Source: Natrinema longum
GTDB lineage: Archaea > Halobacteriota > Halobacteria > Halobacteriales > Natrialbaceae
Direction: 5' to 3'
Length of the DNA: 64,000 bases
NCBI RefSeq assembly: GCF_017352095.1
Contig: NZ_CP071463.1
Span: 1,550,001 to 1,614,000, forward strand
Part shown: one piece after another, positions 1 to 64,000 of the stretch
How the letters are laid out: each line of letters opens with the position of its first letter
Position numbering within the stretch: position 1 is the first letter of the stretch
Position numbers and translations under genes: made by a program
The notes under the pieces: generated by a model
Database searches by the model: none
Seen by the model: the letters and a program-made list of their open reading frames with translations, nothing else
What the model was told of the DNA's origin: nothing

Positions 1-220
1 CGGCGTCCGGGACGTACAGTGTGGCGGCGAGCGCCGTTCCGTCGAACGACTCGACCGTCACGTCTCGCGTCGTGAATGCGCCATCGCCGTGGAAGAACTC
101 CCTCGAGAGCGCGCAGTCGAGTTCGATCGCCGCTGCCGGGTTCGTCCCGATCCCCATTCCAGTGGCCGTGATCCCACCAGCCGCGGTCGCTCGGAGGAGG
201 GTTCGTCGGTTCACGTTCAT
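1..220 (-). CDS. Secreted alpha/beta-hydrolase (S15/CocE-like), N-terminal part, cut by window edge
   Basis: The reverse strand encodes a protein starting at 220 that runs off the left edge, so only about 73 residues are visible. It opens with a twin-arginine signal peptide (NRRTLLRATAAGG, then an AAA-I cleavage-like site) and no lipobox cysteine, which suggests folded export and release. The mature start carries the segment VTVESFDGTALAATLYVP, typical of the first strands of X-Pro dipeptidyl-peptidase/CocE-like hydrolases. The catalytic residues lie outside the window, so the enzyme class is an inference. Confidence 0.6.
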   Translation of the reverse strand, partial: MNVNRRTLLRATAAGGITATGMGIGTNPAAAIELDCALSREFFHGDGAFTTRDVTVESFDGTALAATLYVPDA

Positions 221-387
221 ACGGCACTGATTGACGTAATTACCGATATGGATAGTCGTTATCCGATGGATGGCAGGGTCCTGATATATCGGCCCACCGC
301 TCCCGCCGCCGCTCGTTGCGAACGCGGTTTCCAGGTCACCTCGAGGACCGACACGGCTTCGGCCGGCGGTCTCGTCATCGTCCCCTA

Positions 388-408
388 ATTAAAAGAAGTA
401 TATACGAA
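388..408 (+). promoter_or_regulatory. TATA-type promoter of the HalOD1 gene
   Basis: An AT-rich run (taattaaaagaagtatata) interrupts GC-rich DNA about 40-60 nt upstream of the ATG at 447. This is the usual look of a haloarchaeal TATA/BRE region and would give a short leader. No strong Shine-Dalgarno sequence is seen. Confidence 0.45.
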
Positions 409-446
409 GGAGACGACCTACCAGCACTCCCATAGTAGTCAGCAGT

Positions 447-764
447 ATGCCCTCCCCGAACGGTCCCGACGACGGCCCAGAAGCGAACGCATCGAGGTAC
501 GTCACGACGTTCGATCCGGAAGCCGGTGAACGGGCGAGCGACGCTATCGTCACCGCGGTGGCGGCAATCGTGGGAACGGACTCGGTCGATCTCCCGCCGC
601 TGTACGACGCCGTCGATCCGGAGGCGCTCGACTCGCTGGTCGAACACGCCCAGCGGATGGAAGATGCGGGCACCCATCAGGTGTGGTTCACCTACGAGTC
701 GTTCGACGTCGGCGTCCGGACTGACGGCGAGATCCGAATCCGGGACGCCACGACGGCGAGTTGA
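447..764 (+). CDS. HalOD1 output domain protein
   Basis: This 105-residue acidic protein matches the halobacterial output domain HalOD1. It has a helix (ASDAIVTAVAAIVG), then the hallmark LPPLYDAVDPEALDSLVEHA, then a beta hairpin VWFTYESFDVGVRTDGEIRI. HalOD1 is found alone or as the output module of haloarchaeal two-component proteins, and its biochemical role is unknown. It stands alone here, followed by a convergent hydrolase gene. The first ~20 residues look disordered. Confidence 0.85.
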   Translation: MPSPNGPDDGPEANASRYVTTFDPEAGERASDAIVTAVAAIVGTDSVDLPPLYDAVDPEALDSLVEHAQRMEDAGTHQVWFTYESFDVGVRTDGEIRIRDATTAS

Positions 765-878
765 GTAGCGACCCGAACGTCGCTCGAGCGGCGTTTCATG
801 CGGACTCCTATCAGCCAGTGACGGCACAACCACACGGCGGGTCGCGGTTGCGCCGGGACAGCGGTACAGGAGCCCGTC

Positions 879-1748
879 TCAGTCCTGTTCGTCGAGAAAA
901 GACACCAGTTCCTCGTTGACCGCGTCGTCGTTCTCGATGAAAAAGAGGTGGGAGCCACCCTCGACGAGTTCGACGCGGCTGTCCGTGATCTTCTCCGCGA
1001 TGAACTCCGCGTTCTCGACGGGAACGACCCGATCGGCCGTCCCGTGGAGGATCAGCGTCGGCACGCGAATCCCGTCGAGGCGGTCGCTGACGTCGAAGTG
1101 CTGGACGGCCGCGGCCTGGGCCTCCCGAGCCGGGTCGTCGGCGTCCTGTTCGAGTCGCCACTCGAGGATTCGATCCATCAGATGCGGGTTCCGGTTGGTG
1201 AACCGGTCGTTGAACGCGGGTCGCATCCGGTGGCGGAGCGTCTCCCGCTGGCTGGCCCCGTCGGGCGTGTCGAACATGTGTTCCTGGGTCTCGTCGGGCA
1301 CCGGGACCGCGTCGGGCCCGCCGTGAGTAGTACAACACAGCGTCAGCGACTTCGTTCGGGAGTACTCGAGTGCGTAGCGCTGGGCGATCATCCCGCCCAT
1401 GCTCGCGCCGACGATGTGGGCGTCGTAGATCCCAGCGTCGTCGAGGACGGCCTCGAGATCGGCAGCCAGTCCGCCGATCGAGTAGCCGGCCAGTTTGAGG
1501 AGGACGAGGCCACGGAGCGGCCCCGGAAGCCGCGGAACGAGCGGCGGGAGACCGACGTCCGAGCGACCCGTGCCGCGGTTGTCCGGCGCGACGACATCGT
1601 ACTCGTCGGCAACGGCCTCGCGTTGCCAGCGCCACATCCACCGCCCGAACCCGAGCCCCTGTACGAACACGACCGGCGCGCGTCCGTCTCCCTCGCTTCG
1701 CTCGTACTCGTAATAGATCGACACGCCGTCTCTCGTCGCCTGTGGCAT
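879..1748 (-). CDS. Alpha/beta hydrolase
   Basis: A 289-residue alpha/beta-hydrolase fold enzyme, start taken at 1748 (MPQATRDGVSIYYEYE). The reading frame stays open upstream to 1958 but that extension lacks fold signal. Visible motifs are the oxyanion-hole region VFVQGLGFGRWMW, the nucleophile elbow GASMGG, the acid strand LHGTADRVVP and the catalytic histidine in EGGSHLFF. The family includes esterases, epoxide hydrolases and haloperoxidase-like enzymes, and the sequence gives no substrate. It is monocistronic and divergent from priL. Confidence 0.85.
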   Translation of the reverse strand: MPQATRDGVSIYYEYERSEGDGRAPVVFVQGLGFGRWMWRWQREAVADEYDVVAPDNRGTGRSDVGLPPLVPRLPGPLRGLVLLKLAGYSIGGLAADLEAVLDDAGIYDAHIVGASMGGMIAQRYALEYSRTKSLTLCCTTHGGPDAVPVPDETQEHMFDTPDGASQRETLRHRMRPAFNDRFTNRNPHLMDRILEWRLEQDADDPAREAQAAAVQHFDVSDRLDGIRVPTLILHGTADRVVPVENAEFIAEKITDSRVELVEGGSHLFFIENDDAVNEELVSFLDEQD

Positions 1749-1997
1749 AGCCGAGACGACGAGTCGGACGCCCTTGAAATCGATCCTCGAGCCCGAGCCG
1801 ACCGGAGACCGGACGCGTGTACTCGGAAGACAGCCATCGAGGCGTGGTAAGACGGAATTATCGCCGCCGAGATCGCCGACGACGGCGGCGTCGGCGACGG
1901 CTGCTGTCGGCGACCGAGCCATCGGTCCGAGCGGATCGGTAACAAGTGATTGGGACAATCAGCGCGTTTATCCCGTCGGAGTAATATCGTTGTACCG

Positions 1998-3089
1998 ATG
2001 CAGCGACTCCACGCCCGGTATCCGTTTCTCGAGGCGGCCCGCGAGTCCGTCGCGACGGAGGCGGTCGATTTAGCGACCGTGGTCGAACAGGACCGGGCGG
2101 TCGTCGATCGCGCGCGTCAACGCGTTATTACCGCACTCGAAGACGGAGAGACGGGGGAGCCACACCGCGATGCCCGCATCGAGTTACTCTCCTATCCGGT
2201 CGCGCGGGTGCTCGTCTCGATGGTCGACGAACGGATTCTCGTCCGCAAGTACGCCCGCGCCGAGTCCGCGACGGCCTACGAGCGGTTCACCGCGGACATG
2301 ACCGACGAGACCGACCTGAAGAGCGTCGAGTCGACCGGGTTGAAGCTCGCGGACCTGCTCGCCGAGTTCGACCTCGAGGGCGACGTCCGCGAGACAGGCG
2401 ACGGGGAGGGCTACCGGATCGACGTCGGGACCTACCTGCCCCTCGCCGAGGACCTCTGGGACGACGAGTGGCGACTCGTCAATCGACCGCTGGCGGCGGG
2501 CGAGATCCCCGTCGACGAGACCGAACTCCTCACGCTCCTGCGCGAGGCGATCCGCGGGCGGATCGAGGACGGCCTCCCCTTCGAGGTCCCCGCGGCGATC
2601 GCGACCGCGCTCGAGGACGACGCCGCCGAGATTCGGGCGATACTGGCGGACCTCGAGTTGACACAGGATATCGACACCGTCGTACCCGACCTCTTCCCGC
2701 CGTGTATGAAGGCGCTCCTCGATCAGATTCAGAAAGGCGAGCACCTCCCCCATCACTCCCGCTTCGCGATCACCGCGTTCCTGACGAGTATCGGGATGGA
2801 CACCGACGAGATCGTCGACCTCTATCGCGTCAACTCGTCGTTCAGCGAGGAGATGACCCGCTATCAGACCGACCACATCAGCGGGGAAACCTCGCCGACG
2901 GAGTACTCGCCGCCCTCCTGTGCGACCATGCAGTCCTACGGCGATTGCGTGAACAAAGACGATCTGTGTGAGCGGATCCCGCATCCGATGGCCTACTACG
3001 AGCAACGGATCGACGACGCCGACGACGAGGAACTCGAGGACTGGCGCGGTGCGGACGGCGAGGACGGCCAGTCGGCGAGTAGCGATTGA
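1998..3089 (+). CDS. priL: DNA primase large subunit PriL
   Basis: The 363-residue product is the large, non-catalytic subunit of archaeal-eukaryotic primase. It partners PriS to initiate RNA primers at replication forks. The C-terminal iron-sulphur domain has the expected four cysteines: one in PPCMKALLDQ, then SCATMQSYGDC and DLC near the end, with HHSRFAITAFL between. The start at 1998 (MQRLHARYPFLEAA) fits the family N-terminus; the longer frame from 1950 reads through non-conserved residues. The last ~25 residues are a disordered acidic tail. PriS is not next to it here. Confidence 0.93.
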   Translation: MQRLHARYPFLEAARESVATEAVDLATVVEQDRAVVDRARQRVITALEDGETGEPHRDARIELLSYPVARVLVSMVDERILVRKYARAESATAYERFTADMTDETDLKSVESTGLKLADLLAEFDLEGDVRETGDGEGYRIDVGTYLPLAEDLWDDEWRLVNRPLAAGEIPVDETELLTLLREAIRGRIEDGLPFEVPAAIATALEDDAAEIRAILADLELTQDIDTVVPDLFPPCMKALLDQIQKGEHLPHHSRFAITAFLTSIGMDTDEIVDLYRVNSSFSEEMTRYQTDHISGETSPTEYSPPSCATMQSYGDCVNKDDLCERIPHPMAYYEQRIDDADDEELEDWRGADGEDGQSASSD

Positions 3090-3136
3090 GAAAGCGTGCC
3101 GTCAGCCGATCCGTTCGAACCGAGGCGACGCCTTCG

Positions 3137-3526
3137 TCACTCTCGGGACGGCTCGTTCGACAGCTCCTGGGCCTGTTGCTGGATGTCCTGTAGTGCCCGC
3201 TCCTGTTCGCCGCGAGCGATACCGCCGGCTTCGACGTGACGGCCCTCGTACTGCCAGGAGGGGATCGCGTTCCAGACGGTCGAGGGCTCGTCCTCGGTCT
3301 CGCTCTCGGTTCGACTCGTCGTCTCGGCCAGCGTGGAGCGTCGCCACGAGAGGAACGCCACCAGTCCGATCAGCGCCACGAGCGCACCGGCGGCAGTCAC
3401 CGGGCCGACGACGACCGACAGTCCCACGATCAGTGGCGAGCAGAGCAGGCCGAACACGAGCGGGACGGCCAGCCGTCGGAGCCGTGATCGGGACGTGCGC
3501 TCGGCGGTATCGTCGGGACTCTCCAT
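3137..3526 (-). CDS. Small membrane protein, convergent with priL
   Basis: 129 residues with two closely spaced hydrophobic helices (about 17-38 and 43-61), ending in a WRR positive cluster. A charged, Ser/Glu-rich linker follows, then a soluble tail with SWQYEGRHVEAGGIARGEQ and a Gln/Glu-rich helix. The N-terminus is basic. I do not recognise a named family. It may share transcription with the next small membrane gene upstream (41-bp gap). Confidence 0.6.
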   Translation of the reverse strand: MESPDDTAERTSRSRLRRLAVPLVFGLLCSPLIVGLSVVVGPVTAAGALVALIGLVAFLSWRRSTLAETTSRTESETEDEPSTVWNAIPSWQYEGRHVEAGGIARGEQERALQDIQQQAQELSNEPSRE

Positions 3527-3567
3527 ACGCTCCGTCGACTCCCGACCGTGAAAAAAGTGTCGTCGAG

Positions 3568-3840
3568 TTAAAACGTTCCCTGGGTGTCCGCATCGTCGTC
3601 GTCATCCGTGGTCTCGAGGCCGTCCTCCGGATCGTTCAGGGTGTAGGCCAGGCCGATCCCGATCACGGTCAACAGGAGAATGAAGCCGACGATAACTCCG
3701 ATGAGCATCTGGCCACCCTGGGGTGAGAGCGTCCCGTTTCCGGCACTGTAAGAGGAGCCGACGGCGACCATGGCCGCTAGCATCAGGAAGACGCCACCGA
3801 CGGAGACGACGATTTCGATGAGCTGTTCGCGCTCGATCAT
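3568..3840 (-). CDS. Small two-helix membrane protein
   Basis: 90 residues with hydrophobic helices at about 9-29 and 44-67 separated by a Ser/Gly loop. The C-terminal tail is extremely acidic (DDDDDADTQGTF). Conserved small haloarchaeal membrane proteins of this kind are annotated only as domains of unknown function. It sits 41 bp upstream of the 129-residue membrane gene on the same strand, so the two probably form a pair. Confidence 0.6.
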   Translation of the reverse strand: MIEREQLIEIVVSVGGVFLMLAAMVAVGSSYSAGNGTLSPQGGQMLIGVIVGFILLLTVIGIGLAYTLNDPEDGLETTDDDDDADTQGTF

Positions 3841-4023
3841 TGTCCCATCGCTTTCGCCGGCCCGGTGAAAAGCGCTTCGAAGGGGGGCTCGAGGGAGAGT
3901 CGGCCGAGGGCGACCACCAGTCGGAGCGCCGGGCTTGCGATCGCAGGGGTGGCAGTTATTGCCCTCGGTACCCTACCTACGTCGAATAGCCAGCCGACCA
4001 GCGATTTCCGTTTCGACGCATCC

Positions 4024-4644
4024 ATGAAAACAACAGCGTCACCGAAAGCACCGCTTCCAGTACCGACAGCAGGACACCTCCCCGAGCGATCGCGCCGGGC
4101 ACGCGCCGAACCGATGTCGGTGTTGCCGCTGGGCGATGGCCTCTACGAGGTCGAGTCCGCGAGCGACCACACCTACCTCGTCGATCTCGAGGCGGGCAGA
4201 TGTACCTGTCCGGATTACGTCTTCCGCGAGGTCCGCTGCAAGCACGTTCGCCGGGTCGCGATCGAGATCACGGAGGGACACACACCGCCGCCGGGCCAGG
4301 TTGCGGTTTCGTGTCACGACTGCGAGGAGACGGTCTTCGTCGACGAGGACGCGACCGAACCGCTGTACTGCGACGAGCACACGATCCGGCCGGGCGACAC
4401 CGTCGTCGACCGGGAGACCGGCGACCGCCTCACCGTCGTCGACGTCTCGACGCTTCGGGCCGACGCCGTCGAAATCGGGGCGGCGGACTGCACCGTCGCC
4501 GAGTACGCGACGAACGGGGACTACGACCCCGAGGTCCCCGTCGTCGGAGCAGTCTACCCACACGCGACCGTGGCCCGAAACGGCGTCGTCCCCTCGTCGC
4601 TGAAAGTCTACGTCTTTCCGCGAACCCGCCTCGAGGCAGCGTAG
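4024..4644 (+). CDS. SWIM zinc-finger protein
   Basis: 206 residues. A SWIM zinc finger is explicit: C60-T-C62, then nine residues, then C72-K-H74 (RCTCPDYVFREVRCKH). A second probable zinc site follows, C97-x2-C100 with C116-x2-H119. The rest is beta-rich (VVDRETGDRLTVVDV). SWIM fingers occur in DNA- or protein-binding proteins, and stand-alone haloarchaeal copies have no assigned job. The start at 4024 (MKTTASPKAP) is chosen because upstream in-frame sequence lacks protein character. Confidence 0.8.
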   Translation: MKTTASPKAPLPVPTAGHLPERSRRARAEPMSVLPLGDGLYEVESASDHTYLVDLEAGRCTCPDYVFREVRCKHVRRVAIEITEGHTPPPGQVAVSCHDCEETVFVDEDATEPLYCDEHTIRPGDTVVDRETGDRLTVVDVSTLRADAVEIGAADCTVAEYATNGDYDPEVPVVGAVYPHATVARNGVVPSSLKVYVFPRTRLEAA

Positions 4645-4752
4645 ACCGCCGATTCGCCCACCGTCGTCTCCGGCGGGACGGGTAAACACCTCGCAACGTA
4701 TTTCGGGTTGACAACTCCCGTTTTCTTGTAGACTGGTACCGACTAGCGAGTT

Positions 4753-6591
4753 ATGGAAACGGGAATCGATTACGGCGAGTTCGAGTCGGGACGACACGTC
4801 AACTACTGGGAACTCGACCGGACGCTCCAGCGTGAACTGCGTCGCGTCACCGATACCGAGACCTTCGAGTGGGCGGAGCCTCGCCTCGCGGAGTTCGGCG
4901 AACTGATCGGCCACACCGTCGCGGACAACGCCGATTACGTCGACGATCACGGGCCGGAACTCGAGACGTACGACGAATACGGGGACGTACAGAACTTCGT
5001 TCGGTACCCTGCCGAACAGCTCGCGAACGAAGCGGCCGTCTACGAGGCCGGCATCGTGGCCGACGCGTTCGAGGCTCCGCCGGGACGCGACGAACCGGTG
5101 CCGTTCAGCCAGTACCTCGCAACCCTGCAGCTGCTGTGTTACGCCGACGCCGGCTTCGGCTGCCCGGTCGCGATGACCGCCGGTTCGGCGCTCGTCCTCG
5201 AGCGCTTCGACGACGGGGAGCTCGAGCCCTACTACCGAGGCCTCGTCAGTCGCGACTACGACGGGCTGATCGAGGGAGCGATGTTCCTCACCGAAGAGCA
5301 AGGCGGCAGCGACGTGGGGGCAAACGAAACGACGGCGAGGTACGACGAGGCGGCCGACTGCTGGCGACTCACCGGGGAGAAGTGGTTCTGCTCGAACGTC
5401 GACGCCGAGGGAACGCTCGCGCTCGCACGGACCGAGGACGCGCCGGCGGGAACCGACGGCCTCTCGATGTTCCTGGTTCCCCACGGCGACCCCGACGAGG
5501 GAGTCATGACGAAGGGCGACCGGCGGGCGTTCGAAGGAGCACCGCCGGGAGACGCGCTCAACGACCAGTTGTACCGGCGGCTGAAGGACAAGCTCGGCAC
5601 CACCGCCGTGCCGACCGGCGAAGTCGAGTTCGAGGACACGAAGGCCTACCTCGTCGGCGAGCAGGAGGCCGGGTTCAAACAGATGACCGAAATGTTGAAC
5701 CTAGAGCGGCTGTCGAACGCCGCCGCCTCCTGTGGGATCATGGGGCGGGCCCTGCTCGAGAGCCGGGTGAAGGCGGCCAATCGCGAGGCCTTCGGGAAGC
5801 CCATCGAGGAGTTCCCCCTGATGCGCGAGGACCTCGTCGACATGACCGTCGACTACGAGGCCGCGACGGCCTACGTCCACGAAGTCGGCCGGCTCTTCTC
5901 CGAGCGCGAGCGCGCGAGGCGCACCGACGAGTCGAGTGACGAACTCGAGGACACCTACCGGCTGCTCCGGCTGCTGATCCCGATCGCCAAGCTCCGCACG
6001 GGCCGGATGGCGGTCGACACTGCCTCCTACGCCATGGAGATCCAGGGCGGGAACGGCTACGTCGACGACTTCGTCACCAACCGCCTGCTCCGGGACGCCC
6101 AGGTGCTGCCGATCTGGGAAGGGACCGAGAACATCCTCTCGCTGGACGTCGTCCGCGCCCTCGAGCGCGAAGACGCCCACGAGCCGTTCATGCGCGCGGT
6201 CGAAGATCGGCTCGAGGCCGTCGACCATCCCGCGCTCGCCGATGCGGCCGAGACCGTCGAGACGGCCTACGAGGAACTGCTCGGAGCACTGGCCGAACTC
6301 GCCGAGGCCGACGGCGAGTACGCCCAGCTCTCGGCCAAGCGACTCTCCCACTACGTCTTCGAGGTGTTTACCGCCGCGTTGTTGCTCGCGGAGGCCCAGT
6401 CCGATCTCGAGGACGGGAACGGGCGGACGGCGATGGTCGCCCGGCGGTTCGTCACGACGGAACTCGCGGAACGAGACGGTCGAGGGATCACCGGCGGCGA
6501 CCGGTTCGTCCTCGAGGCGTTCGAGCCGATCGTCCACCACGCGCCGGTCGACCCGGAAACGGTCTCGGAGACGGTGACGGCCGACGACTGA
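4753..6591 (+). CDS. AidB-like acyl-CoA dehydrogenase
   Basis: 612 residues, longer than ordinary acyl-CoA dehydrogenases (~380) and close to the AidB/isovaleryl-like subfamily. Family hallmarks are the FAD-domain strand FLTEEQGGSDVGANETTA, the motif GEKWFCSNVDAEG, the helical-domain motif MEIQGGNGYVDDFVTNR and PIWEGTENILSLDV. The C-terminal ~130 residues (EDAHEPFMRAVEDRLE onward) are the extra helical domain of this group. It probably oxidises a branched or unusual acyl-CoA, or has a protective role like AidB; the sequence cannot decide. It stands alone between the SWIM gene and hjc. Confidence 0.88.
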   Translation: METGIDYGEFESGRHVNYWELDRTLQRELRRVTDTETFEWAEPRLAEFGELIGHTVADNADYVDDHGPELETYDEYGDVQNFVRYPAEQLANEAAVYEAGIVADAFEAPPGRDEPVPFSQYLATLQLLCYADAGFGCPVAMTAGSALVLERFDDGELEPYYRGLVSRDYDGLIEGAMFLTEEQGGSDVGANETTARYDEAADCWRLTGEKWFCSNVDAEGTLALARTEDAPAGTDGLSMFLVPHGDPDEGVMTKGDRRAFEGAPPGDALNDQLYRRLKDKLGTTAVPTGEVEFEDTKAYLVGEQEAGFKQMTEMLNLERLSNAAASCGIMGRALLESRVKAANREAFGKPIEEFPLMREDLVDMTVDYEAATAYVHEVGRLFSERERARRTDESSDELEDTYRLLRLLIPIAKLRTGRMAVDTASYAMEIQGGNGYVDDFVTNRLLRDAQVLPIWEGTENILSLDVVRALEREDAHEPFMRAVEDRLEAVDHPALADAAETVETAYEELLGALAELAEADGEYAQLSAKRLSHYVFEVFTAALLLAEAQSDLEDGNGRTAMVARRFVTTELAERDGRGITGGDRFVLEAFEPIVHHAPVDPETVSETVTADD

Positions 6592-6645
6592 GATAGGCTG
6601 CGATCCGATGGTACGAGGGAGTCGCCTTCGGTGCCGGAGAAGGGG

Positions 6646-7167
6646 TTACTCGAGCAACTCCGCGGCTTCCTCGACGTCCATGATGCCCTGCTCGACTGCG
6701 TTCAGGACGCGAAGCACGTCCTCGTCGGGGCCGTCGTCACCGCCGTCGCCGATTTCCTCGAGGGTGACCTTCTCGGAGCGGCCGGTGAACTCGGGGAAGT
6801 CGGTGCCCTCGGCCAGCGCCGTCTCCTTCTTGACGCGGTAGTTTCCGCCGTCGGTGACGTGGAGGTCGCCGGGGTGGAAGAAGTACCAGTCCTCGCGGTC
6901 GAATCGAACGCCGATTCGGGGTTTCGCGCCGAAGTTCTGGGCGAAGAAGATCAGCGCCTCGACCTCCTCGCCGGTGAGATAGATCGGATCGCCGGCGCTC
7001 GATTTCGCTTCGATCGCGTAGAAGCGTTCGCCGTCGCCGGCGAGCACGTCCGGGAGTTCGCGCTCGGTGGCGGAGCCGCTTGCGGGCGCACGCATCACCG
7101 CGAACCCGGCCGCGTCGAGTTCGTTGACGAGTTCGCGCTCGCGGCGGTCGCCCTTCGCGTGGGACAT
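6646..7167 (-). CDS. hjc: Holliday junction resolvase Hjc
   Basis: 173 residues. The nuclease core shows all expected acidic and basic residues: E10/E12 in [11 protein letters not shown]40 in ELPDVLAGD, then E53-x-K55 in FYAIEAKSS. It cleaves four-way DNA junctions during recombinational repair. The core ends near residue 125; the last ~45 residues ([18 protein letters not shown] onward) are an acidic helical extension. It lies 66 bp downstream of the CPBP protease gene on the same strand. Confidence 0.92.
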
Positions 7168-7233
7168 ACCACCGTCTCACCGCCGGCCAATAATAAAGGA
7201 ACGGACGCGGCGACGGGAGCCACCGGGAACGGT

Positions 7234-8046
7234 CTACAGCGGTACGGCCGCCACGAGGTCGACCAGCAGCGACGTCGTCGGTTCGGCCGTCTCGATCTCG
7301 TACTCCAGAGCCAGATAGAGCAGGCCGAACTGGACCCCGTTGAAGACGGCGTGGGCTATGATGGGGACGAACAGGTTGTCGGTCTTCGCGTAGAGGAACC
7401 CGAAGATCACCGCACCGCCGACGACGACCGCGACCGGGACGGCGGTCGCGAGCAGCGACTCGGAGAGGAGGGCGTAGACGGGCCAGTGGATCAACCCGAA
7501 GATGAGACTGGCGATACCGACCGCCTGTAGCCGCGAAAAGGCGTCGTAGAGTCGTTTCTGGACGACGTTTCGGTAGAGGAACTCCTCGGCGGGCGCGTTG
7601 AAGAAGAAGACGATACCGATCATGACGAGGATCATCGTCTGGTCGGAGCCGATGTAACTCGCGACCTGATTCTCCGCGGCCGGGAGCGAGAGGAGTTGGA
7701 TGGCCACGCTGATGAGCACGTAGAACGCGATACTCGCGACGATACCGACGAGGACGTACGCCCAGCCCTGCCGCGTCGGGAATCGGACGTCGACGTACGA
7801 CCACCCGCGATCGGTGACGGCGATGTAGATCGCGCCGACGAGGACGAACGCCAGGAAGTTGAGGACGAAAAACACCGTCCGACTGGTGATCGACGCCTCC
7901 GTCGGTGCCGTGAGCAACTTCGGATCGAGCAGGAGCGCTGGCAGCGTCGTAAACTGCGTCGCGATCAGACCGAAAATCGCCAGCCCGGCGGCGACGAGCG
8001 TCGAGCGGAGTGGACCGTCCGTCCGGCGGCGTGAAGCTGTTGCCAT
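7234..8046 (-). CDS. CPBP-family intramembrane glutamic protease
   Basis: 270 residues with about eight hydrophobic segments. It carries the three CPBP (Rce1/Abi) motifs: E154-E155-F-L-Y-R159, F-G-L-I-H187-W, and H232-A-V-F-N236. These supply the glutamate and histidine catalytic centre of Rce1-type proteases. Haloarchaeal members are common and mostly of unknown substrate; some are linked to protein maturation or bacteriocin immunity. The N-terminus is short and basic (RRRTDGPLR). Confidence 0.88.
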   Translation of the reverse strand: MATASRRRTDGPLRSTLVAAGLAIFGLIATQFTTLPALLLDPKLLTAPTEASITSRTVFFVLNFLAFVLVGAIYIAVTDRGWSYVDVRFPTRQGWAYVLVGIVASIAFYVLISVAIQLLSLPAAENQVASYIGSDQTMILVMIGIVFFFNAPAEEFLYRNVVQKRLYDAFSRLQAVGIASLIFGLIHWPVYALLSESLLATAVPVAVVVGGAVIFGFLYAKTDNLFVPIIAHAVFNGVQFGLLYLALEYEIETAEPTTSLLVDLVAAVPL

Positions 8047-8165
8047 AGCGATCGCTATGGCGACCGGGCCCTTGGGCGTTCCTCTCTCCGAACGGGTCGA
8101 CCTCGAGTGCTAATTACTTAGGGACCCCTCGCCAATGCGTCGACAAGCGACCAGCAGGATTCAGC

Positions 8166-10274
8166 ATGATGGACCCCATCACCGTACTCGTCGTCGACAA
8201 CGAACCCGGCTTTGCGGACCTCGTCGGGACGATGCTCGAGCGCGAGCGCGAGGCGATCGGTTCCCTTTCGGCGACGGGTGGCACGGAGGCACTCGAGGTC
8301 CTCGAGCACCGGGAGGTCGACTGTATCGTCAGCGATTACGAGATGCCGGAGCTGACGGGACTCGAGTTGTTGGAACGCGTTCGTGCGGACGATCCGGATC
8401 TCCCCTTCGTGCTCTTTACCGGGCGGGGGTCGGAGGAGGTCGCCAGCGAGGCGATCGCGGCGGGCGTGACGCAGTATCTCCAGAAGGAGACCGGAAACGA
8501 GCAGTACGCGTTGCTGGCAAACCAGATCACGAACGCCGTCGAGCAGTACCGGACGGAAACGGAGCTTCGAGAGAGCGAGCGACGCTACGAGCGGACGCTG
8601 ACGACGTTACACGAGACGACGCGCGACCTCATGCGGGCGGAGACGAAAGACGGAATCTACCGGTCAGCGGTCGAGACGGCGGGTGAGATCGTCGACGTCG
8701 CGGTCGCCGCGGCCTACGCGTTCGAGCCGACGGCCGGGACTCTCGAACGCGTCGCGTCGGTACGACGATCGCCCGAGTTAGGGGCCCCGGACGACGTCTT
8801 CGGGCGTGGAGAGGGGCTGGTCTGGGAGGTGTTCTCGGACGGCGAGAGCGCCTACTACGAGGACCTCGCGCGCGAGGACGGCCTCGACAGTTCGGGGACG
8901 GTGAGCCAAAGCGAGCTGATCGTTCCGCTCGGGACTCACGGGGTACTGGTCGCCGGCCGTGAGGATGTCGACGGCTTCGACGAGACGATGATCGAGCTGT
9001 TGCACATTCTGGCAGCCAACACCGAAGCCGCGCTGGATCGAGCCGAACGCGAGCAGTTGCTCCGTGACCACGACCGGACGCTCACCCAGCAAAATGAGGA
9101 ACTGACGCGGCTCAATCACACGAACGAGATCGTTCGCGAGATTACCCACGGCATCGCGCAAGCCTCGACACGGGCGGCGATCGAAGAAACGGTATGTGAC
9201 CGTCTCGCCGAGACGGATCGATATCGATTCGCCTGGATCGCCACGAACGACGACGAACCGCCCGCGCCGTCGGCCTGGTCCGGTATCGATACGGCCTACA
9301 TCGACACGATTCGTGCGGACGGCGACCGTGCACCCGAACTCTCGCTGGTCCGTGAGATCCTCGAGACGGGGCAGCTACGGACGGTCCCCGACGTCCTCGA
9401 GGCCGACGGCTGGACGACCCGACGCAAGGAGGCGTTGACCTACGGCTATCAGACGGTACTCGGGGTGCCGCTGATCGCCGACGAACGACGATACGGCGTG
9501 TTGCTGGTTCACGTCGGCGGTGCCGATTCGGTCGGCGAGAGCGAGCGTGCGGTCCTCGACGAACTCGGGGACATGATCGGGCACGCGATCCAGTCGGTCG
9601 AGCGAACGCGGGCGATGCTGTCCGACAGCCGACTCGAACTCGAGCTCGCCGTGGCGGACTCGCGACTACTGTTCAACCGACTCTCCGAACAGGTCCCGGA
9701 AGCGGCCCCGATAACGCTCGAGGGCGTCATCGATCGCGGGACGGACGCCCTCCTGTTCGTCAGCGCGCCGGCGACGGCCCCGCTCGCCGGCCTCGAAACG
9801 GAGTGGGCCTCGATCGAGACCCTGTCGGTGGTTTCCGAGGGTGACGACGAAACCCTGTTCGAACTGACGGTCCCGTCGACGCCGTTTCTCGACGTGTTAC
9901 GGACCTACGACGTACAGATACGGGACGCGACGGCCACCGACGGTGCATCGACGCTTACCCTCGAACTGCCACAGGGCGTCGAAACGCGGTCACTGATCGA
10001 GGCGCTCAGGGCGGCGTATCCCGAAACGGAACTCGTCGCCAAACGAGAGACGACGAAGACGCGGACGGGACGCAGACTCGATAGCGCGCTCGCGGAGGAG
10101 CTTACCGACAAACAGTTCGAAGCGTTGCAAGCGGCCCACTACAGCGGCTTCTTCGAGTGGCCACGAGAGAGCACCGGTGAGGAGTTGGCGGACGCACTCG
10201 GCGTCTCACCGCCGACGTACCACTACCACTTGCGCGCGGCCGAGCGGAAATTCGTCACGATGGTCTTCGAGTGA
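8166..10274 (+). CDS. Receiver-GAF-GAF-Bat/HTH_10 regulator
   Basis: 702 residues. Residues 5-120 are a CheY-like receiver with D57 in IVSDYEMP, T85 in FTGRG and K107 in YLQKE, so it can probably be phosphorylated. Two GAF-like sensor regions follow (about 145-295 and 315-480), joined by a helical linker. A Bat-type segment then leads to a C-terminal HTH_10 DNA-binding domain (LTDKQFEALQAAHYSG to YHYHLRAAERKF). This is the architecture of bacterio-opsin-activator-like regulators, but the target is unknown and no cognate kinase lies nearby. ATG occurs at both 8166 and 8169. Confidence 0.9.
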   Translation: MMDPITVLVVDNEPGFADLVGTMLEREREAIGSLSATGGTEALEVLEHREVDCIVSDYEMPELTGLELLERVRADDPDLPFVLFTGRGSEEVASEAIAAGVTQYLQKETGNEQYALLANQITNAVEQYRTETELRESERRYERTLTTLHETTRDLMRAETKDGIYRSAVETAGEIVDVAVAAAYAFEPTAGTLERVASVRRSPELGAPDDVFGRGEGLVWEVFSDGESAYYEDLAREDGLDSSGTVSQSELIVPLGTHGVLVAGREDVDGFDETMIELLHILAANTEAALDRAEREQLLRDHDRTLTQQNEELTRLNHTNEIVREITHGIAQASTRAAIEETVCDRLAETDRYRFAWIATNDDEPPAPSAWSGIDTAYIDTIRADGDRAPELSLVREILETGQLRTVPDVLEADGWTTRRKEALTYGYQTVLGVPLIADERRYGVLLVHVGGADSVGESERAVLDELGDMIGHAIQSVERTRAMLSDSRLELELAVADSRLLFNRLSEQVPEAAPITLEGVIDRGTDALLFVSAPATAPLAGLETEWASIETLSVVSEGDDETLFELTVPSTPFLDVLRTYDVQIRDATATDGASTLTLELPQGVETRSLIEALRAAYPETELVAKRETTKTRTGRRLDSALAEELTDKQFEALQAAHYSGFFEWPRESTGEELADALGVSPPTYHYHLRAAERKFVTMVFE

Positions 10275-10296
10275 GACGGTCTCCTGTAAGTCGTTG

Positions 10297-10331
10297 CCGG
10301 TGGGACCGGGACCGCCCTGCGGTCCCACCGG
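10297..10331. terminator. 12-bp perfect stem-loop after the HTH_10 regulator
   Basis: CCGGTGGGACCG (10297-10308) pairs perfectly with CGGTCCCACCGG (10320-10331) around an 11-nt loop. It starts 23 bases past the regulator stop codon. Archaeal termination normally needs T-runs, which are absent here, so it may instead be a 3' RNA-stabilising hairpin. Confidence 0.4.
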
Positions 10332-10701
10332 AAGATCGGGACAGCAAGCCGTATGAACCGGTCGCTGAAATATCGGAGCGAGGTTCTTCGGCGGTTCCAT
10401 GCCGACGGCGATCGACTGCTGTCCGTTCGAACGAGGAGTCGATACCGGGCGGAGGCTCCGGCCCGAGCGACGAGACTGCCGGGACGACGGAGTCGATCGC
10501 GACGGCTGTGGGCTCCGACCGCGGTCGGGACACGGATACCCCGCTTTCGATCGCCACTGCACACGGCACGAAGCGATGACTGTTTCCGCCGACTATTCGC
10601 TGGCGACATTATTCGACCGGGTGCTAATCAATTAGGGGTGAGATTCGGAAGACGGTAAACAGTTAGAAGTCATTTTTAACCCCTGCCGGTTCCTACACTG
10701 A

Positions 10702-10731
10702 GGTGGCGATCTCAAGCAGACTGTCGCCACC
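10702..10731. terminator. 8-bp stem-loop followed by pyrimidine tract
   Basis: GGTGGCGA (10702-10709) pairs with TCGCCACC (10724-10731) around a 14-nt loop. A C/T-rich tract (ccctttcccccaccccttt) follows on the plus strand. It lies in a convergent gap, 3' of the minus-strand methyltransferase gene, and is a plausible transcript-end structure. Confidence 0.35.
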
Positions 10732-10831
10732 CCCTTTCCCCCACCCCTTTCCGTACGCCAACGGAGACGGCCGTTGCTCGACACACGCAGACGCATCCTC
10801 GATTCCCGGAAAGAGCAACGCAGAGACGCTA

Positions 10832-11602
10832 CTAGCGTGATCGGCCTCGCCGGGACTGGCCCCCGATCGCCTCCTCCCACTCGATCCAGTCTTGTTCCCA
10901 GCCGCGGCGAGACTCCGCGCGCCGCTGGGCCCGCTCGTGATCCTCGCGTGCGGTTCGATTCCGCTCGACGGCCCCCGACTGTTCCCCCTCGACCAGCAGC
11001 GGGTCGAGGGACACGGCGTCGAACTGCTCGGTCTCGCCGTCGGCCGAAACCGCCTCGAGTCGCTGTTGGTGGGTGCCACGGGGAAAGACCAGTCGCCCGT
11101 CCTCGGCGAGTTGCTCGAGCAGCGCACGCGGCGGCTCGACGGCGGCCGCCTCGAGCAGAATTCGGTCGAAGGGCGCGTATTCCGGGAGTCCGTTCGCGCC
11201 GTCGCGGCAGTCGACGAGGACGCCGTCGTAGCCCGACTCGGAGAGATTTCCACGGGCTTCGGCGACCAGCGGGCGGGAGATGTCGACGGCGTGGACGTTC
11301 GTCTCGCCGACGATTTCGGCCGCGACGGCAGCCGTGTAGCCGACGCCAGCGCCGACGATCAACACCGTATCGTCGTCCTCGAGGGCCAGCGCCTGGAGGA
11401 GGCGGGCGACCGTCCGCGGTGCCAGCACGCGAGTCCCGAGAGCTTCGTGTGCACGGTCCGCGTAGGCGGTCCGCTCGTCATCGACGAACGCGTGGCGTGG
11501 CACGTCACGCATCGCGATCGCGACAGCCTCGTCCGCGAGGATGTCTCTGGGCGGGGACTCGAGGCCGTCGACCATATCCGCTCGCAGTACCGCGAGGTCC
11601 AT
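10832..11602 (-). CDS. Pcm-like SAM methyltransferase, divergent paralogue
   Basis: 256 residues, start at 11602 (MDLAVLRADMVDGLES). It resembles the protein-L-isoaspartate methyltransferase just upstream: VPRHAFVDD, YADRA, then the SAM-binding glycine loop VLIVGAGVGYTAAV and the acidic strand VHAVDISRP. The substrate-pocket motif of true Pcm (GDGQTISAP) is missing; here it reads EALGTRVLAPRTVA. The C-terminal third is a non-Pcm domain rich in Glu/Arg. It probably arose by duplication and took on another substrate. It lies 77 bp downstream of pcm in the same orientation. Confidence 0.8.
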   Translation of the reverse strand: MDLAVLRADMVDGLESPPRDILADEAVAIAMRDVPRHAFVDDERTAYADRAHEALGTRVLAPRTVARLLQALALEDDDTVLIVGAGVGYTAAVAAEIVGETNVHAVDISRPLVAEARGNLSESGYDGVLVDCRDGANGLPEYAPFDRILLEAAAVEPPRALLEQLAEDGRLVFPRGTHQQRLEAVSADGETEQFDAVSLDPLLVEGEQSGAVERNRTAREDHERAQRRAESRRGWEQDWIEWEEAIGGQSRRGRSR

Positions 11603-11679
11603 ACGCCAGCTATCGCGGCGGCCGTTATCAATGGCGCGCTTGCGCGGTCGGCTCCCGTGGCGTCCCACGCGGGGGACGA

Positions 11680-12309
11680 TCACCCGCGCATTCGGACGAA
11701 CCGAACGCCGCCGTGTTCGGTCCGCTCGAGCGAGCCGTCCGGCCGTTTCGTGGCGCTGACGAGCGTCTGGCGAGCCGTCCCGATCGGCGCGAGTAGCTGG
11801 CCGCCAGCGCGGAGTTGGTCGACGACGTGACCGGGCATCGAGGCCATCGCACAGGTGGCATAGGCGGCGTCGTAGGGCGCGTTCTCGGGCCACCCCTCGC
11901 GGCCGTCGCCGACGCGAATCGAGATGTCGTCGTACCCCAGCGCTGCGAGGGTCTCTCGTGCCTGTTCGGCCAGCTCCGCGCTGTATTCGACCGTGTAGAC
12001 GTTCTCGCCGCCGACTACCTCGGCCGTGACGGCCGCGTGATAGCCACAGCCGGTACCGATCTCGAGGACGTCGTCGCCGGGATCGGCCGCGAGCAGATCG
12101 GCCATGATCGCCACCATGTGTGGTGCGCTGATCGTCTGTCCGTCGCCGATCGGCAGGGGCCGGTCGGCGTAGGCGCTCTCCCGGCGGGTCGGCGGGACGA
12201 ACTCGTGGCGGGGAACCGCTTCCAGGGCCTCGAGCACGCGGTCGTCGTCGACGCGGGACGCGACGGTCTCGACCATGCGCTGCCGTGGGATCTCGTAGCT
12301 GTCGGACAT
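11680..12309 (-). CDS. pcm: Protein-L-isoaspartate O-methyltransferase
   Basis: 209 residues, standard length. It transfers a methyl group from SAM to isoaspartyl residues, starting repair of age-damaged proteins. Visible features are the N-terminal VPRHEFVPP, the substrate motif GDGQTISAPHMVA, the SAM motif VLEIGTGCGYHAAV, the acidic residue in VYTVEYSAEL and the ending LLAPIGTARQTLVSATKR. It is the first of a two-gene unit with its divergent paralogue and lies 99 bp downstream of lpdA. Confidence 0.93.
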   Translation of the reverse strand: MSDSYEIPRQRMVETVASRVDDDRVLEALEAVPRHEFVPPTRRESAYADRPLPIGDGQTISAPHMVAIMADLLAADPGDDVLEIGTGCGYHAAVTAEVVGGENVYTVEYSAELAEQARETLAALGYDDISIRVGDGREGWPENAPYDAAYATCAMASMPGHVVDQLRAGGQLLAPIGTARQTLVSATKRPDGSLERTEHGGVRFVRMRG

Positions 12310-12408
12310 CGCTCGGGGTCGAATACGACCTCGAGGACGGTATACTGTCGGGCGGACCCCGCAGACCGGGCGGACAGACGGCGAGGGCGAGCCTCGCGAA
12401 CCGGCGTG

Positions 12409-13875
12409 TTACCGGTTCAGCGTGTGGATCGCGTGTCCGAGCGCGTGTTCCGCGGCCTCCATGACGGCCTCCGAGAGCGTCGGATGCGTGTGGACCGTCG
12501 CGGCGACGTCCTCGAGGGTCGCGCCGAGTTCGATCGCGAGGCCGAGTTCGGCGACCAGTTCCGAGGCCTCGGGGCCGACGATCGAGGCACCGAGGACGTA
12601 GCCGTCCGCGTCGTCGGCGACGATCTTGACGAAGCCCTCGGAGTCGCCGGTCGTCAGCGCGCGACCGCTGGCACGGAACGGGAACTGGCCGGTGACGGTT
12701 TCGAAGCCGGCTTCCTCGGCCTCGGATTCGGTCATCCCGACGGTAGCGATTTCGGGATCGGTGAAGACGGCCGCAGGAATGGCCTGGTGATCGAGGGCCG
12801 CGGGTTCGCCGGCGATCACCTCGGCGGCGACGTTCCCCTCCGCGCTGCCCTTGTGGGCGAGCATCGGTTCGCCGGCGACGTCGCCCACGGCGAAGATGTG
12901 GTCGACGTTCGTCCGAGCGTGGGAATCCGTGTCGATGAACCCGCGCTCGTCGGTCTCGACGCCGGCCTCCTCGAGGTCGAGCGTGTCCGAGACCGGCTGG
13001 CGGCCGACGGCCACGAGCACGTTCTCGGCGTCGAGTTCGAGGCGTTCGTCCGCGAGTTGCTCCGTGCCGCCATCGGCTTCGGCCCGGTCGGCCGGCTCCG
13101 CGACGACTCGGATCCCGTCTTCGCCGTCGCGGTCGTTCCAGTCCGACGCGGTGTAGCCGAACTCGAAGTCGATCCCGAGATCTTCCGCCCGCTTTTTGAC
13201 GGGACGTTTGAGGTCGTCGTCGTACCCCGGAAGGATCGAGTCGAGCATCTCGATGACGGTCACGTCGGTCCCGAGTTTGGCGAAGACGCCAGCGAGTTCC
13301 ATCCCGATGTAGCCGGCCCCGACGACGACCAGCGAGTCGGGGACCGACTCGAGAGCGAGCGCCTGTTTCGAGTTCAGGACCGGGTCGTCCCCGTATTCGA
13401 AGTTCGGAATCTCGATGGGGCGCGAGCCGGTCGCGATAACGGCGTGTTCGAACTCGAGGGTCTCCGAACCCTGGCCCTCGCCGCTGTGGGAGACGCGGAC
13501 GGTGGTCTCGTCCGCGAAGCGGGCGGTCCCCTCAAGTAGATTGACGCCGTTGGCTTTGCAGAGTTTCTCGACGCCGCTCGTGAGCTGCTCGACGACGCCG
13601 TCTTTCCAGTCCATCATCCCGGCGAGATCGATCGCGGGGTCGGCGTGGATCCCCATCGCTTCCGCGCTGGCGGCGTCGTGAGCCACGTCGGTTGCGGTTA
13701 TCAGCGCCTTCGAGGGGATACAGCCGTGGTTCAGGCAGGTTCCCCCGTAGGCGTCTTTCTCGACGAGCGTGACGTCCAGATCGAGCTGTCCGGCGCGAAT
13801 CGCGGCCACGTAGCCTGCAGGGCCCGCGCCGATGACCAGTACGTCCGTTCCAGTGGTGACATCTCCGACGACCAT
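12409..13875 (-). CDS. lpdA: Dihydrolipoyl dehydrogenase (E3)
   Basis: 488 residues, start at 13875 (MVVGDVTTGTDVLVIG). It reoxidises dihydrolipoamide of 2-oxoacid dehydrogenase complexes, passing electrons through FAD to NAD+. Residues 14-21 hold the FAD loop VIGAGPAG; C47/C52 form the redox disulphide in GGTCLNHGC. A second nucleotide loop (VVVGAGYIGMELAG) is present, and the C-terminal HTHPTLSEA supplies the catalytic histidine. Its partners E2/E1 lie at 37.1-40.9 kb, separated from it by the CIS island. The longer start at 13887 is unlikely because of the TATA spacing. Confidence 0.95.
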   Translation of the reverse strand: MVVGDVTTGTDVLVIGAGPAGYVAAIRAGQLDLDVTLVEKDAYGGTCLNHGCIPSKALITATDVAHDAASAEAMGIHADPAIDLAGMMDWKDGVVEQLTSGVEKLCKANGVNLLEGTARFADETTVRVSHSGEGQGSETLEFEHAVIATGSRPIEIPNFEYGDDPVLNSKQALALESVPDSLVVVGAGYIGMELAGVFAKLGTDVTVIEMLDSILPGYDDDLKRPVKKRAEDLGIDFEFGYTASDWNDRDGEDGIRVVAEPADRAEADGGTEQLADERLELDAENVLVAVGRQPVSDTLDLEEAGVETDERGFIDTDSHARTNVDHIFAVGDVAGEPMLAHKGSAEGNVAAEVIAGEPAALDHQAIPAAVFTDPEIATVGMTESEAEEAGFETVTGQFPFRASGRALTTGDSEGFVKIVADDADGYVLGASIVGPEASELVAELGLAIELGATLEDVAATVHTHPTLSEAVMEAAEHALGHAIHTLNR

Positions 13876-13901
13876 TACGTGTCCCAATGGGCTGGAGGCT
13901 C

Positions 13902-13911
13902 CTGTAAATAC
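13902..13911 (-). promoter_or_regulatory. TATA-like element for leaderless lpdA
   Basis: On the minus strand the sequence ggtatttacagg is centred about 32 nt upstream of the lpdA ATG at 13875. That is the distance expected for a leaderless haloarchaeal transcript. It supports both the short start codon and independent transcription of lpdA downstream of the CIS genes. Confidence 0.45.
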
Positions 13912-14008
13912 CCCTTGCCGAGCGCGGCGGGAACCGATCTCAGCCGGAGCCCCCCGGACACGACGGCAGTCGAACCCGCCTCGAAAACGCTCCCCCTGCG
14001 TCGCTCGG

Positions 14009-16213
14009 CTACTCGGACCCCTCTCGAGCGGTCAACACCGTGTCCTCGCCGAGGGTCGTCTCGCCGAGCGAGAACTCGCGGGCGGTCAGCCGGCTGTTGA
14101 CCCCCAGAAACGTGTCGCTGTCGAGAGTCAACTCGTCGTCGATTTCGACGACGTCCGCGGTCACGTGTGCCGGTTTCCCCGACAGAACGATCCGCTCGAC
14201 CGTCCGGCGTTCGTCGTCCGTTTCGAACGGACCACAGAACACGACGAACGACTGCGGGCTCGACGCGGGGAGTGGGTACTCGCTGTGAATCGGCTGCCGA
14301 TCGATACACTCGAGATCGCCGTCGTCGAAGAAGAACAGTCGGTGGCCGGAGGGCGTATCGCCGACGGTCCCGTCGCCCCCATCGGAGGCCGCCGTCGGCG
14401 CTGCCGGACCGGCCCCGCCGGGCGAAACACCGTCGTCGCCGTCGTCGGCCGACGCCGACGAACGGGCAGTCGGCTCCGAACCCGCATAGCGGAGATAGAG
14501 CACGAGCATCGCCCGGAGCCCCGCCTTCGTGCCGCGTTGTCTGTACAGCTCCGGTGCCCGAGCGAGCAGTTCCCGCCGTGCGTCCTCCGGCCAGTCGCCG
14601 TCGGGCTCGACGGCCAGCCACTGCTCGAGCCACGACAGGGCGTCGCTGGGAACCGCCTCCGGGTCGAAATACCGCCCCATGTCCTCGATCGCCGTCTCGA
14701 TATCGACGAAGGTGGACTCGAACACCGACAGGTACTGCTCCAGGAACGCGGCCGAACGGTCGTCCTCCTGGTAGAGTTCCGGGAGATATCGGAGGTACGT
14801 CTGACGGGGACAGAAGGCGGTGATCGAATCGACCCGTGGTGACGACCGCGGACTCCCGTCGAGTTCGAGCGCAACGAACAGGTACCGACCGACGGCCTCG
14901 GACAGCAAGACGTCGTCCGGGTTCAGCGAGTCGACGGTCGTCCAGTCGGCCTCGGCGTGGGCCGCGAGCGCGTCGATCGCCCCGGCCCGCCACGCCCGAA
15001 CGTCCCCACGGGAACGGTCTGGACACCCCGAGACGAGGCGGTCGACGTCGGCACTGGCGAGCTCCCACGCCGACGTCACACCCAGCTCGCGGACGCTGTC
15101 GACGGCGTCGGCCGGCATCGCCTCGAGGTCCTCGATTCCGACCTCGCGAGGCATCGGTCGGTTCGTCGCGAGGTAGCGAACGCGGACCTGCGTACTCGCG
15201 GTCAGCTGGGAGAGCTGGATCGCCAGGCGGTGCCACTCGGTATCGTCCGTCCCGGAGTCGTATCGATGGAACGCCTCGCCGACGTGGCGCTCCCGTCTGG
15301 GATGTCGCGCGTGGCGTCGTCGTTCCCGAAGGAGCGTCCCCCGACCGTTCGAACCACAGGCCGCGTAGAACTCCCGTCGATCGTCGGGTGCGGTGGGTCG
15401 TGCGACGAGCGTCCGGCACGGCCGGTTGAACCGATACCGCTCGCGAAACGCGTCCGACGAGGGGTCTCGTTCGAACAGGGCCGGCCCCCCGTTCTCGAGT
15501 CGGCCGGCGACGAAGAGCGTTCCACCGACCACCGAGAGCGCGGTCGGGGAGAACGCGCCGGCCCCGGCGACGAACTCGCCGCTCGCGATCGGAAACCCGC
15601 CGTCGGTGTGATCGTCCCCGTCGCCGAACGACCGAATAACCGGGTCGCCATCGTTGCGATCGAGGACGTACCCGCGGCCGTCGGCGTCGACGGCGAGGTC
15701 GGTCGGCTCGACGAGCCACCAGTCGATCGCCAGGTCGATTTCGGCGTCCCGCCCGACGGTCCGTACCCGACCGACATCGTCGAGCAGATAGAGCAGTCCT
15801 CCCGCGTGGGCGACGCGGATCGGATCGGTCGCGTCGGTCTCGATGGTCCCGATCGTCCGCTGGAGCCGGGGTGAGACGACGGTGATGGAGCCGTCGTCAC
15901 GGTCGACGACGAAGACGCGATCGTCGTCGACACAGAGCGCGCTGGGGTCGGCGACGTCGCCGTCGGAGCGAGTCCACAGGCGCTGGGTGAGATCCGCCGT
16001 CGGGTCGTGTCGATACAGTGCGCCCGACGAACGAAGCGTATACAGGTCGCCACTCGGGTCCATCGCCACGTCGACCACGCCGTCCTCGATCGTCGTCCGT
16101 TCGATCGCGGCCGTCGTCGCCAGTCCGAGACCCTCATCGCGAACGTCGACGTTCCGGCCGACCCACTCTTTCCAATCCGCGGTACTCGTCGTCGTCGCGT
16201 ACGAAAAGTCCAT
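14009..16213 (-). CDS. CIS baseplate protein: propeller-like domain + phage tail protein I domain
   Basis: 734 residues, last gene of the minus-strand CIS operon, starting 3 bp after the baseplate-J gene. Residues ~45-300 show repeated NHL/propeller-like units (DPSGDLYTL, DDDRVFVVDRDDGS, DADGRGYVLDRNDGD). Residues ~465-590 match phage tail protein I (P2 gpI/TIGR02242-like): YLRYLPELYQEDDRSAAFLE, FVDIETAIEDMGRYFDP, LYRQRGTKAGLRAMLVLYL. A Gly/Asp-rich linker and a beta-rich tail (VDVVEIDDELTLDSDTF-like) finish it. In tails this protein joins wedge to fibres. The propeller could be a receptor- or fibre-binding module, which is an inference. Confidence 0.82.
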   Translation of the reverse strand: MDFSYATTTSTADWKEWVGRNVDVRDEGLGLATTAAIERTTIEDGVVDVAMDPSGDLYTLRSSGALYRHDPTADLTQRLWTRSDGDVADPSALCVDDDRVFVVDRDDGSITVVSPRLQRTIGTIETDATDPIRVAHAGGLLYLLDDVGRVRTVGRDAEIDLAIDWWLVEPTDLAVDADGRGYVLDRNDGDPVIRSFGDGDDHTDGGFPIASGEFVAGAGAFSPTALSVVGGTLFVAGRLENGGPALFERDPSSDAFRERYRFNRPCRTLVARPTAPDDRREFYAACGSNGRGTLLRERRRHARHPRRERHVGEAFHRYDSGTDDTEWHRLAIQLSQLTASTQVRVRYLATNRPMPREVGIEDLEAMPADAVDSVRELGVTSAWELASADVDRLVSGCPDRSRGDVRAWRAGAIDALAAHAEADWTTVDSLNPDDVLLSEAVGRYLFVALELDGSPRSSPRVDSITAFCPRQTYLRYLPELYQEDDRSAAFLEQYLSVFESTFVDIETAIEDMGRYFDPEAVPSDALSWLEQWLAVEPDGDWPEDARRELLARAPELYRQRGTKAGLRAMLVLYLRYAGSEPTARSSASADDGDDGVSPGGAGPAAPTAASDGGDGTVGDTPSGHRLFFFDDGDLECIDRQPIHSEYPLPASSPQSFVVFCGPFETDDERRTVERIVLSGKPAHVTADVVEIDDELTLDSDTFLGVNSRLTAREFSLGETTLGEDTVLTAREGSE

Positions 16214-16216
16214 TCG

Positions 16217-18181
16217 TTATCCACCTCCATCGCTCGAGCCGGTTCGGATCGAGAGGTTCGTCGTGACGTCTTCGACGGCGAACAACGAGGTGTCGTCGAT
16301 ACGGACGCTCCCGTCGTCGACCGTCGCACCGCCGTGTGCGGTGATCGTCACCTCGCTCACCCGATCGATCGCGTCGAGGTCCGCGATCCGATCGACCAGT
16401 TCCGAGCGGTGTAACGTGTGGCCGAACGGCCATCCGTCCCCCCCATCGCCCATCAGGGGATGGACGAACTCCTCGATCGCCGTCCGAACGGCGACGTCGT
16501 GGCCGCCACCGGCGTATCGGGCTCTCGCGCGCCCGGCGACCGAAATCTCGAGGCCGACGTACCGTGGCCCGATCACGTCCACCCGATCGCTCAGGAGCTT
16601 TCGCTCCCCGACGTGCCGACGGACGGCACGCAGGAATCCCTCGCTCGGTTCCGGCGTCCCCACGTCCGGCGGTGCGAAGGGAACGACGACGACGGTGATC
16701 TCGCCGTCCTCGACGAGCACGTTCGTCCGACCGATCCTGAGTCCCGGCGTGTGCGCGGCGACATAGCGGTAGTCGTCGGCGGTGATGGCCCGATAGGGGA
16801 GCCGCCGGTCGCGCCGGACGCGGTCGAGCGCGTCCGCGATCGTCTCCCCGTCGGCACCGCCGGTCGCTCCATCGACCGGGTCCACTTCGATATCGGCGGC
16901 GTCGACCGGCCCCTCGAGCGAGCGGTCGGGATCGGAGAGATGCCAGACCGTCGTGGCCGGAACGTTCCCGTCCGCACCGCCGCCGGCGACGTAGTCGGCA
17001 CGGACAGTGCCAGCGGCGGGCGGAACGCGTCCCGCCGCGCCGTCGCCGAACGTCACGGTCCCCGCCTCCCGATCGAGGACGAAGTGGGGATCGTCGGGGC
17101 CGGACGCGTCGAAATCGGGCACCTCCTGCCACCGCTGCCCGTCGACGAACACCGTCGCCGAGAGCACCGGCGACCGCTCGAAGGCGTAGGTCTGCCCGTC
17201 GAGCGCCGGTGCCTCCTCGAGGTGGCCGACCTGCGTCAGTTCCTCGTCGGTCACCGACTCCCGGTGGCTAACCGAGACGACGTTCGATTCGATCGCGTCG
17301 AACTGCGGCGGAATCTCGTGTCCGGCCGTCTCGAGACGACAGCGAAGCCACGTTCGCCCTGACGAACCGACATCGGTCGGCGGTTCGGGACCCGCTGCGT
17401 TGCTCGCGGTCGCTGGCCCGGCGTCAGGACGGGCCAGCGTGATCGGCCCGCCCCGATAGAACGCGTTCGTGCCGTCGGCCGCGACGGCGAGTCGTCGCCA
17501 CGAACCGTCGTCTTCGTCGCGGTACTCCCAGACCGGCTCGACGGAGGGTTCGAACGACGACTCGATCGAGCCGTGCGTCGCCGGCTCCGGGAGGTCGTCG
17601 TCGTGGTAGCTGACGGTCAGGGTGAGCGTGCGAGCGCGGGCGAACGGGTCGGCGTCGAAGCCGAGATAGAACGCGTCGCCGTCGGCAGCGTCGTCGCCAA
17701 ACGCACGGTAGAACATCCCGCCGGTCCGGTTCGCGTGGGTGTTGTCGGTCCGGCCCGAGCCGGTGACCGTGAGGACGCGCTCGAGCGTCGCCGCCGTCAG
17801 GGTGAGCGCGTGGTCGGTCTCGAACCGATAGCTCGTGTCGGCATCGTCGGCGTCGGCGACCGAGACGCGCGTCCCGGCCGGAATGCGTGCCCAGCCCGCG
17901 TCGTCGGGCAGCCCCAATCGCAACCGCGTCGACGCCGGCGTCGGCGGTCGTCGGCGCTCACCCATCAACGCGAGATACTTTTCGCGGTGGTCGTCGGTCA
18001 CCCGATCGAGCTGGTAGACGTACGTCTCCGTCAGCCAGGCCAGCATCTCGAGGATCGTCACACCGGGATCGTGCGGGTTGAGGTCGGTCCACTCCTCGGC
18101 GTAGGCCGGGATCAGTTTGGTGGCCTCGCTCAGGATCTCCTCGTAGGATCTGTCGTCGAGTTCCGGAACGTCAATACCCAC
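16217..18181 (-). CDS. CIS baseplate wedge, baseplate J-like (smaller)
   Basis: 654 residues, equivalent to T4 gp6/Afp11-12-type wedge proteins. The N-terminus PAYAEEWTDLNPHDPGVTI and LEMLAWLTETYVYQLDR is typical of the TIGR02243-type putative baseplate assembly family. The middle carries the core FGDGAAGRVPP, YVAGGGADGNVPA and YRAITADDYRYVA. It ends with the IERFVHPL-like segment TAIEEFVHPLMGDGGDGWPF. It makes wedges around the hub that trigger sheath contraction. It is preceded by a 75-bp gap after the larger baseplate-J gene. Confidence 0.88.
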   Translation of the reverse strand: MGIDVPELDDRSYEEILSEATKLIPAYAEEWTDLNPHDPGVTILEMLAWLTETYVYQLDRVTDDHREKYLALMGERRRPPTPASTRLRLGLPDDAGWARIPAGTRVSVADADDADTSYRFETDHALTLTAATLERVLTVTGSGRTDNTHANRTGGMFYRAFGDDAADGDAFYLGFDADPFARARTLTLTVSYHDDDLPEPATHGSIESSFEPSVEPVWEYRDEDDGSWRRLAVAADGTNAFYRGGPITLARPDAGPATASNAAGPEPPTDVGSSGRTWLRCRLETAGHEIPPQFDAIESNVVSVSHRESVTDEELTQVGHLEEAPALDGQTYAFERSPVLSATVFVDGQRWQEVPDFDASGPDDPHFVLDREAGTVTFGDGAAGRVPPAAGTVRADYVAGGGADGNVPATTVWHLSDPDRSLEGPVDAADIEVDPVDGATGGADGETIADALDRVRRDRRLPYRAITADDYRYVAAHTPGLRIGRTNVLVEDGEITVVVVPFAPPDVGTPEPSEGFLRAVRRHVGERKLLSDRVDVIGPRYVGLEISVAGRARARYAGGGHDVAVRTAIEEFVHPLMGDGGDGWPFGHTLHRSELVDRIADLDAIDRVSEVTITAHGGATVDDGSVRIDDTSLFAVEDVTTNLSIRTGSSDGGG

Positions 18182-18256
18182 GGCGATCGCCCCCCTCGAG
18201 TCGCCGATCGCGACCGCGGTTCGGTTTCCGGGCCGGTTCTCGTCGGGCGGCGTCGA

Positions 18257-21200
18257 TCACGACGAGTCGTCACCCCCCATCGTAACGGTCACTTCGTGGA
18301 CACCGCTGCAGACGAGCACGTCCGGCGGAAGCGTCGTCGGCGCGTCGCGGCCGGCCAGCGAGGTCTGTTCGCCGGCGACGTCGATCGTCGCACCGAGTTC
18401 GACCACGTCGGCGACGGCGTCGGTTCCGTCGACGATATCGTAGAGCGCGTCCGTCGACGGCGTCTGGCCGAACGACCACCCCTCGCCCCCGTTCCCGTCG
18501 AGCGGGTGGAGGTAATCGTCGATGCGTTCCTCGATGGCCCCCTTGAGCAGCGAGACGCTCGTACTGTCGGCCGTGTACACGGTGACGGAAACCGATACCG
18601 CCGCGTACTGCGGGCCGCGAACGACGATCCGGGACCCCTCGGATTCGACCAGCGAGACGGGCGCGCGTTCGCGCAACGCGTCGCGGACGCGGTGTTTGAG
18701 TTCCATCGACGGGACGGGTTTCTCCCGCCGGGCGTGGGGAACGATCAGGAGCGTGACGCCGCCAGCGTCCCCGTCACCACCCCCGTCGGGGGTACAGTTG
18801 ACTTTCGACAGTTCTCGGAACTCCGCGGTGGCGACCCGCTCGTAGTCCGACGGAGTGACCGCACGGCCCCGGTGTTTGAGCTGCCCCGTGGTGCGTGCCA
18901 CGAGGGCGTCCATGGACTCGGCGTCGGCACCGCCGTCGGCCGGTTTCGGATTCGAGACGTCCTCGACGAGTGAAATCGAACTCTTCAGGTCCGTGATCGT
19001 GTCGGCTGCAACGTTGCCGTCGCGGCCGCCCCCGGTCGTGTACGTCACCATGATATTTCCCTGCCCGGACGGCGGGATCCGCCCGCGGTTTCCGTCGCCG
19101 AAGCTGACGGTGCCGTCGAGCCTGTCGACGACGTAGTGGCGATCCGACGGCTCCGACTCCAGAAAGTCAGCGACCTGCTGCCAGCGGACCCAACACTCCG
19201 TCACGTCGCCACCCGCGTCGGTGACGCGCCGAACGTCGTCGGGGCGTTCGGTCAGAAGCTCGCGCCGTTGGCCGGTCGACAGCGTCGCGGACTCCTCGAC
19301 CCACAGGTCGAGATCGATGACCGGCGCGTGCGCACAGTCGAAGGATTGGTCGTGCGAGCCGTCGCTCGAGCCCAGGACTTCGTCTTCGATCGTCCGGGTG
19401 TTGTAGGCCCACTGCGTGTTGGGATACAGCCCCTCGAGCGTCGGCGGGGCCGTCGTCCGTTCGCGTTGCCGGTCGACGTCCGCACTCGACCGTCCCGACC
19501 CCGAGCGGCGGTCGAACTCGTCTTGGGTGACGCGGGCCCGGATCCAGTGACACTGCCGCCCGAAGCGGTCGAACGCGGTCGTCGGCTCGGGGAGGGTGAG
19601 CCTGACGATCCCCCGTTCGGTCAATCCGCCGGTCCGATCCTGAACGGTGAGTTTCGACCACTCGTCGGCCGCCGGATCCTCGCAGTACTCCCAGCGCATG
19701 CCGGGATCGAACGAGCGGGGGTAGGTGACGTCCTCGATCGGAACGAAGAACGTGAGCGGACCATCGCGAAGCGGCTCGTCGAAGCCGAGATACAGCGTCT
19801 GGGTCTCGTCCGAAAGCTCCTCGAAGGGGGTCAACGCCCCCTCCCGTTTGGCGAGGTCGTCGCTGATGGAGCCGTTGTTCTTCGTCCGGATCCGCTCGAA
19901 CGGTTGCCGCCCGCGGTCGTACTGGATCGAGACGTCGCCGAACCGCGGCGGGTCCGGCGAGTCGACGAGCGATCCCCGCGTTCCGGCGTCGGTGACGCCG
20001 AACGACGGCTGGCCGTAGTTCCCGCTGACCAGCCGGACGCGGATCCAGACGTTTTCGTGACCGGACACCGACGTCGGTTCGATGTCCTCGGGGACGGTAA
20101 AGCGAACGTGGCCGGCGCTTCGCAACGCGTTCGTCTCGTCCTCGAGGACGGTCAGCCGGCTCCAGCCGCTGCCGGTCCAGTACTCCCAGGAAAGCGTCGG
20201 CGGACCGTCGAGCACCCCGACGCCAGCGGCCGGTGACGCGTCCGTCTCGTCGTCCCCTGCGCCGATATCGACCCCGTCGATGGCGTCGGCGTCGGTCACG
20301 TCCTCGAGATCGTCACCGTCCGGATCCGCATCGGGCCCGGCAGGCGGATCGAACCGTACCTCGACGACGCCACCTCGCTTCGTAAAGGCCTCCTCGGAGG
20401 CGACGTAGAACGTCGACGGCGGCTGTGGCAGCCTTCCCAGCGGCCGGATATCTCCCTCGTCCGTCGAGAGCGGCACGTCGTTCGACAGCAGGGAATCGGG
20501 CGTGAGTCCGCCATCACGCGTGTCCCGACCGACGCTGGCCGAGATCGATCGCAGCCGCAGGGAGAACGCCGCGGGATCGGGATCGTCGTCGGCGATCCGA
20601 CATCGCAGCCAGCGGCTTTCGACGCCGTCGACGGCGTGTTGGACGGTCTTTCCGGGGAGTCGAAACTCCCGCTCGATCCGGCCGTCGTCGGTCGAGCGCC
20701 CGGACGAACCCGACTGAAGCCGCTCCTGAAGCGCATCGAGCCCTGGGTCGTCGTCGGCCGACTCGTCGTCGGTCCGCTCCTCGAGTGGATACCATCCCTC
20801 CGTGTCGTCGTCCTCGCCGTAGTACTCCCAGACGAGGTCGGTCTCCGGGAGCGGGCTATCGGGCGTCGTCTCGGCCGTGATCGTGATCGGCGATCCGGCC
20901 TCGAGATTGAGGAGATCGTCGTGGGCCAGATAGAGGACGTGCTCCTGGACGTTCTCGCCGGTCAACAGTTCGACCGGTTCGGCCGCGGTTCGGACGGGAC
21001 CGTGATCGACGATTCGATCGTCGGCGGGATCGACCGCGATCGCGTCCGTCAGCGACGCGCCGGTCGCCTCGAAGCCCTCGTCCTGTGGAATCTCGAAGAT
21101 CCGTGTGGCTCCGTCGCCCGGTTCCGCCACCGCCTGCGTCCCGCCGGGGATCGCGACGTTGCGATCGATATCGGTCGACACCTCGAACGTCAGCGGGAGC

Positions 21201-21445
21201 CGTGCGGCCTGTGGCGGTCGCCTGTCGAACCCGAGGGCGTCGAGGAACGCGATCCGGTGTTTCGCGGGCACGTCGTTTAGCCGTCGGATGACGTCCGCAC
21301 CGAGTTGTGAAAAGATCCGCAGGAGAACGGTGGCGTTGTCGTCAGTCCCCGGATCCCACGAGTCGGTATACTGATCCGCGAGTCGCTGTAACTCCGCGTA
21401 AAGCGCCTCCTGATCCCTGTCGTCGACGATCGGCTGCCCGCTCAT
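18257..21445 (-). CDS. CIS baseplate wedge, baseplate J-like (large)
   Basis: 1,062 residues. The N-terminus (YAELQRLADQYTDSWDPGTD, then LLRIFSQLGADVIRRLNDVP) and the core YVVDRLDGTVSFGDGNRG, IMVTYTTGGGRDGNVA and AVTPSDYERVATAEFREL mark a second baseplate-J protein. It is paralogous in the C-terminal half to the 654-residue wedge (DYLHPLDGNGGEGWSFGQ). The N-terminal half is enlarged by several beta-rich modules with repeated 'LSWEYWTGSGW' and 'MRWEYCEDPAADEW' units. The start overlaps the gp25 stop by 4 bp (ATGA), indicating coupled translation. Together with gp25 it would form the gp6/gp7-like wedge. Confidence 0.88.
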   Translation of the reverse strand: MSGQPIVDDRDQEALYAELQRLADQYTDSWDPGTDDNATVLLRIFSQLGADVIRRLNDVPAKHRIAFLDALGFDRRPPQAARLPLTFEVSTDIDRNVAIPGGTQAVAEPGDGATRIFEIPQDEGFEATGASLTDAIAVDPADDRIVDHGPVRTAAEPVELLTGENVQEHVLYLAHDDLLNLEAGSPITITAETTPDSPLPETDLVWEYYGEDDDTEGWYPLEERTDDESADDDPGLDALQERLQSGSSGRSTDDGRIEREFRLPGKTVQHAVDGVESRWLRCRIADDDPDPAAFSLRLRSISASVGRDTRDGGLTPDSLLSNDVPLSTDEGDIRPLGRLPQPPSTFYVASEEAFTKRGGVVEVRFDPPAGPDADPDGDDLEDVTDADAIDGVDIGAGDDETDASPAAGVGVLDGPPTLSWEYWTGSGWSRLTVLEDETNALRSAGHVRFTVPEDIEPTSVSGHENVWIRVRLVSGNYGQPSFGVTDAGTRGSLVDSPDPPRFGDVSIQYDRGRQPFERIRTKNNGSISDDLAKREGALTPFEELSDETQTLYLGFDEPLRDGPLTFFVPIEDVTYPRSFDPGMRWEYCEDPAADEWSKLTVQDRTGGLTERGIVRLTLPEPTTAFDRFGRQCHWIRARVTQDEFDRRSGSGRSSADVDRQRERTTAPPTLEGLYPNTQWAYNTRTIEDEVLGSSDGSHDQSFDCAHAPVIDLDLWVEESATLSTGQRRELLTERPDDVRRVTDAGGDVTECWVRWQQVADFLESEPSDRHYVVDRLDGTVSFGDGNRGRIPPSGQGNIMVTYTTGGGRDGNVAADTITDLKSSISLVEDVSNPKPADGGADAESMDALVARTTGQLKHRGRAVTPSDYERVATAEFRELSKVNCTPDGGGDGDAGGVTLLIVPHARREKPVPSMELKHRVRDALRERAPVSLVESEGSRIVVRGPQYAAVSVSVTVYTADSTSVSLLKGAIEERIDDYLHPLDGNGGEGWSFGQTPSTDALYDIVDGTDAVADVVELGATIDVAGEQTSLAGRDAPTTLPPDVLVCSGVHEVTVTMGGDDSS

Positions 21446-21840
21446 CCATCACCCTCCGTAATGTAGAACGGGTACACCATGTTCGAGAGGCTGTTGGTCG
21501 TCCGAACCTGGTACTCGATTTCGATGAGGACCTTGTTCGGGTTCTCGTCGTCCGTTCTGGCGGTGACGTCCTCGACGTCGATTCTGGGCTCCCACTGGAC
21601 GAGCGCCTCACGAACGCTACTCTCGAGTAAGTTCAGCGTCGCCGGCGTCGCCGCCGAAAACACGTGGTCGTGGATCTCGCAGCCGAACTCCGGGCGCATG
21701 ACTCGTTCGCCCTTTGCAGTCCCGAGAATGAGCCGGATCGACTCCCGAATGTCGTCCTCGGCGTCGGCCGTTCGAACCGATCCTCGAGCATCCGTCTCGA
21801 CGGGGAACGCCCATCCCGTTCCGAGGAACTCGTCGGACAT
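21442..21840 (-). CDS. CIS baseplate gp25-like wedge protein
   Basis: 132 residues of the GPW/gp25 family, the conserved wedge subunit that nucleates sheath assembly. Family features are the N-terminal GTGWAFPV, DDIRESIRLILGTAKGERVM, RPEFGCEIHDHVF, and REALVQWEPRIDVEDVTAR. Length is normal. It lies 3 bp after the PAAR gene and overlaps the large wedge gene by 4 bp. Confidence 0.93.
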   Translation of the reverse strand: MSDEFLGTGWAFPVETDARGSVRTADAEDDIRESIRLILGTAKGERVMRPEFGCEIHDHVFSAATPATLNLLESSVREALVQWEPRIDVEDVTARTDDENPNKVLIEIEYQVRTTNSLSNMVYPFYITEGDG

Positions 21841-21843
21841 GGG

Positions 21844-22134
21844 TTAGCCGATCATCACCGTCGGACACCCGCTGACGATCGTGTTCGGCGGGCCGCTCTC
21901 GACGATCGTATCGCCCAGCCTCGCAGCGGGCATCTTGTTGATCAACACGCTCGTACTCCCCTTGGTGACGACGCCGCCGACGTGAGGGACCGGGCCGGTG
22001 GTGAGCGGACACGTATGCACGTCCGCGAGCGCTCGCCACGCGGGTCGCTTCCCGATCAGGACGTTCGGACTCGAGGTCCCGGTCAGCGGCGTCCCGTGTG
22101 CCGTCTGGTCGCCGAGTCTCGCTGCAGGTTGCAT
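21844..22134 (-). CDS. CIS spike tip, PAAR-domain protein
   Basis: 96 residues, PAAR-like. The motif PAARLGDQTAHGTPLTG opens the protein and recurs as MPAARLGDTIVESGPPN. GKRPAWRALADVHTCPL, PHVGGVVTKGSTSVLINK and SGCPTVMIG complete the repeat pattern. Histidines and cysteines (H13, H40, C42, H50, C90 region) could coordinate the tip metal. It caps the spike and sharpens the tip that pierces the target. It lies 11 bp downstream of the gp5-like spike gene. Confidence 0.92.
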   Translation of the reverse strand: MQPAARLGDQTAHGTPLTGTSSPNVLIGKRPAWRALADVHTCPLTTGPVPHVGGVVTKGSTSVLINKMPAARLGDTIVESGPPNTIVSGCPTVMIG

Positions 22135-22145
22135 CTCTCTGTACC

Positions 22146-22880
22146 TTAATTCAAGGTGATTAAACTGCCTTTAACTTTTACCATTCCCGTCCCGTCGACG
22201 GTGACCATCGATCCGGACAGCGAGAGTTTCGCCTTGCTGTCGACGGTGACCGGCCCCTTGCCCTCGAGCGTGACTCCCTTCTTGCCGGCGATCTTCACCG
22301 AGTTACCATCGAGGGAGATCGTCGACGCCGAGAGTTCGATCTCGGACTTCGCGTCGATCGCGACCGTCCCGCCGGCGGAATCGAGCGTGATGCTGTTGTC
22401 GTTCGCGTCGTCGCGGATCCTGATCGTCTCCGAACTCCCCGAGTCGTCGATCACGATCTCGTTGCCACCGGTCGTCCGAATCGTAATGCTGCCGTCGTCG
22501 GCGTCGTCGAACGCGATCACGTGATCGCTCCGGGATCGAACCTCTCGAACGTCGTTGTTCCCGTTGCCGTTCTGCCGCGGCGGTTTCTGTTTCCCGTTCC
22601 ACAGCGAGCCGATGACGAACGGCTTGTGAATGTCGCCGTTCTCGAACGCGACCAGCACTTCGTCGTCGATCTCCGGCAGGAAGTACGTACCATACTCCGC
22701 CCCCGCCATCTCGGTCGCGATCCGAGCCCAGTGGCTCTCGTCGTCGGCATCCCGCCACGGGAACCGGAGTTTTACACGCCCGAGATCCTTCGGATCCTCG
22801 TTATCGGTGACGATACCGACGGCGACGCCATCGATACCGCCGTCGTCCGCACCGTCGTCGATGAAGCCGGCGGGGTTCAC
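22146..22880 (-). CDS. CIS spike, gp5/VgrG C-terminal-like
   Basis: 244 residues. Residues ~15-95 form the OB-fold of phage baseplate protein V/gp5: GIVTDNEDPKDLGRVKLRFP, IDDEVLVAFENGDIHKP and VIGSLWNG. From residue ~115 to the end short beta-strand repeats (SITIRTTGGNEIVID, VAIDAKSEIELSAST, KLSLSGSMVTVDGTG) build a triple-stranded beta-helix needle. It carries no lysozyme domain. In Afp/Pvc systems hub and spike are one protein; here the gp27 part is a separate gene with which it overlaps by 4 bp. Confidence 0.92.
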   Translation of the reverse strand: MNPAGFIDDGADDGGIDGVAVGIVTDNEDPKDLGRVKLRFPWRDADDESHWARIATEMAGAEYGTYFLPEIDDEVLVAFENGDIHKPFVIGSLWNGKQKPPRQNGNGNNDVREVRSRSDHVIAFDDADDGSITIRTTGGNEIVIDDSGSSETIRIRDDANDNSITLDSAGGTVAIDAKSEIELSASTISLDGNSVKIAGKKGVTLEGKGPVTVDSKAKLSLSGSMVTVDGTGMVKVKGSLITLN

Positions 22881-23905
22881 GTCGACACCTCCGTTACCTC
22901 GAAGGAGGTTCGGTAGCCGGCACTCCCCATCCGGTGGGTCGCTTCGGTCACGTAGTAGTCCCCCGAGAAACGACCGCCGAGTTCCTCGAGTGTAACGACG
23001 CTCCCGGCCCTGATGGCCGGCGTTCCGTCGGCTTCACCGTGACCGGTGACGACGCCGTCGGAGAATCGGTTCAGCTTCGTTTCGGCGACCCGTTCCGCTT
23101 CGTCCCGTGACATGGCTTGTACTCTGAAAACCTCCTTGTGTTTCGCGGTCGTGCTGCCGGCAGTGGCGACGATCTCGGATTTGTTCTGTTCGTCCCAGCT
23201 TCGGACTTCCATCTGGTCGACCTGCTCTCGGCGCGTGATCTCCGCGTAGAAGTCGTGAAGCGCCTCGCCGTACCATAGTTCGGCGACCGGCCCCTCACCG
23301 TCACCTTTCGCGGAGCGCGGTCGAAACCGGACGATGTCCCGTTCGGCGTAGAACTCGAACCCGTAGGTCTCGGCCACCCCCTGAACGAACCGGTAGTCGC
23401 TTTGGTTGTCCTGGATCAGTTTCTCGCGTTTGATCGACGCATCGGAGACGTCGACGGTCGAAAACGGGTACGACGACAGCACGTCTTCGACCGCGGTCCC
23501 GACCGTCGTCTCCGACCACGAGTCCGACCGGGTCCCCTGCATGAGCTCCCAGAGCAGTCCGTAGCCGGAGACGGTGACCGACGGCCCCCGATCGGTCGTG
23601 AACTCGGCGTTGATCGATCGGATCGACCCCGTCAAAAGCGGCGTCAGCGTCCCGTCGCCGCCGTACCCCATCGCGATCTCGACGTCCGTCCCGACCGCGA
23701 AATCGTCCCAGGTCAACCCGCTGAACTCGCCGAGTTCCTCGTCGAAGGGGAAGTTCAGCGTGAACGAGAACCGGTCCGCACCGTCGAGGGTGGTCTCGAC
23801 GACGAGATCCGCGATCCGGCCGCCGGGCTCCTGGAACTTCGCGTCGCCGACGTCGACCTTGAACCGCGGCGAGTACCGCGGCTGGATGTTCGTTCCGGTG
23901 CTCAT
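22877..23905 (-). CDS. CIS hub, gp27/late-control-D-like
   Basis: 342 residues, start at 23905 (MSTGTNIQPRYSPRFK). The much longer open frame to 24508 is overlap with the LysM gene. It matches phage late control D/gp27 hub proteins: RFSFTLNFPFDEELGEFSG, LTPLLTGSIRSINAEFTTD, DNQSDYRFVQGVAETYGFEF and RVAETKLNRFSDGVVTGHGE, ending RFSGDYYVTEATHRMGSAGY. It forms the trimeric hub linking tube to spike. Four-base overlaps with both neighbours (23902-23905 and 22877-22880) show tight translational coupling. Confidence 0.9.
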   Translation of the reverse strand: MSTGTNIQPRYSPRFKVDVGDAKFQEPGGRIADLVVETTLDGADRFSFTLNFPFDEELGEFSGLTWDDFAVGTDVEIAMGYGGDGTLTPLLTGSIRSINAEFTTDRGPSVTVSGYGLLWELMQGTRSDSWSETTVGTAVEDVLSSYPFSTVDVSDASIKREKLIQDNQSDYRFVQGVAETYGFEFYAERDIVRFRPRSAKGDGEGPVAELWYGEALHDFYAEITRREQVDQMEVRSWDEQNKSEIVATAGSTTAKHKEVFRVQAMSRDEAERVAETKLNRFSDGVVTGHGEADGTPAIRAGSVVTLEELGGRFSGDYYVTEATHRMGSAGYRTSFEVTEVST

Positions 23906-24579
23906 GACTGCAGTGGCGGCAACTCGAGTTTGTCGCCCGCGTCGATCGCGCGGGGGTCTTCGACGTCGTTGTGGTCCGCGATGGTCCGCCAGTGTGCGGA
24001 ATCGCCGTACTCCTCGGCGGCGATCAGCCAGAGGGTATCGCCGTCGGTGACCGTCCAGACTTTCGTCTTGTCCGTCGACTCGGGGGAGACCTCCGACTTG
24101 TGGTAGTCGGCCGTCTTGTACTCCTTGAACACGACGTTCACCCGGGCACGGACGGGAATGCCACTCGGCAGGAACTTCGTGAACTGCTTGTTCGCCCGCT
24201 GGAGCAACGCGGTAAAGTCGATCCCGTCGCCCCAGACGAACCGACACACCGGCGGCGCGTGTAGCTCTCCGTCGACGGAGAGGAGCGTATCGATGTGTTT
24301 GGTGTATCGTTCGCGGACGTCGACTTTCGACGGATCGGGCGACCCCTTCGAGTCGAGTTGGTCGGAGGTGTCGAAAAACAGCTCCATCGACAGCGTCTCC
24401 GCGTTCCCGTCGACGAACTGCATGATCGACGCCCCCGAGCCGGTGGCTTTCAGTTCGCCGTAGTTGACGCTTTTCTCGAGCGTGTAGGCGTTCGGGTTGA
24501 ACTTGCACTCGATGGTGTCGCCCTTCTGTTTCCCGTTCAAAATCATGATCTGGGCTTTCTCGAGTTTGCCGCCGCTCAT
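23902..24579 (-). CDS. CIS LysM-domain tube/baseplate connector (Afp7-like)
   Basis: 225 residues. The N-terminal ~165 residues (CKFNPNAYTLEKSVNYG, MELFFDTSDQLDSKG, PPVCRFVWGDGIDFTALLQR) match the CIS tube-initiation proteins. A C-terminal LysM domain follows (WTVTDGDTLWLIAAEEYGD to DAGDKLELPPLQ), as in Afp7 and T4 gp53-like proteins. It joins the inner tube to the hub. It starts directly after the stop of the giant disordered gene. Confidence 0.9.
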   Translation of the reverse strand: MSGGKLEKAQIMILNGKQKGDTIECKFNPNAYTLEKSVNYGELKATGSGASIMQFVDGNAETLSMELFFDTSDQLDSKGSPDPSKVDVRERYTKHIDTLLSVDGELHAPPVCRFVWGDGIDFTALLQRANKQFTKFLPSGIPVRARVNVVFKEYKTADYHKSEVSPESTDKTKVWTVTDGDTLWLIAAEEYGDSAHWRTIADHNDVEDPRAIDAGDKLELPPLQS

Positions 24580-27500
24580 CTACAGTCCCCTCCGTTCGCG
24601 TTCGATCCGGATCTTCCGCTCGAGTTTGCGATAGAGTTCCTGGACGGCCCGGTCGACGTCGGCGTCGAAGCGCGGGTCCGTCCGCGAGGAAACGTCGACG
24701 CCATCGAAGCGGTTCCCCCGGTGAGAGTCCGACTCTGGGGCGTGTCGGGTGGAGCGGCCCGACGGTCGACCGGACGGTCCGCCCGACGACGGCTGTGGAT
24801 TTCTCGGCTGCGGACGCCCCGCATCGCGACCGGCCGACGGCCCGTGCTGTGGCGGTCTCGTCTCCGGCCCGATGCCCGACCCCGAGCCGGCCTGCAGACG
24901 GTCGTCGCTCTCGGCCACCCGGTCGGCTGGTGGGCGGCGTTGCTCTCGAGACGTGCCCGCCGAGTCGGTCGTCGGGCCCGGCGACGTTGCGTTCGATCGA
25001 TTCGGTCCGCCCTGATCGACGGTCGGAGCGACCGTCGACGTCGTCCGGTACGTCAACGATGGACGCCCCGACGCGGTACTCGTTTGCATCCCGTTCACAC
25101 CCGTGTTGGATTCTGTTGATTCAATAGTATTAGTTGTTGGTTTATGCTGCTGACTCACGGTCGATATCGGCGACTGCTGCCGGGACGACTCCCCCGGCGT
25201 CTCCGGTGTCGGTTCCGGCTGGTCCGCTCGCGTCGGGACCGCGAGCGAGGGCCCAGCCGTCCGATCCCGACCGCGCTCGGTTGGGGCCGCCGATCGAGTC
25301 ACTGGGGGATCCGCCGGTGACTGCCCTCGCGAACGGAGACGGGACTGGAGCCGTTGCCCGCCGCTAACGGCCGCGTTTGCGCTCGAGGACCGGAGCGAAG
25401 GCGTTACGATCGAATCCGCCCCATCGGAGCCGACGGGGCCGTCACCGTCGTCGAGCGCATCCACGGTCGCCGCGATACGGCCTCGACGCGAGCCGACGGG
25501 ATCGATCGACGGCTGCCCACCAGTCGCCGACCGCCCGTCGACCCGCTCCGTCGACGATCCCGACCGAACGGCGATCGTCGGCGGTTGGATTGGGCGCTGA
25601 TCCGAACGAACGCCGGTCCGTTCGAAGGACGGGGCGGTATCGGCCCGCCGATCGATCCCCGCCGCCGATCGGGGCTCGGTCGCAGCAGGGCCCGCGGAGC
25701 GAGCCACGCTCGAGCGGTCCGTCCATCGCGGCCGATTCGTCGTCGCCCCCAGCGATCCGACCGTCCCGGTCGCGTCCGGGTTCCCCGTCGCGGTCGTGTC
25801 GGATCCGGCCATCGTCGCCTCCGATCCGACGGGTGTAGGTGGGGCCGGACCTCGAGCGGATTCGACCCTCGACGACCCGAACGGGGTACTAGTACCGTTC
25901 CAGCCGTCGACCGAAGGGTCGGATCCGGCGGCGTAATCCGAGTCGGCCCGATAGTGCAGGCGTGGACTGCCACTAGCGCTTCCCTGACTCGTCGAGAGAC
26001 GGTGGATCGTGATCGACTCCGACGTGGGACGCGAATTGGCGGCCATCGATCGAGCGGCTCGATTCCGCCGGCGATCCCCGGCGGACCGGCCCGGTCGCTG
26101 CCGGTCCGTCGTACTCGCAGCCCCCACGGAGCCACTGAGACCGTTCCGCCGTGATCCTCGGCGAGCGGGGCCGATCGGCGGCGTCTCGTCTCGCGCCGGA
26201 ATCGACTCCGACCCGATCGAGTCAGTCACCGCCGACGACCGATACTGGCGAGCCGTCCGGCGGGACCCGTCCGCTCCGGCTCCGGAGGCGGCCGATCCCG
26301 AGCGAGCCGTCCGGCGGCGAGCGGCCGTGGCTCGGGCCAGCGATTCGGCGGCAGTCGACGACACCACCGGCGGTGCCATCGCGTTCGGCGTCGCCCGGCC
26401 GGCCTCGTCGCGACCGGTCGGAAGGCCACCGCGGTCGGCTCGCGGTCTCGAGGGAGGCGACGCGACCGAACTCGACCCCGAAGGCCGATCAGCTATCGGT
26501 CGTGATACCATCGAGGCCGAATTCGAATCGCCCGTCGAGGGAGCCCCCGGTTCGGATCGCAGTGACCGGTCGTCGTGTGTCGGCGGGCGGGTCGTCCCCG
26601 GTCGCTCCCGTTCCATCCACGACGGACGGTCTCTCCGGGTCGTCGCGTCGGTCGGACGGGAGCGCGATCGGCGGGGCTCGGAACGTCGCTCCCGACGCCG
26701 CCGCTCCCCGCTCGCTTCGCGCCCGCGACTCGAGGCTGGAAATTCCGAGGACCGTCGGATCGGTTTCGATCCGGTCGCCGTGGTCGCCAGGGTCGACCGG
26801 TCGGGCGACGAACGTTCGGTCACCGTCCTGCGCACCGACAGTCGGGTGGCCGACTCGAGCGCGTTCGGTCCGGATCGATCGCGGCGTGGTGCCCCCTGGC
26901 CGACGCCGCGTCGCGTTGCGGGCTCGAGGTCCCCGAGTCGACGAGAACGTGACGGGGCGTCGGCCTCGATCGCCGACGGGGAGCCGCGACCGAGCGCCGA
27001 GACCGGGTGAGCGGTCGTGGATCCGCGACGACTCCCCACCGACGGGGGTGTGGTAACGGTGGGAGCCGGCGATCCGCCCGCCGCGGTCGTCCGGCGACGA
27101 TCAAAAGCGCGGACGCCGGTCGGACCGTCGGCCGATCCTAGTCGAGACGCGACGTCGGGCGCGTCCGCACGTGCGTCGAGTCCATCCGGGGTCACGCTGT
27201 CGCGCCGCGACGATCGGGTCGATCTCACGTCCCCTCCGGAACGCGCTCCGGTCTCGAGACCTCGTCGCGAGCGCCGGCTCCGTCCCAAGCGTCGGTCCGT
27301 CGGTCGCGACGGCCACAGCGCCGGCTGCGGCCGGGTTTCCGGTCGGGCGGAGGAGACGTTCGTTCCGACGGGGTTCCTCTCCGCGCCGACAGTTCCCGAT
27401 AGCCGTCGATTCGCGTCGGCGGCCGGCGGCTCGCCCGCCGACTGGGAGTCGACGGCGGCGGCCAGCGACCGAATTCGGGTCGAGCGAGCCGATTCGACCG

Positions 27501-30156
27501 TGTGTCGCTCCGGCGTGCTGTTCGGTTCCGGTCGGCCCACGGACCGTCCAGTGGGACCGCCGCTCTCGGGTCGAGAGCGCGGCCGGAACGGTGGGCCATC
27601 GGACCGCGTCGGCGATAGCCCACGCGAGCGAACCGACCGGCCGGACGGCGTCGGGTCTCCTCCGTTCGACGGCGCGACCGTCGCCGCAGACGACCGACGC
27701 CGAACGACGAACGCCGGCTCACGACCGTCCGAGCGCCCGTGGCTGCCGGACTGTCTCGACTGTCCGTCGCCGAACGGGACGGTGCTGGAACCGCCCTCAC
27801 CGCCACGATGGCCGCGAGAGCGTCCGTGGTCAGTCGACCGGCTGCTCGAGAACGAACGGATAGCCGACCCCGCCGGCTCGACCGACCCGGACGGCGTCAC
27901 GCCGGTCCCGACTGCAGCCGACTCGTCGCCGACCGCGCGGGGAGGTGACTCGAACGGCGACGGCGTTCCGGATGGGGGCCGTTCGACCGTCGCACCGCGC
28001 TGTGAACGAGGGCCTCGAGTGCCAGCGATGGGGCCCGAATCGGAGCCGTCCCGACGGCCGATCGTCGGCGGCCGATCGCCGGGCTCGTCTGCGTCACCAG
28101 CAGGCGTCGGCAGTCGCAGCGACGCTGTCGGCTGCGAGGGGGTCGTCTGGGGACCCCTCCGCTGTGAGAGGGGCGACGGTGACACCGTCACGGGGGGGAT
28201 CGACAGCAACGAGTGGGACGGCGGCTGGTCGCCGGCCACCGCTCCGTCCCGGTCCGACGCGTGGGACACTCGAGGTGCGATCGACGAGGAGTCGCTCCGC
28301 GAGGCCGCTGGCGGCCCCTCGATTGCGGGCGAGGCGGTCGGTGCCAGCACCGATCGTCGCGGAACCCGATCGGTGACCGTGGTGAGCGGCAGTCGTCGGC
28401 GGCGGCCGATCGACTCGACCAGGGGCGATCGGATCGGGCTGGATCGACCGGACGCACGATCGAAGCCGGTGCTCCCGTCGGTGTGGTCGTCGATTTCGTC
28501 GCCGTCTCCGAGTTCGACTGAGCGGTGCCGCGGTGTCGGCACGTGCGGGCGGTCGTCGATGTGAGCGGCGGACGGGTCGGTCTCTCGACCGCCGTAGCCG
28601 GTTCGGCGCGACCGATCCGTCCGCTCGCGCCCGGCGCGAGCGGCGACCACGTCCCGCGTGGGAGCGGCCGTCTGCCCGTTCATCCCGTCGACTCGCCGAG
28701 CGTTTGCATACTGCATCGTCGTGCCGTCGTGTGAGTCGACGGCCGCGTGTCGCGTCCGTCCGCCCTCGTGGGTGTGGGCCATTCCCCGTGAAGTCGATGT
28801 CCGCGTGTGCCGATCGATCGGGTCCGGTTCTCGGCCCCTGACCCCGATCGGCCGGACGGCGGGATCGCTCGGAGTCGCTCGTCGGTCGACGTCGCCGCCC
28901 GAAGTCGCCACGCTCGAGTGTGCCCCCGCGTTCGTGGTTGTGTCCCCGGTTCGCCGGGACGACGAGATGGCGGAGGAGCCGTCGTCGTGACCGGTCCCGA
29001 CACCGGTCTCCGTGGGACCCCCGTTGCGATTCGCCTGCACACCGCGAGTGGACGAGACGCGTGCCATCTGCCGGGTTCGAGGATCGCTCGGCGATGCGAA
29101 CCGACCGTCCGAACCGGGGTGCTCGACCGGCTGCCCCGACGGTTGTGCCACGGTCTCCGATGATTCGGATTCCGGCCCCCAAGTCCCCGCGGTGGGTGAC
29201 CCACTCCGGGTGACGAGCGTCGGCAGGGGTCGCCCTCGAGTGCGGGGCCGATTCGGTCGGGACGCCACCGAGCCGGCCGACGTGGTCCGATCGACCGACC
29301 GTTCCGAGACGAGCAGCGACGGCGTCTCGCGTTCGAGCGGATCGTCGACGCCGGAGGGCGACACACTCGAAGCCCCCGACTCGAGCGCCGACGCGCGATC
29401 CGTGACGGCACCGGTCGTCACCGCACCAATCGGGGCCGCGCTGGCGCGTCGCTGGAGACGGCCCAGCCGGCCCGTACTGCTCGATCCGGATCGCTCGGGT
29501 GATCGCCGTGCGGGCGTCCGCCAGGCCCGCCCCGTCCCGACGGCTGCTCGATCGACAGCCGTCGGATCGAGCTCCCTCCGTCGCCGAGTTTCATCGGAGC
29601 CGTGGGGCGTCTCGCCTCCTCGTGAAGACGCCGCTTGGCCGTGGGTGGTCGGTTCCTCGAGCGCCGACGACTGCGACCGGTCGGGACGACTCGGCACGAC
29701 CGATCGAACCCCACGGGCCGTCATCGACCCCCGTTCCGTCGACGGCCGGGTGGCCGATCCGTTCGCCGTCGCGAACGATCGAGCGACCGGTCCGGTCCGA
29801 TCCGAACGACCGGGTTTCGTGCGGTAGGTAAACGCATCGTCGTGATCCGTCGACCGATCGAACGTCGGCGGAGAAACCCCAGGCTCGTCGGTCGCCTCGT
29901 CGTCGAGAGGAGCGTCGAAGGACGAGAGAAACGAGAGCTGGACCGGGCTCCGTCTCCGCGCGATCCGGACGCCGAGTCCACCGACCAGTCGGTCGGGAGT
30001 CAGCGTCGCGATCGCCGTGACGCTGGGCTGGAGGCGAGCAACCGTCGACGGGCCACTCGAGTCGATCCCCATCGACGACTCGGCTGCCGCCCGGTGGGTC
30101 ACGCCGATCTCCCGTACCGACGGCTCGCGATCGAGGTCGGTAGACTCCCCGATCAC
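24580..30156 (-). CDS. Giant disordered basic Ser/Arg/Thr-rich CIS-operon protein
   Basis: An uninterrupted 1,858-codon frame between the membrane protein and LysM genes, same strand. Almost the whole chain is low complexity: Ser, Arg, Thr, Gly, Pro and Asp dominate, with many RS/SR and RR pairs, and almost no hydrophobic runs. It looks net basic, unlike the acidic haloarchaeal norm. Two segments look foldable: residues ~35-80 (VGGLGVRIARRRSPVQLSFL) and a C-terminal amphipathic helix ending ELYRKLERKIRIERERRGL. I do not recognise a family. By position it may be a tape-measure-like ruler, a tube-lumen filling or cargo, or a LysM/hub-binding linker. Stops interrupt the opposite strand, so this strand is real. 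ATG at 30072 is an alternative start. Confidence 0.72.
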   Translation of the reverse strand: MIGESTDLDREPSVREIGVTHRAAAESSMGIDSSGPSTVARLQPSVTAIATLTPDRLVGGLGVRIARRRSPVQLSFLSSFDAPLDDEATDEPGVSPPTFDRSTDHDDAFTYRTKPGRSDRTGPVARSFATANGSATRPSTERGSMTARGVRSVVPSRPDRSQSSALEEPTTHGQAASSRGGETPHGSDETRRRRELDPTAVDRAAVGTGRAWRTPARRSPERSGSSSTGRLGRLQRRASAAPIGAVTTGAVTDRASALESGASSVSPSGVDDPLERETPSLLVSERSVDRTTSAGSVASRPNRPRTRGRPLPTLVTRSGSPTAGTWGPESESSETVAQPSGQPVEHPGSDGRFASPSDPRTRQMARVSSTRGVQANRNGGPTETGVGTGHDDGSSAISSSRRTGDTTTNAGAHSSVATSGGDVDRRATPSDPAVRPIGVRGREPDPIDRHTRTSTSRGMAHTHEGGRTRHAAVDSHDGTTMQYANARRVDGMNGQTAAPTRDVVAARAGRERTDRSRRTGYGGRETDPSAAHIDDRPHVPTPRHRSVELGDGDEIDDHTDGSTGFDRASGRSSPIRSPLVESIGRRRRLPLTTVTDRVPRRSVLAPTASPAIEGPPAASRSDSSSIAPRVSHASDRDGAVAGDQPPSHSLLSIPPVTVSPSPLSQRRGPQTTPSQPTASLRLPTPAGDADEPGDRPPTIGRRDGSDSGPIAGTRGPRSQRGATVERPPSGTPSPFESPPRAVGDESAAVGTGVTPSGSVEPAGSAIRSFSSSRSTDHGRSRGHRGGEGGSSTVPFGDGQSRQSGSHGRSDGREPAFVVRRRSSAATVAPSNGGDPTPSGRSVRSRGLSPTRSDGPPFRPRSRPESGGPTGRSVGRPEPNSTPERHTVESARSTRIRSLAAAVDSQSAGEPPAADANRRLSGTVGAERNPVGTNVSSARPETRPQPALWPSRPTDRRLGRSRRSRRGLETGARSGGDVRSTRSSRRDSVTPDGLDARADAPDVASRLGSADGPTGVRAFDRRRTTAAGGSPAPTVTTPPSVGSRRGSTTAHPVSALGRGSPSAIEADAPSRSRRLGDLEPATRRGVGQGAPRRDRSGPNALESATRLSVRRTVTERSSPDRSTLATTATGSKPIRRSSEFPASSRGREASGERRRRERRSEPRRSRSRPTDATTRRDRPSWMERERPGTTRPPTHDDRSLRSEPGAPSTGDSNSASMVSRPIADRPSGSSSVASPPSRPRADRGGLPTGRDEAGRATPNAMAPPVVSSTAAESLARATAARRRTARSGSAASGAGADGSRRTARQYRSSAVTDSIGSESIPARDETPPIGPARRGSRRNGLSGSVGAASTTDRQRPGRSAGDRRRNRAARSMAANSRPTSESITIHRLSTSQGSASGSPRLHYRADSDYAAGSDPSVDGWNGTSTPFGSSRVESARGPAPPTPVGSEATMAGSDTTATGNPDATGTVGSLGATTNRPRWTDRSSVARSAGPAATEPRSAAGIDRRADTAPSFERTGVRSDQRPIQPPTIAVRSGSSTERVDGRSATGGQPSIDPVGSRRGRIAATVDALDDGDGPVGSDGADSIVTPSLRSSSANAAVSGGQRLQSRLRSRGQSPADPPVTRSAAPTERGRDRTAGPSLAVPTRADQPEPTPETPGESSRQQSPISTVSQQHKPTTNTIESTESNTGVNGMQTSTASGRPSLTYRTTSTVAPTVDQGGPNRSNATSPGPTTDSAGTSREQRRPPADRVAESDDRLQAGSGSGIGPETRPPQHGPSAGRDAGRPQPRNPQPSSGGPSGRPSGRSTRHAPESDSHRGNRFDGVDVSSRTDPRFDADVDRAVQELYRKLERKIRIERERRGL

Positions 30157-30200
30157 GGCCCGTTGAATCGCTGTCGATACTCGAGGGGCGATTCGACGGG

Positions 30201-30217
30201 CTTTCGAAGTTCGAAAG
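30201..30217. promoter_or_regulatory. 17-bp perfect inverted repeat upstream of giant CIS gene
   Basis: CTTTCGAA-G-TTCGAAAG is a perfect palindrome with 8-bp arms, 45-61 nt upstream of the ATG at 30156. It lies between a TATA-like element and the start codon, where a repressor site or mRNA hairpin would act. Confidence 0.4.
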
Positions 30218-30246
30218 ACGGATCGACGTATCGGTACACGATCTCG

Positions 30247-30256
30247 TTTTGATATT
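30247..30256 (-). promoter_or_regulatory. Possible internal promoter for giant CIS gene
   Basis: On the minus strand aatatcaaaa, flanked by further A/T-rich bases to 30280, stands out in the 188-bp gap between the membrane-protein and giant-protein genes. It would give a leader of about 70 nt containing the 17-bp palindrome. Spacing alone supports it. Confidence 0.35.
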
Positions 30257-30344
30257 ACAAAGACGGTACTTAATGTTTGTGCGCCAGGGGCGCTCTAAAC
30301 GGGTGCTTTGTCACGAGACACCCGTTTCCGAGGGCCACGATCGA

Positions 30345-31472
30345 CTACTCCTGTGGCGTCGGCTCGGCACCGATCCCGATCGTCGATCGGGTCCCGGCAC
30401 GGACCGAGTCGCGATCGAGGGCGTCGCTGCTCCCCTGCAGGACGAACTGGTCGCCGGTCCGCGTGTAGACGATCGGGTGCTCACCACCCTGTTTGAGCGT
30501 GTACCCAAGCGGGAGCTCCATCGCCGCCTCGTTGGACTCGAGTAGGAACGTGGCTGGGAGTTCGAAGCTACAGCGCTCGCCGGGCTCGAGCGTGACGCCG
30601 ACGTCGAACTGATAGAGGTCGTGTTTCGTATCACGGATCTTCGCCTGCGTCAGTTCAACGGGGGTAATGCCGGTGTTTTTGATCATCAGTTCGCGGCCGT
30701 CCCGTGACTCCAACCTCGAGACCGCCACGATTCGGAGGTCCGTCCGGTCGCTGATCGTGGACTCGTAGCGGTTGTAGACGAGCACCGTCGCGATCAGCCA
30801 CAGGACTGCCGCGAGGACGACCGTCTGGAGTTGGGTGAGCGTTCCATCGAACCACGGCAGCCACGAAACGAGTGCACGGATCCCGACGCTCGCGAGGACC
30901 GCGCCGACGAAGCCGACGATTCCAGCAAGCGTGCGGGTCTGGAGATGTTTGACCTGCGCGTAACCGGTTCTGATGAGTACCGACCGCAACGCGGACGGAG
31001 AGTCGTCCGGATCCGGTTCCCGACGCTGGCGGAGCGTGAGGACGGTCGCGACCGGCCACGCGATCAGCGACCCGGCGAGAACGGACACCGGGGAAACGAC
31101 CCCCACGAGGGTCGCGATACCGAGTCCGGTCGCGACGAGTAGGCCACAGACCGCGCCCGCGATCGTCGCCTGTGCCCAGATCGACAGCTGATCCCACTGA
31201 TCGGCGATCGCATCCTTGTACTGGAGATACAGCAGACGGACGCCGATCACGACGACTGCGAGGACGAACACCGCGATCAACAGGACGACTCGTGGGGAAA
31301 GTACCCAGTCCGTGACGGGAACGGTCGACTCCGGGACGTAGTCGACGAGCCCCGTCACGACGGCTACGGCAGTCACGACTACCGCGAAAATCAGTGCCGC
31401 GGCCAGCGGCCGCAAGACCGGCGAGAGTTTCTTTTTGACGGTCTTCGTCGCCTTCGACGCGACGCGCCTCAT
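30345..31472 (-). CDS. Six-helix membrane protein in CIS operon
   Basis: 375 residues. A basic N-terminus (KATKTVKKK) precedes about six hydrophobic helices (~18-43, 58-85, 98-125, 129-147, 182-205, 213-234). A soluble beta-rich C-terminal domain of ~140 residues follows (RDGRELMIKNTGITPVEL, LEPGERCSFELPATF, GDQFVLQGSSDAL). No family recognised. Its place between tube 2 and the giant protein suggests a membrane anchor for CIS particles, as CisA does in Streptomyces; a hydrophobic tape measure is the other reading. Its ATG overlaps the stop of a 35-codon ORF. Confidence 0.75.
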   Translation of the reverse strand: MRRVASKATKTVKKKLSPVLRPLAAALIFAVVVTAVAVVTGLVDYVPESTVPVTDWVLSPRVVLLIAVFVLAVVVIGVRLLYLQYKDAIADQWDQLSIWAQATIAGAVCGLLVATGLGIATLVGVVSPVSVLAGSLIAWPVATVLTLRQRREPDPDDSPSALRSVLIRTGYAQVKHLQTRTLAGIVGFVGAVLASVGIRALVSWLPWFDGTLTQLQTVVLAAVLWLIATVLVYNRYESTISDRTDLRIVAVSRLESRDGRELMIKNTGITPVELTQAKIRDTKHDLYQFDVGVTLEPGERCSFELPATFLLESNEAAMELPLGYTLKQGGEHPIVYTRTGDQFVLQGSSDALDRDSVRAGTRSTIGIGAEPTPQE

Positions 31473-31576
31473 CGCGGCCCCACCCCGTCGACCCGCTCGC
31501 CGAACGCCGGTCGACCAGCGACGATGGTACCCGCTCGGATCGGTTGTTTCGTTTCCGGTTCGGATCGATTGCTCAT
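31469..31576 (-). CDS. Possible 35-residue leaderless ORF ahead of the membrane protein
   Basis: ATG at 31576 opens a 35-codon frame (MSNRSEPETKQPIRAGTIVA, continuing to VGPR) whose TGA overlaps the ATG of the membrane gene (ATGA). A TATA-like TCTTTAAGA is centred 33 nt upstream of its ATG, ideal for a leaderless transcript. It may encode a tiny protein or simply act as a leader ORF that couples translation to the downstream gene. Confidence 0.4.
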   Translation of the reverse strand: MSNRSEPETKQPIRAGTIVAGRPAFGERVDGVGPR

Positions 31577-31604
31577 AGTTTTTCGTATGATGTTTGTCGA
31601 ATAC

Positions 31605-31613
31605 TCTTAAAGA
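31605..31613 (-). promoter_or_regulatory. TATA box inside CIS operon
   Basis: Minus-strand TCTTTAAGA lies in the 195-bp gap after tube 2. It is placed to start transcription within a few bases of the ATG at 31576, so the membrane-protein and giant-protein genes could be expressed independently of the sheath-tube genes. Confidence 0.5.
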
Positions 31614-31667
31614 TAAGGTATCCGACTGTCCGAAAGAGGCTCGAGGTCGGACGGGTATTCGTGACCG

Positions 31668-32126
31668 TTACTCCGGCATCCCGGACATCTTGGAGAACCG
31701 CTCGTATGCCAACTCGATCGACTCGATCGCCATGCCTCGTTCGTTGCTGACCAGGTCCGGACCGGACCATTTCGTCGGATACGCGTTCACGAATTCCCAC
31801 CCCCACTGACTCTCGCCTTTGAAACTGTCTTTTACTTTGACGACGATGTTCTTCCGAGAGATGGTGCCGCTCATGACCGTCTGGATCCACTCCCAGAAGG
31901 TCGTGTTTTTGGTCAGGCCCCGCTGGAGGACGAGATTCGCGTGAGCGAACTGGCCGGGTAACTGATGGACGTGATCGTTGACGCCCCCCTCGCGGTACTG
32001 GACGGTGTCGAGTTCCATCGTGATTCCGGCGACTTCGGCGAACCCGGCGACGGTCTCGCCGTCTACCTCGACCTCGAAATTGTACTGTGCGTACGGATCG
32101 TTTTCGTGCGTATATGTCGTCATCAT
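31668..32126 (-). CDS. CIS inner-tube protein 2 (Afp5-like)
   Basis: 152 residues of the phage tail-region/T4 gp19-like tube family (TIGR02241 type). Characteristic segments are YNFEVEVDGETVAGFAEVAG, TVQYREGGVNDHVHQLPG, NLVLQRGLTKNTTFWEWIQ, and FVNAYPTKWSGPDL. It is a paralogue of the 152-residue tube protein at 33.1-33.6 kb. In Afp the second tube type forms the first ring on the hub, which is probably its role here. Adjacent ATGs at 32126 and 32123 are both usable. Confidence 0.92.
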   Translation of the reverse strand: MMTTYTHENDPYAQYNFEVEVDGETVAGFAEVAGITMELDTVQYREGGVNDHVHQLPGQFAHANLVLQRGLTKNTTFWEWIQTVMSGTISRKNIVVKVKDSFKGESQWGWEFVNAYPTKWSGPDLVSNERGMAIESIELAYERFSKMSGMPE

Positions 32127-32171
32127 CTCACTACTGCGTTCTCGACTGTCTCCGAACGCCGGATGCCGTGG

Positions 32172-32420
32172 TTACTCGGAATCCGGCGGTTGCCGGAGCA
32201 CGATACCTCCACCCGCGCCGTCGCGGTCGCGTCCGCGTCGGCCACGGCGGCCACGGGACTGGTCGGACGGCGAGTCGGACATGCGATCGTTGATCGTGCT
32301 GATCTCCTCACACCAGCGCTGGCGTTCCCAGTGGGGCATGTTCAATACCGTATCGTGGCTCCACCCGAAGTGGTAGGCCACGAACGCGACCTCCTCGTAG
32401 AGGCGGTCCGGTTCGTACAG
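32172..32420 (-). CDS. DUF6760-like small CIS protein, start codon uncertain
   Basis: About 82 residues. The core PDRLYEEVAFVAYHFGWSHD then LPHWERQRW-like NMPHWERQRWCEEISTIND matches the small DUF6760-type proteins seen in CIS loci. A basic Arg/Gly-rich tail follows. The conserved N-terminus has no ATG, GTG or TTG in frame: the frame opens after a TGA, and the first usable codon where homologues begin is CTG at 32420. A GTG at 32381 would drop about 13 conserved residues. It starts just after the gp26-like stop codon. The family probably helps tail assembly. Confidence 0.7.
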   Translation of the reverse strand: MYEPDRLYEEVAFVAYHFGWSHDTVLNMPHWERQRWCEEISTINDRMSDSPSDQSRGRRGRRGRDRDGAGGGIVLRQPPDSE

Positions 32421-32425
32421 CCGGA

Positions 32426-32977
32426 CTACTCCGCTGGATTTCCCGACTCCGATCCCTCACCGTCGTTCGGTTCGGTACCGGCTGCACGCATGTCGGCGGA
32501 TTCGAATCCCGACGATTCCGTCCCACCGAGTTCGCCGATGTCGCCGCCGACACCGGCGTCCATGGCGGCGGCATTCATCGCACCGTTCGGTCCGTCGGTC
32601 GTCACGTGCGTGCCGCTCTCGGCGTCGATCTCGAAGACCTCGCCACAGTCCGGACAGGCCGTCTCGACGGCGTTCATCCCCTGGTTGTTGACCCGCTCGT
32701 ATAGCGCCTGCAGGTACTCGAGGTCCGTGACGAACAGCTCCTCGATGACGGTCGCGTCGATCGTCTCGAGGTCGCCGAGTTCGGTCACGACCCGCGAGAG
32801 CAAGACGATCGTCAGGTACGAGGAGTTCGTCTGGACGCGAGGATTCTGCAGGGGCTCGATTTCGTCGGCCGCGGTCGCGAGGCGCATTCGACCCTCCTTG
32901 TGGAGGGTGCCGTCGTCGTCGACGTATCCCTGTGGAAGGGTGAACTCGAACTCGGTCTGGAGCGTCTCCCCGGTCAT
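32426..32977 (-). CDS. T4 gp26-like tail assembly/baseplate protein
   Basis: 183 residues. The helical core NSSYLTIVLLSRVVTELGDL, IEELFVTDLEYLQALYERVN and a CPDCG knuckle match the T4 baseplate (gp26-like)/tail assembly proteins that follow tube genes in CIS and phage loci. The first 40 residues form a beta segment (TEFEFTLPQGYVDDDGTLH). The C-terminal ~60 residues are acidic and Gly/Ser/Ala-rich. Its ATG overlaps the stop of the 54-residue ORF. Confidence 0.8.
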   Translation of the reverse strand: MTGETLQTEFEFTLPQGYVDDDGTLHKEGRMRLATAADEIEPLQNPRVQTNSSYLTIVLLSRVVTELGDLETIDATVIEELFVTDLEYLQALYERVNNQGMNAVETACPDCGEVFEIDAESGTHVTTDGPNGAMNAAAMDAGVGGDIGELGGTESSGFESADMRAAGTEPNDGEGSESGNPAE

Positions 32978-33138
32978 GGTCGAGTCCCCCCACCGTCACA
33001 GGCGACGACGACGCGGTTGGCGAAGGGTGCCGAGTCGCCGGTATGGAGGACACCCTCGTCGTCGACGCGCCACTCGGCATCGAACCGATGGCGCGGGACG
33101 GTGAACGCCTCCGGAGACGAGTTCGACGGTCGTGTCAT
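32974..33138 (-). CDS. 54-residue CIS-operon protein of unknown function
   Basis: ATG at 33138 overlaps the tube-1 stop (ATGA), and the TGA at 32974-32976 overlaps the ATG of the gp26-like gene. These two 4-bp overlaps make coding function likely. Residues 13-45 look folded (FTVPRHRFDAEWRVDDEGVL), with a charged N-terminus. The 'DDEGVLHTGD' segment resembles the 'DDDGTLHKEG' hairpin of the next protein, hinting at a related small fold. I cannot name a family. Confidence 0.6.
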   Translation of the reverse strand: MTRPSNSSPEAFTVPRHRFDAEWRVDDEGVLHTGDSAPFANRVVVACDGGGTRP

Positions 33139-33593
33139 ACGTTCTTCCGTTCCATCTCGTCGAACGTGATGACGTACTCCTCGGTGGCGAGGTTACCCTG
33201 GCCGCCGCCGCCGTGGGAGTTGAGCGTGGGTGGTCGGTATTCCTTGATCCACGCCTTCGTGAACTCGAATCGGAGGACCGAGTCACCGACCTCGTTCATG
33301 ACGATGACGGCGATGTTCTTCCGGCCACCGTCGTCCATCTTCCCTTCGTTGACGGATTTCCGCCAGTCGTAGAGTTCCTTGTTTTTCTCGTTGGCCCCAC
33401 GAACGAGGATGAGATCGTCGTACTGGGTGTCGCCCCAGAGCTTTCGGTTGTGCGACGGATCGTTGCCTTCGCGGTATTCGACCTGTTCGGTTCGCATCGC
33501 TGGCAGTTCGATCTCGACGAAGCCGGGAATGCCGACGCCGTCGAGTTCGACCTTGAATTCGGTTTGTCGGAGTGGTCCGTGTGAGTCTGGCAT
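33135..33593 (-). CDS. CIS inner-tube protein 1 (Afp1-like)
   Basis: 152 residues, T4 gp19/TIGR02241 tube family: TEFKVELDGVGIPGFVEIE, EQVEYREGNDPSHNRKLWG, LILVRGANEKNKELYDWRK, and FTKAWIKEYRPPTLNSHG. It directly follows the sheath gene (46-bp gap), the usual place of the major tube subunit, so it probably builds the rigid rod through which the spike is driven. Confidence 0.93.
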   Translation of the reverse strand: MPDSHGPLRQTEFKVELDGVGIPGFVEIELPAMRTEQVEYREGNDPSHNRKLWGDTQYDDLILVRGANEKNKELYDWRKSVNEGKMDDGGRKNIAVIVMNEVGDSVLRFEFTKAWIKEYRPPTLNSHGGGGQGNLATEEYVITFDEMERKNV

Positions 33594-33639
33594 TATCGTA
33601 TCGGGTTAGGTGATAGTCGGAAACGGTGCGTGGGCGGTG

Positions 33640-35379
33640 TTACGCGTCGCCGGCGTCCTGGCTGATCCGGAAGACGACGAACTCGGCTGGCTTGACCGGC
33701 GCGATACCGATCTCGACGATGAGACGACCGTTGTCGATGTCGTCCTGTGTCATCGTTTCCTCGCCGCACTTGACGTAGAACGCTTCGTCGGCGGTGCTGC
33801 CCTGGAGGCCGCCGTCTCGCCAAACCGTCGTCAGGAAGTTCTCCGCCGACTGGCGCACGCGGGCCCACAGGTCCTCGTCGTTGGGTTCGAAGACCGCCCA
33901 CTGGGTGCCTTCGTCGATCGACTGCTCGATGTAGAGGAACAGCCGTCGGACGTTCACGTACTTCCAGGACGGATCGCTGGATGCCGTTCGAGCGCCCCAG
34001 AGACGGATCCCGCGGCCCTGGAAGCTCCGAATGCAGTTGACGCCCCGCGGATTGAGGATGTCCTGTTCGCCTTTCGTGATGTTGTGTTGCACGCCGAGAA
34101 TACCGCGTACGACTTCGTTCGCGGGTGCCTTGTGGACGCCGTGTTCGGCGTCGCTGCGGGCGAAGATCCCGGTAATGTGACCGCCCGGCGGAACGAGCTT
34201 CTTCCGGTTGGTGAACGGATCCTTCGTCTCGATCCACGGATAGTAGTAGGCAGCATAGGAGGAGTCGACCGGCGTCTCCATATCCGAGATCGCTCCCGCG
34301 TTCTGCGGTGCCTGCAGGACCGCGAACCGCTCGCCCATGTTCTCACAGTGGGCGACGAGCGCCTCGGTGAGCCCCTCGATATCGTTCTCGTCGGGAATAC
34401 ACATGAGCGAGACGCCATCGAGTTCCCGGAACGCCGAGAGACCAGTCCGCATACCGGGCTTGTTGACGCCCTCGTAGTCGCTGAGCGTTACCTCCTCGTT
34501 TTCGGGTTTCTGCGAGAGATCGGAGACGACATCGACGTCGACCTCCAGCTCGCCGTCGCGAACTGCCTCGAGATCCGCCTGGAGATCGTCCTGGGACTGA
34601 GAGGCGTCGATCTCGAACGGCTCGGCGATTCCCTGGAGCTCGTTGTACGCTCGATCCTCGAGATCCTCCGGGATGTAGGCTGCAGTCTCCGAGTCGCCGT
34701 CGAGCTGGAGCAGTCCGCCGTCGGAGTACTCCTCGGGGACGTCTCGCGACAGCCAGGAGAGCCCTTCGGCGGGTCGTCCGGCTCCGAGCTGTTCGAGGTC
34801 CACGAGCGCAGAGCCCGGGATCTGTTTCTCGTAGAACTTGCTGGACTCCGGATCGGCCGACATGTCCTCGTAGACTTCTTCCACGTCGGGAGCCGGGTCG
34901 GGCTGGTCGGAGGTGGGTTTGCTGACCTCCTCGATGTCACAGGACCAGTATCGCAGCGTCAGTTTGAAGTACTCGTTTTCGCCCTCCTCGTAGAGCGGTC
35001 CGTCCTCGACGATCGCGGCGACCGAACAGCCCCACTGGCCCGGACCGGTCGCTTCGACTTTGAGAACGTCGTTTCGATCCTCGTCGACGAGCGTCGTCGT
35101 CGCGACGTCGGTCGCATCGGCGGCTGCAACGCGCCCGACGTAACAGCGACTCCCCCCGTTCTTGAAGAAGCCGTCCACGGCCACGTCGAGGTCCGACGAC
35201 TGTGGACTCGAGCCGAACGTTCGTTTGAACTCGGCGAAGCTCGTGATGAGTTTCGGCTCGACGGGACCCCGCTCCGTTTCACCGAGGAAGCCAGCGGTAC
35301 TGGTGCTGACTCCTTCGACGGATTTGGTGCCGCTGTCGACCTCTTCGACGTACACGCCTGGTGATAGGTACTCTGGCAT
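33640..35379 (-). CDS. CIS contractile sheath protein
   Basis: 579 residues, start at 35379 (MPEYLSPGVYVEEVDSG) with GGAGG 10 nt upstream. N- and C-terminal parts match phage tail sheaths: STSTAGFLGETERGP, GVNCIRSFQGRGIRLWGART, YVNVRRLFLYIEQSIDEGTQ, WAVFEPNDEDLWARVRQSAE, and IGIAPVKPAEFVVFRI. Residues ~160-310 are an acidic insertion with Asp/Glu-rich loops, likely facing outward. It contracts to push the tube. Only one sheath gene is present, whereas Afp/Pvc have three. Confidence 0.95.
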   Translation of the reverse strand: MPEYLSPGVYVEEVDSGTKSVEGVSTSTAGFLGETERGPVEPKLITSFAEFKRTFGSSPQSSDLDVAVDGFFKNGGSRCYVGRVAAADATDVATTTLVDEDRNDVLKVEATGPGQWGCSVAAIVEDGPLYEEGENEYFKLTLRYWSCDIEEVSKPTSDQPDPAPDVEEVYEDMSADPESSKFYEKQIPGSALVDLEQLGAGRPAEGLSWLSRDVPEEYSDGGLLQLDGDSETAAYIPEDLEDRAYNELQGIAEPFEIDASQSQDDLQADLEAVRDGELEVDVDVVSDLSQKPENEEVTLSDYEGVNKPGMRTGLSAFRELDGVSLMCIPDENDIEGLTEALVAHCENMGERFAVLQAPQNAGAISDMETPVDSSYAAYYYPWIETKDPFTNRKKLVPPGGHITGIFARSDAEHGVHKAPANEVVRGILGVQHNITKGEQDILNPRGVNCIRSFQGRGIRLWGARTASSDPSWKYVNVRRLFLYIEQSIDEGTQWAVFEPNDEDLWARVRQSAENFLTTVWRDGGLQGSTADEAFYVKCGEETMTQDDIDNGRLIVEIGIAPVKPAEFVVFRISQDAGDA

Positions 35380-35416
35380 TGATGTCGTTCCTCCAATCGC
35401 TGGTATAGCAGTACTG

Positions 35417-35424
35417 TATTTATA
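35417..35424 (-). promoter_or_regulatory. TATA box of the CIS sheath operon
   Basis: Minus-strand TATAAATA is centred 41-42 nt from the sheath ATG, giving a transcript start near 35394 and a ~15-nt leader that just contains the Shine-Dalgarno GGAGG at 35390-35394. A second AT-rich run (ttttatatca) lies 10 bp further upstream. Confidence 0.6.
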
Positions 35425-35658
35425 CACAAATGATATAAAACTTATTCCTCAGCCAGATCCGAAATCAACTAGAAATGGATATATTATTCGTCGTAGTAGG
35501 TTGGTTCTGTTTAGAACGGATCTAAATTGCGATCGAGTACGATCGAGACTGGATTAAAGCGATGATGTCGCACGCGAGCGACACCGATCGGAGACCGACC
35601 CGGTTACCGGAGGCGTTCGCTCGCGATCACGGGTGATACCCAGTCCTGGAAATAGACA

Positions 35659-35667
35659 TAATTAAAT
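35659..35667 (+). promoter_or_regulatory. TATA-like promoter of divergent CIS gene
   Basis: taattaaat lies 35-43 nt upstream of the ATG at 35702 in an A/T-rich stretch. Transcription would start near 35689, leaving a short leader without a clear Shine-Dalgarno sequence. Confidence 0.45.
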
Positions 35668-35701
35668 GGAATAGCGGCGCAATAAACAACACCACTACGC
35701 C

Positions 35702-36949
35702 ATGGCCCAGGACTCGGACCACAGTACGGGGGAGCGGGGCGATCTATCGCAGTTTCGGAAGAATCGGTTCTTCAGCGGGAAACTGATGACCCCCCGCGAT
35801 ATGGAAGCGGAACAGGAGTATCACGCCGAGCGATTGCACGCCCTTTCCCGGTTCGTGGTCGGGAGCGGAATCGTCCACGGCCTCGAGATTCGATCGATCG
35901 GCGAGACCGACGACGGGCTCGAGGTGACGATCGAACCGGGGTTGGCGCTGGACGGGCGTGGTCGCCCCATCGTCGTCGAGCAGGTGACGACGAAGTCGCT
36001 CCCACGTCCCTCGGCGAACGAACTATCGCTCTATATCGAGTACGAGGAGGTCTCGCTGGAAACCGTTCCCGTCCCAAACACGGACGATGCCATCGACGCG
36101 GAGTCGACGTCGAACCGGACCGTGGAGGTCTTCGAGCTGACGTATCGAGAGACGACCGAAGACGAGCGACCACAGCTGCCAGACGTCGAGATTCCGTCCG
36201 TCGGGAGCGACGGTCTCGACGCCGAAACCATATCCCGCCAGCTCCTCGAGCGGTATCACGACCAGCACCGGTCCGCGATGCCCTCCGAAACGGAGACGGC
36301 AGTCTTCCTGGGCTCGTTCGAACGGACGCCCGACGGTGCCTGGACGGAATCCACGGAGCCGGCTCCTCGGGAGTTCGCCTACGATCACGACCTGCTCTTC
36401 GCGACGATCATCGACCACGTCACCGACACCGACAATCCACATCGGACGCCGGTCGAACGGGAGCCCCCCGACATCCCGGACGGTATCGGGGAGATCACCG
36501 ATCGACTCGACGCCCTGGAGACCGAGCTGGGACGGGTCAAACGGGACCAGACCGCGCTCACCCAGTACGTCATGCGGAAGACGCTCAAGGACAGAGCCCG
36601 GTTCTTCGACGAGTTGGCCGATCGGGTAGCACAGCAGACACGCGAGGGGAGCCGGCTCGCCCGTGAAATCGCCACCGTCTCCCGTACGAACGGCGAGGAA
36701 ATCTGTGACAGCGAGGGCGCGTACCGCCGACACCTACGGGAGATCCTCGAGCACCTGATAGACCTCGGTGACCATCTCGAGGGAGCGACGACGGAAGCCA
36801 GCCTCGAGCGGTACCTCAAGTCCGTCTCCGACCTCCAGTCGGCACTCGAGAACGATGACCCCGTCCTCGAGTTGGCCGAGATCCAAGATCGGGTCTGTGA
36901 GGCTGCCGACTCGCTGGACGTGCTCGTCGACGTCGTTCCAAACGAGTAA
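35702..36949 (+). CDS. CIS-associated collar/fibre-like protein
   Basis: 415 residues. The N-terminus FRKNRFFSGKLMTPRDMEAE, QEYHAERLHALSRFVVG and SGIVHGLEI is the signature of proteins repeatedly found in bacterial CIS loci. It is followed by a beta-rich part (VTIEPGLALDGRGRPIVVEQ) to residue ~130. Residues ~250-410 are long charged helices, probably coiled coil, like a fibre or whisker. It is divergent from the sheath operon and convergent to the E2 gene. Function is inferred from context: attachment, collar or regulator of the particle. Confidence 0.72.
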   Translation: MAQDSDHSTGERGDLSQFRKNRFFSGKLMTPRDMEAEQEYHAERLHALSRFVVGSGIVHGLEIRSIGETDDGLEVTIEPGLALDGRGRPIVVEQVTTKSLPRPSANELSLYIEYEEVSLETVPVPNTDDAIDAESTSNRTVEVFELTYRETTEDERPQLPDVEIPSVGSDGLDAETISRQLLERYHDQHRSAMPSETETAVFLGSFERTPDGAWTESTEPAPREFAYDHDLLFATIIDHVTDTDNPHRTPVEREPPDIPDGIGEITDRLDALETELGRVKRDQTALTQYVMRKTLKDRARFFDELADRVAQQTREGSRLAREIATVSRTNGEEICDSEGAYRRHLREILEHLIDLGDHLEGATTEASLERYLKSVSDLQSALENDDPVLELAEIQDRVCEAADSLDVLVDVVPNE

Positions 36950-37066
36950 GCCGGGCTGCTGTCGCCGGGGTCCGACCCACCCCACAGCAGGTCACGGGCG
37001 CGCCGGCACTGGTCTACAGGGGTTCGTCCGAGACGCCGGTCGGCTCGAACACGGCCCTCGAAGCGA

Positions 37067-38758
37067 TCACTCGAGCAAGAGGAGGCTGGGGTTCTCGAGG
37101 TACTCCATGACCGTGTTGGTAAACGCTGCACCGACGGCCCCGTCGATCAGTCGGTGGTCGAACGACAGCGAGAGGGTCAGCACGGATCGCGGTTCGATCG
37201 ACTCGGAGCCGTTTTCGTCGGGTATCACGCGCGGTTTGCGCTTGATTTCGCCGATCGCGAGGATCCCCGCCTCGGGGTAGTTGATGATCGGCGTCGCGTA
37301 CTCGCCGCCGATGCCGCCGACGTTGGTGATCGTGAACGTCGACCCTCGGAGTTCGCCGGGGCTAATCGTCCGGTCGCGAGCCTTCTGGACGACCTCGTTC
37401 ATTTCCGAGGAGAGTTGTAACAGCCCCTTCCGATCCGCGTCTTCGACGACCGGCACCATCAGCCCGACGTCGGTCGCGGTGGCGACCCCAATGTTGTAGT
37501 AATCGCGGTAGACGATCTCCTCGTTTTCCTCGTCGATGACCGCGTTCATCTCGGGATACTCTTTCAGCGCCGCGACGACGGCCTTCATGATGAACGGCAT
37601 GTAGGTCAGCCCGATGCCCCGCTCCTCGGCGCGCGGTTTGAGGTCCTCGCGGGCCGCGACGAGTTCGGTCACGTCGACCTCGTCGTGGTGGGTGACGTGG
37701 GGGGCGCTGTACTTGGACTCGACCATCGCGTCGGCGATCGTCTTGCGCACACCCGTGAACGGCTCGCGGCGTTCGCGCTCGCCCTCGGCGAAGTCCGTTC
37801 CCTTCGTACCGACCGATTCGCCGGCTTCGAGTGCCTCCCTGTCGGCCTCCTGGGCCTGCCGCTGGGCCTCGGCGTACTCCTGGACCGCCGCCGGCGTGAC
37901 GAACGCCTCGCCGTCGCGCTCCTCGGTCGCCGGGACGGCGTCGATGTCGACGCCTTCCTCCTGGGCGATTCGTCGGGTCGCCGGCGCGGCCAGCGTCCGC
38001 TCGCGGTCAGCGGACTCGACCTGCGTCGACGTTTCGGGTCGCCCGGTGCTCGAGGCCGCAGTCGCGTCCTCGGGGGTCGTCCCCTCGGCGGCACTGCCAC
38101 CGGCGTGGCGACCGGTCGAATCGGCCGTCCCGGATGCGGCCTCGCCTGCCGCCGCACCGGCGCTCTGTGACTGCGATCCTGCCGGTTCGGCGCTGGAGTC
38201 GCCGCCAGTCGCTGCCTGCACGTCGGCCGCAGTGATCCGGCCGCCGGGGCCGCTCCCTTCGATCCTCGAGAGGTCGAGTCCCTCCTCGCGGGCCATGCGG
38301 CGTACGCGCGGCGGAGCGAAGACGCGATCGTCCGGCGGCGCGACCGCCTCGGTGTCGGCCCCCGTCGCGCCGGGGTCGCCGCCCCGTTGCTCGCTCGGTT
38401 CGTCGACGCCGGCGGGTTCGCTCGCCCGCTCTCCGGCCGATTCGGTCGGCGCTTCGGCCGCCTCGCTCACGGCCTCGCCGTTCGCGTTTTCCGAGGCTCG
38501 CGACCCCTCGCTCTCCTCGCCCTCCACGTCGAACGAGATGATCACGGTCCCGACCGGGACGACCTCGCCTTCCTCGACGTGTAACTCGCGGACGGTACCG
38601 TCGACCGGCGCGGGGACCTCCACGAGGGCCTTGTCCGTCTCGACCTCCGCGACCGGCTGGTCCTCCGTGACCGCCTCGCCCGTCTCGACCAGCCACGAGA
38701 CCAGTTCGCCCTCCGCGACTCCCTCGCCGACGTCCGGTAGTTCGAACTCTCTGACCAT
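37067..38758 (-). CDS. pdhC: Dihydrolipoamide acyltransferase (E2)
   Basis: 563 residues. Residues 3-77 are one lipoyl domain with the lipoylated K43 in EVETDKALVEV. A Ser/Glu/Ala-rich linker follows. Two peripheral-subunit-binding segments are present: FAPPRVRRMAREEGLDLSRI with GPGGRITAADVQ, and LAAPATRRIAQEEGVDIDA with AFVTPAAVQEY. The C-terminal catalytic domain ends with LSFDHRLIDGAVG. It transfers the acyl group from E1 to CoA. Its start is one base past the E1beta stop codon. Haloarchaeal complexes are thought to act on pyruvate or branched 2-oxoacids. Confidence 0.94.
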   Translation of the reverse strand: MVREFELPDVGEGVAEGELVSWLVETGEAVTEDQPVAEVETDKALVEVPAPVDGTVRELHVEEGEVVPVGTVIISFDVEGEESEGSRASENANGEAVSEAAEAPTESAGERASEPAGVDEPSEQRGGDPGATGADTEAVAPPDDRVFAPPRVRRMAREEGLDLSRIEGSGPGGRITAADVQAATGGDSSAEPAGSQSQSAGAAAGEAASGTADSTGRHAGGSAAEGTTPEDATAASSTGRPETSTQVESADRERTLAAPATRRIAQEEGVDIDAVPATEERDGEAFVTPAAVQEYAEAQRQAQEADREALEAGESVGTKGTDFAEGERERREPFTGVRKTIADAMVESKYSAPHVTHHDEVDVTELVAAREDLKPRAEERGIGLTYMPFIMKAVVAALKEYPEMNAVIDEENEEIVYRDYYNIGVATATDVGLMVPVVEDADRKGLLQLSSEMNEVVQKARDRTISPGELRGSTFTITNVGGIGGEYATPIINYPEAGILAIGEIKRKPRVIPDENGSESIEPRSVLTLSLSFDHRLIDGAVGAAFTNTVMEYLENPSLLLLE

Positions 38759-38759
38759 G

Positions 38760-39749
38760 TTAGAACTCCACGGCGTCTCGAATCCCGTCCTCGATGCGTG
38801 CCGCCTCGGGCAAGTAGTAGTCCTCGAGCGCGTACAGCGGGAACGGCGTGTCGAACCCCGTGATACGCTTCACCGGCGCTTCCTGATAAAGGAGCGCTTC
38901 CTCCTGTAAGGTCGCGGTGATCTCCGCGCCCAGCCCGCCGGTCTTGGGTGCCTCGTGGACGACCGCAGCGCGACCGGTCTTCTCGAAGGACTCGACGATG
39001 GTTTCCTCGTCTAACGGCGAGAGAGTCCGCAGGTCGACGACCTCGGCGTCGATCCCTTCTGCTTCGAGGTTCTCCGCGGCCTCGAGCGTCGGTCGAGTCA
39101 TCGCACCCCAGGTGTAGACCGAGATGTCGGACCCCTCGCGGCGGACGGCCGCCTCGCCGATCGGTACTTCGTAGGATTCCTCGGGGACCTCCTCGCGGAA
39201 GGCCCGATAGATGAGCTTTGGCTCGAGGAAGATCACCGGGTCGGGACTGCGAATCGCGCTGATCAGGAGTCCCTTGGTGTCGGAGGGCGTCGACGGGATG
39301 ACGACCTTGAGTCCGGGCTGGTGGACGAACATCGCCTCCGTCGACTCGGAGTGGTGTTCCGGCGCGCGGATCCCCCCGCCGTAGGGAGCCCGGATGACCA
39401 TCGGGCACGTGAATCGGCCGCGCGAGCGCGTCCGCAGGCGCGCCGCGTGGGAGACGATCTGATCGAACCCGGGATAGATGAACCCCAGGAACTGGATTTC
39501 GGGAACCGGCCGCATCCCATAGGCGGCCATCCCGATCGCCGTCCCGATGATCCCCGACTCCGCGAGCGGGGTGTCGACGACGCGGTTCTCGCCGAACTCG
39601 TCGTAGAGCCCTTCGGTCGCGCGGAAGACGCCGCCGTTCTTGCCGACGTCCTCGCCCATGACGACGACGTCGTCGTCGCGTTCCATCTCGGTGTGCAATC
39701 CGTCCCGTACCGCCTGTACCAGCGTGAGGTTTTCTGATTCTGCAGCCAT
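38760..39749 (-). CDS. pdhB: 2-oxoacid (pyruvate) dehydrogenase E1 beta
   Basis: 329 residues, start at 39749 (MAAESENLTLVQAVRDGL); the longer frame is overlap with E1alpha. Typical transketolase-like beta-subunit motifs are present: VVVMGEDVGKNGGVFRATEG, FGENRVVDTPLAESGIIGTA, LRTRSRGRFTCPMVIRAPYG, HHSESTEAMFVHQPGLKVV. It binds ThDP together with E1alpha and decarboxylates the 2-oxoacid. It lies 4 bp after E1alpha. Confidence 0.95.
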   Translation of the reverse strand: MAAESENLTLVQAVRDGLHTEMERDDDVVVMGEDVGKNGGVFRATEGLYDEFGENRVVDTPLAESGIIGTAIGMAAYGMRPVPEIQFLGFIYPGFDQIVSHAARLRTRSRGRFTCPMVIRAPYGGGIRAPEHHSESTEAMFVHQPGLKVVIPSTPSDTKGLLISAIRSPDPVIFLEPKLIYRAFREEVPEESYEVPIGEAAVRREGSDISVYTWGAMTRPTLEAAENLEAEGIDAEVVDLRTLSPLDEETIVESFEKTGRAAVVHEAPKTGGLGAEITATLQEEALLYQEAPVKRITGFDTPFPLYALEDYYLPEAARIEDGIRDAVEF

Positions 39750-39753
39750 GGTA

Positions 39754-40860
39754 TCACTCCAGCAGCGCGTCGTCGCCGTGATCCTCGCGAATCGATTCGA
39801 AGTACTCGAGCTGTCGTCGTAATCGTTTGGGCATCCCCTCGTAAACGTGGGCGAAGATCTCCTCCGGCTCGGGCCGTTCGAACGACTCCGCGCCGTCGAT
39901 GGCGTCGGCGACCGCCTCCTCGATTCGCTCCTCGATCGCGTCGACACGCTCGTCGTCGAGGATCCCGTTCGAGCGCAGATACGTCTCGAGACGCGGAATC
40001 GGGTCTTTCTGTTTCCAGCGTTCGACTTCCTCGTCGCTCCGATAGACGGAGGGGTCGTCGGCGGTGGTGTGGGCTCCAAACCGGTACTGAACCGCCTCGA
40101 TGAGCGTCGGGCGCAGTTCGCCCTGACCGGGGTTTTTCGCCTTTTCGACGGCCTCCCTGGTGACTTTGTACACCGCAAGCGGGTCCATCCCGTCGACCTG
40201 GACCCCCTCGAAGCCGTAGGCGGTCGCCTTCTGGGCGAGGGTCTCGCTGGCCGTCTGGCGCTCGCGGGGCACGGAGATCGCCCACTGGTTGTTGTTACAG
40301 AAGAACACGTTCGGGGTGTCGAACACGCCCGCGAAGTTCAGCCCCTCGTGGAAGTCCCCTTCGGAGGTCGCGCCGTCGCCGAAGTAACAGACGAAGGCCT
40401 TCTCCTCGCCGCGCAGTTTCGAGGCCCAGGCCGCGCCGGTCGCGTGGGGGATCTGGGTGGCGATGGGGACGGCGACCGAGAACATGTTGACGTCCTCGGG
40501 GATGTAATTGCCCCGCTCGTGGCCCATCCAGTAGAGCAGGGTACGCTCGAGGGAGAGCCCCCGAACGAGCCCGACGCCGTGTTCGCGGTAGCTGGGGAAC
40601 ACCCAGTCGTCCTCGGCCAGCGCGTGAGCGCTGCCGACCTGTGCGCCCTCTTGACCCGACAACGGCGGATAGGTTCCCATCCGGCCCTGTCGCTGGAGGC
40701 TGACGGCTCGCTCGTCGAAGCGGCGCACGAGCCGCATCTGTTCGTACATCTCGACGAGTTGGTCTTCGGAGAGATCCGGCACGTCGGCACCCTCGCGGAC
40801 CCGACCTGCCTCGTCGAGTACCTGTACTCGTTCGCGGGGATCGCGCTGTAGCGTACTCAC
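39754..40860 (-). CDS. pdhA: 2-oxoacid (pyruvate) dehydrogenase E1 alpha
   Basis: 368 residues from the GTG at 40860 ([18 protein letters not shown]), which matches where haloarchaeal homologues begin and has GGTGG about 8 nt upstream; an ATG at 40920 adds 20 residues. The ThDP motif is clear: [20 protein letters not shown] and [17 protein letters not shown]. Phosphorylation-loop-like [19 protein letters not shown] is also present. It is the first gene of the E1alpha-E1beta-E2 unit and lies downstream of lipA. Confidence 0.94.
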
Positions 40861-40920
40861 GGGGAGACCCACCTGTACATACTCGGGGTAACTATCGCTC
40901 AGGGTAAAGGAGTTTCCCAA

Positions 40921-40932
40921 ATAGTTTACTAT
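40921..40932. promoter_or_regulatory. Palindrome/AT element upstream of E1 alpha
   Basis: ATAGT-TT-ACTAT is a perfect palindrome with 5-bp arms, 61-72 nt upstream of the GTG start. It coincides with the most A/T-rich part of the E1alpha upstream region and may overlap its TATA box, so it could be promoter, operator or both. Confidence 0.35.
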
Positions 40933-41151
40933 CAGTGAGATTCTTGCTAATCAGCCGTAGAACTACTGTGCGACGGCAGACGCTTCTGGACAGGAGTGTT
41001 CGGAAGTGTCTATTTCTTTTTGTTTGTCTAATTCGGGTGCCAAATAGAAGCGTCGACTGGACAAAAGTCGAGTTCGACCGCGGCTGGTCCCGGTGGGAAC
41101 GGGGAGCCGAGGGCGTCGGCCGACGTGTGCTTCCACGACGGCCATCCGTCG

Positions 41152-42123
41152 CTAGTCCGTGACGCTCGCCTCGTCCGGGTCAGTACGCGCCTCCCGTCTC
41201 GCCGCTGCGACGCTTTTGCCCTCCCGAAGAACGGCATCGACGAACAGCTCGCCGGCTTTGTACGACGAGCGCACCATCGGCCCGCTGGCACAGTACAGGA
41301 ACCCCAACTCCTCTTCGGCGACGCGTCGCCACGTCTCGTACTTGTCCGGCGGGTCGTAGCGTTGCACCTCGAGATGGTCCCTCGAGGGCCGGAGATACTG
41401 TCCCAGGGTGACGATGTCGACGCCGCGTTCGCGGCAGTCCGCCAGCGTCTGATAGACCTCGTGGTCGTACTCGCCGTGGCCGAGCATGATCGACGTCTTC
41501 GTGTAGATGTCGGACTCGCGGGCGACCTGTTCGAGCACCGACAGGGACTGTTCGTAGCCCGCACGCCGGTCCCGCACGGGGTATTGCAGTCGCTCGACGG
41601 TCTCGACGTTGTGGGCGATCACGTCCGGGTCGGCGTCGATGATCTTCCGGATGAGTCGCTGTTCGCCCTGGAAGTCCGGAATCAGTACTTCGACGAGGAT
41701 GCCGGGATGGCGGGCCTTGATCTCGCGGATCGTCTCCGCGAAGTGACCTGCACCCTGATCGGGGAGGTCGTCGCGGTCGACGCTCGTGAGGACGACGTAA
41801 TCGAGGCCGATCTCGGCGATAGCACTCGCGACGTGTTCGGGCTCGTCGGGATCGAGCGGTTCCATCCCGCCGGTTTGGACGTCACAGAAGTTACAGGCTC
41901 GAGAGCACCGGTCGCCCATCAGCATGAACGTGGCCGTTCCACCACCGTCGGTGCCCGAGTCGGGGCCGGACCGACCCGACCAGCACTCGCCCAGATTCGG
42001 ACAGTTGGCCTCCTCGCAGACGGTGTGCAGGTCGTATTCCCGCAGCGTCTCCCGGATGCCGGTGAACTCCCGACCCGAGGGTGGCCGACTCTTCAGCCAG
42101 TCGGGTTTACGCGCGCGGCTCAT
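41152..42123 (-). CDS. lipA: Lipoyl synthase
   Basis: 323 residues. Radical-SAM enzyme that inserts sulphurs into octanoyl-lysine of E2 and related proteins. The auxiliary-cluster cysteines are in TVCEEANCPNLGECW, the SAM-cluster motif is RCSRACNFCDV, and the terminal Arg-Ser-Ser-Tyr (VRSSYKAGE) supplies the conserved serine ligand. A short Gly/Ser/Asp insertion (SGRSGPDSGTDGGG) lies between the two. It stands 291 bp upstream of the E1alpha gene, the cofactor consumer. Confidence 0.95.
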   Translation of the reverse strand: MSRARKPDWLKSRPPSGREFTGIRETLREYDLHTVCEEANCPNLGECWSGRSGPDSGTDGGGTATFMLMGDRCSRACNFCDVQTGGMEPLDPDEPEHVASAIAEIGLDYVVLTSVDRDDLPDQGAGHFAETIREIKARHPGILVEVLIPDFQGEQRLIRKIIDADPDVIAHNVETVERLQYPVRDRRAGYEQSLSVLEQVARESDIYTKTSIMLGHGEYDHEVYQTLADCRERGVDIVTLGQYLRPSRDHLEVQRYDPPDKYETWRRVAEEELGFLYCASGPMVRSSYKAGELFVDAVLREGKSVAAARREARTDPDEASVTD

Positions 42124-42283
42124 ACGCCATTATCGGGCCGCACGGTGAAAAACCGTACTGCTCCGAGCGGCCCGGACCGGCTGGGTCGATCGACACCTCG
42201 TGTCGGTGGCAACCCCGCCATACCGCCAGTAATCAGCGCATTCGCCGATAGCTTTACGGACAGCTATGGAATAGGCGGAGCCG

Positions 42284-42799
42284 ATGGCTTTCGGCTCGAC
42301 GCCCGACTGGTTCCACATCGGCGACGACGAGAGCATCGTCTGGGAGAGCCGTCCCCATCCGATCACGATGGGCACCAGGCTCCCGGTCGGGATCGGAATC
42401 GCGCTCGCGGGCCTTCTCGTCGCCGGCTGGAGCGGGACCGGCGGCGTCGGGCTCCTGACGATCCTCGGCGTCCTCACGACGGTCGCCGGCACGAGTCTCG
42501 CCTTCGCCCGCTACCTCGCCTGGACGAACACCCGCTACGTCATCACCTCCACGGAACTGTACAAGAAACGCGGGATCGTCTCGCGGGACGTCACCCAGTT
42601 CCGACTCGAGCGCGTCCAGAACACCAGCCTGCGTCAGACCGGGATCGGACGGCTGCTGGGATATGGCGATCTGACGGTCTACACCGCCGGCTCCGGCGAC
42701 CCGGAGCTGACCTTCGAGCGAGTCCCCAAACCGGAGCGGGCAAGCAGTCGGCTCAGCGACCAACTCGAGACCGTCGCGAACGACGGAGCGGCCGTCTGA
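42284..42799 (+). CDS. Bacterial-type PH-domain membrane protein
   Basis: 171 residues. The opening GDDESIVWESRPHPITMG, two hydrophobic helices (~30-50 and 54-75), then a PH-like beta domain (YVITSTELYKKRGIVSRDVT, LERVQNTSLRQTGIGRLLGY, LTVYTAGSGDPELTFE) mark the YdbS/DUF304 family. Role unknown, membrane-associated. It is divergent from lipA. Confidence 0.87.
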   Translation: MAFGSTPDWFHIGDDESIVWESRPHPITMGTRLPVGIGIALAGLLVAGWSGTGGVGLLTILGVLTTVAGTSLAFARYLAWTNTRYVITSTELYKKRGIVSRDVTQFRLERVQNTSLRQTGIGRLLGYGDLTVYTAGSGDPELTFERVPKPERASSRLSDQLETVANDGAAV

Positions 42800-42865
42800 C
42801 CGGTCGATCGCCGGCCGGAGCGGACCACAAGACCCATTATTCGAGGGCGGGCCGTAATCGATACA

Positions 42866-43468
42866 ATGTCCCCGCAGTCGGCAGCGACCGATCGGACCAC
42901 GGTATCGCGCGGCTCGAGCATCGCGGCGAGTGCGGGACTCGGCGTCTTCGCCGCCGTGATCGGCTATCTCGTGACGTACCTGGTGGTCGGGAGCGAGGTT
43001 CGCGGAACCGTCAGCGGTGACGACATCGCCGGGTGGAAGGCTGTCGCCTGGTACTTCTACGAAGCACACATGGTCGATATCGAGGCCACCAGTCAGGTCG
43101 GTTCCTTCGGCGGGCGGCGTATCCTCTCGCTCATCGCCGACTCGAGCGCCGCAGGTGTAGACCTGTTGTACGTGCTGCCACCGCTCGTGTTGGTCGGGGC
43201 CGGCGCGTTTCTCGCCGTGCGCTGGTCCGTTACCGATCTCGGGGACGCCGTCGTCGCCGGCGCGCCGGTGGCGATCGGCTACGCCGTGGTCCTCGGCCTC
43301 GGCGCGGTCGTCGCCGAAGCGAACACCGAAGCGTCCGCGTTGGGGATCGAGGCGACCGGGTCGATCGGCCCGGCGCTCCTGCCCGCGATCGTGCTCGGCG
43401 GCGTCCTCTATCCGCTGGTGTTCGCCACTGCCGGTGCCGCGATCGTCGCTGCGGTCACCGATCGATAG
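42866..43468 (+). CDS. Four-to-five-helix membrane protein
   Basis: 200 residues with hydrophobic segments at about 20-42, 100-117, 130-150 and 165-195. The first extracellular loop (~43-95) contains WKAVAWYFYEAHMVDIEA. It resembles haloarchaeal membrane proteins of unknown function. It follows the PH-domain gene by 66 bp in the same orientation. Confidence 0.7.
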   Translation: MSPQSAATDRTTVSRGSSIAASAGLGVFAAVIGYLVTYLVVGSEVRGTVSGDDIAGWKAVAWYFYEAHMVDIEATSQVGSFGGRRILSLIADSSAAGVDLLYVLPPLVLVGAGAFLAVRWSVTDLGDAVVAGAPVAIGYAVVLGLGAVVAEANTEASALGIEATGSIGPALLPAIVLGGVLYPLVFATAGAAIVAAVTDR

Positions 43469-43519
43469 ACCGCGACTCGAAGGAAACGCCTTTGCCCTGC
43501 CGCTCCCCGTTTCCGTGTG

Positions 43520-45901
43520 ATGGAGGTCGCCGAGGTTCTCCCCGAATTCGCCGACGCCTTCGCCTTCGAGGAGTTCAACCGCATGCAACGCGAGGCACTG
43601 CCGGCACTGCTCGAGTCCGAGGACAACGTGGTCGCGAGCGCGCCGACGGCCTCGGGGAAGACGGCGCTTGCAGAACTGGCGATCTGTAAGTCCCTCGCCG
43701 AGGGGGGTACTGCGCTCTTTATCGCCCCGATGCGTGCGCTCACGAACGAGAAGGAAGACGACTGGGACCGCTTCGAGGAACTGGAGTACTCGGTCTACGT
43801 CGTCACCGGCGAGCGCGACCTGAATCCTCGTCGCGCGCGCCGGGCGGACATCCTCGTGATGACCCCCGAAAAGCTCGACTCGGCGACCCGGAAACACGAC
43901 TCGCGACGGTACGATTTCGTCACGGACATCGACGTCTGCGTCATCGACGAGGTCCACCTGCTGGATGCGGATCGACGAGGGTCGGTACTCGAGGTGACGA
44001 TCTCCCGCCTGCGCCGACTTTGCGATCCCCGCATCGTCGCGCTCTCGGCGACGATGCCCAACATCGACGACGTGGCGGCGTGGCTGGACGCCCCCGAGGA
44101 GACGACCTTCGAGTTCGGCGAGGAGTACCGGCCCGTCGAACTCAACGCCGGCGTCAAGACCTACACCCACGGCGACAACTCCTTCGCGGACAAGTACCGC
44201 CGCCTCTACCGGGCGCTGGACCTCGCGGAGCCACACCTCCGGGAGGACGGCCAGTCGCTCGTCTTCGTCTCCTCCCGGCAGGACACCGTCCAGGCCGCCA
44301 AGAAGGCTCGCGACGAGATCGCCGAACGGGATATTCCGATGGGGGCTCGCGGCGACTACGATTTCCACACCGAATCGAAAGACGAGATCGACGACGCCAC
44401 CCTCCGCAAGTCGGTGCTCGACGGCGTCGCCTTCCACCACGCGGGGCTCTCGAAGAACGACCGCGACCTCGTCGAGGAGTGGTTCAAAGAGGGCCACATC
44501 GAACTGCTCTTCTCGACCTCGACGCTGGCCTGGGGCGTCAACCTGCCCGCTCGCTGTGTGGTGATCCGGGACACGAAACACCACGACCCCCTCGAGGGCG
44601 AAGTCGACATGAGTCCCCTCGACGTGCTCCAGATGCTCGGCCGGGCCGGTCGACCGGGCTACGACGACGTCGGCTACGGCTGGGTCGTCTGCGACAACGC
44701 CGAGGCGGACAAGTATCGACGGCTGCTCCGCGATGGGAAAGAAATCGAGTCCCGCCTCGCGGAGAGCCTCGAGACGCACCTCAACGCCGAGATCGCGATG
44801 GGGACGATCACCGACCTCGAGGACGTGATGGACTGGCTCGAGACGACCTTCTACTACGTCCGCGGCCAGTCCAGACCCGACGACTACGACTTCCCGAACC
44901 TGCGACAGCGGGTCCGGGACTGTCTCGAGGGGTTAGTCGACCGCGGGTTCGTCGAGACGGGTGAGGACCTCTCGATCGAGGCGACGCCCCGGGGCGTGTT
45001 GACCTCGAAGTACTACCTCCGGCTCGACACCGCGGCCCGCTTTGCGGAGCTGTGCGATCGGGTCGGGAGCGGCGGAGACGCCGGCGGAACCGGGACCGAG
45101 GAGTTGACGACCGGTGCCGTCCTCCGGGCGGTCGCGACCGCCGCGGAGTTCGACTCCGTCTCGGCACGCCAGGACGAACGCGACGCGATCGACGCCGTGC
45201 TGGTCGGCGAGGAGACCGACGACCTCGAGGCGGGCCAACGGAAGGTGCTCGCGATTCTCCGGAGCGGGGCCAGCGGGACGACGCCCTCGGAACTCCGCAG
45301 CGACGCCTGGGTCATTCGGCAGAACGCGACGCGACTCCTCTCGGCGCTCGGTGCCTTCCTCGATCGCTTCGTCGGCCCACACGCCGCGAACCTCGCGCGC
45401 CGAATCGAGGCCCGCATCGAGAACGGCGTCGCCGAGGACGCGGTCGGGCTGACGGCCATCGACGGCGTCGGGGCCGGCCGAGCGAGCAAGCTCGCGACGG
45501 AGGGGCTGTCGACCCCCGGTGACGTCGTCGACGCGGGCGTCGAGGGGCTCGTCGACGCGGGGCTGACCGAAGGCGTCGCCGAGCGCGTCTCCAAGAGCGC
45601 CCGGTCGCTCCCCGCGATCGAACTCGAGTGGGGCCAGTTCCCCGAGACCGTCGCGACGGGCGAGAACGAGGTCCGTGAGGTCACGGTCCGAAACGTCGGC
45701 GAACCGGCTCGCGCCGGCATCCGAGTGACGGTCAACGGCGTGGAGATGACGAGCACGAACACCTACCTGCGCGACGCGGAGACCGTCCCGGTCGGCGTCT
45801 TCGGCGCGGACGCCGAGGAACTCGAGTTTACCGTCAGCGTGGCCTTCCCCGAGGAGCCACTGCTCCCGATCGACGCGAGTCGGACGGTTCGAGTTCGATA
45901 G
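43520..45901 (+). CDS. Ski2/Hel308-type superfamily 2 DNA helicase
   Basis: 793 residues, ATG at 43520. Helicase motifs are: Q-region FNRMQREALP, Walker A SAPTASGKTALAE, DEVH box in CVIDEVHLLD, motif III VALSATMPN, motif V WGVNLPARCVV and motif VI QMLGRAGRPGYDD. A winged-helix and ratchet region follows, then a helix-hairpin-helix (LTAIDGVGAGRASKLATEGL). The last ~110 residues form a beta-sandwich-like extension (FPETVATGENEVREVTVRNV) not found in classical Hel308. It probably unwinds DNA at stalled forks, but the extension makes it a separate haloarchaeal subtype. Confidence 0.88.
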   Translation: MEVAEVLPEFADAFAFEEFNRMQREALPALLESEDNVVASAPTASGKTALAELAICKSLAEGGTALFIAPMRALTNEKEDDWDRFEELEYSVYVVTGERDLNPRRARRADILVMTPEKLDSATRKHDSRRYDFVTDIDVCVIDEVHLLDADRRGSVLEVTISRLRRLCDPRIVALSATMPNIDDVAAWLDAPEETTFEFGEEYRPVELNAGVKTYTHGDNSFADKYRRLYRALDLAEPHLREDGQSLVFVSSRQDTVQAAKKARDEIAERDIPMGARGDYDFHTESKDEIDDATLRKSVLDGVAFHHAGLSKNDRDLVEEWFKEGHIELLFSTSTLAWGVNLPARCVVIRDTKHHDPLEGEVDMSPLDVLQMLGRAGRPGYDDVGYGWVVCDNAEADKYRRLLRDGKEIESRLAESLETHLNAEIAMGTITDLEDVMDWLETTFYYVRGQSRPDDYDFPNLRQRVRDCLEGLVDRGFVETGEDLSIEATPRGVLTSKYYLRLDTAARFAELCDRVGSGGDAGGTGTEELTTGAVLRAVATAAEFDSVSARQDERDAIDAVLVGEETDDLEAGQRKVLAILRSGASGTTPSELRSDAWVIRQNATRLLSALGAFLDRFVGPHAANLARRIEARIENGVAEDAVGLTAIDGVGAGRASKLATEGLSTPGDVVDAGVEGLVDAGLTEGVAERVSKSARSLPAIELEWGQFPETVATGENEVREVTVRNVGEPARAGIRVTVNGVEMTSTNTYLRDAETVPVGVFGADAEELEFTVSVAFPEEPLLPIDASRTVRVR

Positions 45902-46009
45902 CGAGTTCCCGTCGACCGTCGCCAGGTCGGTCGCTCCGTTCGTCGAATGGCCCTCACAGAAAACGTGGAAACGGAGCCGTCGGCTTCGATTTCGACGCCG
46001 CTGTGCGCG

Positions 46010-46663
46010 CTACTGCGCCGTCAACGCGAGGACGCGGTCTCGGAGTTCCGCGGGCGAAGCGACGACCTCGGCCGCAGACGAGCGGTCGATGTCGCCGTGG
46101 GCGGCGACTCGATAGGCGACGACGAACGCGCCCGCTCGGGCGGCCGCCTCGATCCCGTTTTCGGAGTCCTCGACGACGAGACACTCCTCGGCCGGGACTC
46201 CGACCTCGGCGGCCGCGTACTCGAAGACGTCCGGCGCGGGCTTGCTCGCCGCGTCGATATCGTCGGCGCTGATGACGTGATCGAACGCGCCCTCGAGGTC
46301 GAAGCGCTCGAGGACCATGTCGATCCACTCGTGGGGCGAGGACGAAACGAGCGCGGTGGAGACGCCACGGTCGTCGAGTTCCACGAGGAGGTCGTGGAGG
46401 CCATCGAGCGACTCGGCGCGGTCGGTGTAGATCTCCTCGGCAGCCGTATTGAAGCGCCGGAGGAACTCCTCGCGGGAGATGGCAGCCCCGTACTCCGCGT
46501 CGAGATAGTCGTAGATCTCGCGGAAGTTCATCCCGCTCGTCTCGGCGATCTCGACGTCCTGATCGGGGACGGCCGCCGGGAAGATCTCCTCGCGCTGGAA
46601 CTCGACCCAGTAGTCCTCGCTGTCGACCAGCACGCCGTCCATATCGAACAACACAGCGGTCAT
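46010..46663 (-). CDS. HAD-superfamily phosphatase (beta-PGM-like)
   Basis: 217 residues, start at 46663. The HAD motifs are all visible: FDMDGVLVDSE (nucleophile and acid), VSSSPHEWID (motif II), KPAPDVFEY (lysine), VVEDSENGIEAA (acidic motif). The helical cap (~17-85) is of the beta-phosphoglucomutase/phosphatase class. Likely a sugar-phosphate phosphatase; substrate unknown. Confidence 0.9.
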   Translation of the reverse strand: MTAVLFDMDGVLVDSEDYWVEFQREEIFPAAVPDQDVEIAETSGMNFREIYDYLDAEYGAAISREEFLRRFNTAAEEIYTDRAESLDGLHDLLVELDDRGVSTALVSSSPHEWIDMVLERFDLEGAFDHVISADDIDAASKPAPDVFEYAAAEVGVPAEECLVVEDSENGIEAAARAGAFVVAYRVAAHGDIDRSSAAEVVASPAELRDRVLALTAQ

Positions 46664-46725
46664 GTCTCCCCGGTATTCGATCGCCGTATATAGCCGTTTG
46701 GCAGGCTGAACGGATGGGCGATCGA

Positions 46726-47322
46726 TCAGCGGACGACCTCGCCGCGTCGCTCGTGTTCCATCTCCGTTTCGACCGCCGCGGCGATTTCCGCGCCGAATTC
46801 GCGCTCGAGCATCCACAGCGCCAGATCGATCCCCGCGGTGACGCCGCCTGCGGTGAGGACGTCGCCGTCGTCCACCACGCGCGCGTCGACCACGGACCCG
46901 GCCGCCACCTCGAGGTCGTCGATGCCGACCTGATGCGTGATCGCGGGTCGCCCCTCGAGAACGCCCGCCGCCGCCAGCACCATCGCCCCGGTACAGACGG
47001 ACGCGATCGTCGTGCCGGTCTCCGACCGCTCGCCGACGGCCGCCGGCAGGCGGCCGTCGTCGACGGCGGCCCGGACTCCCTCGTCGTCGGTCGTCCACCC
47101 GCCGCCGGGGACGATCAACAGATCGGGCTCGCCGAGGATCCCGTCGGGTTCGACGCGGAGCCCGTGACTCGCGGTCACGCGATCGGTCTCCGCGAGCGTG
47201 ACCAGCCGCGTCTCGAGGGGCGCGCCGGCCTGGGCCCCGTTCTGGAGGACTTCGTAGGGGCCGATCGCATCGAGTTCGTCGAAGCCATCGAACAGCACGA
47301 TTTCCGCGGTCGTCTCGCTCAT
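46726..47322 (-). CDS. DJ-1/PfpI family protein
   Basis: 198 residues, start at 47322. The glutamine-amidotransferase-like fold shows IVLFDGFDELDAIGPYEVL, LLIVPGGGW, the nucleophile elbow SVCTGAMVLAAAG, then THQVGIDDLE and VLTAGGVTAGIDLALWML. It resembles transcription-factor-derived DJ-1 domains (isonitrile-hydratase-like). Probably a cysteine-dependent hydrolase or stress protein. It is 62 bp upstream of the HAD gene. Confidence 0.88.
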   Translation of the reverse strand: MSETTAEIVLFDGFDELDAIGPYEVLQNGAQAGAPLETRLVTLAETDRVTASHGLRVEPDGILGEPDLLIVPGGGWTTDDEGVRAAVDDGRLPAAVGERSETGTTIASVCTGAMVLAAAGVLEGRPAITHQVGIDDLEVAAGSVVDARVVDDGDVLTAGGVTAGIDLALWMLEREFGAEIAAAVETEMEHERRGEVVR

Positions 47323-47753
47323 AGCCGATACTCGCAGGGGACCCTGAAAGCCGTTGTGTCGAGACGGGAGTTCCCTCGCGGACGGGTCACGAGTCCGACC
47401 CTCGGCGTGACGTTGTCGACGGAAAGCGGGCCCAAATTGCACGGCTGTGCCGTGAATGTGAACTCGTTGGAGCCAACCCTGAACGGATTCGAACCGCGAC
47501 CGGTGACGCCATGTGGTGGAACGACGGGCAGACACCGCGACGGAGTCTCGTGACGAGCGCGCGGCGCGTCGATCCGCCCGCCCTCGAGCCGAGTTGGACG
47601 TGTCGGGCCGCGACGACGCAACCGCGTTCGATCCGCGTTAAACGGGGGACAAACCCGCGAAAACGTCCGTCAAATGGCTTCAAATACCCGAAACTCGAGG
47701 TCACGGCATCCCCCCTTCAAGGGGAGGCAGCCACCGAGAGTCGGATGCGAGCT
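47323..47753. other. 431-bp gap between DJ-1 gene and secreted-protein gene
   Basis: Divergent promoter region. It has a tRNA T-loop-like patch (ggttcgaatcc on the minus strand near 47480-47495) without a matching acceptor stem, an A-rich patch at 47640-47700 ahead of the secreted-protein gene and a small inverted repeat ccccttcaagggg. No convincing gene. Confidence 0.55.
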
Positions 47754-48311
47754 ATGAAACGAACAACGCTCATCGCAGTCGCACTGGCGGCACTGATCGC
47801 GGCGACCGGCTTCGCTGCCGCAGCGCCCGGAAACGCACCCGTCTCCGTCGACACGGGCGCGGATAGTACCGACGAACAGCAGGCGAACGGACACGCCGAC
47901 GACAAGCGGGCAAACGGGAACGCCGACGAACGCGACGATCGAAGCGAGAACGGCGCAGCTGCCGACGAACGAAACGGACAGGGACCGAACGTCGATCTCC
48001 CTGACCAGGTCCCCGATCACGTCTCCGCTGTCCACGACCGGATTTCCTCGTTCGTGAGCGGGACCCTCGACGGCTCGCTCGGTGACGCAGTCAGCGACGT
48101 CACCCCGGGTGACGAGGACGAAGCCGAGAGCGACGACGAAGCCGACGACGAAACGGCTGAGGATAGTACCGACGACACCAACGAAAGCGACGAGCAGACC
48201 GATGACGAGCAGACTGACGACGAGCAGACTGACGACGAGCAGACCGATGACGAGCAGACCGATGACGAGCAGACCGACGACGGCAACGAATCGGACGACA
48301 CCGACGAGTAA
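47754..48311 (+). CDS. Secreted acidic repeat protein
   Basis: 185 residues. A Sec-type signal peptide (MKRTTLIAVALAALIAATGF, cleavage near AAA-APGN) leads to a disordered Asn/Asp/Glu/Ala-rich region. A conserved-looking amphipathic segment follows (VDLPDQVPDHVSAVHDRI), then an acidic tail with six EQTDD repeats. The helix segment is mirrored in a decayed copy at 49.4 kb, so this module is a small local family. An upstream ATG at 47745 is also possible. Function unknown; it is followed by two membrane paralogues. Confidence 0.7.
   Translation: MKRTTLIAVALAALIAATGFAAAAPGNAPVSVDTGADSTDEQQANGHADDKRANGNADERDDRSENGAAADERNGQGPNVDLPDQVPDHVSAVHDRISSFVSGTLDGSLGDAVSDVTPGDEDEAESDDEADDETAEDSTDDTNESDEQTDDEQTDDEQTDDEQTDDEQTDDEQTDDGNESDDTDE
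48192..48281 (+). repeat. Six tandem 15-bp repeats coding EQTDD
   Basis: Six in-frame 15-bp units, gagcagac(c/t)ga(c/t)gac type, within the acidic secreted protein. Repeats of this kind expand and contract by slippage, so copy number may vary between strains. Confidence 0.85.
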
Positions 48312-48331
48312 CCCGACAACCCCACCAATCC

Positions 48332-48700
48332 ATGCTCCCACTCGCTGGGCCGATCGGGCTCGAGGATCGGCTCCTGACGTTCGCCGTGAGCCTGCTGGTT
48401 GGGGGCGGTGCCCTCCACGCAGGGACCCACATCGTCTCGGACGCCCGAACCTACGGCCACGCGGTGTTGACCGCGCTACTTGGCGCGGTGGTCTGGGCGC
48501 TCCTCGAGCCGATCCCGCTGCTGGGCGGGCTGTTGGCGATCGTCGCGTGGATCGGGGTCGTCAAGTGGCGATATCGGCTGGGCTGGCTCCGCTCCGTCGG
48601 AGTCGGCGTCGCCGCCTGGGCGGCCGCCGTGGTCGTCCTCGCCGCCCTCGAGTTGCTCGGCATCGGCTCGGTCTCGGCACTCGGCGTGCCGGGTGCCTGA
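48332..48700 (+). CDS. Small three-to-four-helix membrane protein, copy 1
   Basis: 122 residues, hydrophobic nearly throughout (helices ~15-32, 42-58, 60-76, 85-108). Shared features with the copy at 48.9 kb are the H-A-V-x-T-x-LLGAVxWAL segment, P-LLG, W-x-x-VKWRY and a C-terminus ending GVPGA. It starts 20 bp after the acidic secreted protein, so the two are probably co-transcribed. No function known. Confidence 0.7.
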   Translation: MLPLAGPIGLEDRLLTFAVSLLVGGGALHAGTHIVSDARTYGHAVLTALLGAVVWALLEPIPLLGGLLAIVAWIGVVKWRYRLGWLRSVGVGVAAWAAAVVVLAALELLGIGSVSALGVPGA

Positions 48701-48710
48701 GTCGACTCCT

Positions 48711-48763
48711 CGCTGACGCATCCCTCCACCGACACCACTCCCGCTGACGCATCCCTCCACCGA
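48711..48763 (+). repeat. 22-bp direct repeat
   Basis: The 22-mer cgctgacgcatccctccacc-ga occurs at 48711-48732 and 48742-48763, a 31-bp period, just after the first membrane paralogue. It could be a regulatory repeat or a slippage scar from the local duplication. Confidence 0.7.
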
Positions 48764-48889
48764 TAACAGCTCCGAGAGCGAGTCCGAAGACGACATGTAA
48801 CTACCACCTTCGCTCGATCCGAGCAGTCGAAAACGGACCGGTCGAGTATGACACAATCTATATCTATCCGCGAAAGAGATACGTAGGAG

Positions 48890-49240
48890 ATGGCTCCTTT
48901 CACCGGATCTCTCGTTGCCTTCCTCGTCGCACTACTTGTCGGCGGATTGGCTATTTTCATCAGCGCGAAGCTCGTCGTCGGTGTCGACGACTATTCGCAC
49001 GCGGTTGTCACAGGTCTTCTCGGTGCAGTCGCATGGGCGCTGACCTCGTGGATACCGCTACTTGGCCCGATCATCGCACTGATCGCCTGGGTCTGGGTCA
49101 TCAAGTGGCGCTACCCCGGCGACTGGGGGACAGCCGCAGTCATCGGAATCGTCGCCTGGCTCGCCGCGCTCGGCATCCTCTTCGTCCTCAACAGCGTCCT
49201 CGGGCTCGGCGTCGGCGCGTTCGGCGTCCCCGGCGCGTAG
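48890..49240 (+). CDS. Small three-to-four-helix membrane protein, copy 2
   Basis: 116 residues, paralogue of the gene at 48332: same SHAVVTGLLGAVAWALTSW, PLLGPIIAL, WVIKWRYPGDWG and the ending GVGAFGVPGA. A TATA-like run (caatctatatctatc) lies about 30 nt upstream of the ATG, which suggests a leaderless transcript separate from copy 1. Confidence 0.7.
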   Translation: MAPFTGSLVAFLVALLVGGLAIFISAKLVVGVDDYSHAVVTGLLGAVAWALTSWIPLLGPIIALIAWVWVIKWRYPGDWGTAAVIGIVAWLAALGILFVLNSVLGLGVGAFGVPGA

Positions 49241-49704
49241 CGGTCTCCAGTCGATAGCATCCGACCGGTATTCGACGCAAATCGAGGCAAACCCAGTCGA
49301 CCGACTATCCAGTTACCGAGGCGAGGCCGTCACCGATCGATCGTGATGTAGAGACAAACGATACTGACGTCGCGGTCGCGGTGACACTCCTCGTCGGCCC
49401 AACGGGTGCTGCGACGGCACAGCCAGCCCAGGGTCCCCCGGACGACCTCCCGGAGCCAGTTCCGGCGTTCGTCTCCGACGGACTCGGAGCGATAACCGAC
49501 TTCATCGACGGCGCTGTCGACTTCCTCGGTGACATCGTTCGGGGACTCACCCCCGCCGGTAACGCAGTCGGATCGAGCGATTTCGTCCTATGATAACTGG
49601 TTGATCATTTCTGGAAAGAGTCGTCGAATATGACGCCATAGTGGCTTTATAGCCCCATCTACGACTTTCGCATGTTTTAAGCGAGGTGGCAAGTACGAAT
49701 TCGT
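49241..49704. other. 464-bp stretch containing the decayed secreted-protein copy
   Basis: Apart from the remnant at 49381-49593 nothing coding is visible. Near 49673-49680 a T-rich ttttaag sits about 28 nt before the ATG at 49705, fitting a leaderless promoter for the membrane regulator. Confidence 0.55.
49381..49593 (+). pseudogene. Decayed copy of the secreted-protein module
   Basis: From a GTG at 49381 the frame reads TLLVGPTGAATAQPAQ, like the end of a signal peptide, then DDLPEPVPAFVSDGLGAITD, which mirrors VDLPDQVPDHVSAVHDRI of the intact gene at 47.8 kb. The frame continues upstream (NDTDVAVAV) without an ATG, so the native start seems lost, and the acidic tail is missing. It could also be a GTG-started 70-residue secreted protein. 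Confidence 0.5.
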
Positions 49705-50856
49705 ATGAACGGTCGCGCCGGCTTGACGGCCGTCGTCGTCGCGGTACTCCTCCTCGGAACGGGACCAGTGGGAACCGCCACTGGAGCGACGGCCACCGGA
49801 CAGCCACAACCGAATCCGTTTGCACTCCAGCAGGACCAGCTCGACGCGGACGAAGTCCGGATGGACGTCGCAGTCCAGCCAAACGGAAGCGCCGAGTGGA
49901 CCCTCGAGTTCTGGGTCCAACTCGACGACGACGAGAGCGAGACGTCGTTCGAATCGCTGCGAGCGGACATTCGGGACGACCCGGGGAACTACACCGGGAC
50001 GTTCGCCGACCGCATGAACGAGACGGTCGCGACGGCGAGCGACGCGACGGGCCGAGAGATGTCCGCGACGGAGTACAGCGTGGATACCGAACGACAGTCG
50101 TTCGCCCGCGAGTACGGCGTCGTCAGATACACGTTTCGCTGGCACGGGTTCGCTGCCCTCGAGGGCGAGGAACTCAGAGCGGGCGATGCCATCGAGGGGA
50201 TTTACCTCGACGACGGGACGCGATTGCTGATCGAGTGGCCGGAAGAATACGAGCGAGCGTCGGTCACGCCCGATCCGGACGACGAACGCGATCACGCAGT
50301 GATCTGGCGGGGCGGCGAGACCGACTTCGTCTCGTCGGAGCCGCGGGTCGTCGTCACCGCGGCGGGAAGCGGACCGAACACGGCGGCGATCGCGGTGGCG
50401 GCGATCGTCGCGGTCGGCCTCGGTGCCTTCGGCGTGTGGTGGTACCGCAACCGTCCGTCGACGGGGAGCCAAACGGCCAGCGGAGACGGGACGGCCGATC
50501 GCGGCTCCGGCCCCGAACCCACGTCCGGTTCCAGTTCCACGGCGTCGGGGACGGGGACGAGCGGCGGGGCGACGGGAGAGTCGGCGGCAGCCGGCGCAAC
50601 CGGACCACCCGACATGGACCTGCTCAGCAACGAAGAGCAGGTCCTCCGCCTCGTCAGGGACAACGGCGGCCGACTGAAACAACAGGCAGTCGTCGAGGAA
50701 CTGGGCTGGACCGACGCGAAGACCAGCAAAGTCGTCAGCGGACTGCGCGAGGACGGGGACCTCGAGTCGTTCCGGCTCGGTCGCGAAAACGTGCTCTCGC
50801 TGCCCGAGGCGGACGACGGGGCCGCGACGAACACCGGCGGTGACGAGACGGAATGA
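49705..50856 (+). CDS. Membrane-anchored winged-helix regulator
   Basis: 383 residues. An N-terminal signal peptide (to ~28) is followed by a beta-rich extracellular domain (~45-225, DVAVQPNGSAEWTLEFWVQL), one transmembrane helix (~234-252, AAIAVAAIVAVGLGAFGVWW), a Gly/Ser/Thr linker and a cytoplasmic winged helix (~310-370: LLSNEEQVLRLVRDNGGRLK, VVEELGWTDAKTSKVVSGLR). It looks like a one-component sensor-regulator of a type common in haloarchaea. Ligand and targets are unknown. Confidence 0.82.
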   Translation: MNGRAGLTAVVVAVLLLGTGPVGTATGATATGQPQPNPFALQQDQLDADEVRMDVAVQPNGSAEWTLEFWVQLDDDESETSFESLRADIRDDPGNYTGTFADRMNETVATASDATGREMSATEYSVDTERQSFAREYGVVRYTFRWHGFAALEGEELRAGDAIEGIYLDDGTRLLIEWPEEYERASVTPDPDDERDHAVIWRGGETDFVSSEPRVVVTAAGSGPNTAAIAVAAIVAVGLGAFGVWWYRNRPSTGSQTASGDGTADRGSGPEPTSGSSSTASGTGTSGGATGESAAAGATGPPDMDLLSNEEQVLRLVRDNGGRLKQQAVVEELGWTDAKTSKVVSGLREDGDLESFRLGRENVLSLPEADDGAATNTGGDETE

Positions 50857-51020
50857 GGCCGGTTCGTCGAGACGGGAGTGGCGACGGGACGACGGACCTC
50901 AAAATCATCGAAATCGACGGACGGGACCGGATCGAAAATCGCGTTGAATGGCGTTAATCGTCGTTGAACCCGGACCATCGTCTCGAGCGTATATCAGGAC
51001 GCAAATACAACACCCGACCA

Positions 51021-51743
51021 ATGAACCGAACCACCTCGATCACACTGACGGCGCTTCTCGTCGCCGCGATGGTCGCAGTTCCCATCGCCGCGGCGAGCGT
51101 CGTCTCGAGTGGAGCCGTACAGGACGATCCCGAACCGGATGAGGGGGCCGAATCGATCGAACCCGGCGAGCAGCTCAGCGCCGCCGTCGGCGTTCAGAAC
51201 GCCGAACTCGAGGGCGACGTCTCGGAGCGGGCCTTCGGCGTGAGGATCGCAAACGCCGAGAACAACGAGACGAAGGCGGCCGTCGTCGCCGAGCAGTTCG
51301 CGGAGAGCGAACGGCGTCTGGGGACGCTCGAGGCCAGACTCGCGGAGCTGAACGAGTCCCGGACGGCGGGCGAGCTCAGCGAGGGTCGCTATCGCGCGGA
51401 GGTCGCCAAAACCGTCGCCGAGATGCGGACGATCGAGCGGCAGGCGGCACTCGCAGAGCGGACTGCGGCGGAGTTGCCTGACGGCGCGCTCGCCGACCGT
51501 AGGGTCGACCGCGAGTCGATCCGAACGCTGCGAGAGCGAGCGGGCGAACTCGGCGGGCCGGAGACCGCGGCGGTCGCGCGGTCGATCGCCGGCGACGACG
51601 TCGGCCGTGCCGTCGGGGCCGATCGGCCGCCCGTCGGAGCCGACCAGACGCCGAACGGGGCTCCCGATACCGGATCGCGACCGGACGATGCGGGGAGACC
51701 GGATAACGCGAGCAGCTCCGGACCGCCCCGAAACGGAATCTGA
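51021..51743 (+). CDS. Secreted helical protein (DUF7096-like)
   Basis: 240 residues. A signal peptide (MNRTTSITLTALLVAAMVAV, to about residue 28) leads to an acidic region and an Ala/Glu/Arg-rich helical domain (~55-180, FGVRIANAENNETKAAVVAE, RTAGELSEGRYRAEVAKT). The C-terminal tail is Gly/Pro/Asn-rich and disordered. A TATA-like gtatatc 31 nt upstream supports the 51021 start over the longer frame. Function unknown. Confidence 0.72.
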   Translation: MNRTTSITLTALLVAAMVAVPIAAASVVSSGAVQDDPEPDEGAESIEPGEQLSAAVGVQNAELEGDVSERAFGVRIANAENNETKAAVVAEQFAESERRLGTLEARLAELNESRTAGELSEGRYRAEVAKTVAEMRTIERQAALAERTAAELPDGALADRRVDRESIRTLRERAGELGGPETAAVARSIAGDDVGRAVGADRPPVGADQTPNGAPDTGSRPDDAGRPDNASSSGPPRNGI

Positions 51744-51816
51744 TTCGGGTGGCGTTTCTCGAGGCCGTGGTCGAGAAACGCCACCGTCGTCCGCCCACGT
51801 TCGAGCTGGGCTCGAG

Positions 51817-52593
51817 CTAACAGCGTTCTGACGCGATATCCACGAGGCAGTCGAACACCGCCTCGTTGGCAGCGCCGACGAACCAGGTCGGCCCCGTCTC
51901 CGTCCGGAGTCCGCTTTCCGCCGCGAAGCGTTCGCCGAGGAGTTGCTCCTCGCGGTCCGGCCGATAGCAGACGATCCCGTCCAGTCGGCCCCGAGCGAGC
52001 AGACCCCAGTGGACCGTCGGACTCCAGCTCTCGAGGCGGCGCTTGCAGCGGTCCTCGAGTGCCCGGTTGATCGACGCGGAGACCGAGCGGTGGTCGGCGT
52101 GTCGTTTCACGTCGTGGCCGATCACCGAGACGGCGGTCGCCGTCGACGGCTCGGCGTCGCTCGTCGCCCGGACGGGGCGGCCGTTGTATCGAACGCCGTC
52201 ACCGTCCCGTGCCACGTACAGGTCGTCGAGCAACGGGACGTACACGACCCCGAGAACGGGGTCGTCCGCGGCGAGGACGGTGATCGCCGTCGCGAACGAC
52301 GGAAGTCCCGACTCGAAGTTGTTCGTCCCGTCGAGCGGATCGACGAGCCACTCGTACGTGCCGGTTCCTTCGTGGACGCCCGACTCCTCGGCCTCGATCC
52401 GATGCTCCGGAAACCGGGAGCGGATCACGTCGAGTATCCGTCGCTCCGCGTCCGTATCGGCGCTCGATTTCACGTCGTGTTCGAAGCGCCGGGCCGTCGT
52501 GTTCTCCGAGCGGTATGCCTCGCGCAGGAACGCCCCGCCCGCCCGGCACGCGTCGATCGCAGTCCGTTCGATCTCGCCAAGAGAGCCGTCCAT
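51817..52593 (-). CDS. Inositol-monophosphatase-like protein, active site altered
   Basis: 258 residues, start at 52593 (MDGSLGEIERTAIDACRA). Metal-site motifs E-E-S (IEAEESGVHE) and WLVDPLDGTNNFESG are intact. The usual C-terminal W-D-x-A-A-G motif, which gives another metal-binding aspartate, reads REEQLLGERFAAESG instead. Family members dephosphorylate inositol-P, fructose-1,6-P2 or NADP. The change suggests altered or lost catalysis, or a different substrate. Confidence 0.85.
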   Translation of the reverse strand: MDGSLGEIERTAIDACRAGGAFLREAYRSENTTARRFEHDVKSSADTDAERRILDVIRSRFPEHRIEAEESGVHEGTGTYEWLVDPLDGTNNFESGLPSFATAITVLAADDPVLGVVYVPLLDDLYVARDGDGVRYNGRPVRATSDAEPSTATAVSVIGHDVKRHADHRSVSASINRALEDRCKRRLESWSPTVHWGLLARGRLDGIVCYRPDREEQLLGERFAAESGLRTETGPTWFVGAANEAVFDCLVDIASERC

Positions 52594-52752
52594 ACCACCG
52601 TCAGCGGGTAGCGACCGTAATGTGCGTTGTGTTTTCGTGGCATCGCCATCGCGACGGTCGCGTGAAGCCATCGGTCGACGGCCGTCTCGAGCGTGGCCAG
52701 TTCTCGCCGGCTCTCCGTGTGATTTTTGTCCCGGCTGGGCCACGAGGGGGGT

Positions 52753-53058
52753 ATGACCGACCAGCAGACCGTCGCCGAATTCGTCGACACGCACGACCTC
52801 GAGACGCCCCCCGCCTACCGGCTGCTCGATCTCGTCTCGGAGGTCGGCGAACTCGCGAAGGACGCGAACACCTCGACCGGCTACGGCGACGCGCCGGCCG
52901 ACCTCGAGATCGCATCGGACGAACTCGGGGACGCGCTGTTCGCACTCCTAGCGCTGGCCGATTCCCTCGAGACCGACGCCACCGCGGCGCTCGCGGAGTC
53001 ACTCGAGAAGTACGAAACGCGCATGAACGACGCCGAAACGCCCGGATCCGGGGAGTAA
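52753..53058 (+). CDS. MazG-like NTP pyrophosphohydrolase
   Basis: 101 residues, start at 52753 (MTDQQTVAEFVDTHDLE). The all-alpha NTPase signature is visible: SEVGELAKD (E-x2-E) and SDELGDALFALLALAD (E-x2-D), the Mg2+-binding acids that hydrolyse non-canonical NTPs. Short single-domain form. It is convergent to the HD gene. Confidence 0.85.
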   Translation: MTDQQTVAEFVDTHDLETPPAYRLLDLVSEVGELAKDANTSTGYGDAPADLEIASDELGDALFALLALADSLETDATAALAESLEKYETRMNDAETPGSGE

Positions 53059-53089
53059 CTGGAGGTACGGCTCGGCTCCCGGCCGACGC

Positions 53090-54265
53090 TTACGGTGCGA
53101 TCTCCGGCGTCACGTCGAACACGGCCGCTGCCGCGTCGCGGACGGCCTCGAGCGCGTCCGGCGGGGCATAGACCCCGAGCCGCCAGATCTCTCGCGCGCA
53201 GGCGTCGAGCCCCGCGACCAACGACGAGCGGTCCTCGAGCCGTCGCAACTCGCCATCCACGACGATCCGCGCCCTGGACTCGGGCGAGGTCGGTTCGGCG
53301 GGGCTGTCGACGACGACGGCGGTCGGATCGACGCCGGCGGTCTCGGCGATCTCGCGCTCGAGGGCCCGCGTTCGGTCGTACTCGAGCCCGCGGAACCGGT
53401 CGGGAACGTCCTCACGGCGGGCCCAGATCGCCCGCTTGTAGAGGCGACGCTCGCGGAGCCGCGTCGCGACGTCGGCCGTCGGCTCGTGGTCGGCGAGCGT
53501 CGCGAGCAGTTCCTCGTCGGTCAGCCGGGCGAATCGCTCGGGAGCGACGACGCCGTCGGAGAGGACTCGCTCGCTCGCGCGATCGAGCATCGCGCCCGCG
53601 ATTCGGGAGACGTGGTGGCGGTAGACGGTCGCGTTCATCAACGTGCGGGCGATCAGCGCGCTCTCGGCGCTGGCGACGTTCCCGGACTCGAGGGCGAGCG
53701 TTCCGTCGACGATCCGGAGCGCGTAGACCAGCCGGTCGTGGTCGATCGTCCCGTAGGGAACGCCGGTGTGGTGGGCGTCCCGGACGAGGTAGTCCATGCG
53801 ATCGACGTCGAGGGCACCGGAGACGAGTTCGCCCAGCGGGCCGCGACCGTCGACGGTCGCCGCGACGGCGTCGGGATCGAGCCCCTGGTCCACGAGGACG
53901 GTCCCGAGTTCGGTCTCCGAGAGGAGCCACCCGATTTCGTCGTGGTGGCGGCCGAGATGGCGTTCGATCGCCGGCTCGGTCTGGTGACCGAAGGGGCCGT
54001 GACCCACGTCGTGGACGAGCGCCGCGGCGCGAAGGCGCTCGGAGAGGTCGGCCCCGAGTCCGAGTTGCTCGACCGCTCGCGAGGCGAGATGGTAGACGCC
54101 GAGGCTGTGTTCGAACCGGGTGTGGTTCGCCGAAGGGTAGACCAGCTGAACCGTCCCCAGCTGTCGAACGTAGCGGAGCCGCTGGATCGGGGCCGTGTCC
54201 ATGATCGCCGCCGCGGTCGGATCGACCTCGATGTAGCCGTGGATACTGTCCTTGATCGTCGTCAT
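53090..54265 (-). CDS. HD-domain phosphohydrolase (dNTPase/SAMHD1-like)
   Basis: 391 residues. It opens with TTIKDSIHGYIEVDPTAAAI and the family signature PIQRLRYVRQLGTVQLVYP. The HD metal ligands are NHTRFEHSLGVYHLA and HDVGHGPFGHQTE, with a later DYLVRDAHHTGVPYG. Family members hydrolyse dNTPs or other nucleotides. The C-terminal ~120 residues form a regulatory-like domain. Confidence 0.88.
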   Translation of the reverse strand: MTTIKDSIHGYIEVDPTAAAIMDTAPIQRLRYVRQLGTVQLVYPSANHTRFEHSLGVYHLASRAVEQLGLGADLSERLRAAALVHDVGHGPFGHQTEPAIERHLGRHHDEIGWLLSETELGTVLVDQGLDPDAVAATVDGRGPLGELVSGALDVDRMDYLVRDAHHTGVPYGTIDHDRLVYALRIVDGTLALESGNVASAESALIARTLMNATVYRHHVSRIAGAMLDRASERVLSDGVVAPERFARLTDEELLATLADHEPTADVATRLRERRLYKRAIWARREDVPDRFRGLEYDRTRALEREIAETAGVDPTAVVVDSPAEPTSPESRARIVVDGELRRLEDRSSLVAGLDACAREIWRLGVYAPPDALEAVRDAAAAVFDVTPEIAP

Positions 54266-54444
54266 GACCGAACACTCGTGTGAGCGGTCCCTTAGGAACG
54301 ATGGTTCGCGGAGGCAACCGGCTCACTGAGAGCGATCGATGCGGACGGCATCCGATTCACGGAGACCGATTGATGCGGACGACACCCGGTTCGCGAAGCA
54401 CGACTGGGTCGCGGCGGGATCGCAAAGAGCGGTCGATCGCCGGC

Positions 54445-54945
54445 TCACAACACGTCGCGCTCGAGTTGGCGGTAGGTCTCCTCGATCGATCCCGAGTTGT
54501 CGAGGACGACGTGCTCGCGCTCGAGCGGGTCGAACGCCTCCCGAAGGTGCAGGTACTGTTCGTAATCGGCGTCGCTGACGGTCCCCGATCGGCTCTCGAG
54601 TCGCTCCTCGACGACCGCCTCCTCGCACGTCACGTGGACGAACAGCGACTCGGCGGCCGTCGTCTCCGCGATGGCGGCCGCATCGTCGCGCCGGGGGCGC
54701 GAGCGAAACGTCGCGTCGAGAACGACGTTCGTCCCCGCCTCGAGATCGGCCCGCGCACGCTCGAGCAGCGTCTCGTAGGTCTCCGCCGTCTCCGCGTCGG
54801 TGTAGTTGGGCTCGGGAAACAGTTGCTTGCGGATCCGGTCGCTCCGATAGCGGTGGGCGGGGAGTTGCTCCGCGGTGTAGCCGGAGGCGAGCGACTTTCC
54901 GACCCCAGGGAGTCCACAGTAGACGATCAGCCTCGGACGGTCCAT
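54445..54945 (-). CDS. P-loop AAA-type kinase
   Basis: 166 residues with Walker A GLPGVGKS (11-18), a switch segment YRSDRIRKQLFPEPNYTD, NVVLDATFRSRPRRDD and an Arg-rich lid (CEEAVVEERLESRSGTVSDAD). It resembles small predicted kinases such as polynucleotide-kinase/gluconate-kinase-like proteins. Substrate unknown. An ATP-binding fold with kinase-like strand order is well supported; a toxin role is not. Confidence 0.82.
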   Translation of the reverse strand: MDRPRLIVYCGLPGVGKSLASGYTAEQLPAHRYRSDRIRKQLFPEPNYTDAETAETYETLLERARADLEAGTNVVLDATFRSRPRRDDAAAIAETTAAESLFVHVTCEEAVVEERLESRSGTVSDADYEQYLHLREAFDPLEREHVVLDNSGSIEETYRQLERDVL

Positions 54946-55049
54946 GGCTACGCGTCGGTCGTGGTGGTACTAAAATCCGGTCAGTACGGAACCGACGGGA
55001 CGTGCTGTCCGTTGCTTCCGGCGAAACACGAGTTCGGAGCCGGCTCAGG

Positions 55050-56087
55050 TCACCGAGCGAGCGACTCGATCAGCCGCTGTGGGAGTCCGAGGAGCAGCTC
55101 GCGTACCCCCATGGGCTCGTCGTCGGAGCGAAGGCGGGAACGGACCCGCTGACTGAACAGTTCGACGGAGATGATCAACAGGAAGATACACAGCAGCGTC
55201 GCCATCGCGTTGGTGAACTGGAACAGCCCCTGCTGAACGTCGAGGATCTCCCCGAGCCCGCCGGCTCCGATGATCCCCAGGGAGACGGCGACCCGAACGT
55301 TGATCTCGAGGATGTACAGCGTCCAGGCGACGAACGACGTTCGGACCTGGCTCAACATCCCGAACACGATGACCTGTGGCCGGCTCGCACCCGTCGTCTG
55401 CATCGCCTCGATCGGGCCGTCCTCGATCTCCTCGAGTTCGTCGGTGAACAGTCGTCCGAGGTTGCCGATCGTGTCCGTCCCGACGGCGAGCAGCGCTGCC
55501 AGCGGCGTCAGCCCGACCAGCGGGATGTAGATCAGTGCCCACACGAGTGCCGGAATCGACCGGATGCCAGACATCGTGCTGCGGAACAGGAAATTAAACG
55601 GGAACGGGATCACGCGCTCGGAGCCGAGCACGCCAAACACCAGTGCCAGCGGAAAGCCAAGGACCGTTCCGGCGAAGCCGATCGCCAGCGTGACCCCTGC
55701 CTCGCCGAAGATCGAGAAGATCCCGAGACTGCTCCCGAAGAGGAACCCGATCGGATCGGTCAGGAGGGCCTGAAAGCTCGCCGGATCGAAGATGAGGTTC
55801 CGGTCGGAGATGAACGCCCAGTACTGCTGGACGTCGAGGAACGGGATCCAGCCAGCGTACAGCGTGATCGGGAAGAAATCCCGGAGCGATTTGGCGAAGA
55901 AGTCCCACTGGTAGCTCTCGGTGAAGAAATCGACCGCGCTGAGCGCCTGGACGAAGAGAAAGCCGACGACGAGAACGACCGCCGCGGCCCCGGCCGCTCG
56001 CGCACGGCGCGCCTGCCGGATTCGCTCGAGCCGGTCGACGACGCCCGACGGGGCGTCCGTTCGTTCGGGTGACGTTTCGCCGCTCAT
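55050..56087 (-). CDS. phnE: Phosphonate/phosphite ABC transporter permease
   Basis: 345 residues with about six membrane helices after a basic cytoplasmic N-terminus (LERIRQARRARA). The permease EAA-type loop is visible at GRLFTDELEEIEDGPIEAMQ and TTGASRPQVIVFGML. Its start overlaps the ATPase stop by 1 bp. It forms the channel for the phnD-delivered substrate. PhnE-type permeases carry phosphonate, phosphate or phosphite; no C-P lyase genes are in this window. Confidence 0.9.
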   Translation of the reverse strand: MSGETSPERTDAPSGVVDRLERIRQARRARAAGAAAVVLVVGFLFVQALSAVDFFTESYQWDFFAKSLRDFFPITLYAGWIPFLDVQQYWAFISDRNLIFDPASFQALLTDPIGFLFGSSLGIFSIFGEAGVTLAIGFAGTVLGFPLALVFGVLGSERVIPFPFNFLFRSTMSGIRSIPALVWALIYIPLVGLTPLAALLAVGTDTIGNLGRLFTDELEEIEDGPIEAMQTTGASRPQVIVFGMLSQVRTSFVAWTLYILEINVRVAVSLGIIGAGGLGEILDVQQGLFQFTNAMATLLCIFLLIISVELFSQRVRSRLRSDDEPMGVRELLLGLPQRLIESLAR

Positions 56088-56887
56088 CAGAGGGCCTCCT
56101 CCTGTTCGAGAGTGGACGGACCGTCGTCGTGTGCGTCGTCGTCGTCCGCCAGTACGACCATTCCCTCGGTATCGATATCGCCGTAGATGTCGTCGATCGC
56201 GTCGATCGTCAGTTCGTCGCGGTAGCCGTCGAACACCTTCGTCCCGTCCCGGAGGCCGATGAATCGCTGGCCGAACTTCCGGGCGAGATTGACCTGGTGG
56301 AGACTCACCATGGCGGTCAGCCCGCGATCGGCGGCGGCAGTTCGGAGATAGTTCATCACTTGCTGTGCACTGCCCGGATCCAGGCTCGCGACCGGCTCGT
56401 CGGCGAGCAAGACGTTTGGCTGCTGGACGAGCGCACGAGCGATCCCGACGCGTTGTTGCTGGCCGCCGCTCATCTGGCGTGCCTTCTGCTGGGCCTCGTC
56501 GAGGAGACCGACGGTCTCGAGGGCCTCGAGCGCGCGGAGCTTCTCGTCGCGGTCTTGCAGCCGGAAGAGGCTATCGAAGAACCCGTTTCGGCTCATCGAC
56601 CCCGTGAGCGCGTTCGAGTACGCGCTCATCTGTCCGATGATGTTGTGGCTCTGGAAGATCATCGCGATATCGTCTCGCGGGCTCGTGATCGGGACGCCGT
56701 CGACCGATACGGTGCCGCTGGTCGGGGCCGTGAGCCCGTTGAGACACCGCAGCAGCGTCGATTTCCCCGATCCGGAGACGCCGAGCACGACGACGAATTC
56801 ACCGTCGGGAATCTCGAAGGAGACGTCGTCGAGGGCGACGGTGTCGCCGTACTCTTTTGTTAGGCTTTCGACTGATATCTCACTCAT
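56087..56887 (-). CDS. phnC: Phosphonate/phosphite ABC transporter ATPase
   Basis: 266 residues. ABC motifs: Walker A LGVSGSGKSTLLRCLNG, Q-loop AMIFQSHNIIGQMSAY, signature MSGGQQQRVGIARAL, Walker B VLLADEPVASLDPGSA and H-loop MVSLHQVNLARK. The PhnC-type helical insert is present. It powers the phnE permease. It starts 27 bp after the solute-binding gene. Confidence 0.94.
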   Translation of the reverse strand: MSEISVESLTKEYGDTVALDDVSFEIPDGEFVVVLGVSGSGKSTLLRCLNGLTAPTSGTVSVDGVPITSPRDDIAMIFQSHNIIGQMSAYSNALTGSMSRNGFFDSLFRLQDRDEKLRALEALETVGLLDEAQQKARQMSGGQQQRVGIARALVQQPNVLLADEPVASLDPGSAQQVMNYLRTAAADRGLTAMVSLHQVNLARKFGQRFIGLRDGTKVFDGYRDELTIDAIDDIYGDIDTEGMVVLADDDDAHDDGPSTLEQEEAL

Positions 56888-56914
56888 TGATAGTGGGAGC
56901 GTGATTCGGGCGCG

Positions 56915-57895
56915 TTACGAAATGTCTTCGAATTCGAGTCCGAGTTCGTCGAGGACCTTCTGGATGGGCTCGTAGTCCTCGTGACTGCCTTCGACGACGT
57001 TGGAGAACCAGAGCTCCTCGCCCTCGTAGTCGTCGTCGTGGCTGAGGTCCTCGGCGTTGAGGATCGCCTCCTCGACGTCCTCGCGGATCGGATCGTCCCA
57101 GTTCGAGCGGGCCATGATCGGAGCCCGCGGAAGCGGATCGGAGACCGCCAGCAACTGCAGTTCCTGGTCCGCAGTGCCCGCGTTCTCGTACTCCGCGGAG
57201 AGTTCGACGAAGTCCTCGGACATCTCGTCGAACTGTTCTTTCGGAACGTTGGCTGCCGTCGAGAACGCACCGGTCGTCGCCGCCGCGACGTCGGGGTTGT
57301 TGATCAGCTGTTCGGCTGCCGTGGTGTGATCCGAGTGCTGGGCCTCGAAGTCGACCGGATCGCCGTCCGGCGCGGACCCGGTGTCCAGTCCGGCGTTCTT
57401 GAGCATCGTCATCGGCACGAGCGTCCCCGAGACGGAGAGCTGTGCCCCCATCGAAACCGTCTCCCCTTCGAGGTCGGACAGTTCCTCGATGCCGCTGTCC
57501 GGCATGGTCGTGATCAGCGAGAAGTACTGTGCGGCCCCGTATGCGACGCGAACCCCCACGACGTCGGCGACGTTACTACCTGCGACGGCGGCCGACGGTG
57601 ACGTATCGGCGAGATGGGCCCGGTCGCTCCGAATGGCCTGCAGCGTCGCCGCGTAACTGCTCGCCCGATCGAGACTGACCGTGACGTCGACCTCGGATTC
57701 GATGTGGTCGACCAACGGCTGGTACTGCGATCGAATGTCGACGTCCGACTCCGCGGGGTTGAGAATCATCGTGATCTCGGTACTGGAACTGGTACTCCCC
57801 GTATCCCCCAGACACCCCGCGGCCAACCCCGCGAGGCCGACGGCCCCACTCGAGCGCAGGAAAGTTCGACGCGTTTTGCTTCGGTCATCCGTCAT
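56915..57895 (-). CDS. phnD: Phosphonate/phosphite ABC transporter solute-binding lipoprotein
   Basis: 326 residues from the ATG at 57895; an ATG at 57904 is equally usable. A Tat signal (KTRRTFLRSSGAVGL) ends in the lipobox LAAGC, so it is a lipid-anchored extracellular protein. The mature chain has the PhnD pattern ITMILNPAESDVDIRSQYQP, YAATLQAIRSDRAHLADTSP, and LEGETVSMGAQLSVSGTLVP. First gene of the three-gene unit on the minus strand. Confidence 0.92.
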   Translation of the reverse strand: MTDDRSKTRRTFLRSSGAVGLAGLAAGCLGDTGSTSSSTEITMILNPAESDVDIRSQYQPLVDHIESEVDVTVSLDRASSYAATLQAIRSDRAHLADTSPSAAVAGSNVADVVGVRVAYGAAQYFSLITTMPDSGIEELSDLEGETVSMGAQLSVSGTLVPMTMLKNAGLDTGSAPDGDPVDFEAQHSDHTTAAEQLINNPDVAAATTGAFSTAANVPKEQFDEMSEDFVELSAEYENAGTADQELQLLAVSDPLPRAPIMARSNWDDPIREDVEEAILNAEDLSHDDDYEGEELWFSNVVEGSHEDYEPIQKVLDELGLEFEDIS

Positions 57896-58849
57896 GCGAG
57901 CCATATCTCCGGAGTTAAACTTCAGCCACAAATAACTTTGTAAACGAAGTACTGTTCGCTATATTCGTCACATGAATTCTCTGTACTCCCATCGATCAGC
58001 GTCTCGGACCGCCAGCGTGGTGAGTCGGGAGCGACGGCGTCGGTCGCCCAGCCCCTGTCCAGTACCGAGCCGTCACCGTCGATCCAACGACCGGAAACGG
58101 TCACGAGTTGTCGACAAACATCATATTTAGATATAGTTTCTAAATAGAATAGGTTACGAAGCGAGTATCCGGGATCGGCTGTGGCGATGCCTCGGGATCG
58201 ACCAGTCGAAGCTCCTCTCATCGATCGGATCCGTCGACGAGCAATTTCACTGCAGCGACTGCGGAGCCGTCGCATCACCAGTCTACGGTTCGCAGTCGAC
58301 TCGATGCTGTGCATCGGGACTCGATTCCGAGCCGTTTCGATGACGGAAAACCACCGAGATACCCGATAACGCCGTGAAACTCCGCCTGAGAAGAGTGGCT
58401 AGGGGACTATAGCAGATCCAGGTCGAATCCTGTAGTCGAATGATAACTGATCATATAGTAGTCAATAACAATAATGTGTATTATACTTTTAACGAGGCGG
58501 CTATCCCGGCGTCGTCCGCCGTTCACGCTGCCATCGGGATTACCTAACGCGATCACCGTTCGAAGCATCGAGTAGCACCCGATCGCTGCCGGTCTCGAGC
58601 GCGTCGTGACGACCGTGCCGAAGCAGCGTGGATTACACACGTATGATAGTAAAGGAGTGCTGGCCGACCCCTCGAAGGGTCGCGATAGCTGCGAGCCATT
58701 CCACGTCCGCCGGCGGGGAAGGCCACCGGGTGGTTGCTCACGGCTCGGGGAACTCGACTCCCTCGACGCGAATGATCTCGGCCTCGATGTCCTCGAACAG
58801 CGCGCCCCACGCGCCGATCGAAATCCCGGCGGCGATCGCCGGCACTCAT
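57896..58849. other. Long AT-rich stretch with decayed coding fragments
   Basis: Nearly 1 kb without an intact gene, with A/T-rich patches at 57900-57960, 58110-58160 and 58430-58500. A plus-strand frame from about 58140 to 58343 encodes a zinc-ribbon-like fragment (VDEQFHCSDCGAVASPVYGS) but has no ATG/GTG start. Between 58550 and 58850 several short frames in different phases look like the debris of one or more genes next to the ABC-ATPase fragment. Confidence 0.5.
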
Positions 58850-59056
58850 CCCGGACTGCAAGCGCTTGAGGGGAACCTCGAGTATCTTCATCACCCGGCG
58901 GTTCGGGTTGAGCGCGCTGCCGGGATCCTGATGGATGATCTGGAGCGACCGTCGGATCTCGTCGTGGGGAATGTCGACGTCGTCGCGGCCATCCTTCGCG
59001 TCCCAGATGTCCTGTCCGCGGTACCGGACGCTCCCACCGGTCGGTCGCTGAAGGCC
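58850..59056 (-). pseudogene. Fragment of an oligopeptide-type ABC transporter ATPase
   Basis: About 69 codons read LQRPTGGSVRYRGQDIWDAK, LQIIHQDPGSALNPN and RRVMKILEVPLKRLQ, the stretch between Walker A and signature motif of DppF/OppF-type ATPases. Walker A is missing upstream and the frame loses homology downstream, where another frame continues as AAGISIGAWGALFEDIEAE. It is truncated at both ends and cannot work. Confidence 0.75.
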
Positions 59057-59112
59057 GATCCGCCACGACGGGTTCAGCGCGAACGGACGGGTCGGGTAGG
59101 GAAACGGGAGGG

Positions 59113-59340
59113 CTATTGTGACCGGCGCTTGCACTGCCACAGGACGATTGCGAGGCCGAGTCCAGTGAGTCCGAGGATCCCGAAGACGACCATCGATACC
59201 GCGAACGTCCCCTCGAATCGGTCCTCGAGTACCATCGCGACCGCGTTCAGGGCGGCCATCAGTGTGACGACCACGAGCACGAGATAGAAGTACGGGGCAT
59301 ACGCGGAGATGACGTCCCAGACCCCATCGTACGTGTTCAT
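59113..59340 (-). CDS. Small two-helix membrane protein
   Basis: 75 residues from 59340 (MNTYDGVWDVISAYAPYF). Two hydrophobic helices (~15-38 and 47-68) are followed by a short basic end (CKRRSQ). Family not recognised. It abuts the ABC-ATPase fragment. Confidence 0.5.
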   Translation of the reverse strand: MNTYDGVWDVISAYAPYFYLVLVVVTLMAALNAVAMVLEDRFEGTFAVSMVVFGILGLTGLGLAIVLWQCKRRSQ

Positions 59341-59498
59341 CGCTTCACCACCGATCGCTAAATCGTCCGTGAAGACACAGTTAGCCGTGTTCACCGTTAA
59401 AACATGCCGCACGCGTCCGCGACGGAACTGAACGGACCACGACCGACAGCCGTTTTCGGCCCGATTCGAGGACGATCCGGTTCGGTTCCGTCGCTGGG

Positions 59499-59858
59499 TT
59501 ACGGGACGAACGGCGCGAGCAACGGCTCCCGAGCCACCAGGAGAACGACGTTGTTGCTCGCGAAGAGGACATACATGACGACGACGGACATCACGAAGCC
59601 GACGTCGAACGGGGTCGGCAGAAGCAAACCGATCACGATGACGAGTCCAGCGTAGATGAGCGCGGCGAGAACCACGCCGACGACTCCGAAGACATCGTGA
59701 AGGAAGACCGTCACGGGATTGATCTCGGTGGCATACGGGACGGAGAAAAACAGGATCGTCGCGACGAGATCGACGAACCAGACGCCGAAGAACGCGGTCC
59801 GCAGTCCGGGAGACCCCGGTCGATTCAATCCTCGGTCGGGCGCGATTGCAGTCACCAT
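59499..59858 (-). CDS. Small three-helix membrane protein
   Basis: 119 residues with hydrophobic segments at about 22-40, 54-78 and 82-107 (FFGVWFVDLVATILFFSVPY, VLAALIYAGLVIVIGLLLP). It resembles DUF5658-like haloarchaeal membrane proteins, but I am not certain. No operon partners. Confidence 0.55.
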   Translation of the reverse strand: MVTAIAPDRGLNRPGSPGLRTAFFGVWFVDLVATILFFSVPYATEINPVTVFLHDVFGVVGVVLAALIYAGLVIVIGLLLPTPFDVGFVMSVVVMYVLFASNNVVLLVAREPLLAPFVP

Positions 59859-60042
59859 ACGATACCGGACGGGATCCGAAGGGGTAGGAGTGCTACTTGC
59901 GGATTATGGCAGTGTGGATCGGTACCGATGTTCGAGGGACCGACTCGTCGCGTCGGCCCGCGGTTCGGAATCGGTGACGACGGGGCCACCCCGGACAGCG
60001 GTCGACCGCGCAGTCCTAACGGAGTGGACAGGGCGGACGTGG

Positions 60043-60456
60043 TCAGTCTCCGAACGCCGGCCCGTCGACGGATGCCGACCGGAGACGTCGATACGCGAGT
60101 AGTTCGTCGCCGCGGACGACGGCAAGCAGGGTATCCCCTTCCGCGATCTCGTCGAAGCGCGCGGTCGGAACGACGATCTGATCGACGACCGCATCGCCAT
60201 CCTCGAGCAGGACGACGACGTGCCGGCCGTCGACGATCCGATCGACGACGCCGACGTACCGGGTCGCTCCGTCGGGCCGCTCGCCGATGGCTACTCGGCT
60301 CGAGGACGACCCGGACGAAACGTCGTCCCGGTCGACTCGCGCAGCCGACTCGCCGGGACGTGCACTACCGCTCGCGGCAGCACCGATCGTTCCCGAGATA
60401 CCGATCACGACAGCTTGCAAGACCGTTCGCCGCGACAGTGGATCCGAGTCCGACAT
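60043..60456 (-). CDS. Tat-exported DUF3006-like protein
   Basis: 137 residues from 60456. A Tat-type signal (SRRTVLQAVVIGISGTIG) leads to a Ser/Asp linker and a small beta-barrel domain VGVVDRIVDGRHVVVLLEDG, VVPTARFDEIAEGDTLLAVV matching DUF3006. Family function unknown. Confidence 0.72.
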   Translation of the reverse strand: MSDSDPLSRRTVLQAVVIGISGTIGAAASGSARPGESAARVDRDDVSSGSSSSRVAIGERPDGATRYVGVVDRIVDGRHVVVLLEDGDAVVDQIVVPTARFDEIAEGDTLLAVVRGDELLAYRRLRSASVDGPAFGD

Positions 60457-61143
60457 ACCGCCGTTGGCCGCGGATTGTCGGATAAATCCTCGGACGGCGC
60501 GTCGGGTCGACTGGGTCTCGTTCGATTCCGTTCCGACGGCTGTTCCACACGTAGAACGACCCAAACACCGATAGATGGAGCTACACACAAGTTATTCGAC
60601 AATAATTTCGAGGTCGAATCGAAGGCAAGAACCGGCGACGGTGAGCGGACGAGAGATCTCGAGACGCTGCCGGCCAGAGCGGCTTTTGGGCCCACAACCG
60701 ACGATCTCGTTAGAGGGAGCAGCGAACTCTTACGCCGGTCCCGTGCACGATTTCGTCCACGAAGAATCCCATAATAGGATGGATTTCCTATACAGTAGGG
60801 ATATGAATATGTAACCGGATGAGAACCAAGGCGGAGACCAGCATTACAGCCATACGACCGTCACGTTCATTGATCGATCACTCGCCGTGGTCTTCCGGCA
60901 GGGGCTACCGTCGGGTCACCGACTGGGAACACGCCAAAAAGGAGCGCCGTCGTTTCGTCGACGGTCCCCGGTCGAGTTAGTATCCGGACACGGCCGTCCA
61001 CCCGTCGAACGAAGTGTCCCGGAACGGAGGTCGGATCCCCCTTGCCGGCGATCGACCGAACGCTCGATCGCGGACGAGTCGTTTTCCCTGTCGACTCTCG
61101 AAACGAGCGTTTCGTCTGGTGAAACGCTCACTGTTACCGTTCG
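60457..61143. other. 687-bp stretch without a convincing gene
   Basis: Only short frames of unusual composition occur. An A/T-rich patch at 60765-60815 contains the inverted repeat ATAGGA-TGGATT-TCCTAT (60774-60791). Close to the iclR 3' end is a second inverted repeat (61099-61114). I see no RNA gene. Confidence 0.5.
61099..61114. promoter_or_regulatory. 16-bp palindrome near iclR
   Basis: CGAAACG-AG-CGTTTCG is perfectly palindromic, and a gaaacgctcac follows 6 bp later. Related gaaacg/gagcgaaacg strings recur upstream of the iclR start (61955-61980). It may be an IclR operator, although this copy lies 3' of the gene. Confidence 0.35.
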
Positions 61144-61914
61144 TCAGCCGTACGCGAGCGTGACCCTGATTTCGCCAGCCTTGTCCCGAAGCCGGGTCGG
61201 AAGGTCGTCGTGAACGTACTCGTCGGTGAATCGGCTGGTCGGTCCGAACACGGCCAGCGACCCGAGGAACTCGTCGTCGGGCGTGTAGACGGGGACGGCG
61301 ACCCCACGAAGCCCGTCCATGTGTTCCTGGTTGTTTACCGCATACCCCCGCTCGCGGATTCGCTCGAGTTCGTCGAACAGTTCGTCGGGGTCGGTGATCG
61401 TGTTCGACGTGATCGCCTCGAGACCCACGTCGTCGACGTAGCGAGTAACCGAAGCGTCGTCCCACTCTGCGAGAATGACTTTGCCCGAGGCCATCGAGTG
61501 GAGCGGCCGCCGGTGCCCGATCATCGTGTTCGTGAGGCTGCCATAGCGGTGGACGTAGACGGCCTCGTCGTCCTCTTCGACGATGAACACCGCGCGTTCG
61601 TCGGTCTCCTGACCGAGTTCGAACACCGCTCGCTTGGCAGCCGTGTATCCTACTCTCCGGGAACGGGCCTGCTCACCGAGTTCGACGAAGCGAAACCCGA
61701 CGTAGTAGTTACCATCGCGCTCGATGACGTACCCCAGATCGGTCAGCGTCTGCAGATGGCGGTAGACGGTGCTCTTCGGGAGCCCCGTCCGCTGGGTGAG
61801 CTCCGCGATCGTGAGTCCCTCCTCGTCTTTGAGCGCCTCGAGGAGTGCGAACGTCTTCCGAGTCGTCGCAACACCCACCTCGTCCGTCTCGGTCTCGTCC
61901 CGATCCGTTCTCAT
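61144..61914 (-). CDS. IclR-family transcriptional regulator
   Basis: 256 residues. A winged helix-turn-helix at about 16-75 (ATTRKTFALLEALKDEEGLT, LTQRTGLPKSTVYRHLQ) is followed by the IclR ligand domain (VFELGQETDERAVFIVEE, GHRRPLHSMASGKVILAEW, RGYAVNNQEHMDGLRGVAVP). It senses a small organic molecule. It is followed upstream by the acyl-CoA dehydrogenase in the same orientation, its likely target. Confidence 0.9.
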   Translation of the reverse strand: MRTDRDETETDEVGVATTRKTFALLEALKDEEGLTIAELTQRTGLPKSTVYRHLQTLTDLGYVIERDGNYYVGFRFVELGEQARSRRVGYTAAKRAVFELGQETDERAVFIVEEDDEAVYVHRYGSLTNTMIGHRRPLHSMASGKVILAEWDDASVTRYVDDVGLEAITSNTITDPDELFDELERIRERGYAVNNQEHMDGLRGVAVPVYTPDDEFLGSLAVFGPTSRFTDEYVHDDLPTRLRDKAGEIRVTLAYG

Positions 61915-62043
61915 GTCCGTTACTACTCATCGAACGCAATCAATGTTCCGGACACTGAAACGAGAGTGTTGGTGAGCGAAACGTCCAGCTCCGGTCGCGA
62001 ACGCGAGTCGGCGAAAAAAGGCCGCGAAGAGTCGAGTCGCGGG

Positions 62044-63207
62044 TTACTGGTAGGCGGGAATCCCGGTGAACTCCTCGCCGAGGACGAGCGTGTGGATGTC
62101 GTGGGTCCCCTCGTAGGTGTAGACCGTCTCGAGGTTGGACATGTGGCGCATCGGCGAGTAGTCGGTGGTGATGCCGTTACCGCCGAGCATCTCGCGGGCG
62201 ATGCGGGACTGGTCGCGGGCCATCCGGACGTTGTTCCGCTTCGACATCGAGACGTGCTGTGGTCGCATCTCACCGCGTTCTTTGAGTTCGGCGAGCCGGT
62301 AGGCCAGCAGCTGGGCCAGTGTGATCTGGGTTCCCATCTCCGCGAGTTTGCGCTGTTGGAGCTGGAACCGGCCGATCGGACCGCCGAACTGGTCGCGGTC
62401 TTTCGCGTACTGGCGAGCCTCCTCGAAGCAGTCACGAGCGGCACCGACGGCACCCCAGGCGATGCCGTAGCGTGCCTGCGTGAGACAGGAGAGCGGGCCC
62501 TTCATGCCCTCGACGCCGGGCAGGACGTTCTCCTGGGGAACGTAGACGTCGTTGAGCCCGATCTCGCCGGTGATCGAGGCGCGCAGCGAGAGTTTGTCGT
62601 CGATCTTGTTGGTCGTAATCCCGTCGCGGTCGGTCTCGACGAGGAACCCGCGGACCGGGTCGTCCTCGGCCGACGTATCGCGGGCCCAGACGATGGCGAC
62701 GTCAGCGATCGGCGAGTTCGTGATCCACGTCTTCGCGCCGTTTATGACGTAGCCGTCGCCGTCCGCTTCGGCGCGGGTCTCCATCGCCGACGGGTTCGAG
62801 CCGTGTTCGGGTTCGGTGAGACCGAAGCAACCGATCGCCTCGCCTCGCCCCATGTCCGGCAGCCACTCTTCTTTCTGCTCCTCGCTCCCGTAGGCGTGGA
62901 TCGGGTACATCACGAGCGCACCCTGGACCGACGCCATCGAGCGCAGCCCCGAATCGCCGGCCTCGAGTTCCTGCATCAGGAGTCCGTAGGCCGTCTCCGA
63001 GACGTTCGGCGAGCCATAGCCCTCGAGATTCGGGGCGTAAAAGCCCAGTTCGCCCATCTTCGGGATGAGCTCCTTGGGGAAGGTCCCCGCTTCGAAGTGG
63101 TCGCCGATGTCGGGTTTGACGTGTTCGTCGACGAACTCCCGGGCCGTGTCCCGGATCATCCGCTCTTCCTGGTCGAGGTCTTCCTCGAGCTGAACGAAAT
63201 CCAGCAT
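62044..63207 (-). CDS. Acyl-CoA dehydrogenase (glutaryl-CoA-type)
   Basis: 387 residues. FAD-enzyme motifs: CFGLTEPEHGSNPSAMETRA, GAKTWITNSPIADVAIVWAR, MLGGNGITTDYSPMRHMSNL, and the C-terminal YEGTHDIHTLVLGEEFTG with its glutamate catalytic-base region (YEGTHD). It resembles glutaryl-CoA dehydrogenases that oxidise and decarboxylate glutaryl-CoA to crotonyl-CoA; other acyl-CoAs are possible. With the IclR gene and the TAXI-type binding protein it suggests use of an organic acid. Confidence 0.9.
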   Translation of the reverse strand: MLDFVQLEEDLDQEERMIRDTAREFVDEHVKPDIGDHFEAGTFPKELIPKMGELGFYAPNLEGYGSPNVSETAYGLLMQELEAGDSGLRSMASVQGALVMYPIHAYGSEEQKEEWLPDMGRGEAIGCFGLTEPEHGSNPSAMETRAEADGDGYVINGAKTWITNSPIADVAIVWARDTSAEDDPVRGFLVETDRDGITTNKIDDKLSLRASITGEIGLNDVYVPQENVLPGVEGMKGPLSCLTQARYGIAWGAVGAARDCFEEARQYAKDRDQFGGPIGRFQLQQRKLAEMGTQITLAQLLAYRLAELKERGEMRPQHVSMSKRNNVRMARDQSRIAREMLGGNGITTDYSPMRHMSNLETVYTYEGTHDIHTLVLGEEFTGIPAYQ

Positions 63208-63440
63208 GCATCATAGTTTGCTAAGGGTGCAATAGGCGTTGCGATACGTGTTACCAGAGCTATGGAAAACACATAAAGTGAATTATAGAACTCTCGTTTA
63301 GTTGGTACAAATGGTCTAGTACCACCGGTGCCGGCCGACTCGATTCGGACGGAAATCGGGCGGCACTGCGGGTATTAGTTACGGTGGTCGTGGATGGAAC
63401 GGTCGCGTCCTCGAGCGCGATATCGAAAGATAGCGGAAGC

Positions 63441-63449
63441 ATTATAATA
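63441..63449 (+). promoter_or_regulatory. TATA box of the TAXI-type binding protein
   Basis: ATTATAATA is centred 27 nt upstream of the ATG at 63472, the classic leaderless spacing. It argues for that start rather than the ATG at 63457. Confidence 0.55.
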
Positions 63450-63471
63450 CATAACTATGAAGGACATTGGC

Positions 63472-64000
63472 ATGGCAGGAAAGCGTACCCGTACGGATAG
63501 CGGTACAACTCGACGAACACTCCTCGCAGCGACCGGCGTCGGAGCCGCGACGGCACTCGCCGGCTGTATCGGCGGTGAGACGAGCGGCAACGGCGGCAAC
63601 GGTGGCGGCGACCAGACCCTCGAGACCCTCTCGGACATCAACGAGGAGACGTCGGTGTCACCGACGCCGAGTGGCTCCGGGACCGCGCCGGCGCTCGAGC
63701 GTGCGCTCGATCACGCGACCGACGGCTACGACCGCGTGAGTACGAGCTACGGCGAACAGGGCAACGCGATCAACGAGAACCAACTCGACGTCGGCGTCGG
63801 GACGCTGATGAACTTCTCGATCACGCCCAGCTGGCTCCAGCAGACCGCGAGTACCGTCGGCAACCTCCGCGTCCTCGACGTGACCGACGAGACCGAGCAG
63901 GCCTGGAACGACGACGATCGACTGCTGATCCAGCCGACCGAGACGGGCCAGATCGACAACGTCGACGCCCCCGACGAGGTCCCCGCGCCGACGTTCGCGT
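63472..64000 (+). CDS. TAXI-family TRAP solute-binding lipoprotein, cut by window edge
   Basis: About 176 residues visible from 63472 (MAGKRTRTDSGTTRRTLLAA). A Tat-like signal is followed by the lipobox LAGC, so it is an anchored receptor. The mature chain reads SVSPTPSGSGTAPALERALD, YGEQGNAINENQLDVGVGTL and TPSWLQQTASTVGNLRVLDV, the pattern of TAXI solute receptors of TRAP transporters. The transporter membrane genes are expected to the right of the window. Confidence 0.8.
   Translation, partial: MAGKRTRTDSGTTRRTLLAATGVGAATALAGCIGGETSGNGGNGGGDQTLETLSDINEETSVSPTPSGSGTAPALERALDHATDGYDRVSTSYGEQGNAINENQLDVGVGTLMNFSITPSWLQQTASTVGNLRVLDVTDETEQAWNDDDRLLIQPTETGQIDNVDAPDEVPAPTFA

Follow-up and report, generated by a model that had tools for sequence, protein, structure and literature searches.

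The window analysed here is a 64,000-nucleotide stretch of DNA from Natrinema longum (contig NZ_CP071463.1, positions 1,550,001 to 1,614,000). It contains a 23-kb contractile injection system (CIS) island, at about 13,888–37,066, between pdhC and lpd. Ten sampled Natrinema genomes have no island at this site; in these, the flanking pyruvate dehydrogenase genes (E2, then E3) are only 54–142 bp apart, and the island is therefore an insertion. According to Pfam, it encodes a sheath, two tube proteins, a LysM connector, hub, spike, PAAR tip, gp25-like protein, two wedges and a tail-protein-I subunit. The features are:

12409–13887 (-): flanking dihydrolipoyl dehydrogenase (E3, lpd), from sequence; directly after E2 in Natrinema without an island at the site
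14009–16213 (-): tail protein I, Cis12-type wedge (PF09684, E 1.6e-10); resembles 9gtp chain E, S. coelicolor CIS
16217–18181 (-): second Baseplate J wedge, Cis11-type (PF04865, E 9.3e-15)
18257–21445 (-): first Baseplate J wedge, Cis11-type (PF04865, E 9.9e-18); resembles 9gtp, 7b5h and 7aeb
21442–21840 (-): gp25-like sheath initiator, Cis9 (PF04965, E 6.3e-30)
21844–22134 (-): PAAR tip, Cis10 (PF05488, E 1.8e-18)
22146–22880 (-): spike, Cis8-type, gp5/Phage_base_V (PF04717, E 4.6e-29)
22877–23905 (-): hub, Cis8-type, GPD (PF05954, E 4.6e-13)
23902–24579 (-): LysM tube-initiator, Cis7 (CIS_tube PF19266, E 9.3e-34; LysM; alignment)
24580–30156 (-): giant disordered Arg/Ser/Pro-rich protein, 1858 aa, candidate tape measure (position, C-terminal motif, in-frame indels)
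30345–31472 (-): membrane protein, 375 aa, putative baseplate anchor, Hbor_38620-like (AlphaFold2, hydropathy, distribution)
31668–32126 (-): tube protein 2 (PF06841, gp19, E 2.5e-41)
32172–32456 (-): DUF6760 ORF in the -1 frame (PF20546, E 1.5e-22; frame analysis)
32426–32977 (-): predicted tail assembly chaperone, 183 aa, gpG/gpE-like (PHROG 508, E 1.2e-8; Foldseek matches to phage chaperones)
32438–32444 (-): slippery heptamer G_GGA_AAT, candidate -1 frameshift site (sequence)
32974–33138 (-): 54-aa protein between tube 1 and chaperone; position kept in many anchor-clade loci (tblastn)
33135–33593 (-): tube protein 1 (PF06841, gp19, E 2.6e-28)
33640–35379 (-): sheath, Cis2, probable start 35379 (PF04984/PF17482, Phage_sheath_1 and 1C; 9ezm match)
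35702–36949 (+): 415-aa CIS-associated protein; homologue adjoins sheath or tail-I in most loci
37067–38758 (-): flanking dihydrolipoamide acyltransferase (E2, pdhC), from sequence and empty-site comparison

A first-pass annotation of this DNA had described the same headless component set, and Pfam confirms it, with matching order, strand and overlaps. The 54-aa gene, the 375-aa membrane protein and the 1,858-aa ORF noted there all exist; a 35-codon ORF has no matching gene and may refer to the -1-frame DUF6760 ORF (32,172–32,456). The 54-aa protein has no family match. No PDB relative was found for the 415-aa protein, and its gene is reversed here compared with many other loci in haloarchaea. 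The core cis genes of the Halogeometricum borinquense-clade T6SS (tubes, sheath, 7, 8, 9, 10, 11 and 12) are all recognised in the island by Pfam. The earlier description as nearly complete has to be qualified, as the cap (Pvc16/DUF4255, cis16), the AAA+ ATPase (cis15) and eCIS_core effectors are found in two remote satellite loci 0.42–0.5 Mb away. Loss of the ATPase and cap genes was rejected as an explanation for their absence from the island, since relatives of both are encoded elsewhere in the genome.

For the sheath, alignment with the beginning of H. borinquense Cis2 (PDB 9ezm; E 6.7e-275 for the match) points to 35,379 (MPEYLSPG...), not 35,427, as the probable start. In the sheath tree, it falls into an anchor-positive clade with H. 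borinquense (9ezm) and Haloferax elongans (support 100/99), and phages are placed outside. The T6SSs of these two organisms were described in 2024 (Zachs et al., 2024; PMC11566945). As a system, the island is a member of this family and represents no new class, and the initial impression of a distinct, little-studied archaeal build has to be given up. The 375-aa membrane protein, which could not be named initially, has six transmembrane helices and a C-terminal domain of about 140 aa (AlphaFold2, mean pLDDT 64; hydropathy). Its layout and distribution fit the report on Hbor_38620, the putative anchor of the H. borinquense T6SS with six transmembrane helices and a C-domain (PMC11566945), the two being compared by description. 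The gene is present in 35 of 394 genomes, including H. elongans, and all 35 are sheath-positive; the remaining 13 sheath-positive genomes are without it. Among the loci examined, the membrane protein is found only in haloarchaeal CIS loci. The earlier claim that bacterial counterparts are missing fails for the giant and for the DUF6760 ORF, since Paenibacillus, Rhizobium and Streptomyces have relatives of both.

Because the sheath belongs to a clade of demonstrated T6SSs and is accompanied by a matching putative anchor, membrane-anchored, contact-dependent firing is likelier than the extracellular mode proposed at first. If the particle were a released eCIS, the membrane protein would have another role, and this has in its favour a gene content that is eCIS-like rather than that of a canonical T6SS, as well as the eCIS_core domain on the effectors. 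We nevertheless consider release unlikely: the clade includes both systems that cryo-tomography showed bound to the membrane (PMC11566945), the anchor gene is limited to this demonstrated-T6SS clade, and Pfam recognises no tail-fibre (Cis13) gene in the island. The chaperone, the frameshift and tail genes of phage type could also be taken as traces of a decayed prophage or tailocin, but Pfam and PHROG matched no island protein to capsid or other head, portal, terminase or lysis genes, the sheath is 64–99% identical to those of haloarchaeal CISs and only 34% over 59% to its best phage match, and in many related genomes the core genes are intact and in the same order. Such an origin is therefore highly improbable, and the first-pass view that the island is no prophage is upheld by the lack of head genes and by the position of phage sheaths outside the CIS group. 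We find it probable that this block encodes the structural core of a membrane-anchored haloarchaeal CIS (an archaeal T6SS), that it was inserted between the pdhC and lpd genes, and that the system works as proposed below.

Assignment of the 183-aa gene as a tail-assembly chaperone with a slip site at its end is well supported by sequence comparison. All 34 homologues match PHROG 508 (best 2.5e-10) and 20 of the 34 weakly match Gp41_Mu; a Foldseek search of the PDB gave nothing significant, with YqbN (3klu) matched only weakly. The final 60 nt of the chaperone gene contain an in-frame GGGAAAY in 41 of 44 haloarchaeal loci, with 36/36 for the anchor clade, and the heptamer mostly lies 16 nt before the stop; the background is 10 per 119,067 codons and 10/324 Gly-Asn pairs in other CIS genes. 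The exceptions are three anchor-less loci without the heptamer and two with it at unusual positions. Paenibacillaceae have TTTTTTR at the matching place in 37 of 42 cases, most without a DUF6760 start codon, and haloarchaeal tailed viruses carry the same heptamers. RNA structure that could stimulate slippage 3´ of the site showed no conservation beyond Natrinema (mean z -1.1). The Natrinema DUF6760 ORF has no ATG, GTG or TTG ahead of the conserved domain, and its predicted product is expected to be a fusion with the chaperone made by -1 frameshifting, with ...SGN|SSGVVR... as the predicted junction.

The giant gene is located after the chaperone and before the LysM and hub genes. Gaps between close relatives are multiples of three in 12/12, 19/19 and 13/13 instances, and because indels keep the frame, the 1,858-aa ORF is truly coding; a non-coding high-GC artefact was rejected on these grounds and from its presence in many loci. 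Among the loci examined, those of haloarchaea have an ORF with the same C-terminal motif immediately upstream of LysM, as do most of those from Paenibacillaceae. Lengths fall into classes of 1,412–2,365 and 381–625 aa with C-terminal motif, position and frame fixed, the protein having 1.4–2.4 thousand residues in the anchored haloarchaeal clade and about 460 in the anchor-less clade. Long versions are also present in Paenibacillus without an anchor, and length alone is therefore no marker of the T6SS mode. Known tape measures, e.g. lambda gpH, are helical. The composition of the giant (R 14.7, S 14.6, G 10.8 and P 10.2%) suggests disorder rather than helix, and no convincing periodicity at tube-ring spacing was seen in it. 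Its net charge per 100 aa is +4.0 versus -8.0 for other CIS proteins; the tube lumen of the Anabaena CIS is negative. Taken as a whole, these comparisons identify the giant as a conserved CIS component and, we infer, as the strongest candidate for the tape measure that H. borinquense and Streptomyces are reported to lack.

A different role, as a spike plug or as a cargo adaptor or effector scaffold, would have the C-terminus dock on the hub like Cis6 and the tail hold or thread cargo. A Cereibacter CIS has a small plug-position gene (59 aa) at the same place, three copies of Cis6 plug the Anabaena spike while a flexible portion lies in the lumen, and an Arg-rich tail fits an acidic lumen. Still, known Cis6 structures give no sequence match, and neither PDB nor Pfam matches the C-terminus to a known Cis6 plug; 1,400–2,365 residues are more than a plug needs; and in chaperone-bearing clusters the giant is linked to a tape-measure-type chaperone pair, whereas the Cereibacter CIS is without both chaperone and long protein. 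We judge this role somewhat unlikely, and a plug and a tape measure may possibly be combined in one chain. DUF6760 could, in turn, be made by independent or coupled initiation with the heptamer being incidental, and an overlapping start codon that could allow expression by reinitiation is indeed seen in many haloarchaeal loci and in S. clavuligerus. This is very unlikely, as both the ORF and a heptamer are kept in Natrinema, in several further haloarchaea and in most Paenibacillaceae even though no start codon comes before the conserved domain there.

In the tape-measure model, the conserved C-terminus would hold the giant at the hub/LysM end, and the protein would lie in the tube and set the tube's length. 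The phage lambda proteins gpG and gpGT are chaperones that coat the tape measure and recruit tube subunits. By analogy, the 183-aa chaperone, together with a minor fusion of chaperone and DUF6760 that results from a -1 slip on GGGAAAT, would coat the giant and recruit tube subunits. The Pvc16-type cap and the AAA+ ATPase from a remote satellite locus would complete assembly, and the six-helix protein would dock the baseplate on the cytoplasmic membrane. On contact, contraction would drive the tube, PAAR tip and satellite eCIS_core effectors into a neighbour, the genes paired with the effectors providing immunity, as extrapolated from H. borinquense.

Judging from the literature searched, the part that looks new is the length-control module of chaperone/DUF6760 and giant. 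We lean towards the view that a tape measure exists in CISs thought to have none, namely the haloarchaeal T6SS, that of Streptomyces and probably those of Paenibacillaceae. It would be giant, intrinsically disordered and Arg-rich, anchored to the hub by its C-terminal motif and loaded by a phage-type chaperone whose complete range of forms depends on programmed -1 frameshifting, in archaea as well as bacteria. If the giant is the tape measure, its length would set the reach of the system, and the question of the missing ruler in H. borinquense and S. coelicolor becomes directly testable. A disordered rather than helical ruler would, if true, be a new solution. Likewise, frameshifting conserved in a cellular injection machine would add a rare example of a -1 recoding site kept through evolution in the chromosome of an archaeon, and would assign a function to DUF6760.

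The T6SS of H. borinquense and H. elongans (PMC11566945; 9ezm) resembles that of Natrinema in the clade of its sheath and in its set of genes. Both have a six-helix membrane protein, eCIS_core effectors accompanied by partner genes, and AAA+ and Pvc16 relatives in the genome, and in neither is a plug or crown recognised. Natrinema differs in having the core in the pdh operon and the AAA+, cap and effector genes in two remote satellite loci. The H. borinquense report lists the tape measure as missing, does not mention a chaperone frameshift, and gives a narrow length of contracted particles, 220 +/- 16 nm (PMC11566945); candidates for both giant and chaperone frameshift are found in relatives of H. 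borinquense, including H. elongans (giant of 2,365 aa). At a rise of 17.09 A, 220 nm of contracted sheath corresponds to about 129 rings, or roughly 0.5 um when extended if the rise is then about 38.5 A, and a giant spanning such a tube would need no fewer than about 1,400 residues. S. coelicolor CIS particles are identical in length and a tape measure was not found (PMC12237407). The tubes of this species have a uniform 60 layers. This system differs from Natrinema in its membrane protein, the single-pass CisA, and in its cytoplasmic particles (PMC12237407, PMC10066040); a literature search on SCO4249 gave nothing. S. clavuligerus shares with Natrinema a chaperone relative, a long Pro/Arg-rich ORF and a DUF6760-like ORF, which, unlike that of Natrinema, can start at an overlapping GTG. 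The Afp/Pvc-type eCISs with Cis6 plug and Cis14 tape measure have the same architecture of sheath, tube, LysM and wedge, the difference being that a tail-fibre gene is not recognised here. Finally, in phage lambda (G/GT), P2 (E/E') and the haloviruses HCTV-1 and Hardycor1, the chaperone gene closes with a -1 slippery heptamer and precedes the gene that sets the length; the chaperone gene here ends in the same way, upstream of the candidate tape measure, the forms in CIS loci being G_GGA_AAY and, in Paenibacillaceae, T_TTT_TTR. In contrast to the phages, the arrangement described here belongs to a cellular injection system, has tube 2 and the anchor gene between the chaperone and the candidate tape measure, and has DUF6760 as its downstream part.

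The first-pass annotation had read the ~23-kb gene block between pdhC (E2) and lpd (E3), window ~13,888-37,066, as a contractile injection system (CIS) island without a phage head. Its structural calls were all confirmed with Pfam (sheath, two gp19-type tubes, CIS_tube/LysM, hub, OB-fold spike, PAAR, gp25, two Baseplate_J and Tail_P2_I), and Pfam and PHROG searches returned no capsid, portal or terminase match from island proteins. The host genome is a single contig of 3.59 Mb, of which the window covers bases 1,550,001-1,614,000. The genes form a minus-strand run with the sheath at one end, probably starting at 35,379 as judged by alignment with the Halogeometricum borinquense sheath Cis2 (PDB 9ezm), and at the other the tail-I gene, whose end is at 14,009. 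Genes discussed here are:

24580-30156, minus strand, 1,858-aa disordered ORF (the giant)
30345-31472, minus strand, 375-aa membrane protein (the putative anchor, below "the anchor")
32172-32456, minus strand, DUF6760 ORF
32426-32977, minus strand, 183-aa protein (the chaperone)
35702-36949, 415-aa CIS-associated gene at the upstream end, which in Natrinema points the opposite way to its counterparts at many other haloarchaeal loci

Neither structure nor family was found for the 415-aa protein. E2 was searched in 29 Natrinema genomes and its surroundings were examined in 14; in ten of these, all without a CIS there, the pyruvate dehydrogenase E2 and E3 genes are only 54-142 bp apart, so the island is an insertion. 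Several other Natrinema genomes also have a CIS between E2 and E3. No integrase was noticed with the island.

The 183-aa protein matched no Pfam family above cut-off. Its PHROG match is to family 508, tail assembly chaperone (E 1.2e-8), which all 34 aligned homologues share (best 2.5e-10). Its AlphaFold core (pLDDT ~82-96 in ten-residue blocks, residues 10-100) gave nothing significant against the PDB, and a structure search found resemblance to models of phage baseplate-hub-assembly and tape-measure-chaperone proteins. The gene very likely encodes a tail assembly chaperone with a -1 frameshift, which would give a chaperone-DUF6760 fusion protein. The DUF6760 ORF lies in the -1 frame relative to the chaperone and lacks a start codon before its conserved domain, and a canonical G_GGA_AAT heptamer is found 16 nt before the chaperone stop. 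Of 44 haloarchaeal loci, 41 have an in-frame GGGAAAY no more than 60 nt from the end of the chaperone gene, namely 36/36 in the anchor clade, i.e., loci with an anchor homologue (33 at -16, three at -10 or -19), and 5/8 in the anchor-less clade (two of the five at unusual distances), related loci not being independent in these counts. As background, ten further CIS genes taken from these loci have 10 occurrences per 119,067 codons, and GGGAAAY encodes 10 of their 324 Gly-Asn pairs. Another canonical heptamer, TTTTTTG/A, is present at the corresponding place in 37 of 42 Paenibacillaceae loci, most of the 37 without a start codon for DUF6760. In five Paenibacillus loci (L151, L157, L164, L182, L189) the -1 layout is kept and TCTTTTATC replaces TTTTTTR at the slip position. 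Tail chaperone genes of haloarchaeal tailed viruses have the same G_GGA_AAY site as the island gene. No open-access literature was found on a frameshift in a CIS or on DUF6760.

The giant is rich in Arg, Ser, Gly, Ala and Pro, and its net charge per 100 residues is +4.0 versus -8.0 for the other CIS proteins; the tube lumen of the Anabaena CIS is negative. The position immediately upstream of LysM is occupied by an ORF of this type in those haloarchaeal loci whose sequence covers it and in most Paenibacillaceae loci examined, and such ORFs end in a motif like DVDRxVxxLYRKLERKxRIERxRRGL. Next to the chaperone, relatives were found in a Rhizobium, on a Paenibacillus plasmid, in an Olavius symbiont and, judged by eye, in Streptomyces clavuligerus; a Cereibacter CIS lacks both chaperone and long protein and has only a 59-aa gene in the giant's place. 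Anchor-clade members measure 1,412-2,365 aa (n=24; two divergent ones are 1,096 and 1,595 aa), anchor-less ones 381-625 aa (n=11) and those of Paenibacillaceae 989-2,057 aa (n=24). Between close relatives (74-84% amino acid identity) all alignment gaps are multiples of three (12/12, 19/19 and 13/13) while the amino acids drift; frame and approximate length are kept and sequence is not. The long ORF is partly or wholly missing from public annotation of a Haloferax larsenii plasmid (L002 1-2260) and S. clavuligerus (L235 11837-15988), and poor annotation may explain why it was overlooked.

In PBSX-type phages the tape measure lies between the chaperone and LysM/hub genes. The giant follows a tape-measure-type chaperone, precedes LysM and hub, varies in length and has a conserved end. 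On these grounds it is the leading candidate for, and fairly likely to be, the tape measure reported as not found in the haloarchaeal T6SS and the Streptomyces CIS (Zachs et al., PMC11566945; PMC12237407). The contracted sheath of H. borinquense measures 220 nm (PMC11566945) with a rise of 17.09 Å, which corresponds to ~129 rings and ~0.5 µm extended at an assumed extended rise of ~38.5 Å. If its giant is assumed to be similar to those of Haloferax, its neighbours in the sheath tree (2,291 and 2,365 aa), spanning the tube would require ~2.1 Å per residue, more than a helix and less than a fully extended chain, and is feasible. The C-terminus could possibly be a plug, alone or combined with the tape-measure role.

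Genes for the cap (Pvc16_N/DUF4255), an AAA+ ATPase and eCIS_core effectors lie outside the island, ~0.42-0.5 Mb away on the same contig:

contig 2,063-2,078 kb (C1:2063249-2077959; L217/L218), satellite locus 1, after RNA polymerase/nusA genes
contig 2,007-2,013 kb (C1:2006881-2012822; L215), satellite locus 2, AAA+/winged-helix ATPase and two eCIS_core genes

In locus 1, eCIS_core effectors whose ends are glycine-rich and possibly pore-forming stand in an array, and each precedes one of five mutually related ~315-aa genes. Two effectors are 97% identical and truncated cassettes lack the N-terminal part; the arrangement resembles a toxin-immunity cassette array undergoing recombination. By analogy with the toxin-immunity pairs of H. 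borinquense, the effectors and their partners are probably toxins and immunity proteins. Split CIS clusters are common, as several species (G101, G292, G165 and others) have the anchor gene far from the sheath/tube block on the chromosome.

Zachs et al. described two clades, one with a six-helix membrane protein bearing a ~150-residue cytoplasmic domain, and tomography showed membrane-bound systems in H. borinquense and Haloferax elongans, with contact-dependent antagonism (PMC11566945). The 375-aa protein, by its layout and distribution a putative counterpart of Hbor_38620, is predicted to have six helices and a C-terminal beta domain (hydropathy and an AlphaFold2 model of modest confidence). 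Nearly all homologues have a short ...QD/QE tail, often P.PQD (alignment; the C-terminus here is at 30345-30400), a possible docking peptide. The homologues occur in 35 genomes, every one among the 48 sheath-positive. In the sheath tree the anchor-positive genomes form one group (support 100/99) that includes H. borinquense Cis2 and H. elongans; phage sheaths, the check proposed for a prophage origin, branch outside it, and some branches to distant bacterial CIS are long, their order there being unsure. Membership in the haloarchaeal T6SS family is well supported by this grouping and the distribution of the six-helix protein. The CIS core with its family assignment we regard as very likely, and a membrane-anchored mode in this species as likely. 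The sheath frequency, 48 of 394 sampled Halobacteria genomes (~12%), is close to what Zachs et al. report, 41 of 350 (PMC11566945).

What the first reader, a model, noticed from the sequence alone, without database searches (positions are those of the whole stretch)
24580..30156. 1,858-residue basic, disordered Ser/Arg-rich protein between tube and LysM genes
A 5.6-kb open frame in a haloarchaeon codes an almost wholly low-complexity protein that appears net basic, whereas haloarchaeal proteins are normally acidic. It sits in a CIS operon lacking an obvious tape measure. A basic flexible chain would suit the acidic inside of a haloarchaeal tube, so it could be a length ruler, lumen filling or cargo. 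The C-terminal amphipathic helix (ELYRKLERKIRIERERRGL) may dock to the LysM/hub proteins.
Basis: partly seen in the sequence, partly recalled or inferred. Interest (0 to 1): 0.85.

Follow-up and report, generated by a model that had tools for sequence, protein, structure and literature searches.

The report
Disordered candidate ruler for injection machines
A huge, floppy, positively charged protein encoded inside a haloarchaeal molecular syringe belongs to an undescribed family encoded beside the hub genes of related syringes in bacteria and archaea, and it is the best candidate for the missing part that plugs the needle base and sets needle length.

Summary
The 1,858-aa ORF is real: net +75 (pI 11.5), 70% R/S/G/A/P/T, and protein-coding (82 of 83 indels between close relatives are multiples of three). 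It lies in a contractile injection system (CIS) cluster of a Natrinema.

The decisive new fact is conservation. A long ORF ("X") ends directly upstream of the LysM (Cis7) gene in all 46 haloarchaeal CIS loci examined (381-2,365 aa). X also occurs in Streptomyces, Chloroflexota, Paenibacillus, cyanobacteria, ANME/Methanosarcina, Nitrospirota and Aminicenantes. X evolves very fast but ends in an almost invariant helix (YxxLERKxRIERERRG). I found no Pfam, NCBIfam or PDB match to the family's shared sequence.

Published haloarchaeal and Streptomyces CIS are said to lack a tape measure (the haloarchaeal one also the Cis6 plug). I found neither CIS_TMP nor DUF5908 in 45 haloarchaeal CIS genomes. X mostly occupies the cis6 slot.

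Best reading: the C-terminal helix docks in the spike/hub as the plug does, and the disordered, usually basic chain runs up the negatively charged tube and helps set its length. Location, docking and length control are inferred. Main rival: a hub-tethered lumen filler or cargo carrier; some Chloroflexota members carry an effector-core (DUF4157) domain.

The parts
24580..30156 (-). X: 1,858-aa disordered, basic, Ser/Arg-rich protein; candidate plug plus ruler
29932..30015 (-). Conserved N-terminal segment of X (about residues 48-75, IATLTPDRLVGGLGVRIARRR...)
24760..29829 (-). Low-complexity, fast-evolving, variable-length middle of X (about residues 110-1799)
24589..24675 (-). Conserved C-terminal amphipathic helix of X (residues 1828-1856), proposed spike/hub dock
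23902..24579 (-). Cis7: CIS_tube plus LysM tube-initiator protein, directly downstream of X
22877..23905 (-). Cis8a: GPD/gp27-like hub protein
22146..22880 (-). Cis8b: gpV/VgrG-type spike part
21844..22134 (-). Cis10-like PAAR protein (approximate limits, read from sequence and synteny)
21444..21841 (-). Cis9-like gp25 protein (approximate limits, read from sequence and synteny)
18257..21445 (-). Cis11a baseplate J protein
16217..18181 (-). Cis11b baseplate J protein
14009..16213 (-). Cis12-family baseplate protein
30345..31472 (-). Multi-transmembrane protein, putative membrane anchor (compare Hbor_38620, PMC11566945; homology to that protein not tested)
31668..32126 (-). Cis5 inner-tube adaptor
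32172..32381 (-). DUF6760 protein
33135..33593 (-). Cis1 inner tube (below the NCBIfam cut-off, 205.6 of 220 bits; TIGR02241 above cut-off)
33640..35427 (-). Cis2 contractile sheath (by position and sequence; no NCBIfam hit)
35702..36949 (+). Cis13-family protein

Best explanation
X is a structural component of the CIS that combines the jobs of the short Cis6 plug and of a tape-measure protein. Its conserved C-terminal amphipathic helix binds in the lumen-facing cavity of the spike/hub (Cis8 with Cis7 and Cis5) and nucleates the tube initiator. Its long, flexible, mostly basic chain then extends up the negatively charged tube while Cis1 and Cis2 polymerise around it. Its conserved N-terminal segment marks the distal end, where the cap stops growth, so chain length sets tube length. 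Shown here: a real gene, conserved ends with a variable middle, hub-adjacent position, absence of CIS_TMP and DUF5908, predicted disorder and relative basicity. Inferred: presence in the particle, docking site, lumen occupancy and length control.
For: Coding frame conserved. X directly upstream of Cis7 in 45/45 fetched haloarchaeal loci plus the window. A C-tail HMM trained only on non-haloarchaeal members finds 46/49 haloarchaeal proteins with E<0.01, all at the exact C-end; no one of 980 shuffles does. Same tail in Streptomyces, Chloroflexota, Bacillota, cyanobacteria, ANME/Methanosarcina, Nitrospirota. Confident C-helix in the window protein and, less so, in a distant homologue. Conserved N-terminal segment within haloarchaea and within bacteria. 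CIS_TMP and DUF5908 absent from 45 haloarchaeal CIS genomes and four other X-bearing genomes, both present in Aureibacter, which has a 55-aa DUF5908 protein and a ~3,840-aa tape measure. X more basic than Cis7 of its locus in 42/45 haloarchaeal and 36/36 other loci; CIS tube lumens are negative (PMC8894135; PMC8894136). The plug is a trimer in the spike cavity with a C-terminal helix, and in Anabaena a flexible part reaches into the lumen. S. coelicolor particles are all the same length (61 sheath layers) although no tape measure gene is found (PMC12237407). With proxy sequences, published lengths give 0.22-0.31 nm per residue, feasible for an extended chain.
Against: I found no report of X in particles: H. 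borinquense sheath preparations gave only Cis2, and the secretome Cis1/2/7/8a plus DUF4157 proteins. H. borinquense sheath lengths are called heterogeneous (mean 220 +/- 16 nm). Profile similarity between the X tail and short Cis6 proteins is not significant (hhalign probability 3.5%). The N-terminal match between bacteria and haloarchaea is only suggestive. Some Chloroflexota X are acidic (to -5 per 100) and some carry eCIS_core. Some CIS loci show no X in this slot (Treponema; Olavius symbiont L117; Cohnella L144). Known tape measures are largely helical (own knowledge); X is not predicted to be.
Confidence: 0.5

Rival explanations
1. X is hub-tethered luminal filling or a cargo carrier: its C-helix anchors it at the spike, and its disordered chain fills the tube, binds effectors or is itself expelled on firing, while length is set by something else.
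For: Roseiflexus RS-1 and two other Chloroflexota X carry an eCIS_core (DUF4157) domain (E 1e-16, 4e-13, 3e-12), the domain of secreted CIS effectors; a DUF4157 effector co-purifies with spike and initiator proteins (PMC11126660). X length varies by hundreds of residues between close species (Natrinema 1,860-2,160) and its sequence is nearly unconstrained.
Against: No eCIS_core or other convincing domain in any of 22 haloarchaeal or 34 other X scanned; the window genome keeps five separate eCIS_core genes far from the CIS. X is present in nearly every locus as one gene inside the structural operon, unlike variable effectors.
Confidence: 0.28
2. X is an assembly factor that acts through its C-terminal helix on Cis7/Cis8 during hub formation and is not part of the finished particle; the long tail is solubilising or loosely scaffolding.
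For: I found no report of X in particles, and only short ends are conserved.
Against: A basic 1,300-2,300-aa chain kept in frame across phyla is costly for a mere helper; most loci have it in the slot of a structural plug.
Confidence: 0.12
3. The ORF is a spurious or decaying open frame in high-GC DNA, with only a short C-terminal gene being real, as annotated in H. larsenii.
For: Off-frame ORFs in haloarchaeal DNA are often Arg/Ser-rich (for example 27017-28564 +); the H. larsenii annotation shows only a 177-aa C-terminal gene.
Against: 82 of 83 indels keep the frame; an N-terminal segment is conserved in the same frame; long X in non-halophiles too.
Confidence: 0.02

Closest known systems
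Cis6/Alg6/Afp6 plug (DUF5908, PF19265) of AlgoCIS and Anabaena tCIS
   Same: Same slot between Cis5 and Cis7 in most loci; C-terminal helix preceded by a flexible part; the known plug is needed for assembly and its flexible part can reach into the tube lumen.
   Different: Short plug-slot proteins here are 55-71 aa with an N-terminal strand; X is up to 2,365 aa, is not matched by PF19265, and tail-to-plug profile similarity is not significant. In Streptomyces X lies upstream of Cis5 instead.
CIS tape measure Afp14 (CIS_TMP, PF19268) and phage tape measure proteins
   Same: Usually among the largest ORFs of the operon, next to the tube and hub genes; conserved ends with a variable-length middle.
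   Different: No sequence match to CIS_TMP; disordered and low-complexity rather than helical; no long hydrophobic stretch (largest 19-residue mean hydropathy about 1.0-1.5 in those computed).
Tme of Streptomyces davawensis, a tape-measure-related DUF4157 effector (PMC11126660)
   Same: Large, mostly disordered, CIS-encoded; a DUF4157 domain is shared with some Chloroflexota X.
   Different: Tme has an endonuclease C-terminus and transmembrane helices; haloarchaeal X has neither and ends in the hub-type helix.

Membership tests
CIS tape measure (Afp14, PF19268) | Sequence match to CIS_TMP | tested here: not met
   No Pfam hit for X; none in 45 haloarchaeal CIS genomes; Aureibacter positive
CIS tape measure (Afp14, PF19268) | Long ORF inside the CIS operon beside tube and hub genes | tested here: met
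CIS tape measure (Afp14, PF19268) | Mainly helical or coiled-coil chain | tested here: not met
   Composition and AlphaFold2 indicate disorder except for the C-helix
CIS tape measure (Afp14, PF19268) | Protein length sets tube length | tested here: inconclusive
   0.22-0.31 nm per residue with proxy sequences only
CIS tape measure (Afp14, PF19268) | Located in the tube lumen | not testable with these tools
   Needs particles
Cis6 plug (DUF5908, PF19265) | Sequence match to DUF5908 | tested here: not met
   No hit in X; none in 45 haloarchaeal genomes, Aureibacter and Azospirillum positive
Cis6 plug (DUF5908, PF19265) | Gene between Cis5 and Cis7 | tested here: met
   exception Streptomyces, where X precedes Cis5
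Cis6 plug (DUF5908, PF19265) | C-terminal amphipathic helix after a flexible part | tested here: met
Cis6 plug (DUF5908, PF19265) | Small size (about 55-71 aa) | tested here: not met
   Closed X ORFs are 307-2,388 codons
Cis6 plug (DUF5908, PF19265) | Detectable homology of the helix to short plugs | tested here: inconclusive
   hhalign probability 3.5%, E 0.012 for a single comparison
Cis6 plug (DUF5908, PF19265) | Trimer in the spike cavity | not testable with these tools
   No multimer prediction or map available
eCIS_core (DUF4157) effector | eCIS_core domain | tested here: not met
   Absent from the window X and 22 haloarchaeal X; present in some Chloroflexota X
eCIS_core (DUF4157) effector | Toxic domain with downstream immunity partner | not tested
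   No Pfam domain found; the downstream gene is Cis7

The most novel reading that the evidence does not exclude
A large group of contractile injection systems across bacteria and archaea measures its tube not with a helical tape measure but with an intrinsically disordered, charge-complementary chain carried on a spike-plug helix. Length would then be set by an extended polyelectrolyte whose sequence is nearly free to drift while its length, composition and end motifs are kept.
Probability: 0.4. Interest if true: 0.9.

Novelty: new variant of a known kind. Interest (0 to 1): 0.78.

Why it matters
Three structural studies state that these systems lack a typical tape measure (H. borinquense, PMC11566945; S. 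coelicolor and S. venezuelae, PMC10066040; S. coelicolor, PMC12237407), although S. coelicolor particles are all the same length. This family supplies a concrete candidate with a one-gene test: shorten the chain and measure the tube. It also proposes the missing plug for the haloarchaeal system, gives a diagnostic C-terminal motif for finding the gene, and shows two records in which annotation misses or truncates it, which may be why it was overlooked. If disordered chains can act as rulers, tube length and lumen content could be tuned by simple length changes.

Tried and rejected
Searching the protein against its own genome failed on the server. Solved-structure searches with X homologues, the C-tail profile, short plug proteins and a Streptomyces X gave no relevant match. 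Pfam and NCBIfam found nothing in the window X; PHROGs gave only weak hits of unknown function to the tail. An HMM of the bacterial N-terminus did not significantly hit haloarchaeal X (best E 8.4), though several weak hits fell at the expected place. I looked for regularly spaced aromatic or repeated motifs as possible tube-ring binding sites in the window protein and saw none; a motif like [LFV]TYR is enriched family-wide but occurs only a few times per protein. H. borinquense, S. coelicolor and R. castenholzii sequences could not be reached, so length comparisons use congeners or clade medians. A paper hit for SCO4249 used the number for PhoP and was discarded. A strict link between anchor gene and X length was dropped: five loci without a detected anchor still have X of 1,096-2,068 aa, some of them on truncated stretches.

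Full report
WHAT IS THERE. The ORF at 24580-30156 (-) has 1,858 codons from a GTG. The protein is 70% R/S/G/A/P/T, net +75, pI 11.5, with 13% order-promoting residues; the true CIS neighbours are mostly net acidic. Its stop codon directly precedes the ATG of Cis7, the CIS_tube + LysM protein. Reading down the minus strand the cluster is sheath Cis2 (33640-35427), tube Cis1 (33135-33593), a 183-aa protein without a Pfam match (32426-32977), DUF6760, tube adaptor Cis5 (31668-32126), a membrane protein resembling the published haloarchaeal anchor (30345-31472), X, Cis7, Cis8a, Cis8b, Cis10, Cis9, Cis11a, Cis11b and Cis12. Cis13 is divergent upstream.

IS IT A REAL GENE. Yes. In six close species pairs (Natrinema, Haloferax, Natrialba, Paenibacillus) 82 of 83 indels are multiples of three (P about 4e-38) and the frame is kept, while substitutions are almost evenly spread over codon positions (for example 8.2, 7.7 and 8.8%). 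Between the window and its same-species genome X is 79% identical in amino acids, while Cis7, Cis8a, Cis5 and the anchor are 98-100% identical. The sequence drifts very fast, but frame, composition and ends are maintained.

HOW WIDE IS IT. A Cis7 search hit 46 of 394 Halobacteria genomes including this one. In each of the 45 others a long ORF ends directly upstream of Cis7, and the window itself makes 46. Lengths are 1,340-2,365 aa where the anchor gene was detected and mostly 381-625 aa in a divergent clade. A collection-wide Cis7 search added Bacillota, cyanobacteria, ANME and Methanosarcina, Nitrospirota, Aminicenantes and others, most with the same arrangement. Streptomyces plasmids carry X of 1,020 and about 1,380 aa, placed between DUF6760 and Cis5; Chloroflexota carry about 600-1,840 codons. 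The shared signature is the C-terminus, [DN]xxRLxDxVYxxLERKxRIERERRG, within a few residues of the stop. An HMM built only from non-haloarchaeal tails finds 46 of 49 haloarchaeal proteins with E<0.01, all at the exact C-terminus, and none of 980 shuffled sequences. The last 29 or so residues of the window protein are predicted as one helix with pLDDT about 89-97; a 409-codon homologue is low-confidence throughout apart from its C-terminal helices. A second conserved segment lies near the N-terminus within haloarchaea (IATLDPxRLxGGFxxRI) and within bacteria (FxxxIxxKY), but their relationship is only suggestive. Exceptions: Treponema, an Olavius symbiont and Cohnella show no X in this slot.

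WHY PLUG AND RULER. Published work states that the H. [quoted passage not shown] coelicolor CIS lacks a tape measure although every particle has the same length, 61 sheath layers (PMC10066040; PMC12237407). I confirmed that CIS_TMP (PF19268) and DUF5908 (PF19265) are absent from 45 haloarchaeal CIS genomes and four other X-bearing genomes, and present in Aureibacter, which has a 55-aa DUF5908 protein and a tape measure of about 3,840 aa. X therefore occurs where both are missing, and usually in the cis6 slot; the positive side of this contrast rests on few genomes. In AlgoCIS and Anabaena the plug is a trimer seated in the lumen-facing spike cavity; in AlgoCIS it contacts Alg7 and Alg8 and has a C-terminal helix, and in Anabaena a flexible part enters the tube lumen (PMC8894135, PMC8894136). 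A chain anchored there by its C-terminus would run straight up the tube. CIS tube lumens are negatively charged, and X is more basic than Cis7 of its own locus in 42 of 45 haloarchaeal and 36 of 36 other loci. Chloroflexota members are an exception, often neutral or acidic.

LENGTH BUDGET. S. coelicolor: about 62 tube layers x 3.85 nm = 239 nm, against 1,020 aa in a Streptomyces proxy, gives 0.23 nm/aa. R. castenholzii: 217 nm extended (PMC12998442), against 979 codons in Roseiflexus RS-1 (identified by its contig length from memory), gives 0.22. H. borinquense: 220 nm contracted with 1.709 nm rise implies about 496 nm extended, if its extended rise equals that of S. coelicolor, against the anchor-clade median of 1,574 aa, gives 0.31. 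These values exceed a helix (0.15) and stay below a fully stretched chain (0.36), so a partly extended disordered chain could span the tube. Because none of the three X sequences is from the measured strain, this is a feasibility check, not a correlation.

RIVALS. The strongest rival is hub-tethered filling or a cargo carrier: in Roseiflexus and other Chloroflexota X contains an eCIS_core domain, as secreted effectors do, and Tme of S. davawensis shows that tape-measure-like CIS proteins can be effectors (PMC11126660). None of 22 haloarchaeal or 34 other X scanned has such a domain, and the window genome has five separate eCIS_core genes elsewhere. The two ideas are compatible, since phage tape measures are also ejected. 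An assembly-only factor cannot be excluded because I found no proteome that reports X; Arg-rich sequence and truncated annotation may explain that. Only 96 of 246 tryptic peptides of the window protein fall in the usual 7-30 aa range, and the H. larsenii record lists only the last 177 residues of a roughly 2,300-codon ORF (that gene table is known to be incomplete).

VERDICT. Membership in the known plug or tape-measure families fails on sequence; the claim that X works like both together is the best-supported reading at about even odds. It is a protein family for which I found no description, and a new variant of a known kind of part.

Noticed in passing
window 12409-13887 and 37067-40920: The CIS cluster (14009-36949) lies between the E2 gene and the E3 (lipoamide dehydrogenase) gene of a 2-oxoacid dehydrogenase operon (E1 genes and a lipoyl-synthase-like gene lie beyond E2), as if inserted into it.
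   Followed up: partly
own genome G000:C1 2009819-2074240 (L233-L237): Five eCIS_core (DUF4157) proteins, likely CIS effectors, are encoded about 0.4-0.5 Mb away from the CIS cluster.
   Followed up: no
L076 1851-8819; L210 1234-5385: X seems mis-annotated: the H. larsenii record lists only a 177-aa C-terminal CDS plus opposite-strand hypotheticals; S. clavuligerus has two small hypothetical CDS across a 1,383-codon ORF.
   Followed up: partly
L212 9652-12591; L224 7547-13057; L222 11435-13318: Chloroflexota X proteins contain an embedded eCIS_core (DUF4157) domain, linking the plug-like tail to the effector core domain.
   Followed up: partly
L086 1-2425 (record 172180-183711): Aureibacter tunicatorum encodes an annotated CIS tape measure protein of about 3,840 aa on a plasmid, implying a very long tube if it scales.
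   Followed up: no
L146, L147, L151, L158, L163, L166: Paenibacillus CIS loci carry X of about 1,430-2,060 codons, as long as the haloarchaeal ones, in presumably non-halophilic bacteria.
   Followed up: partly
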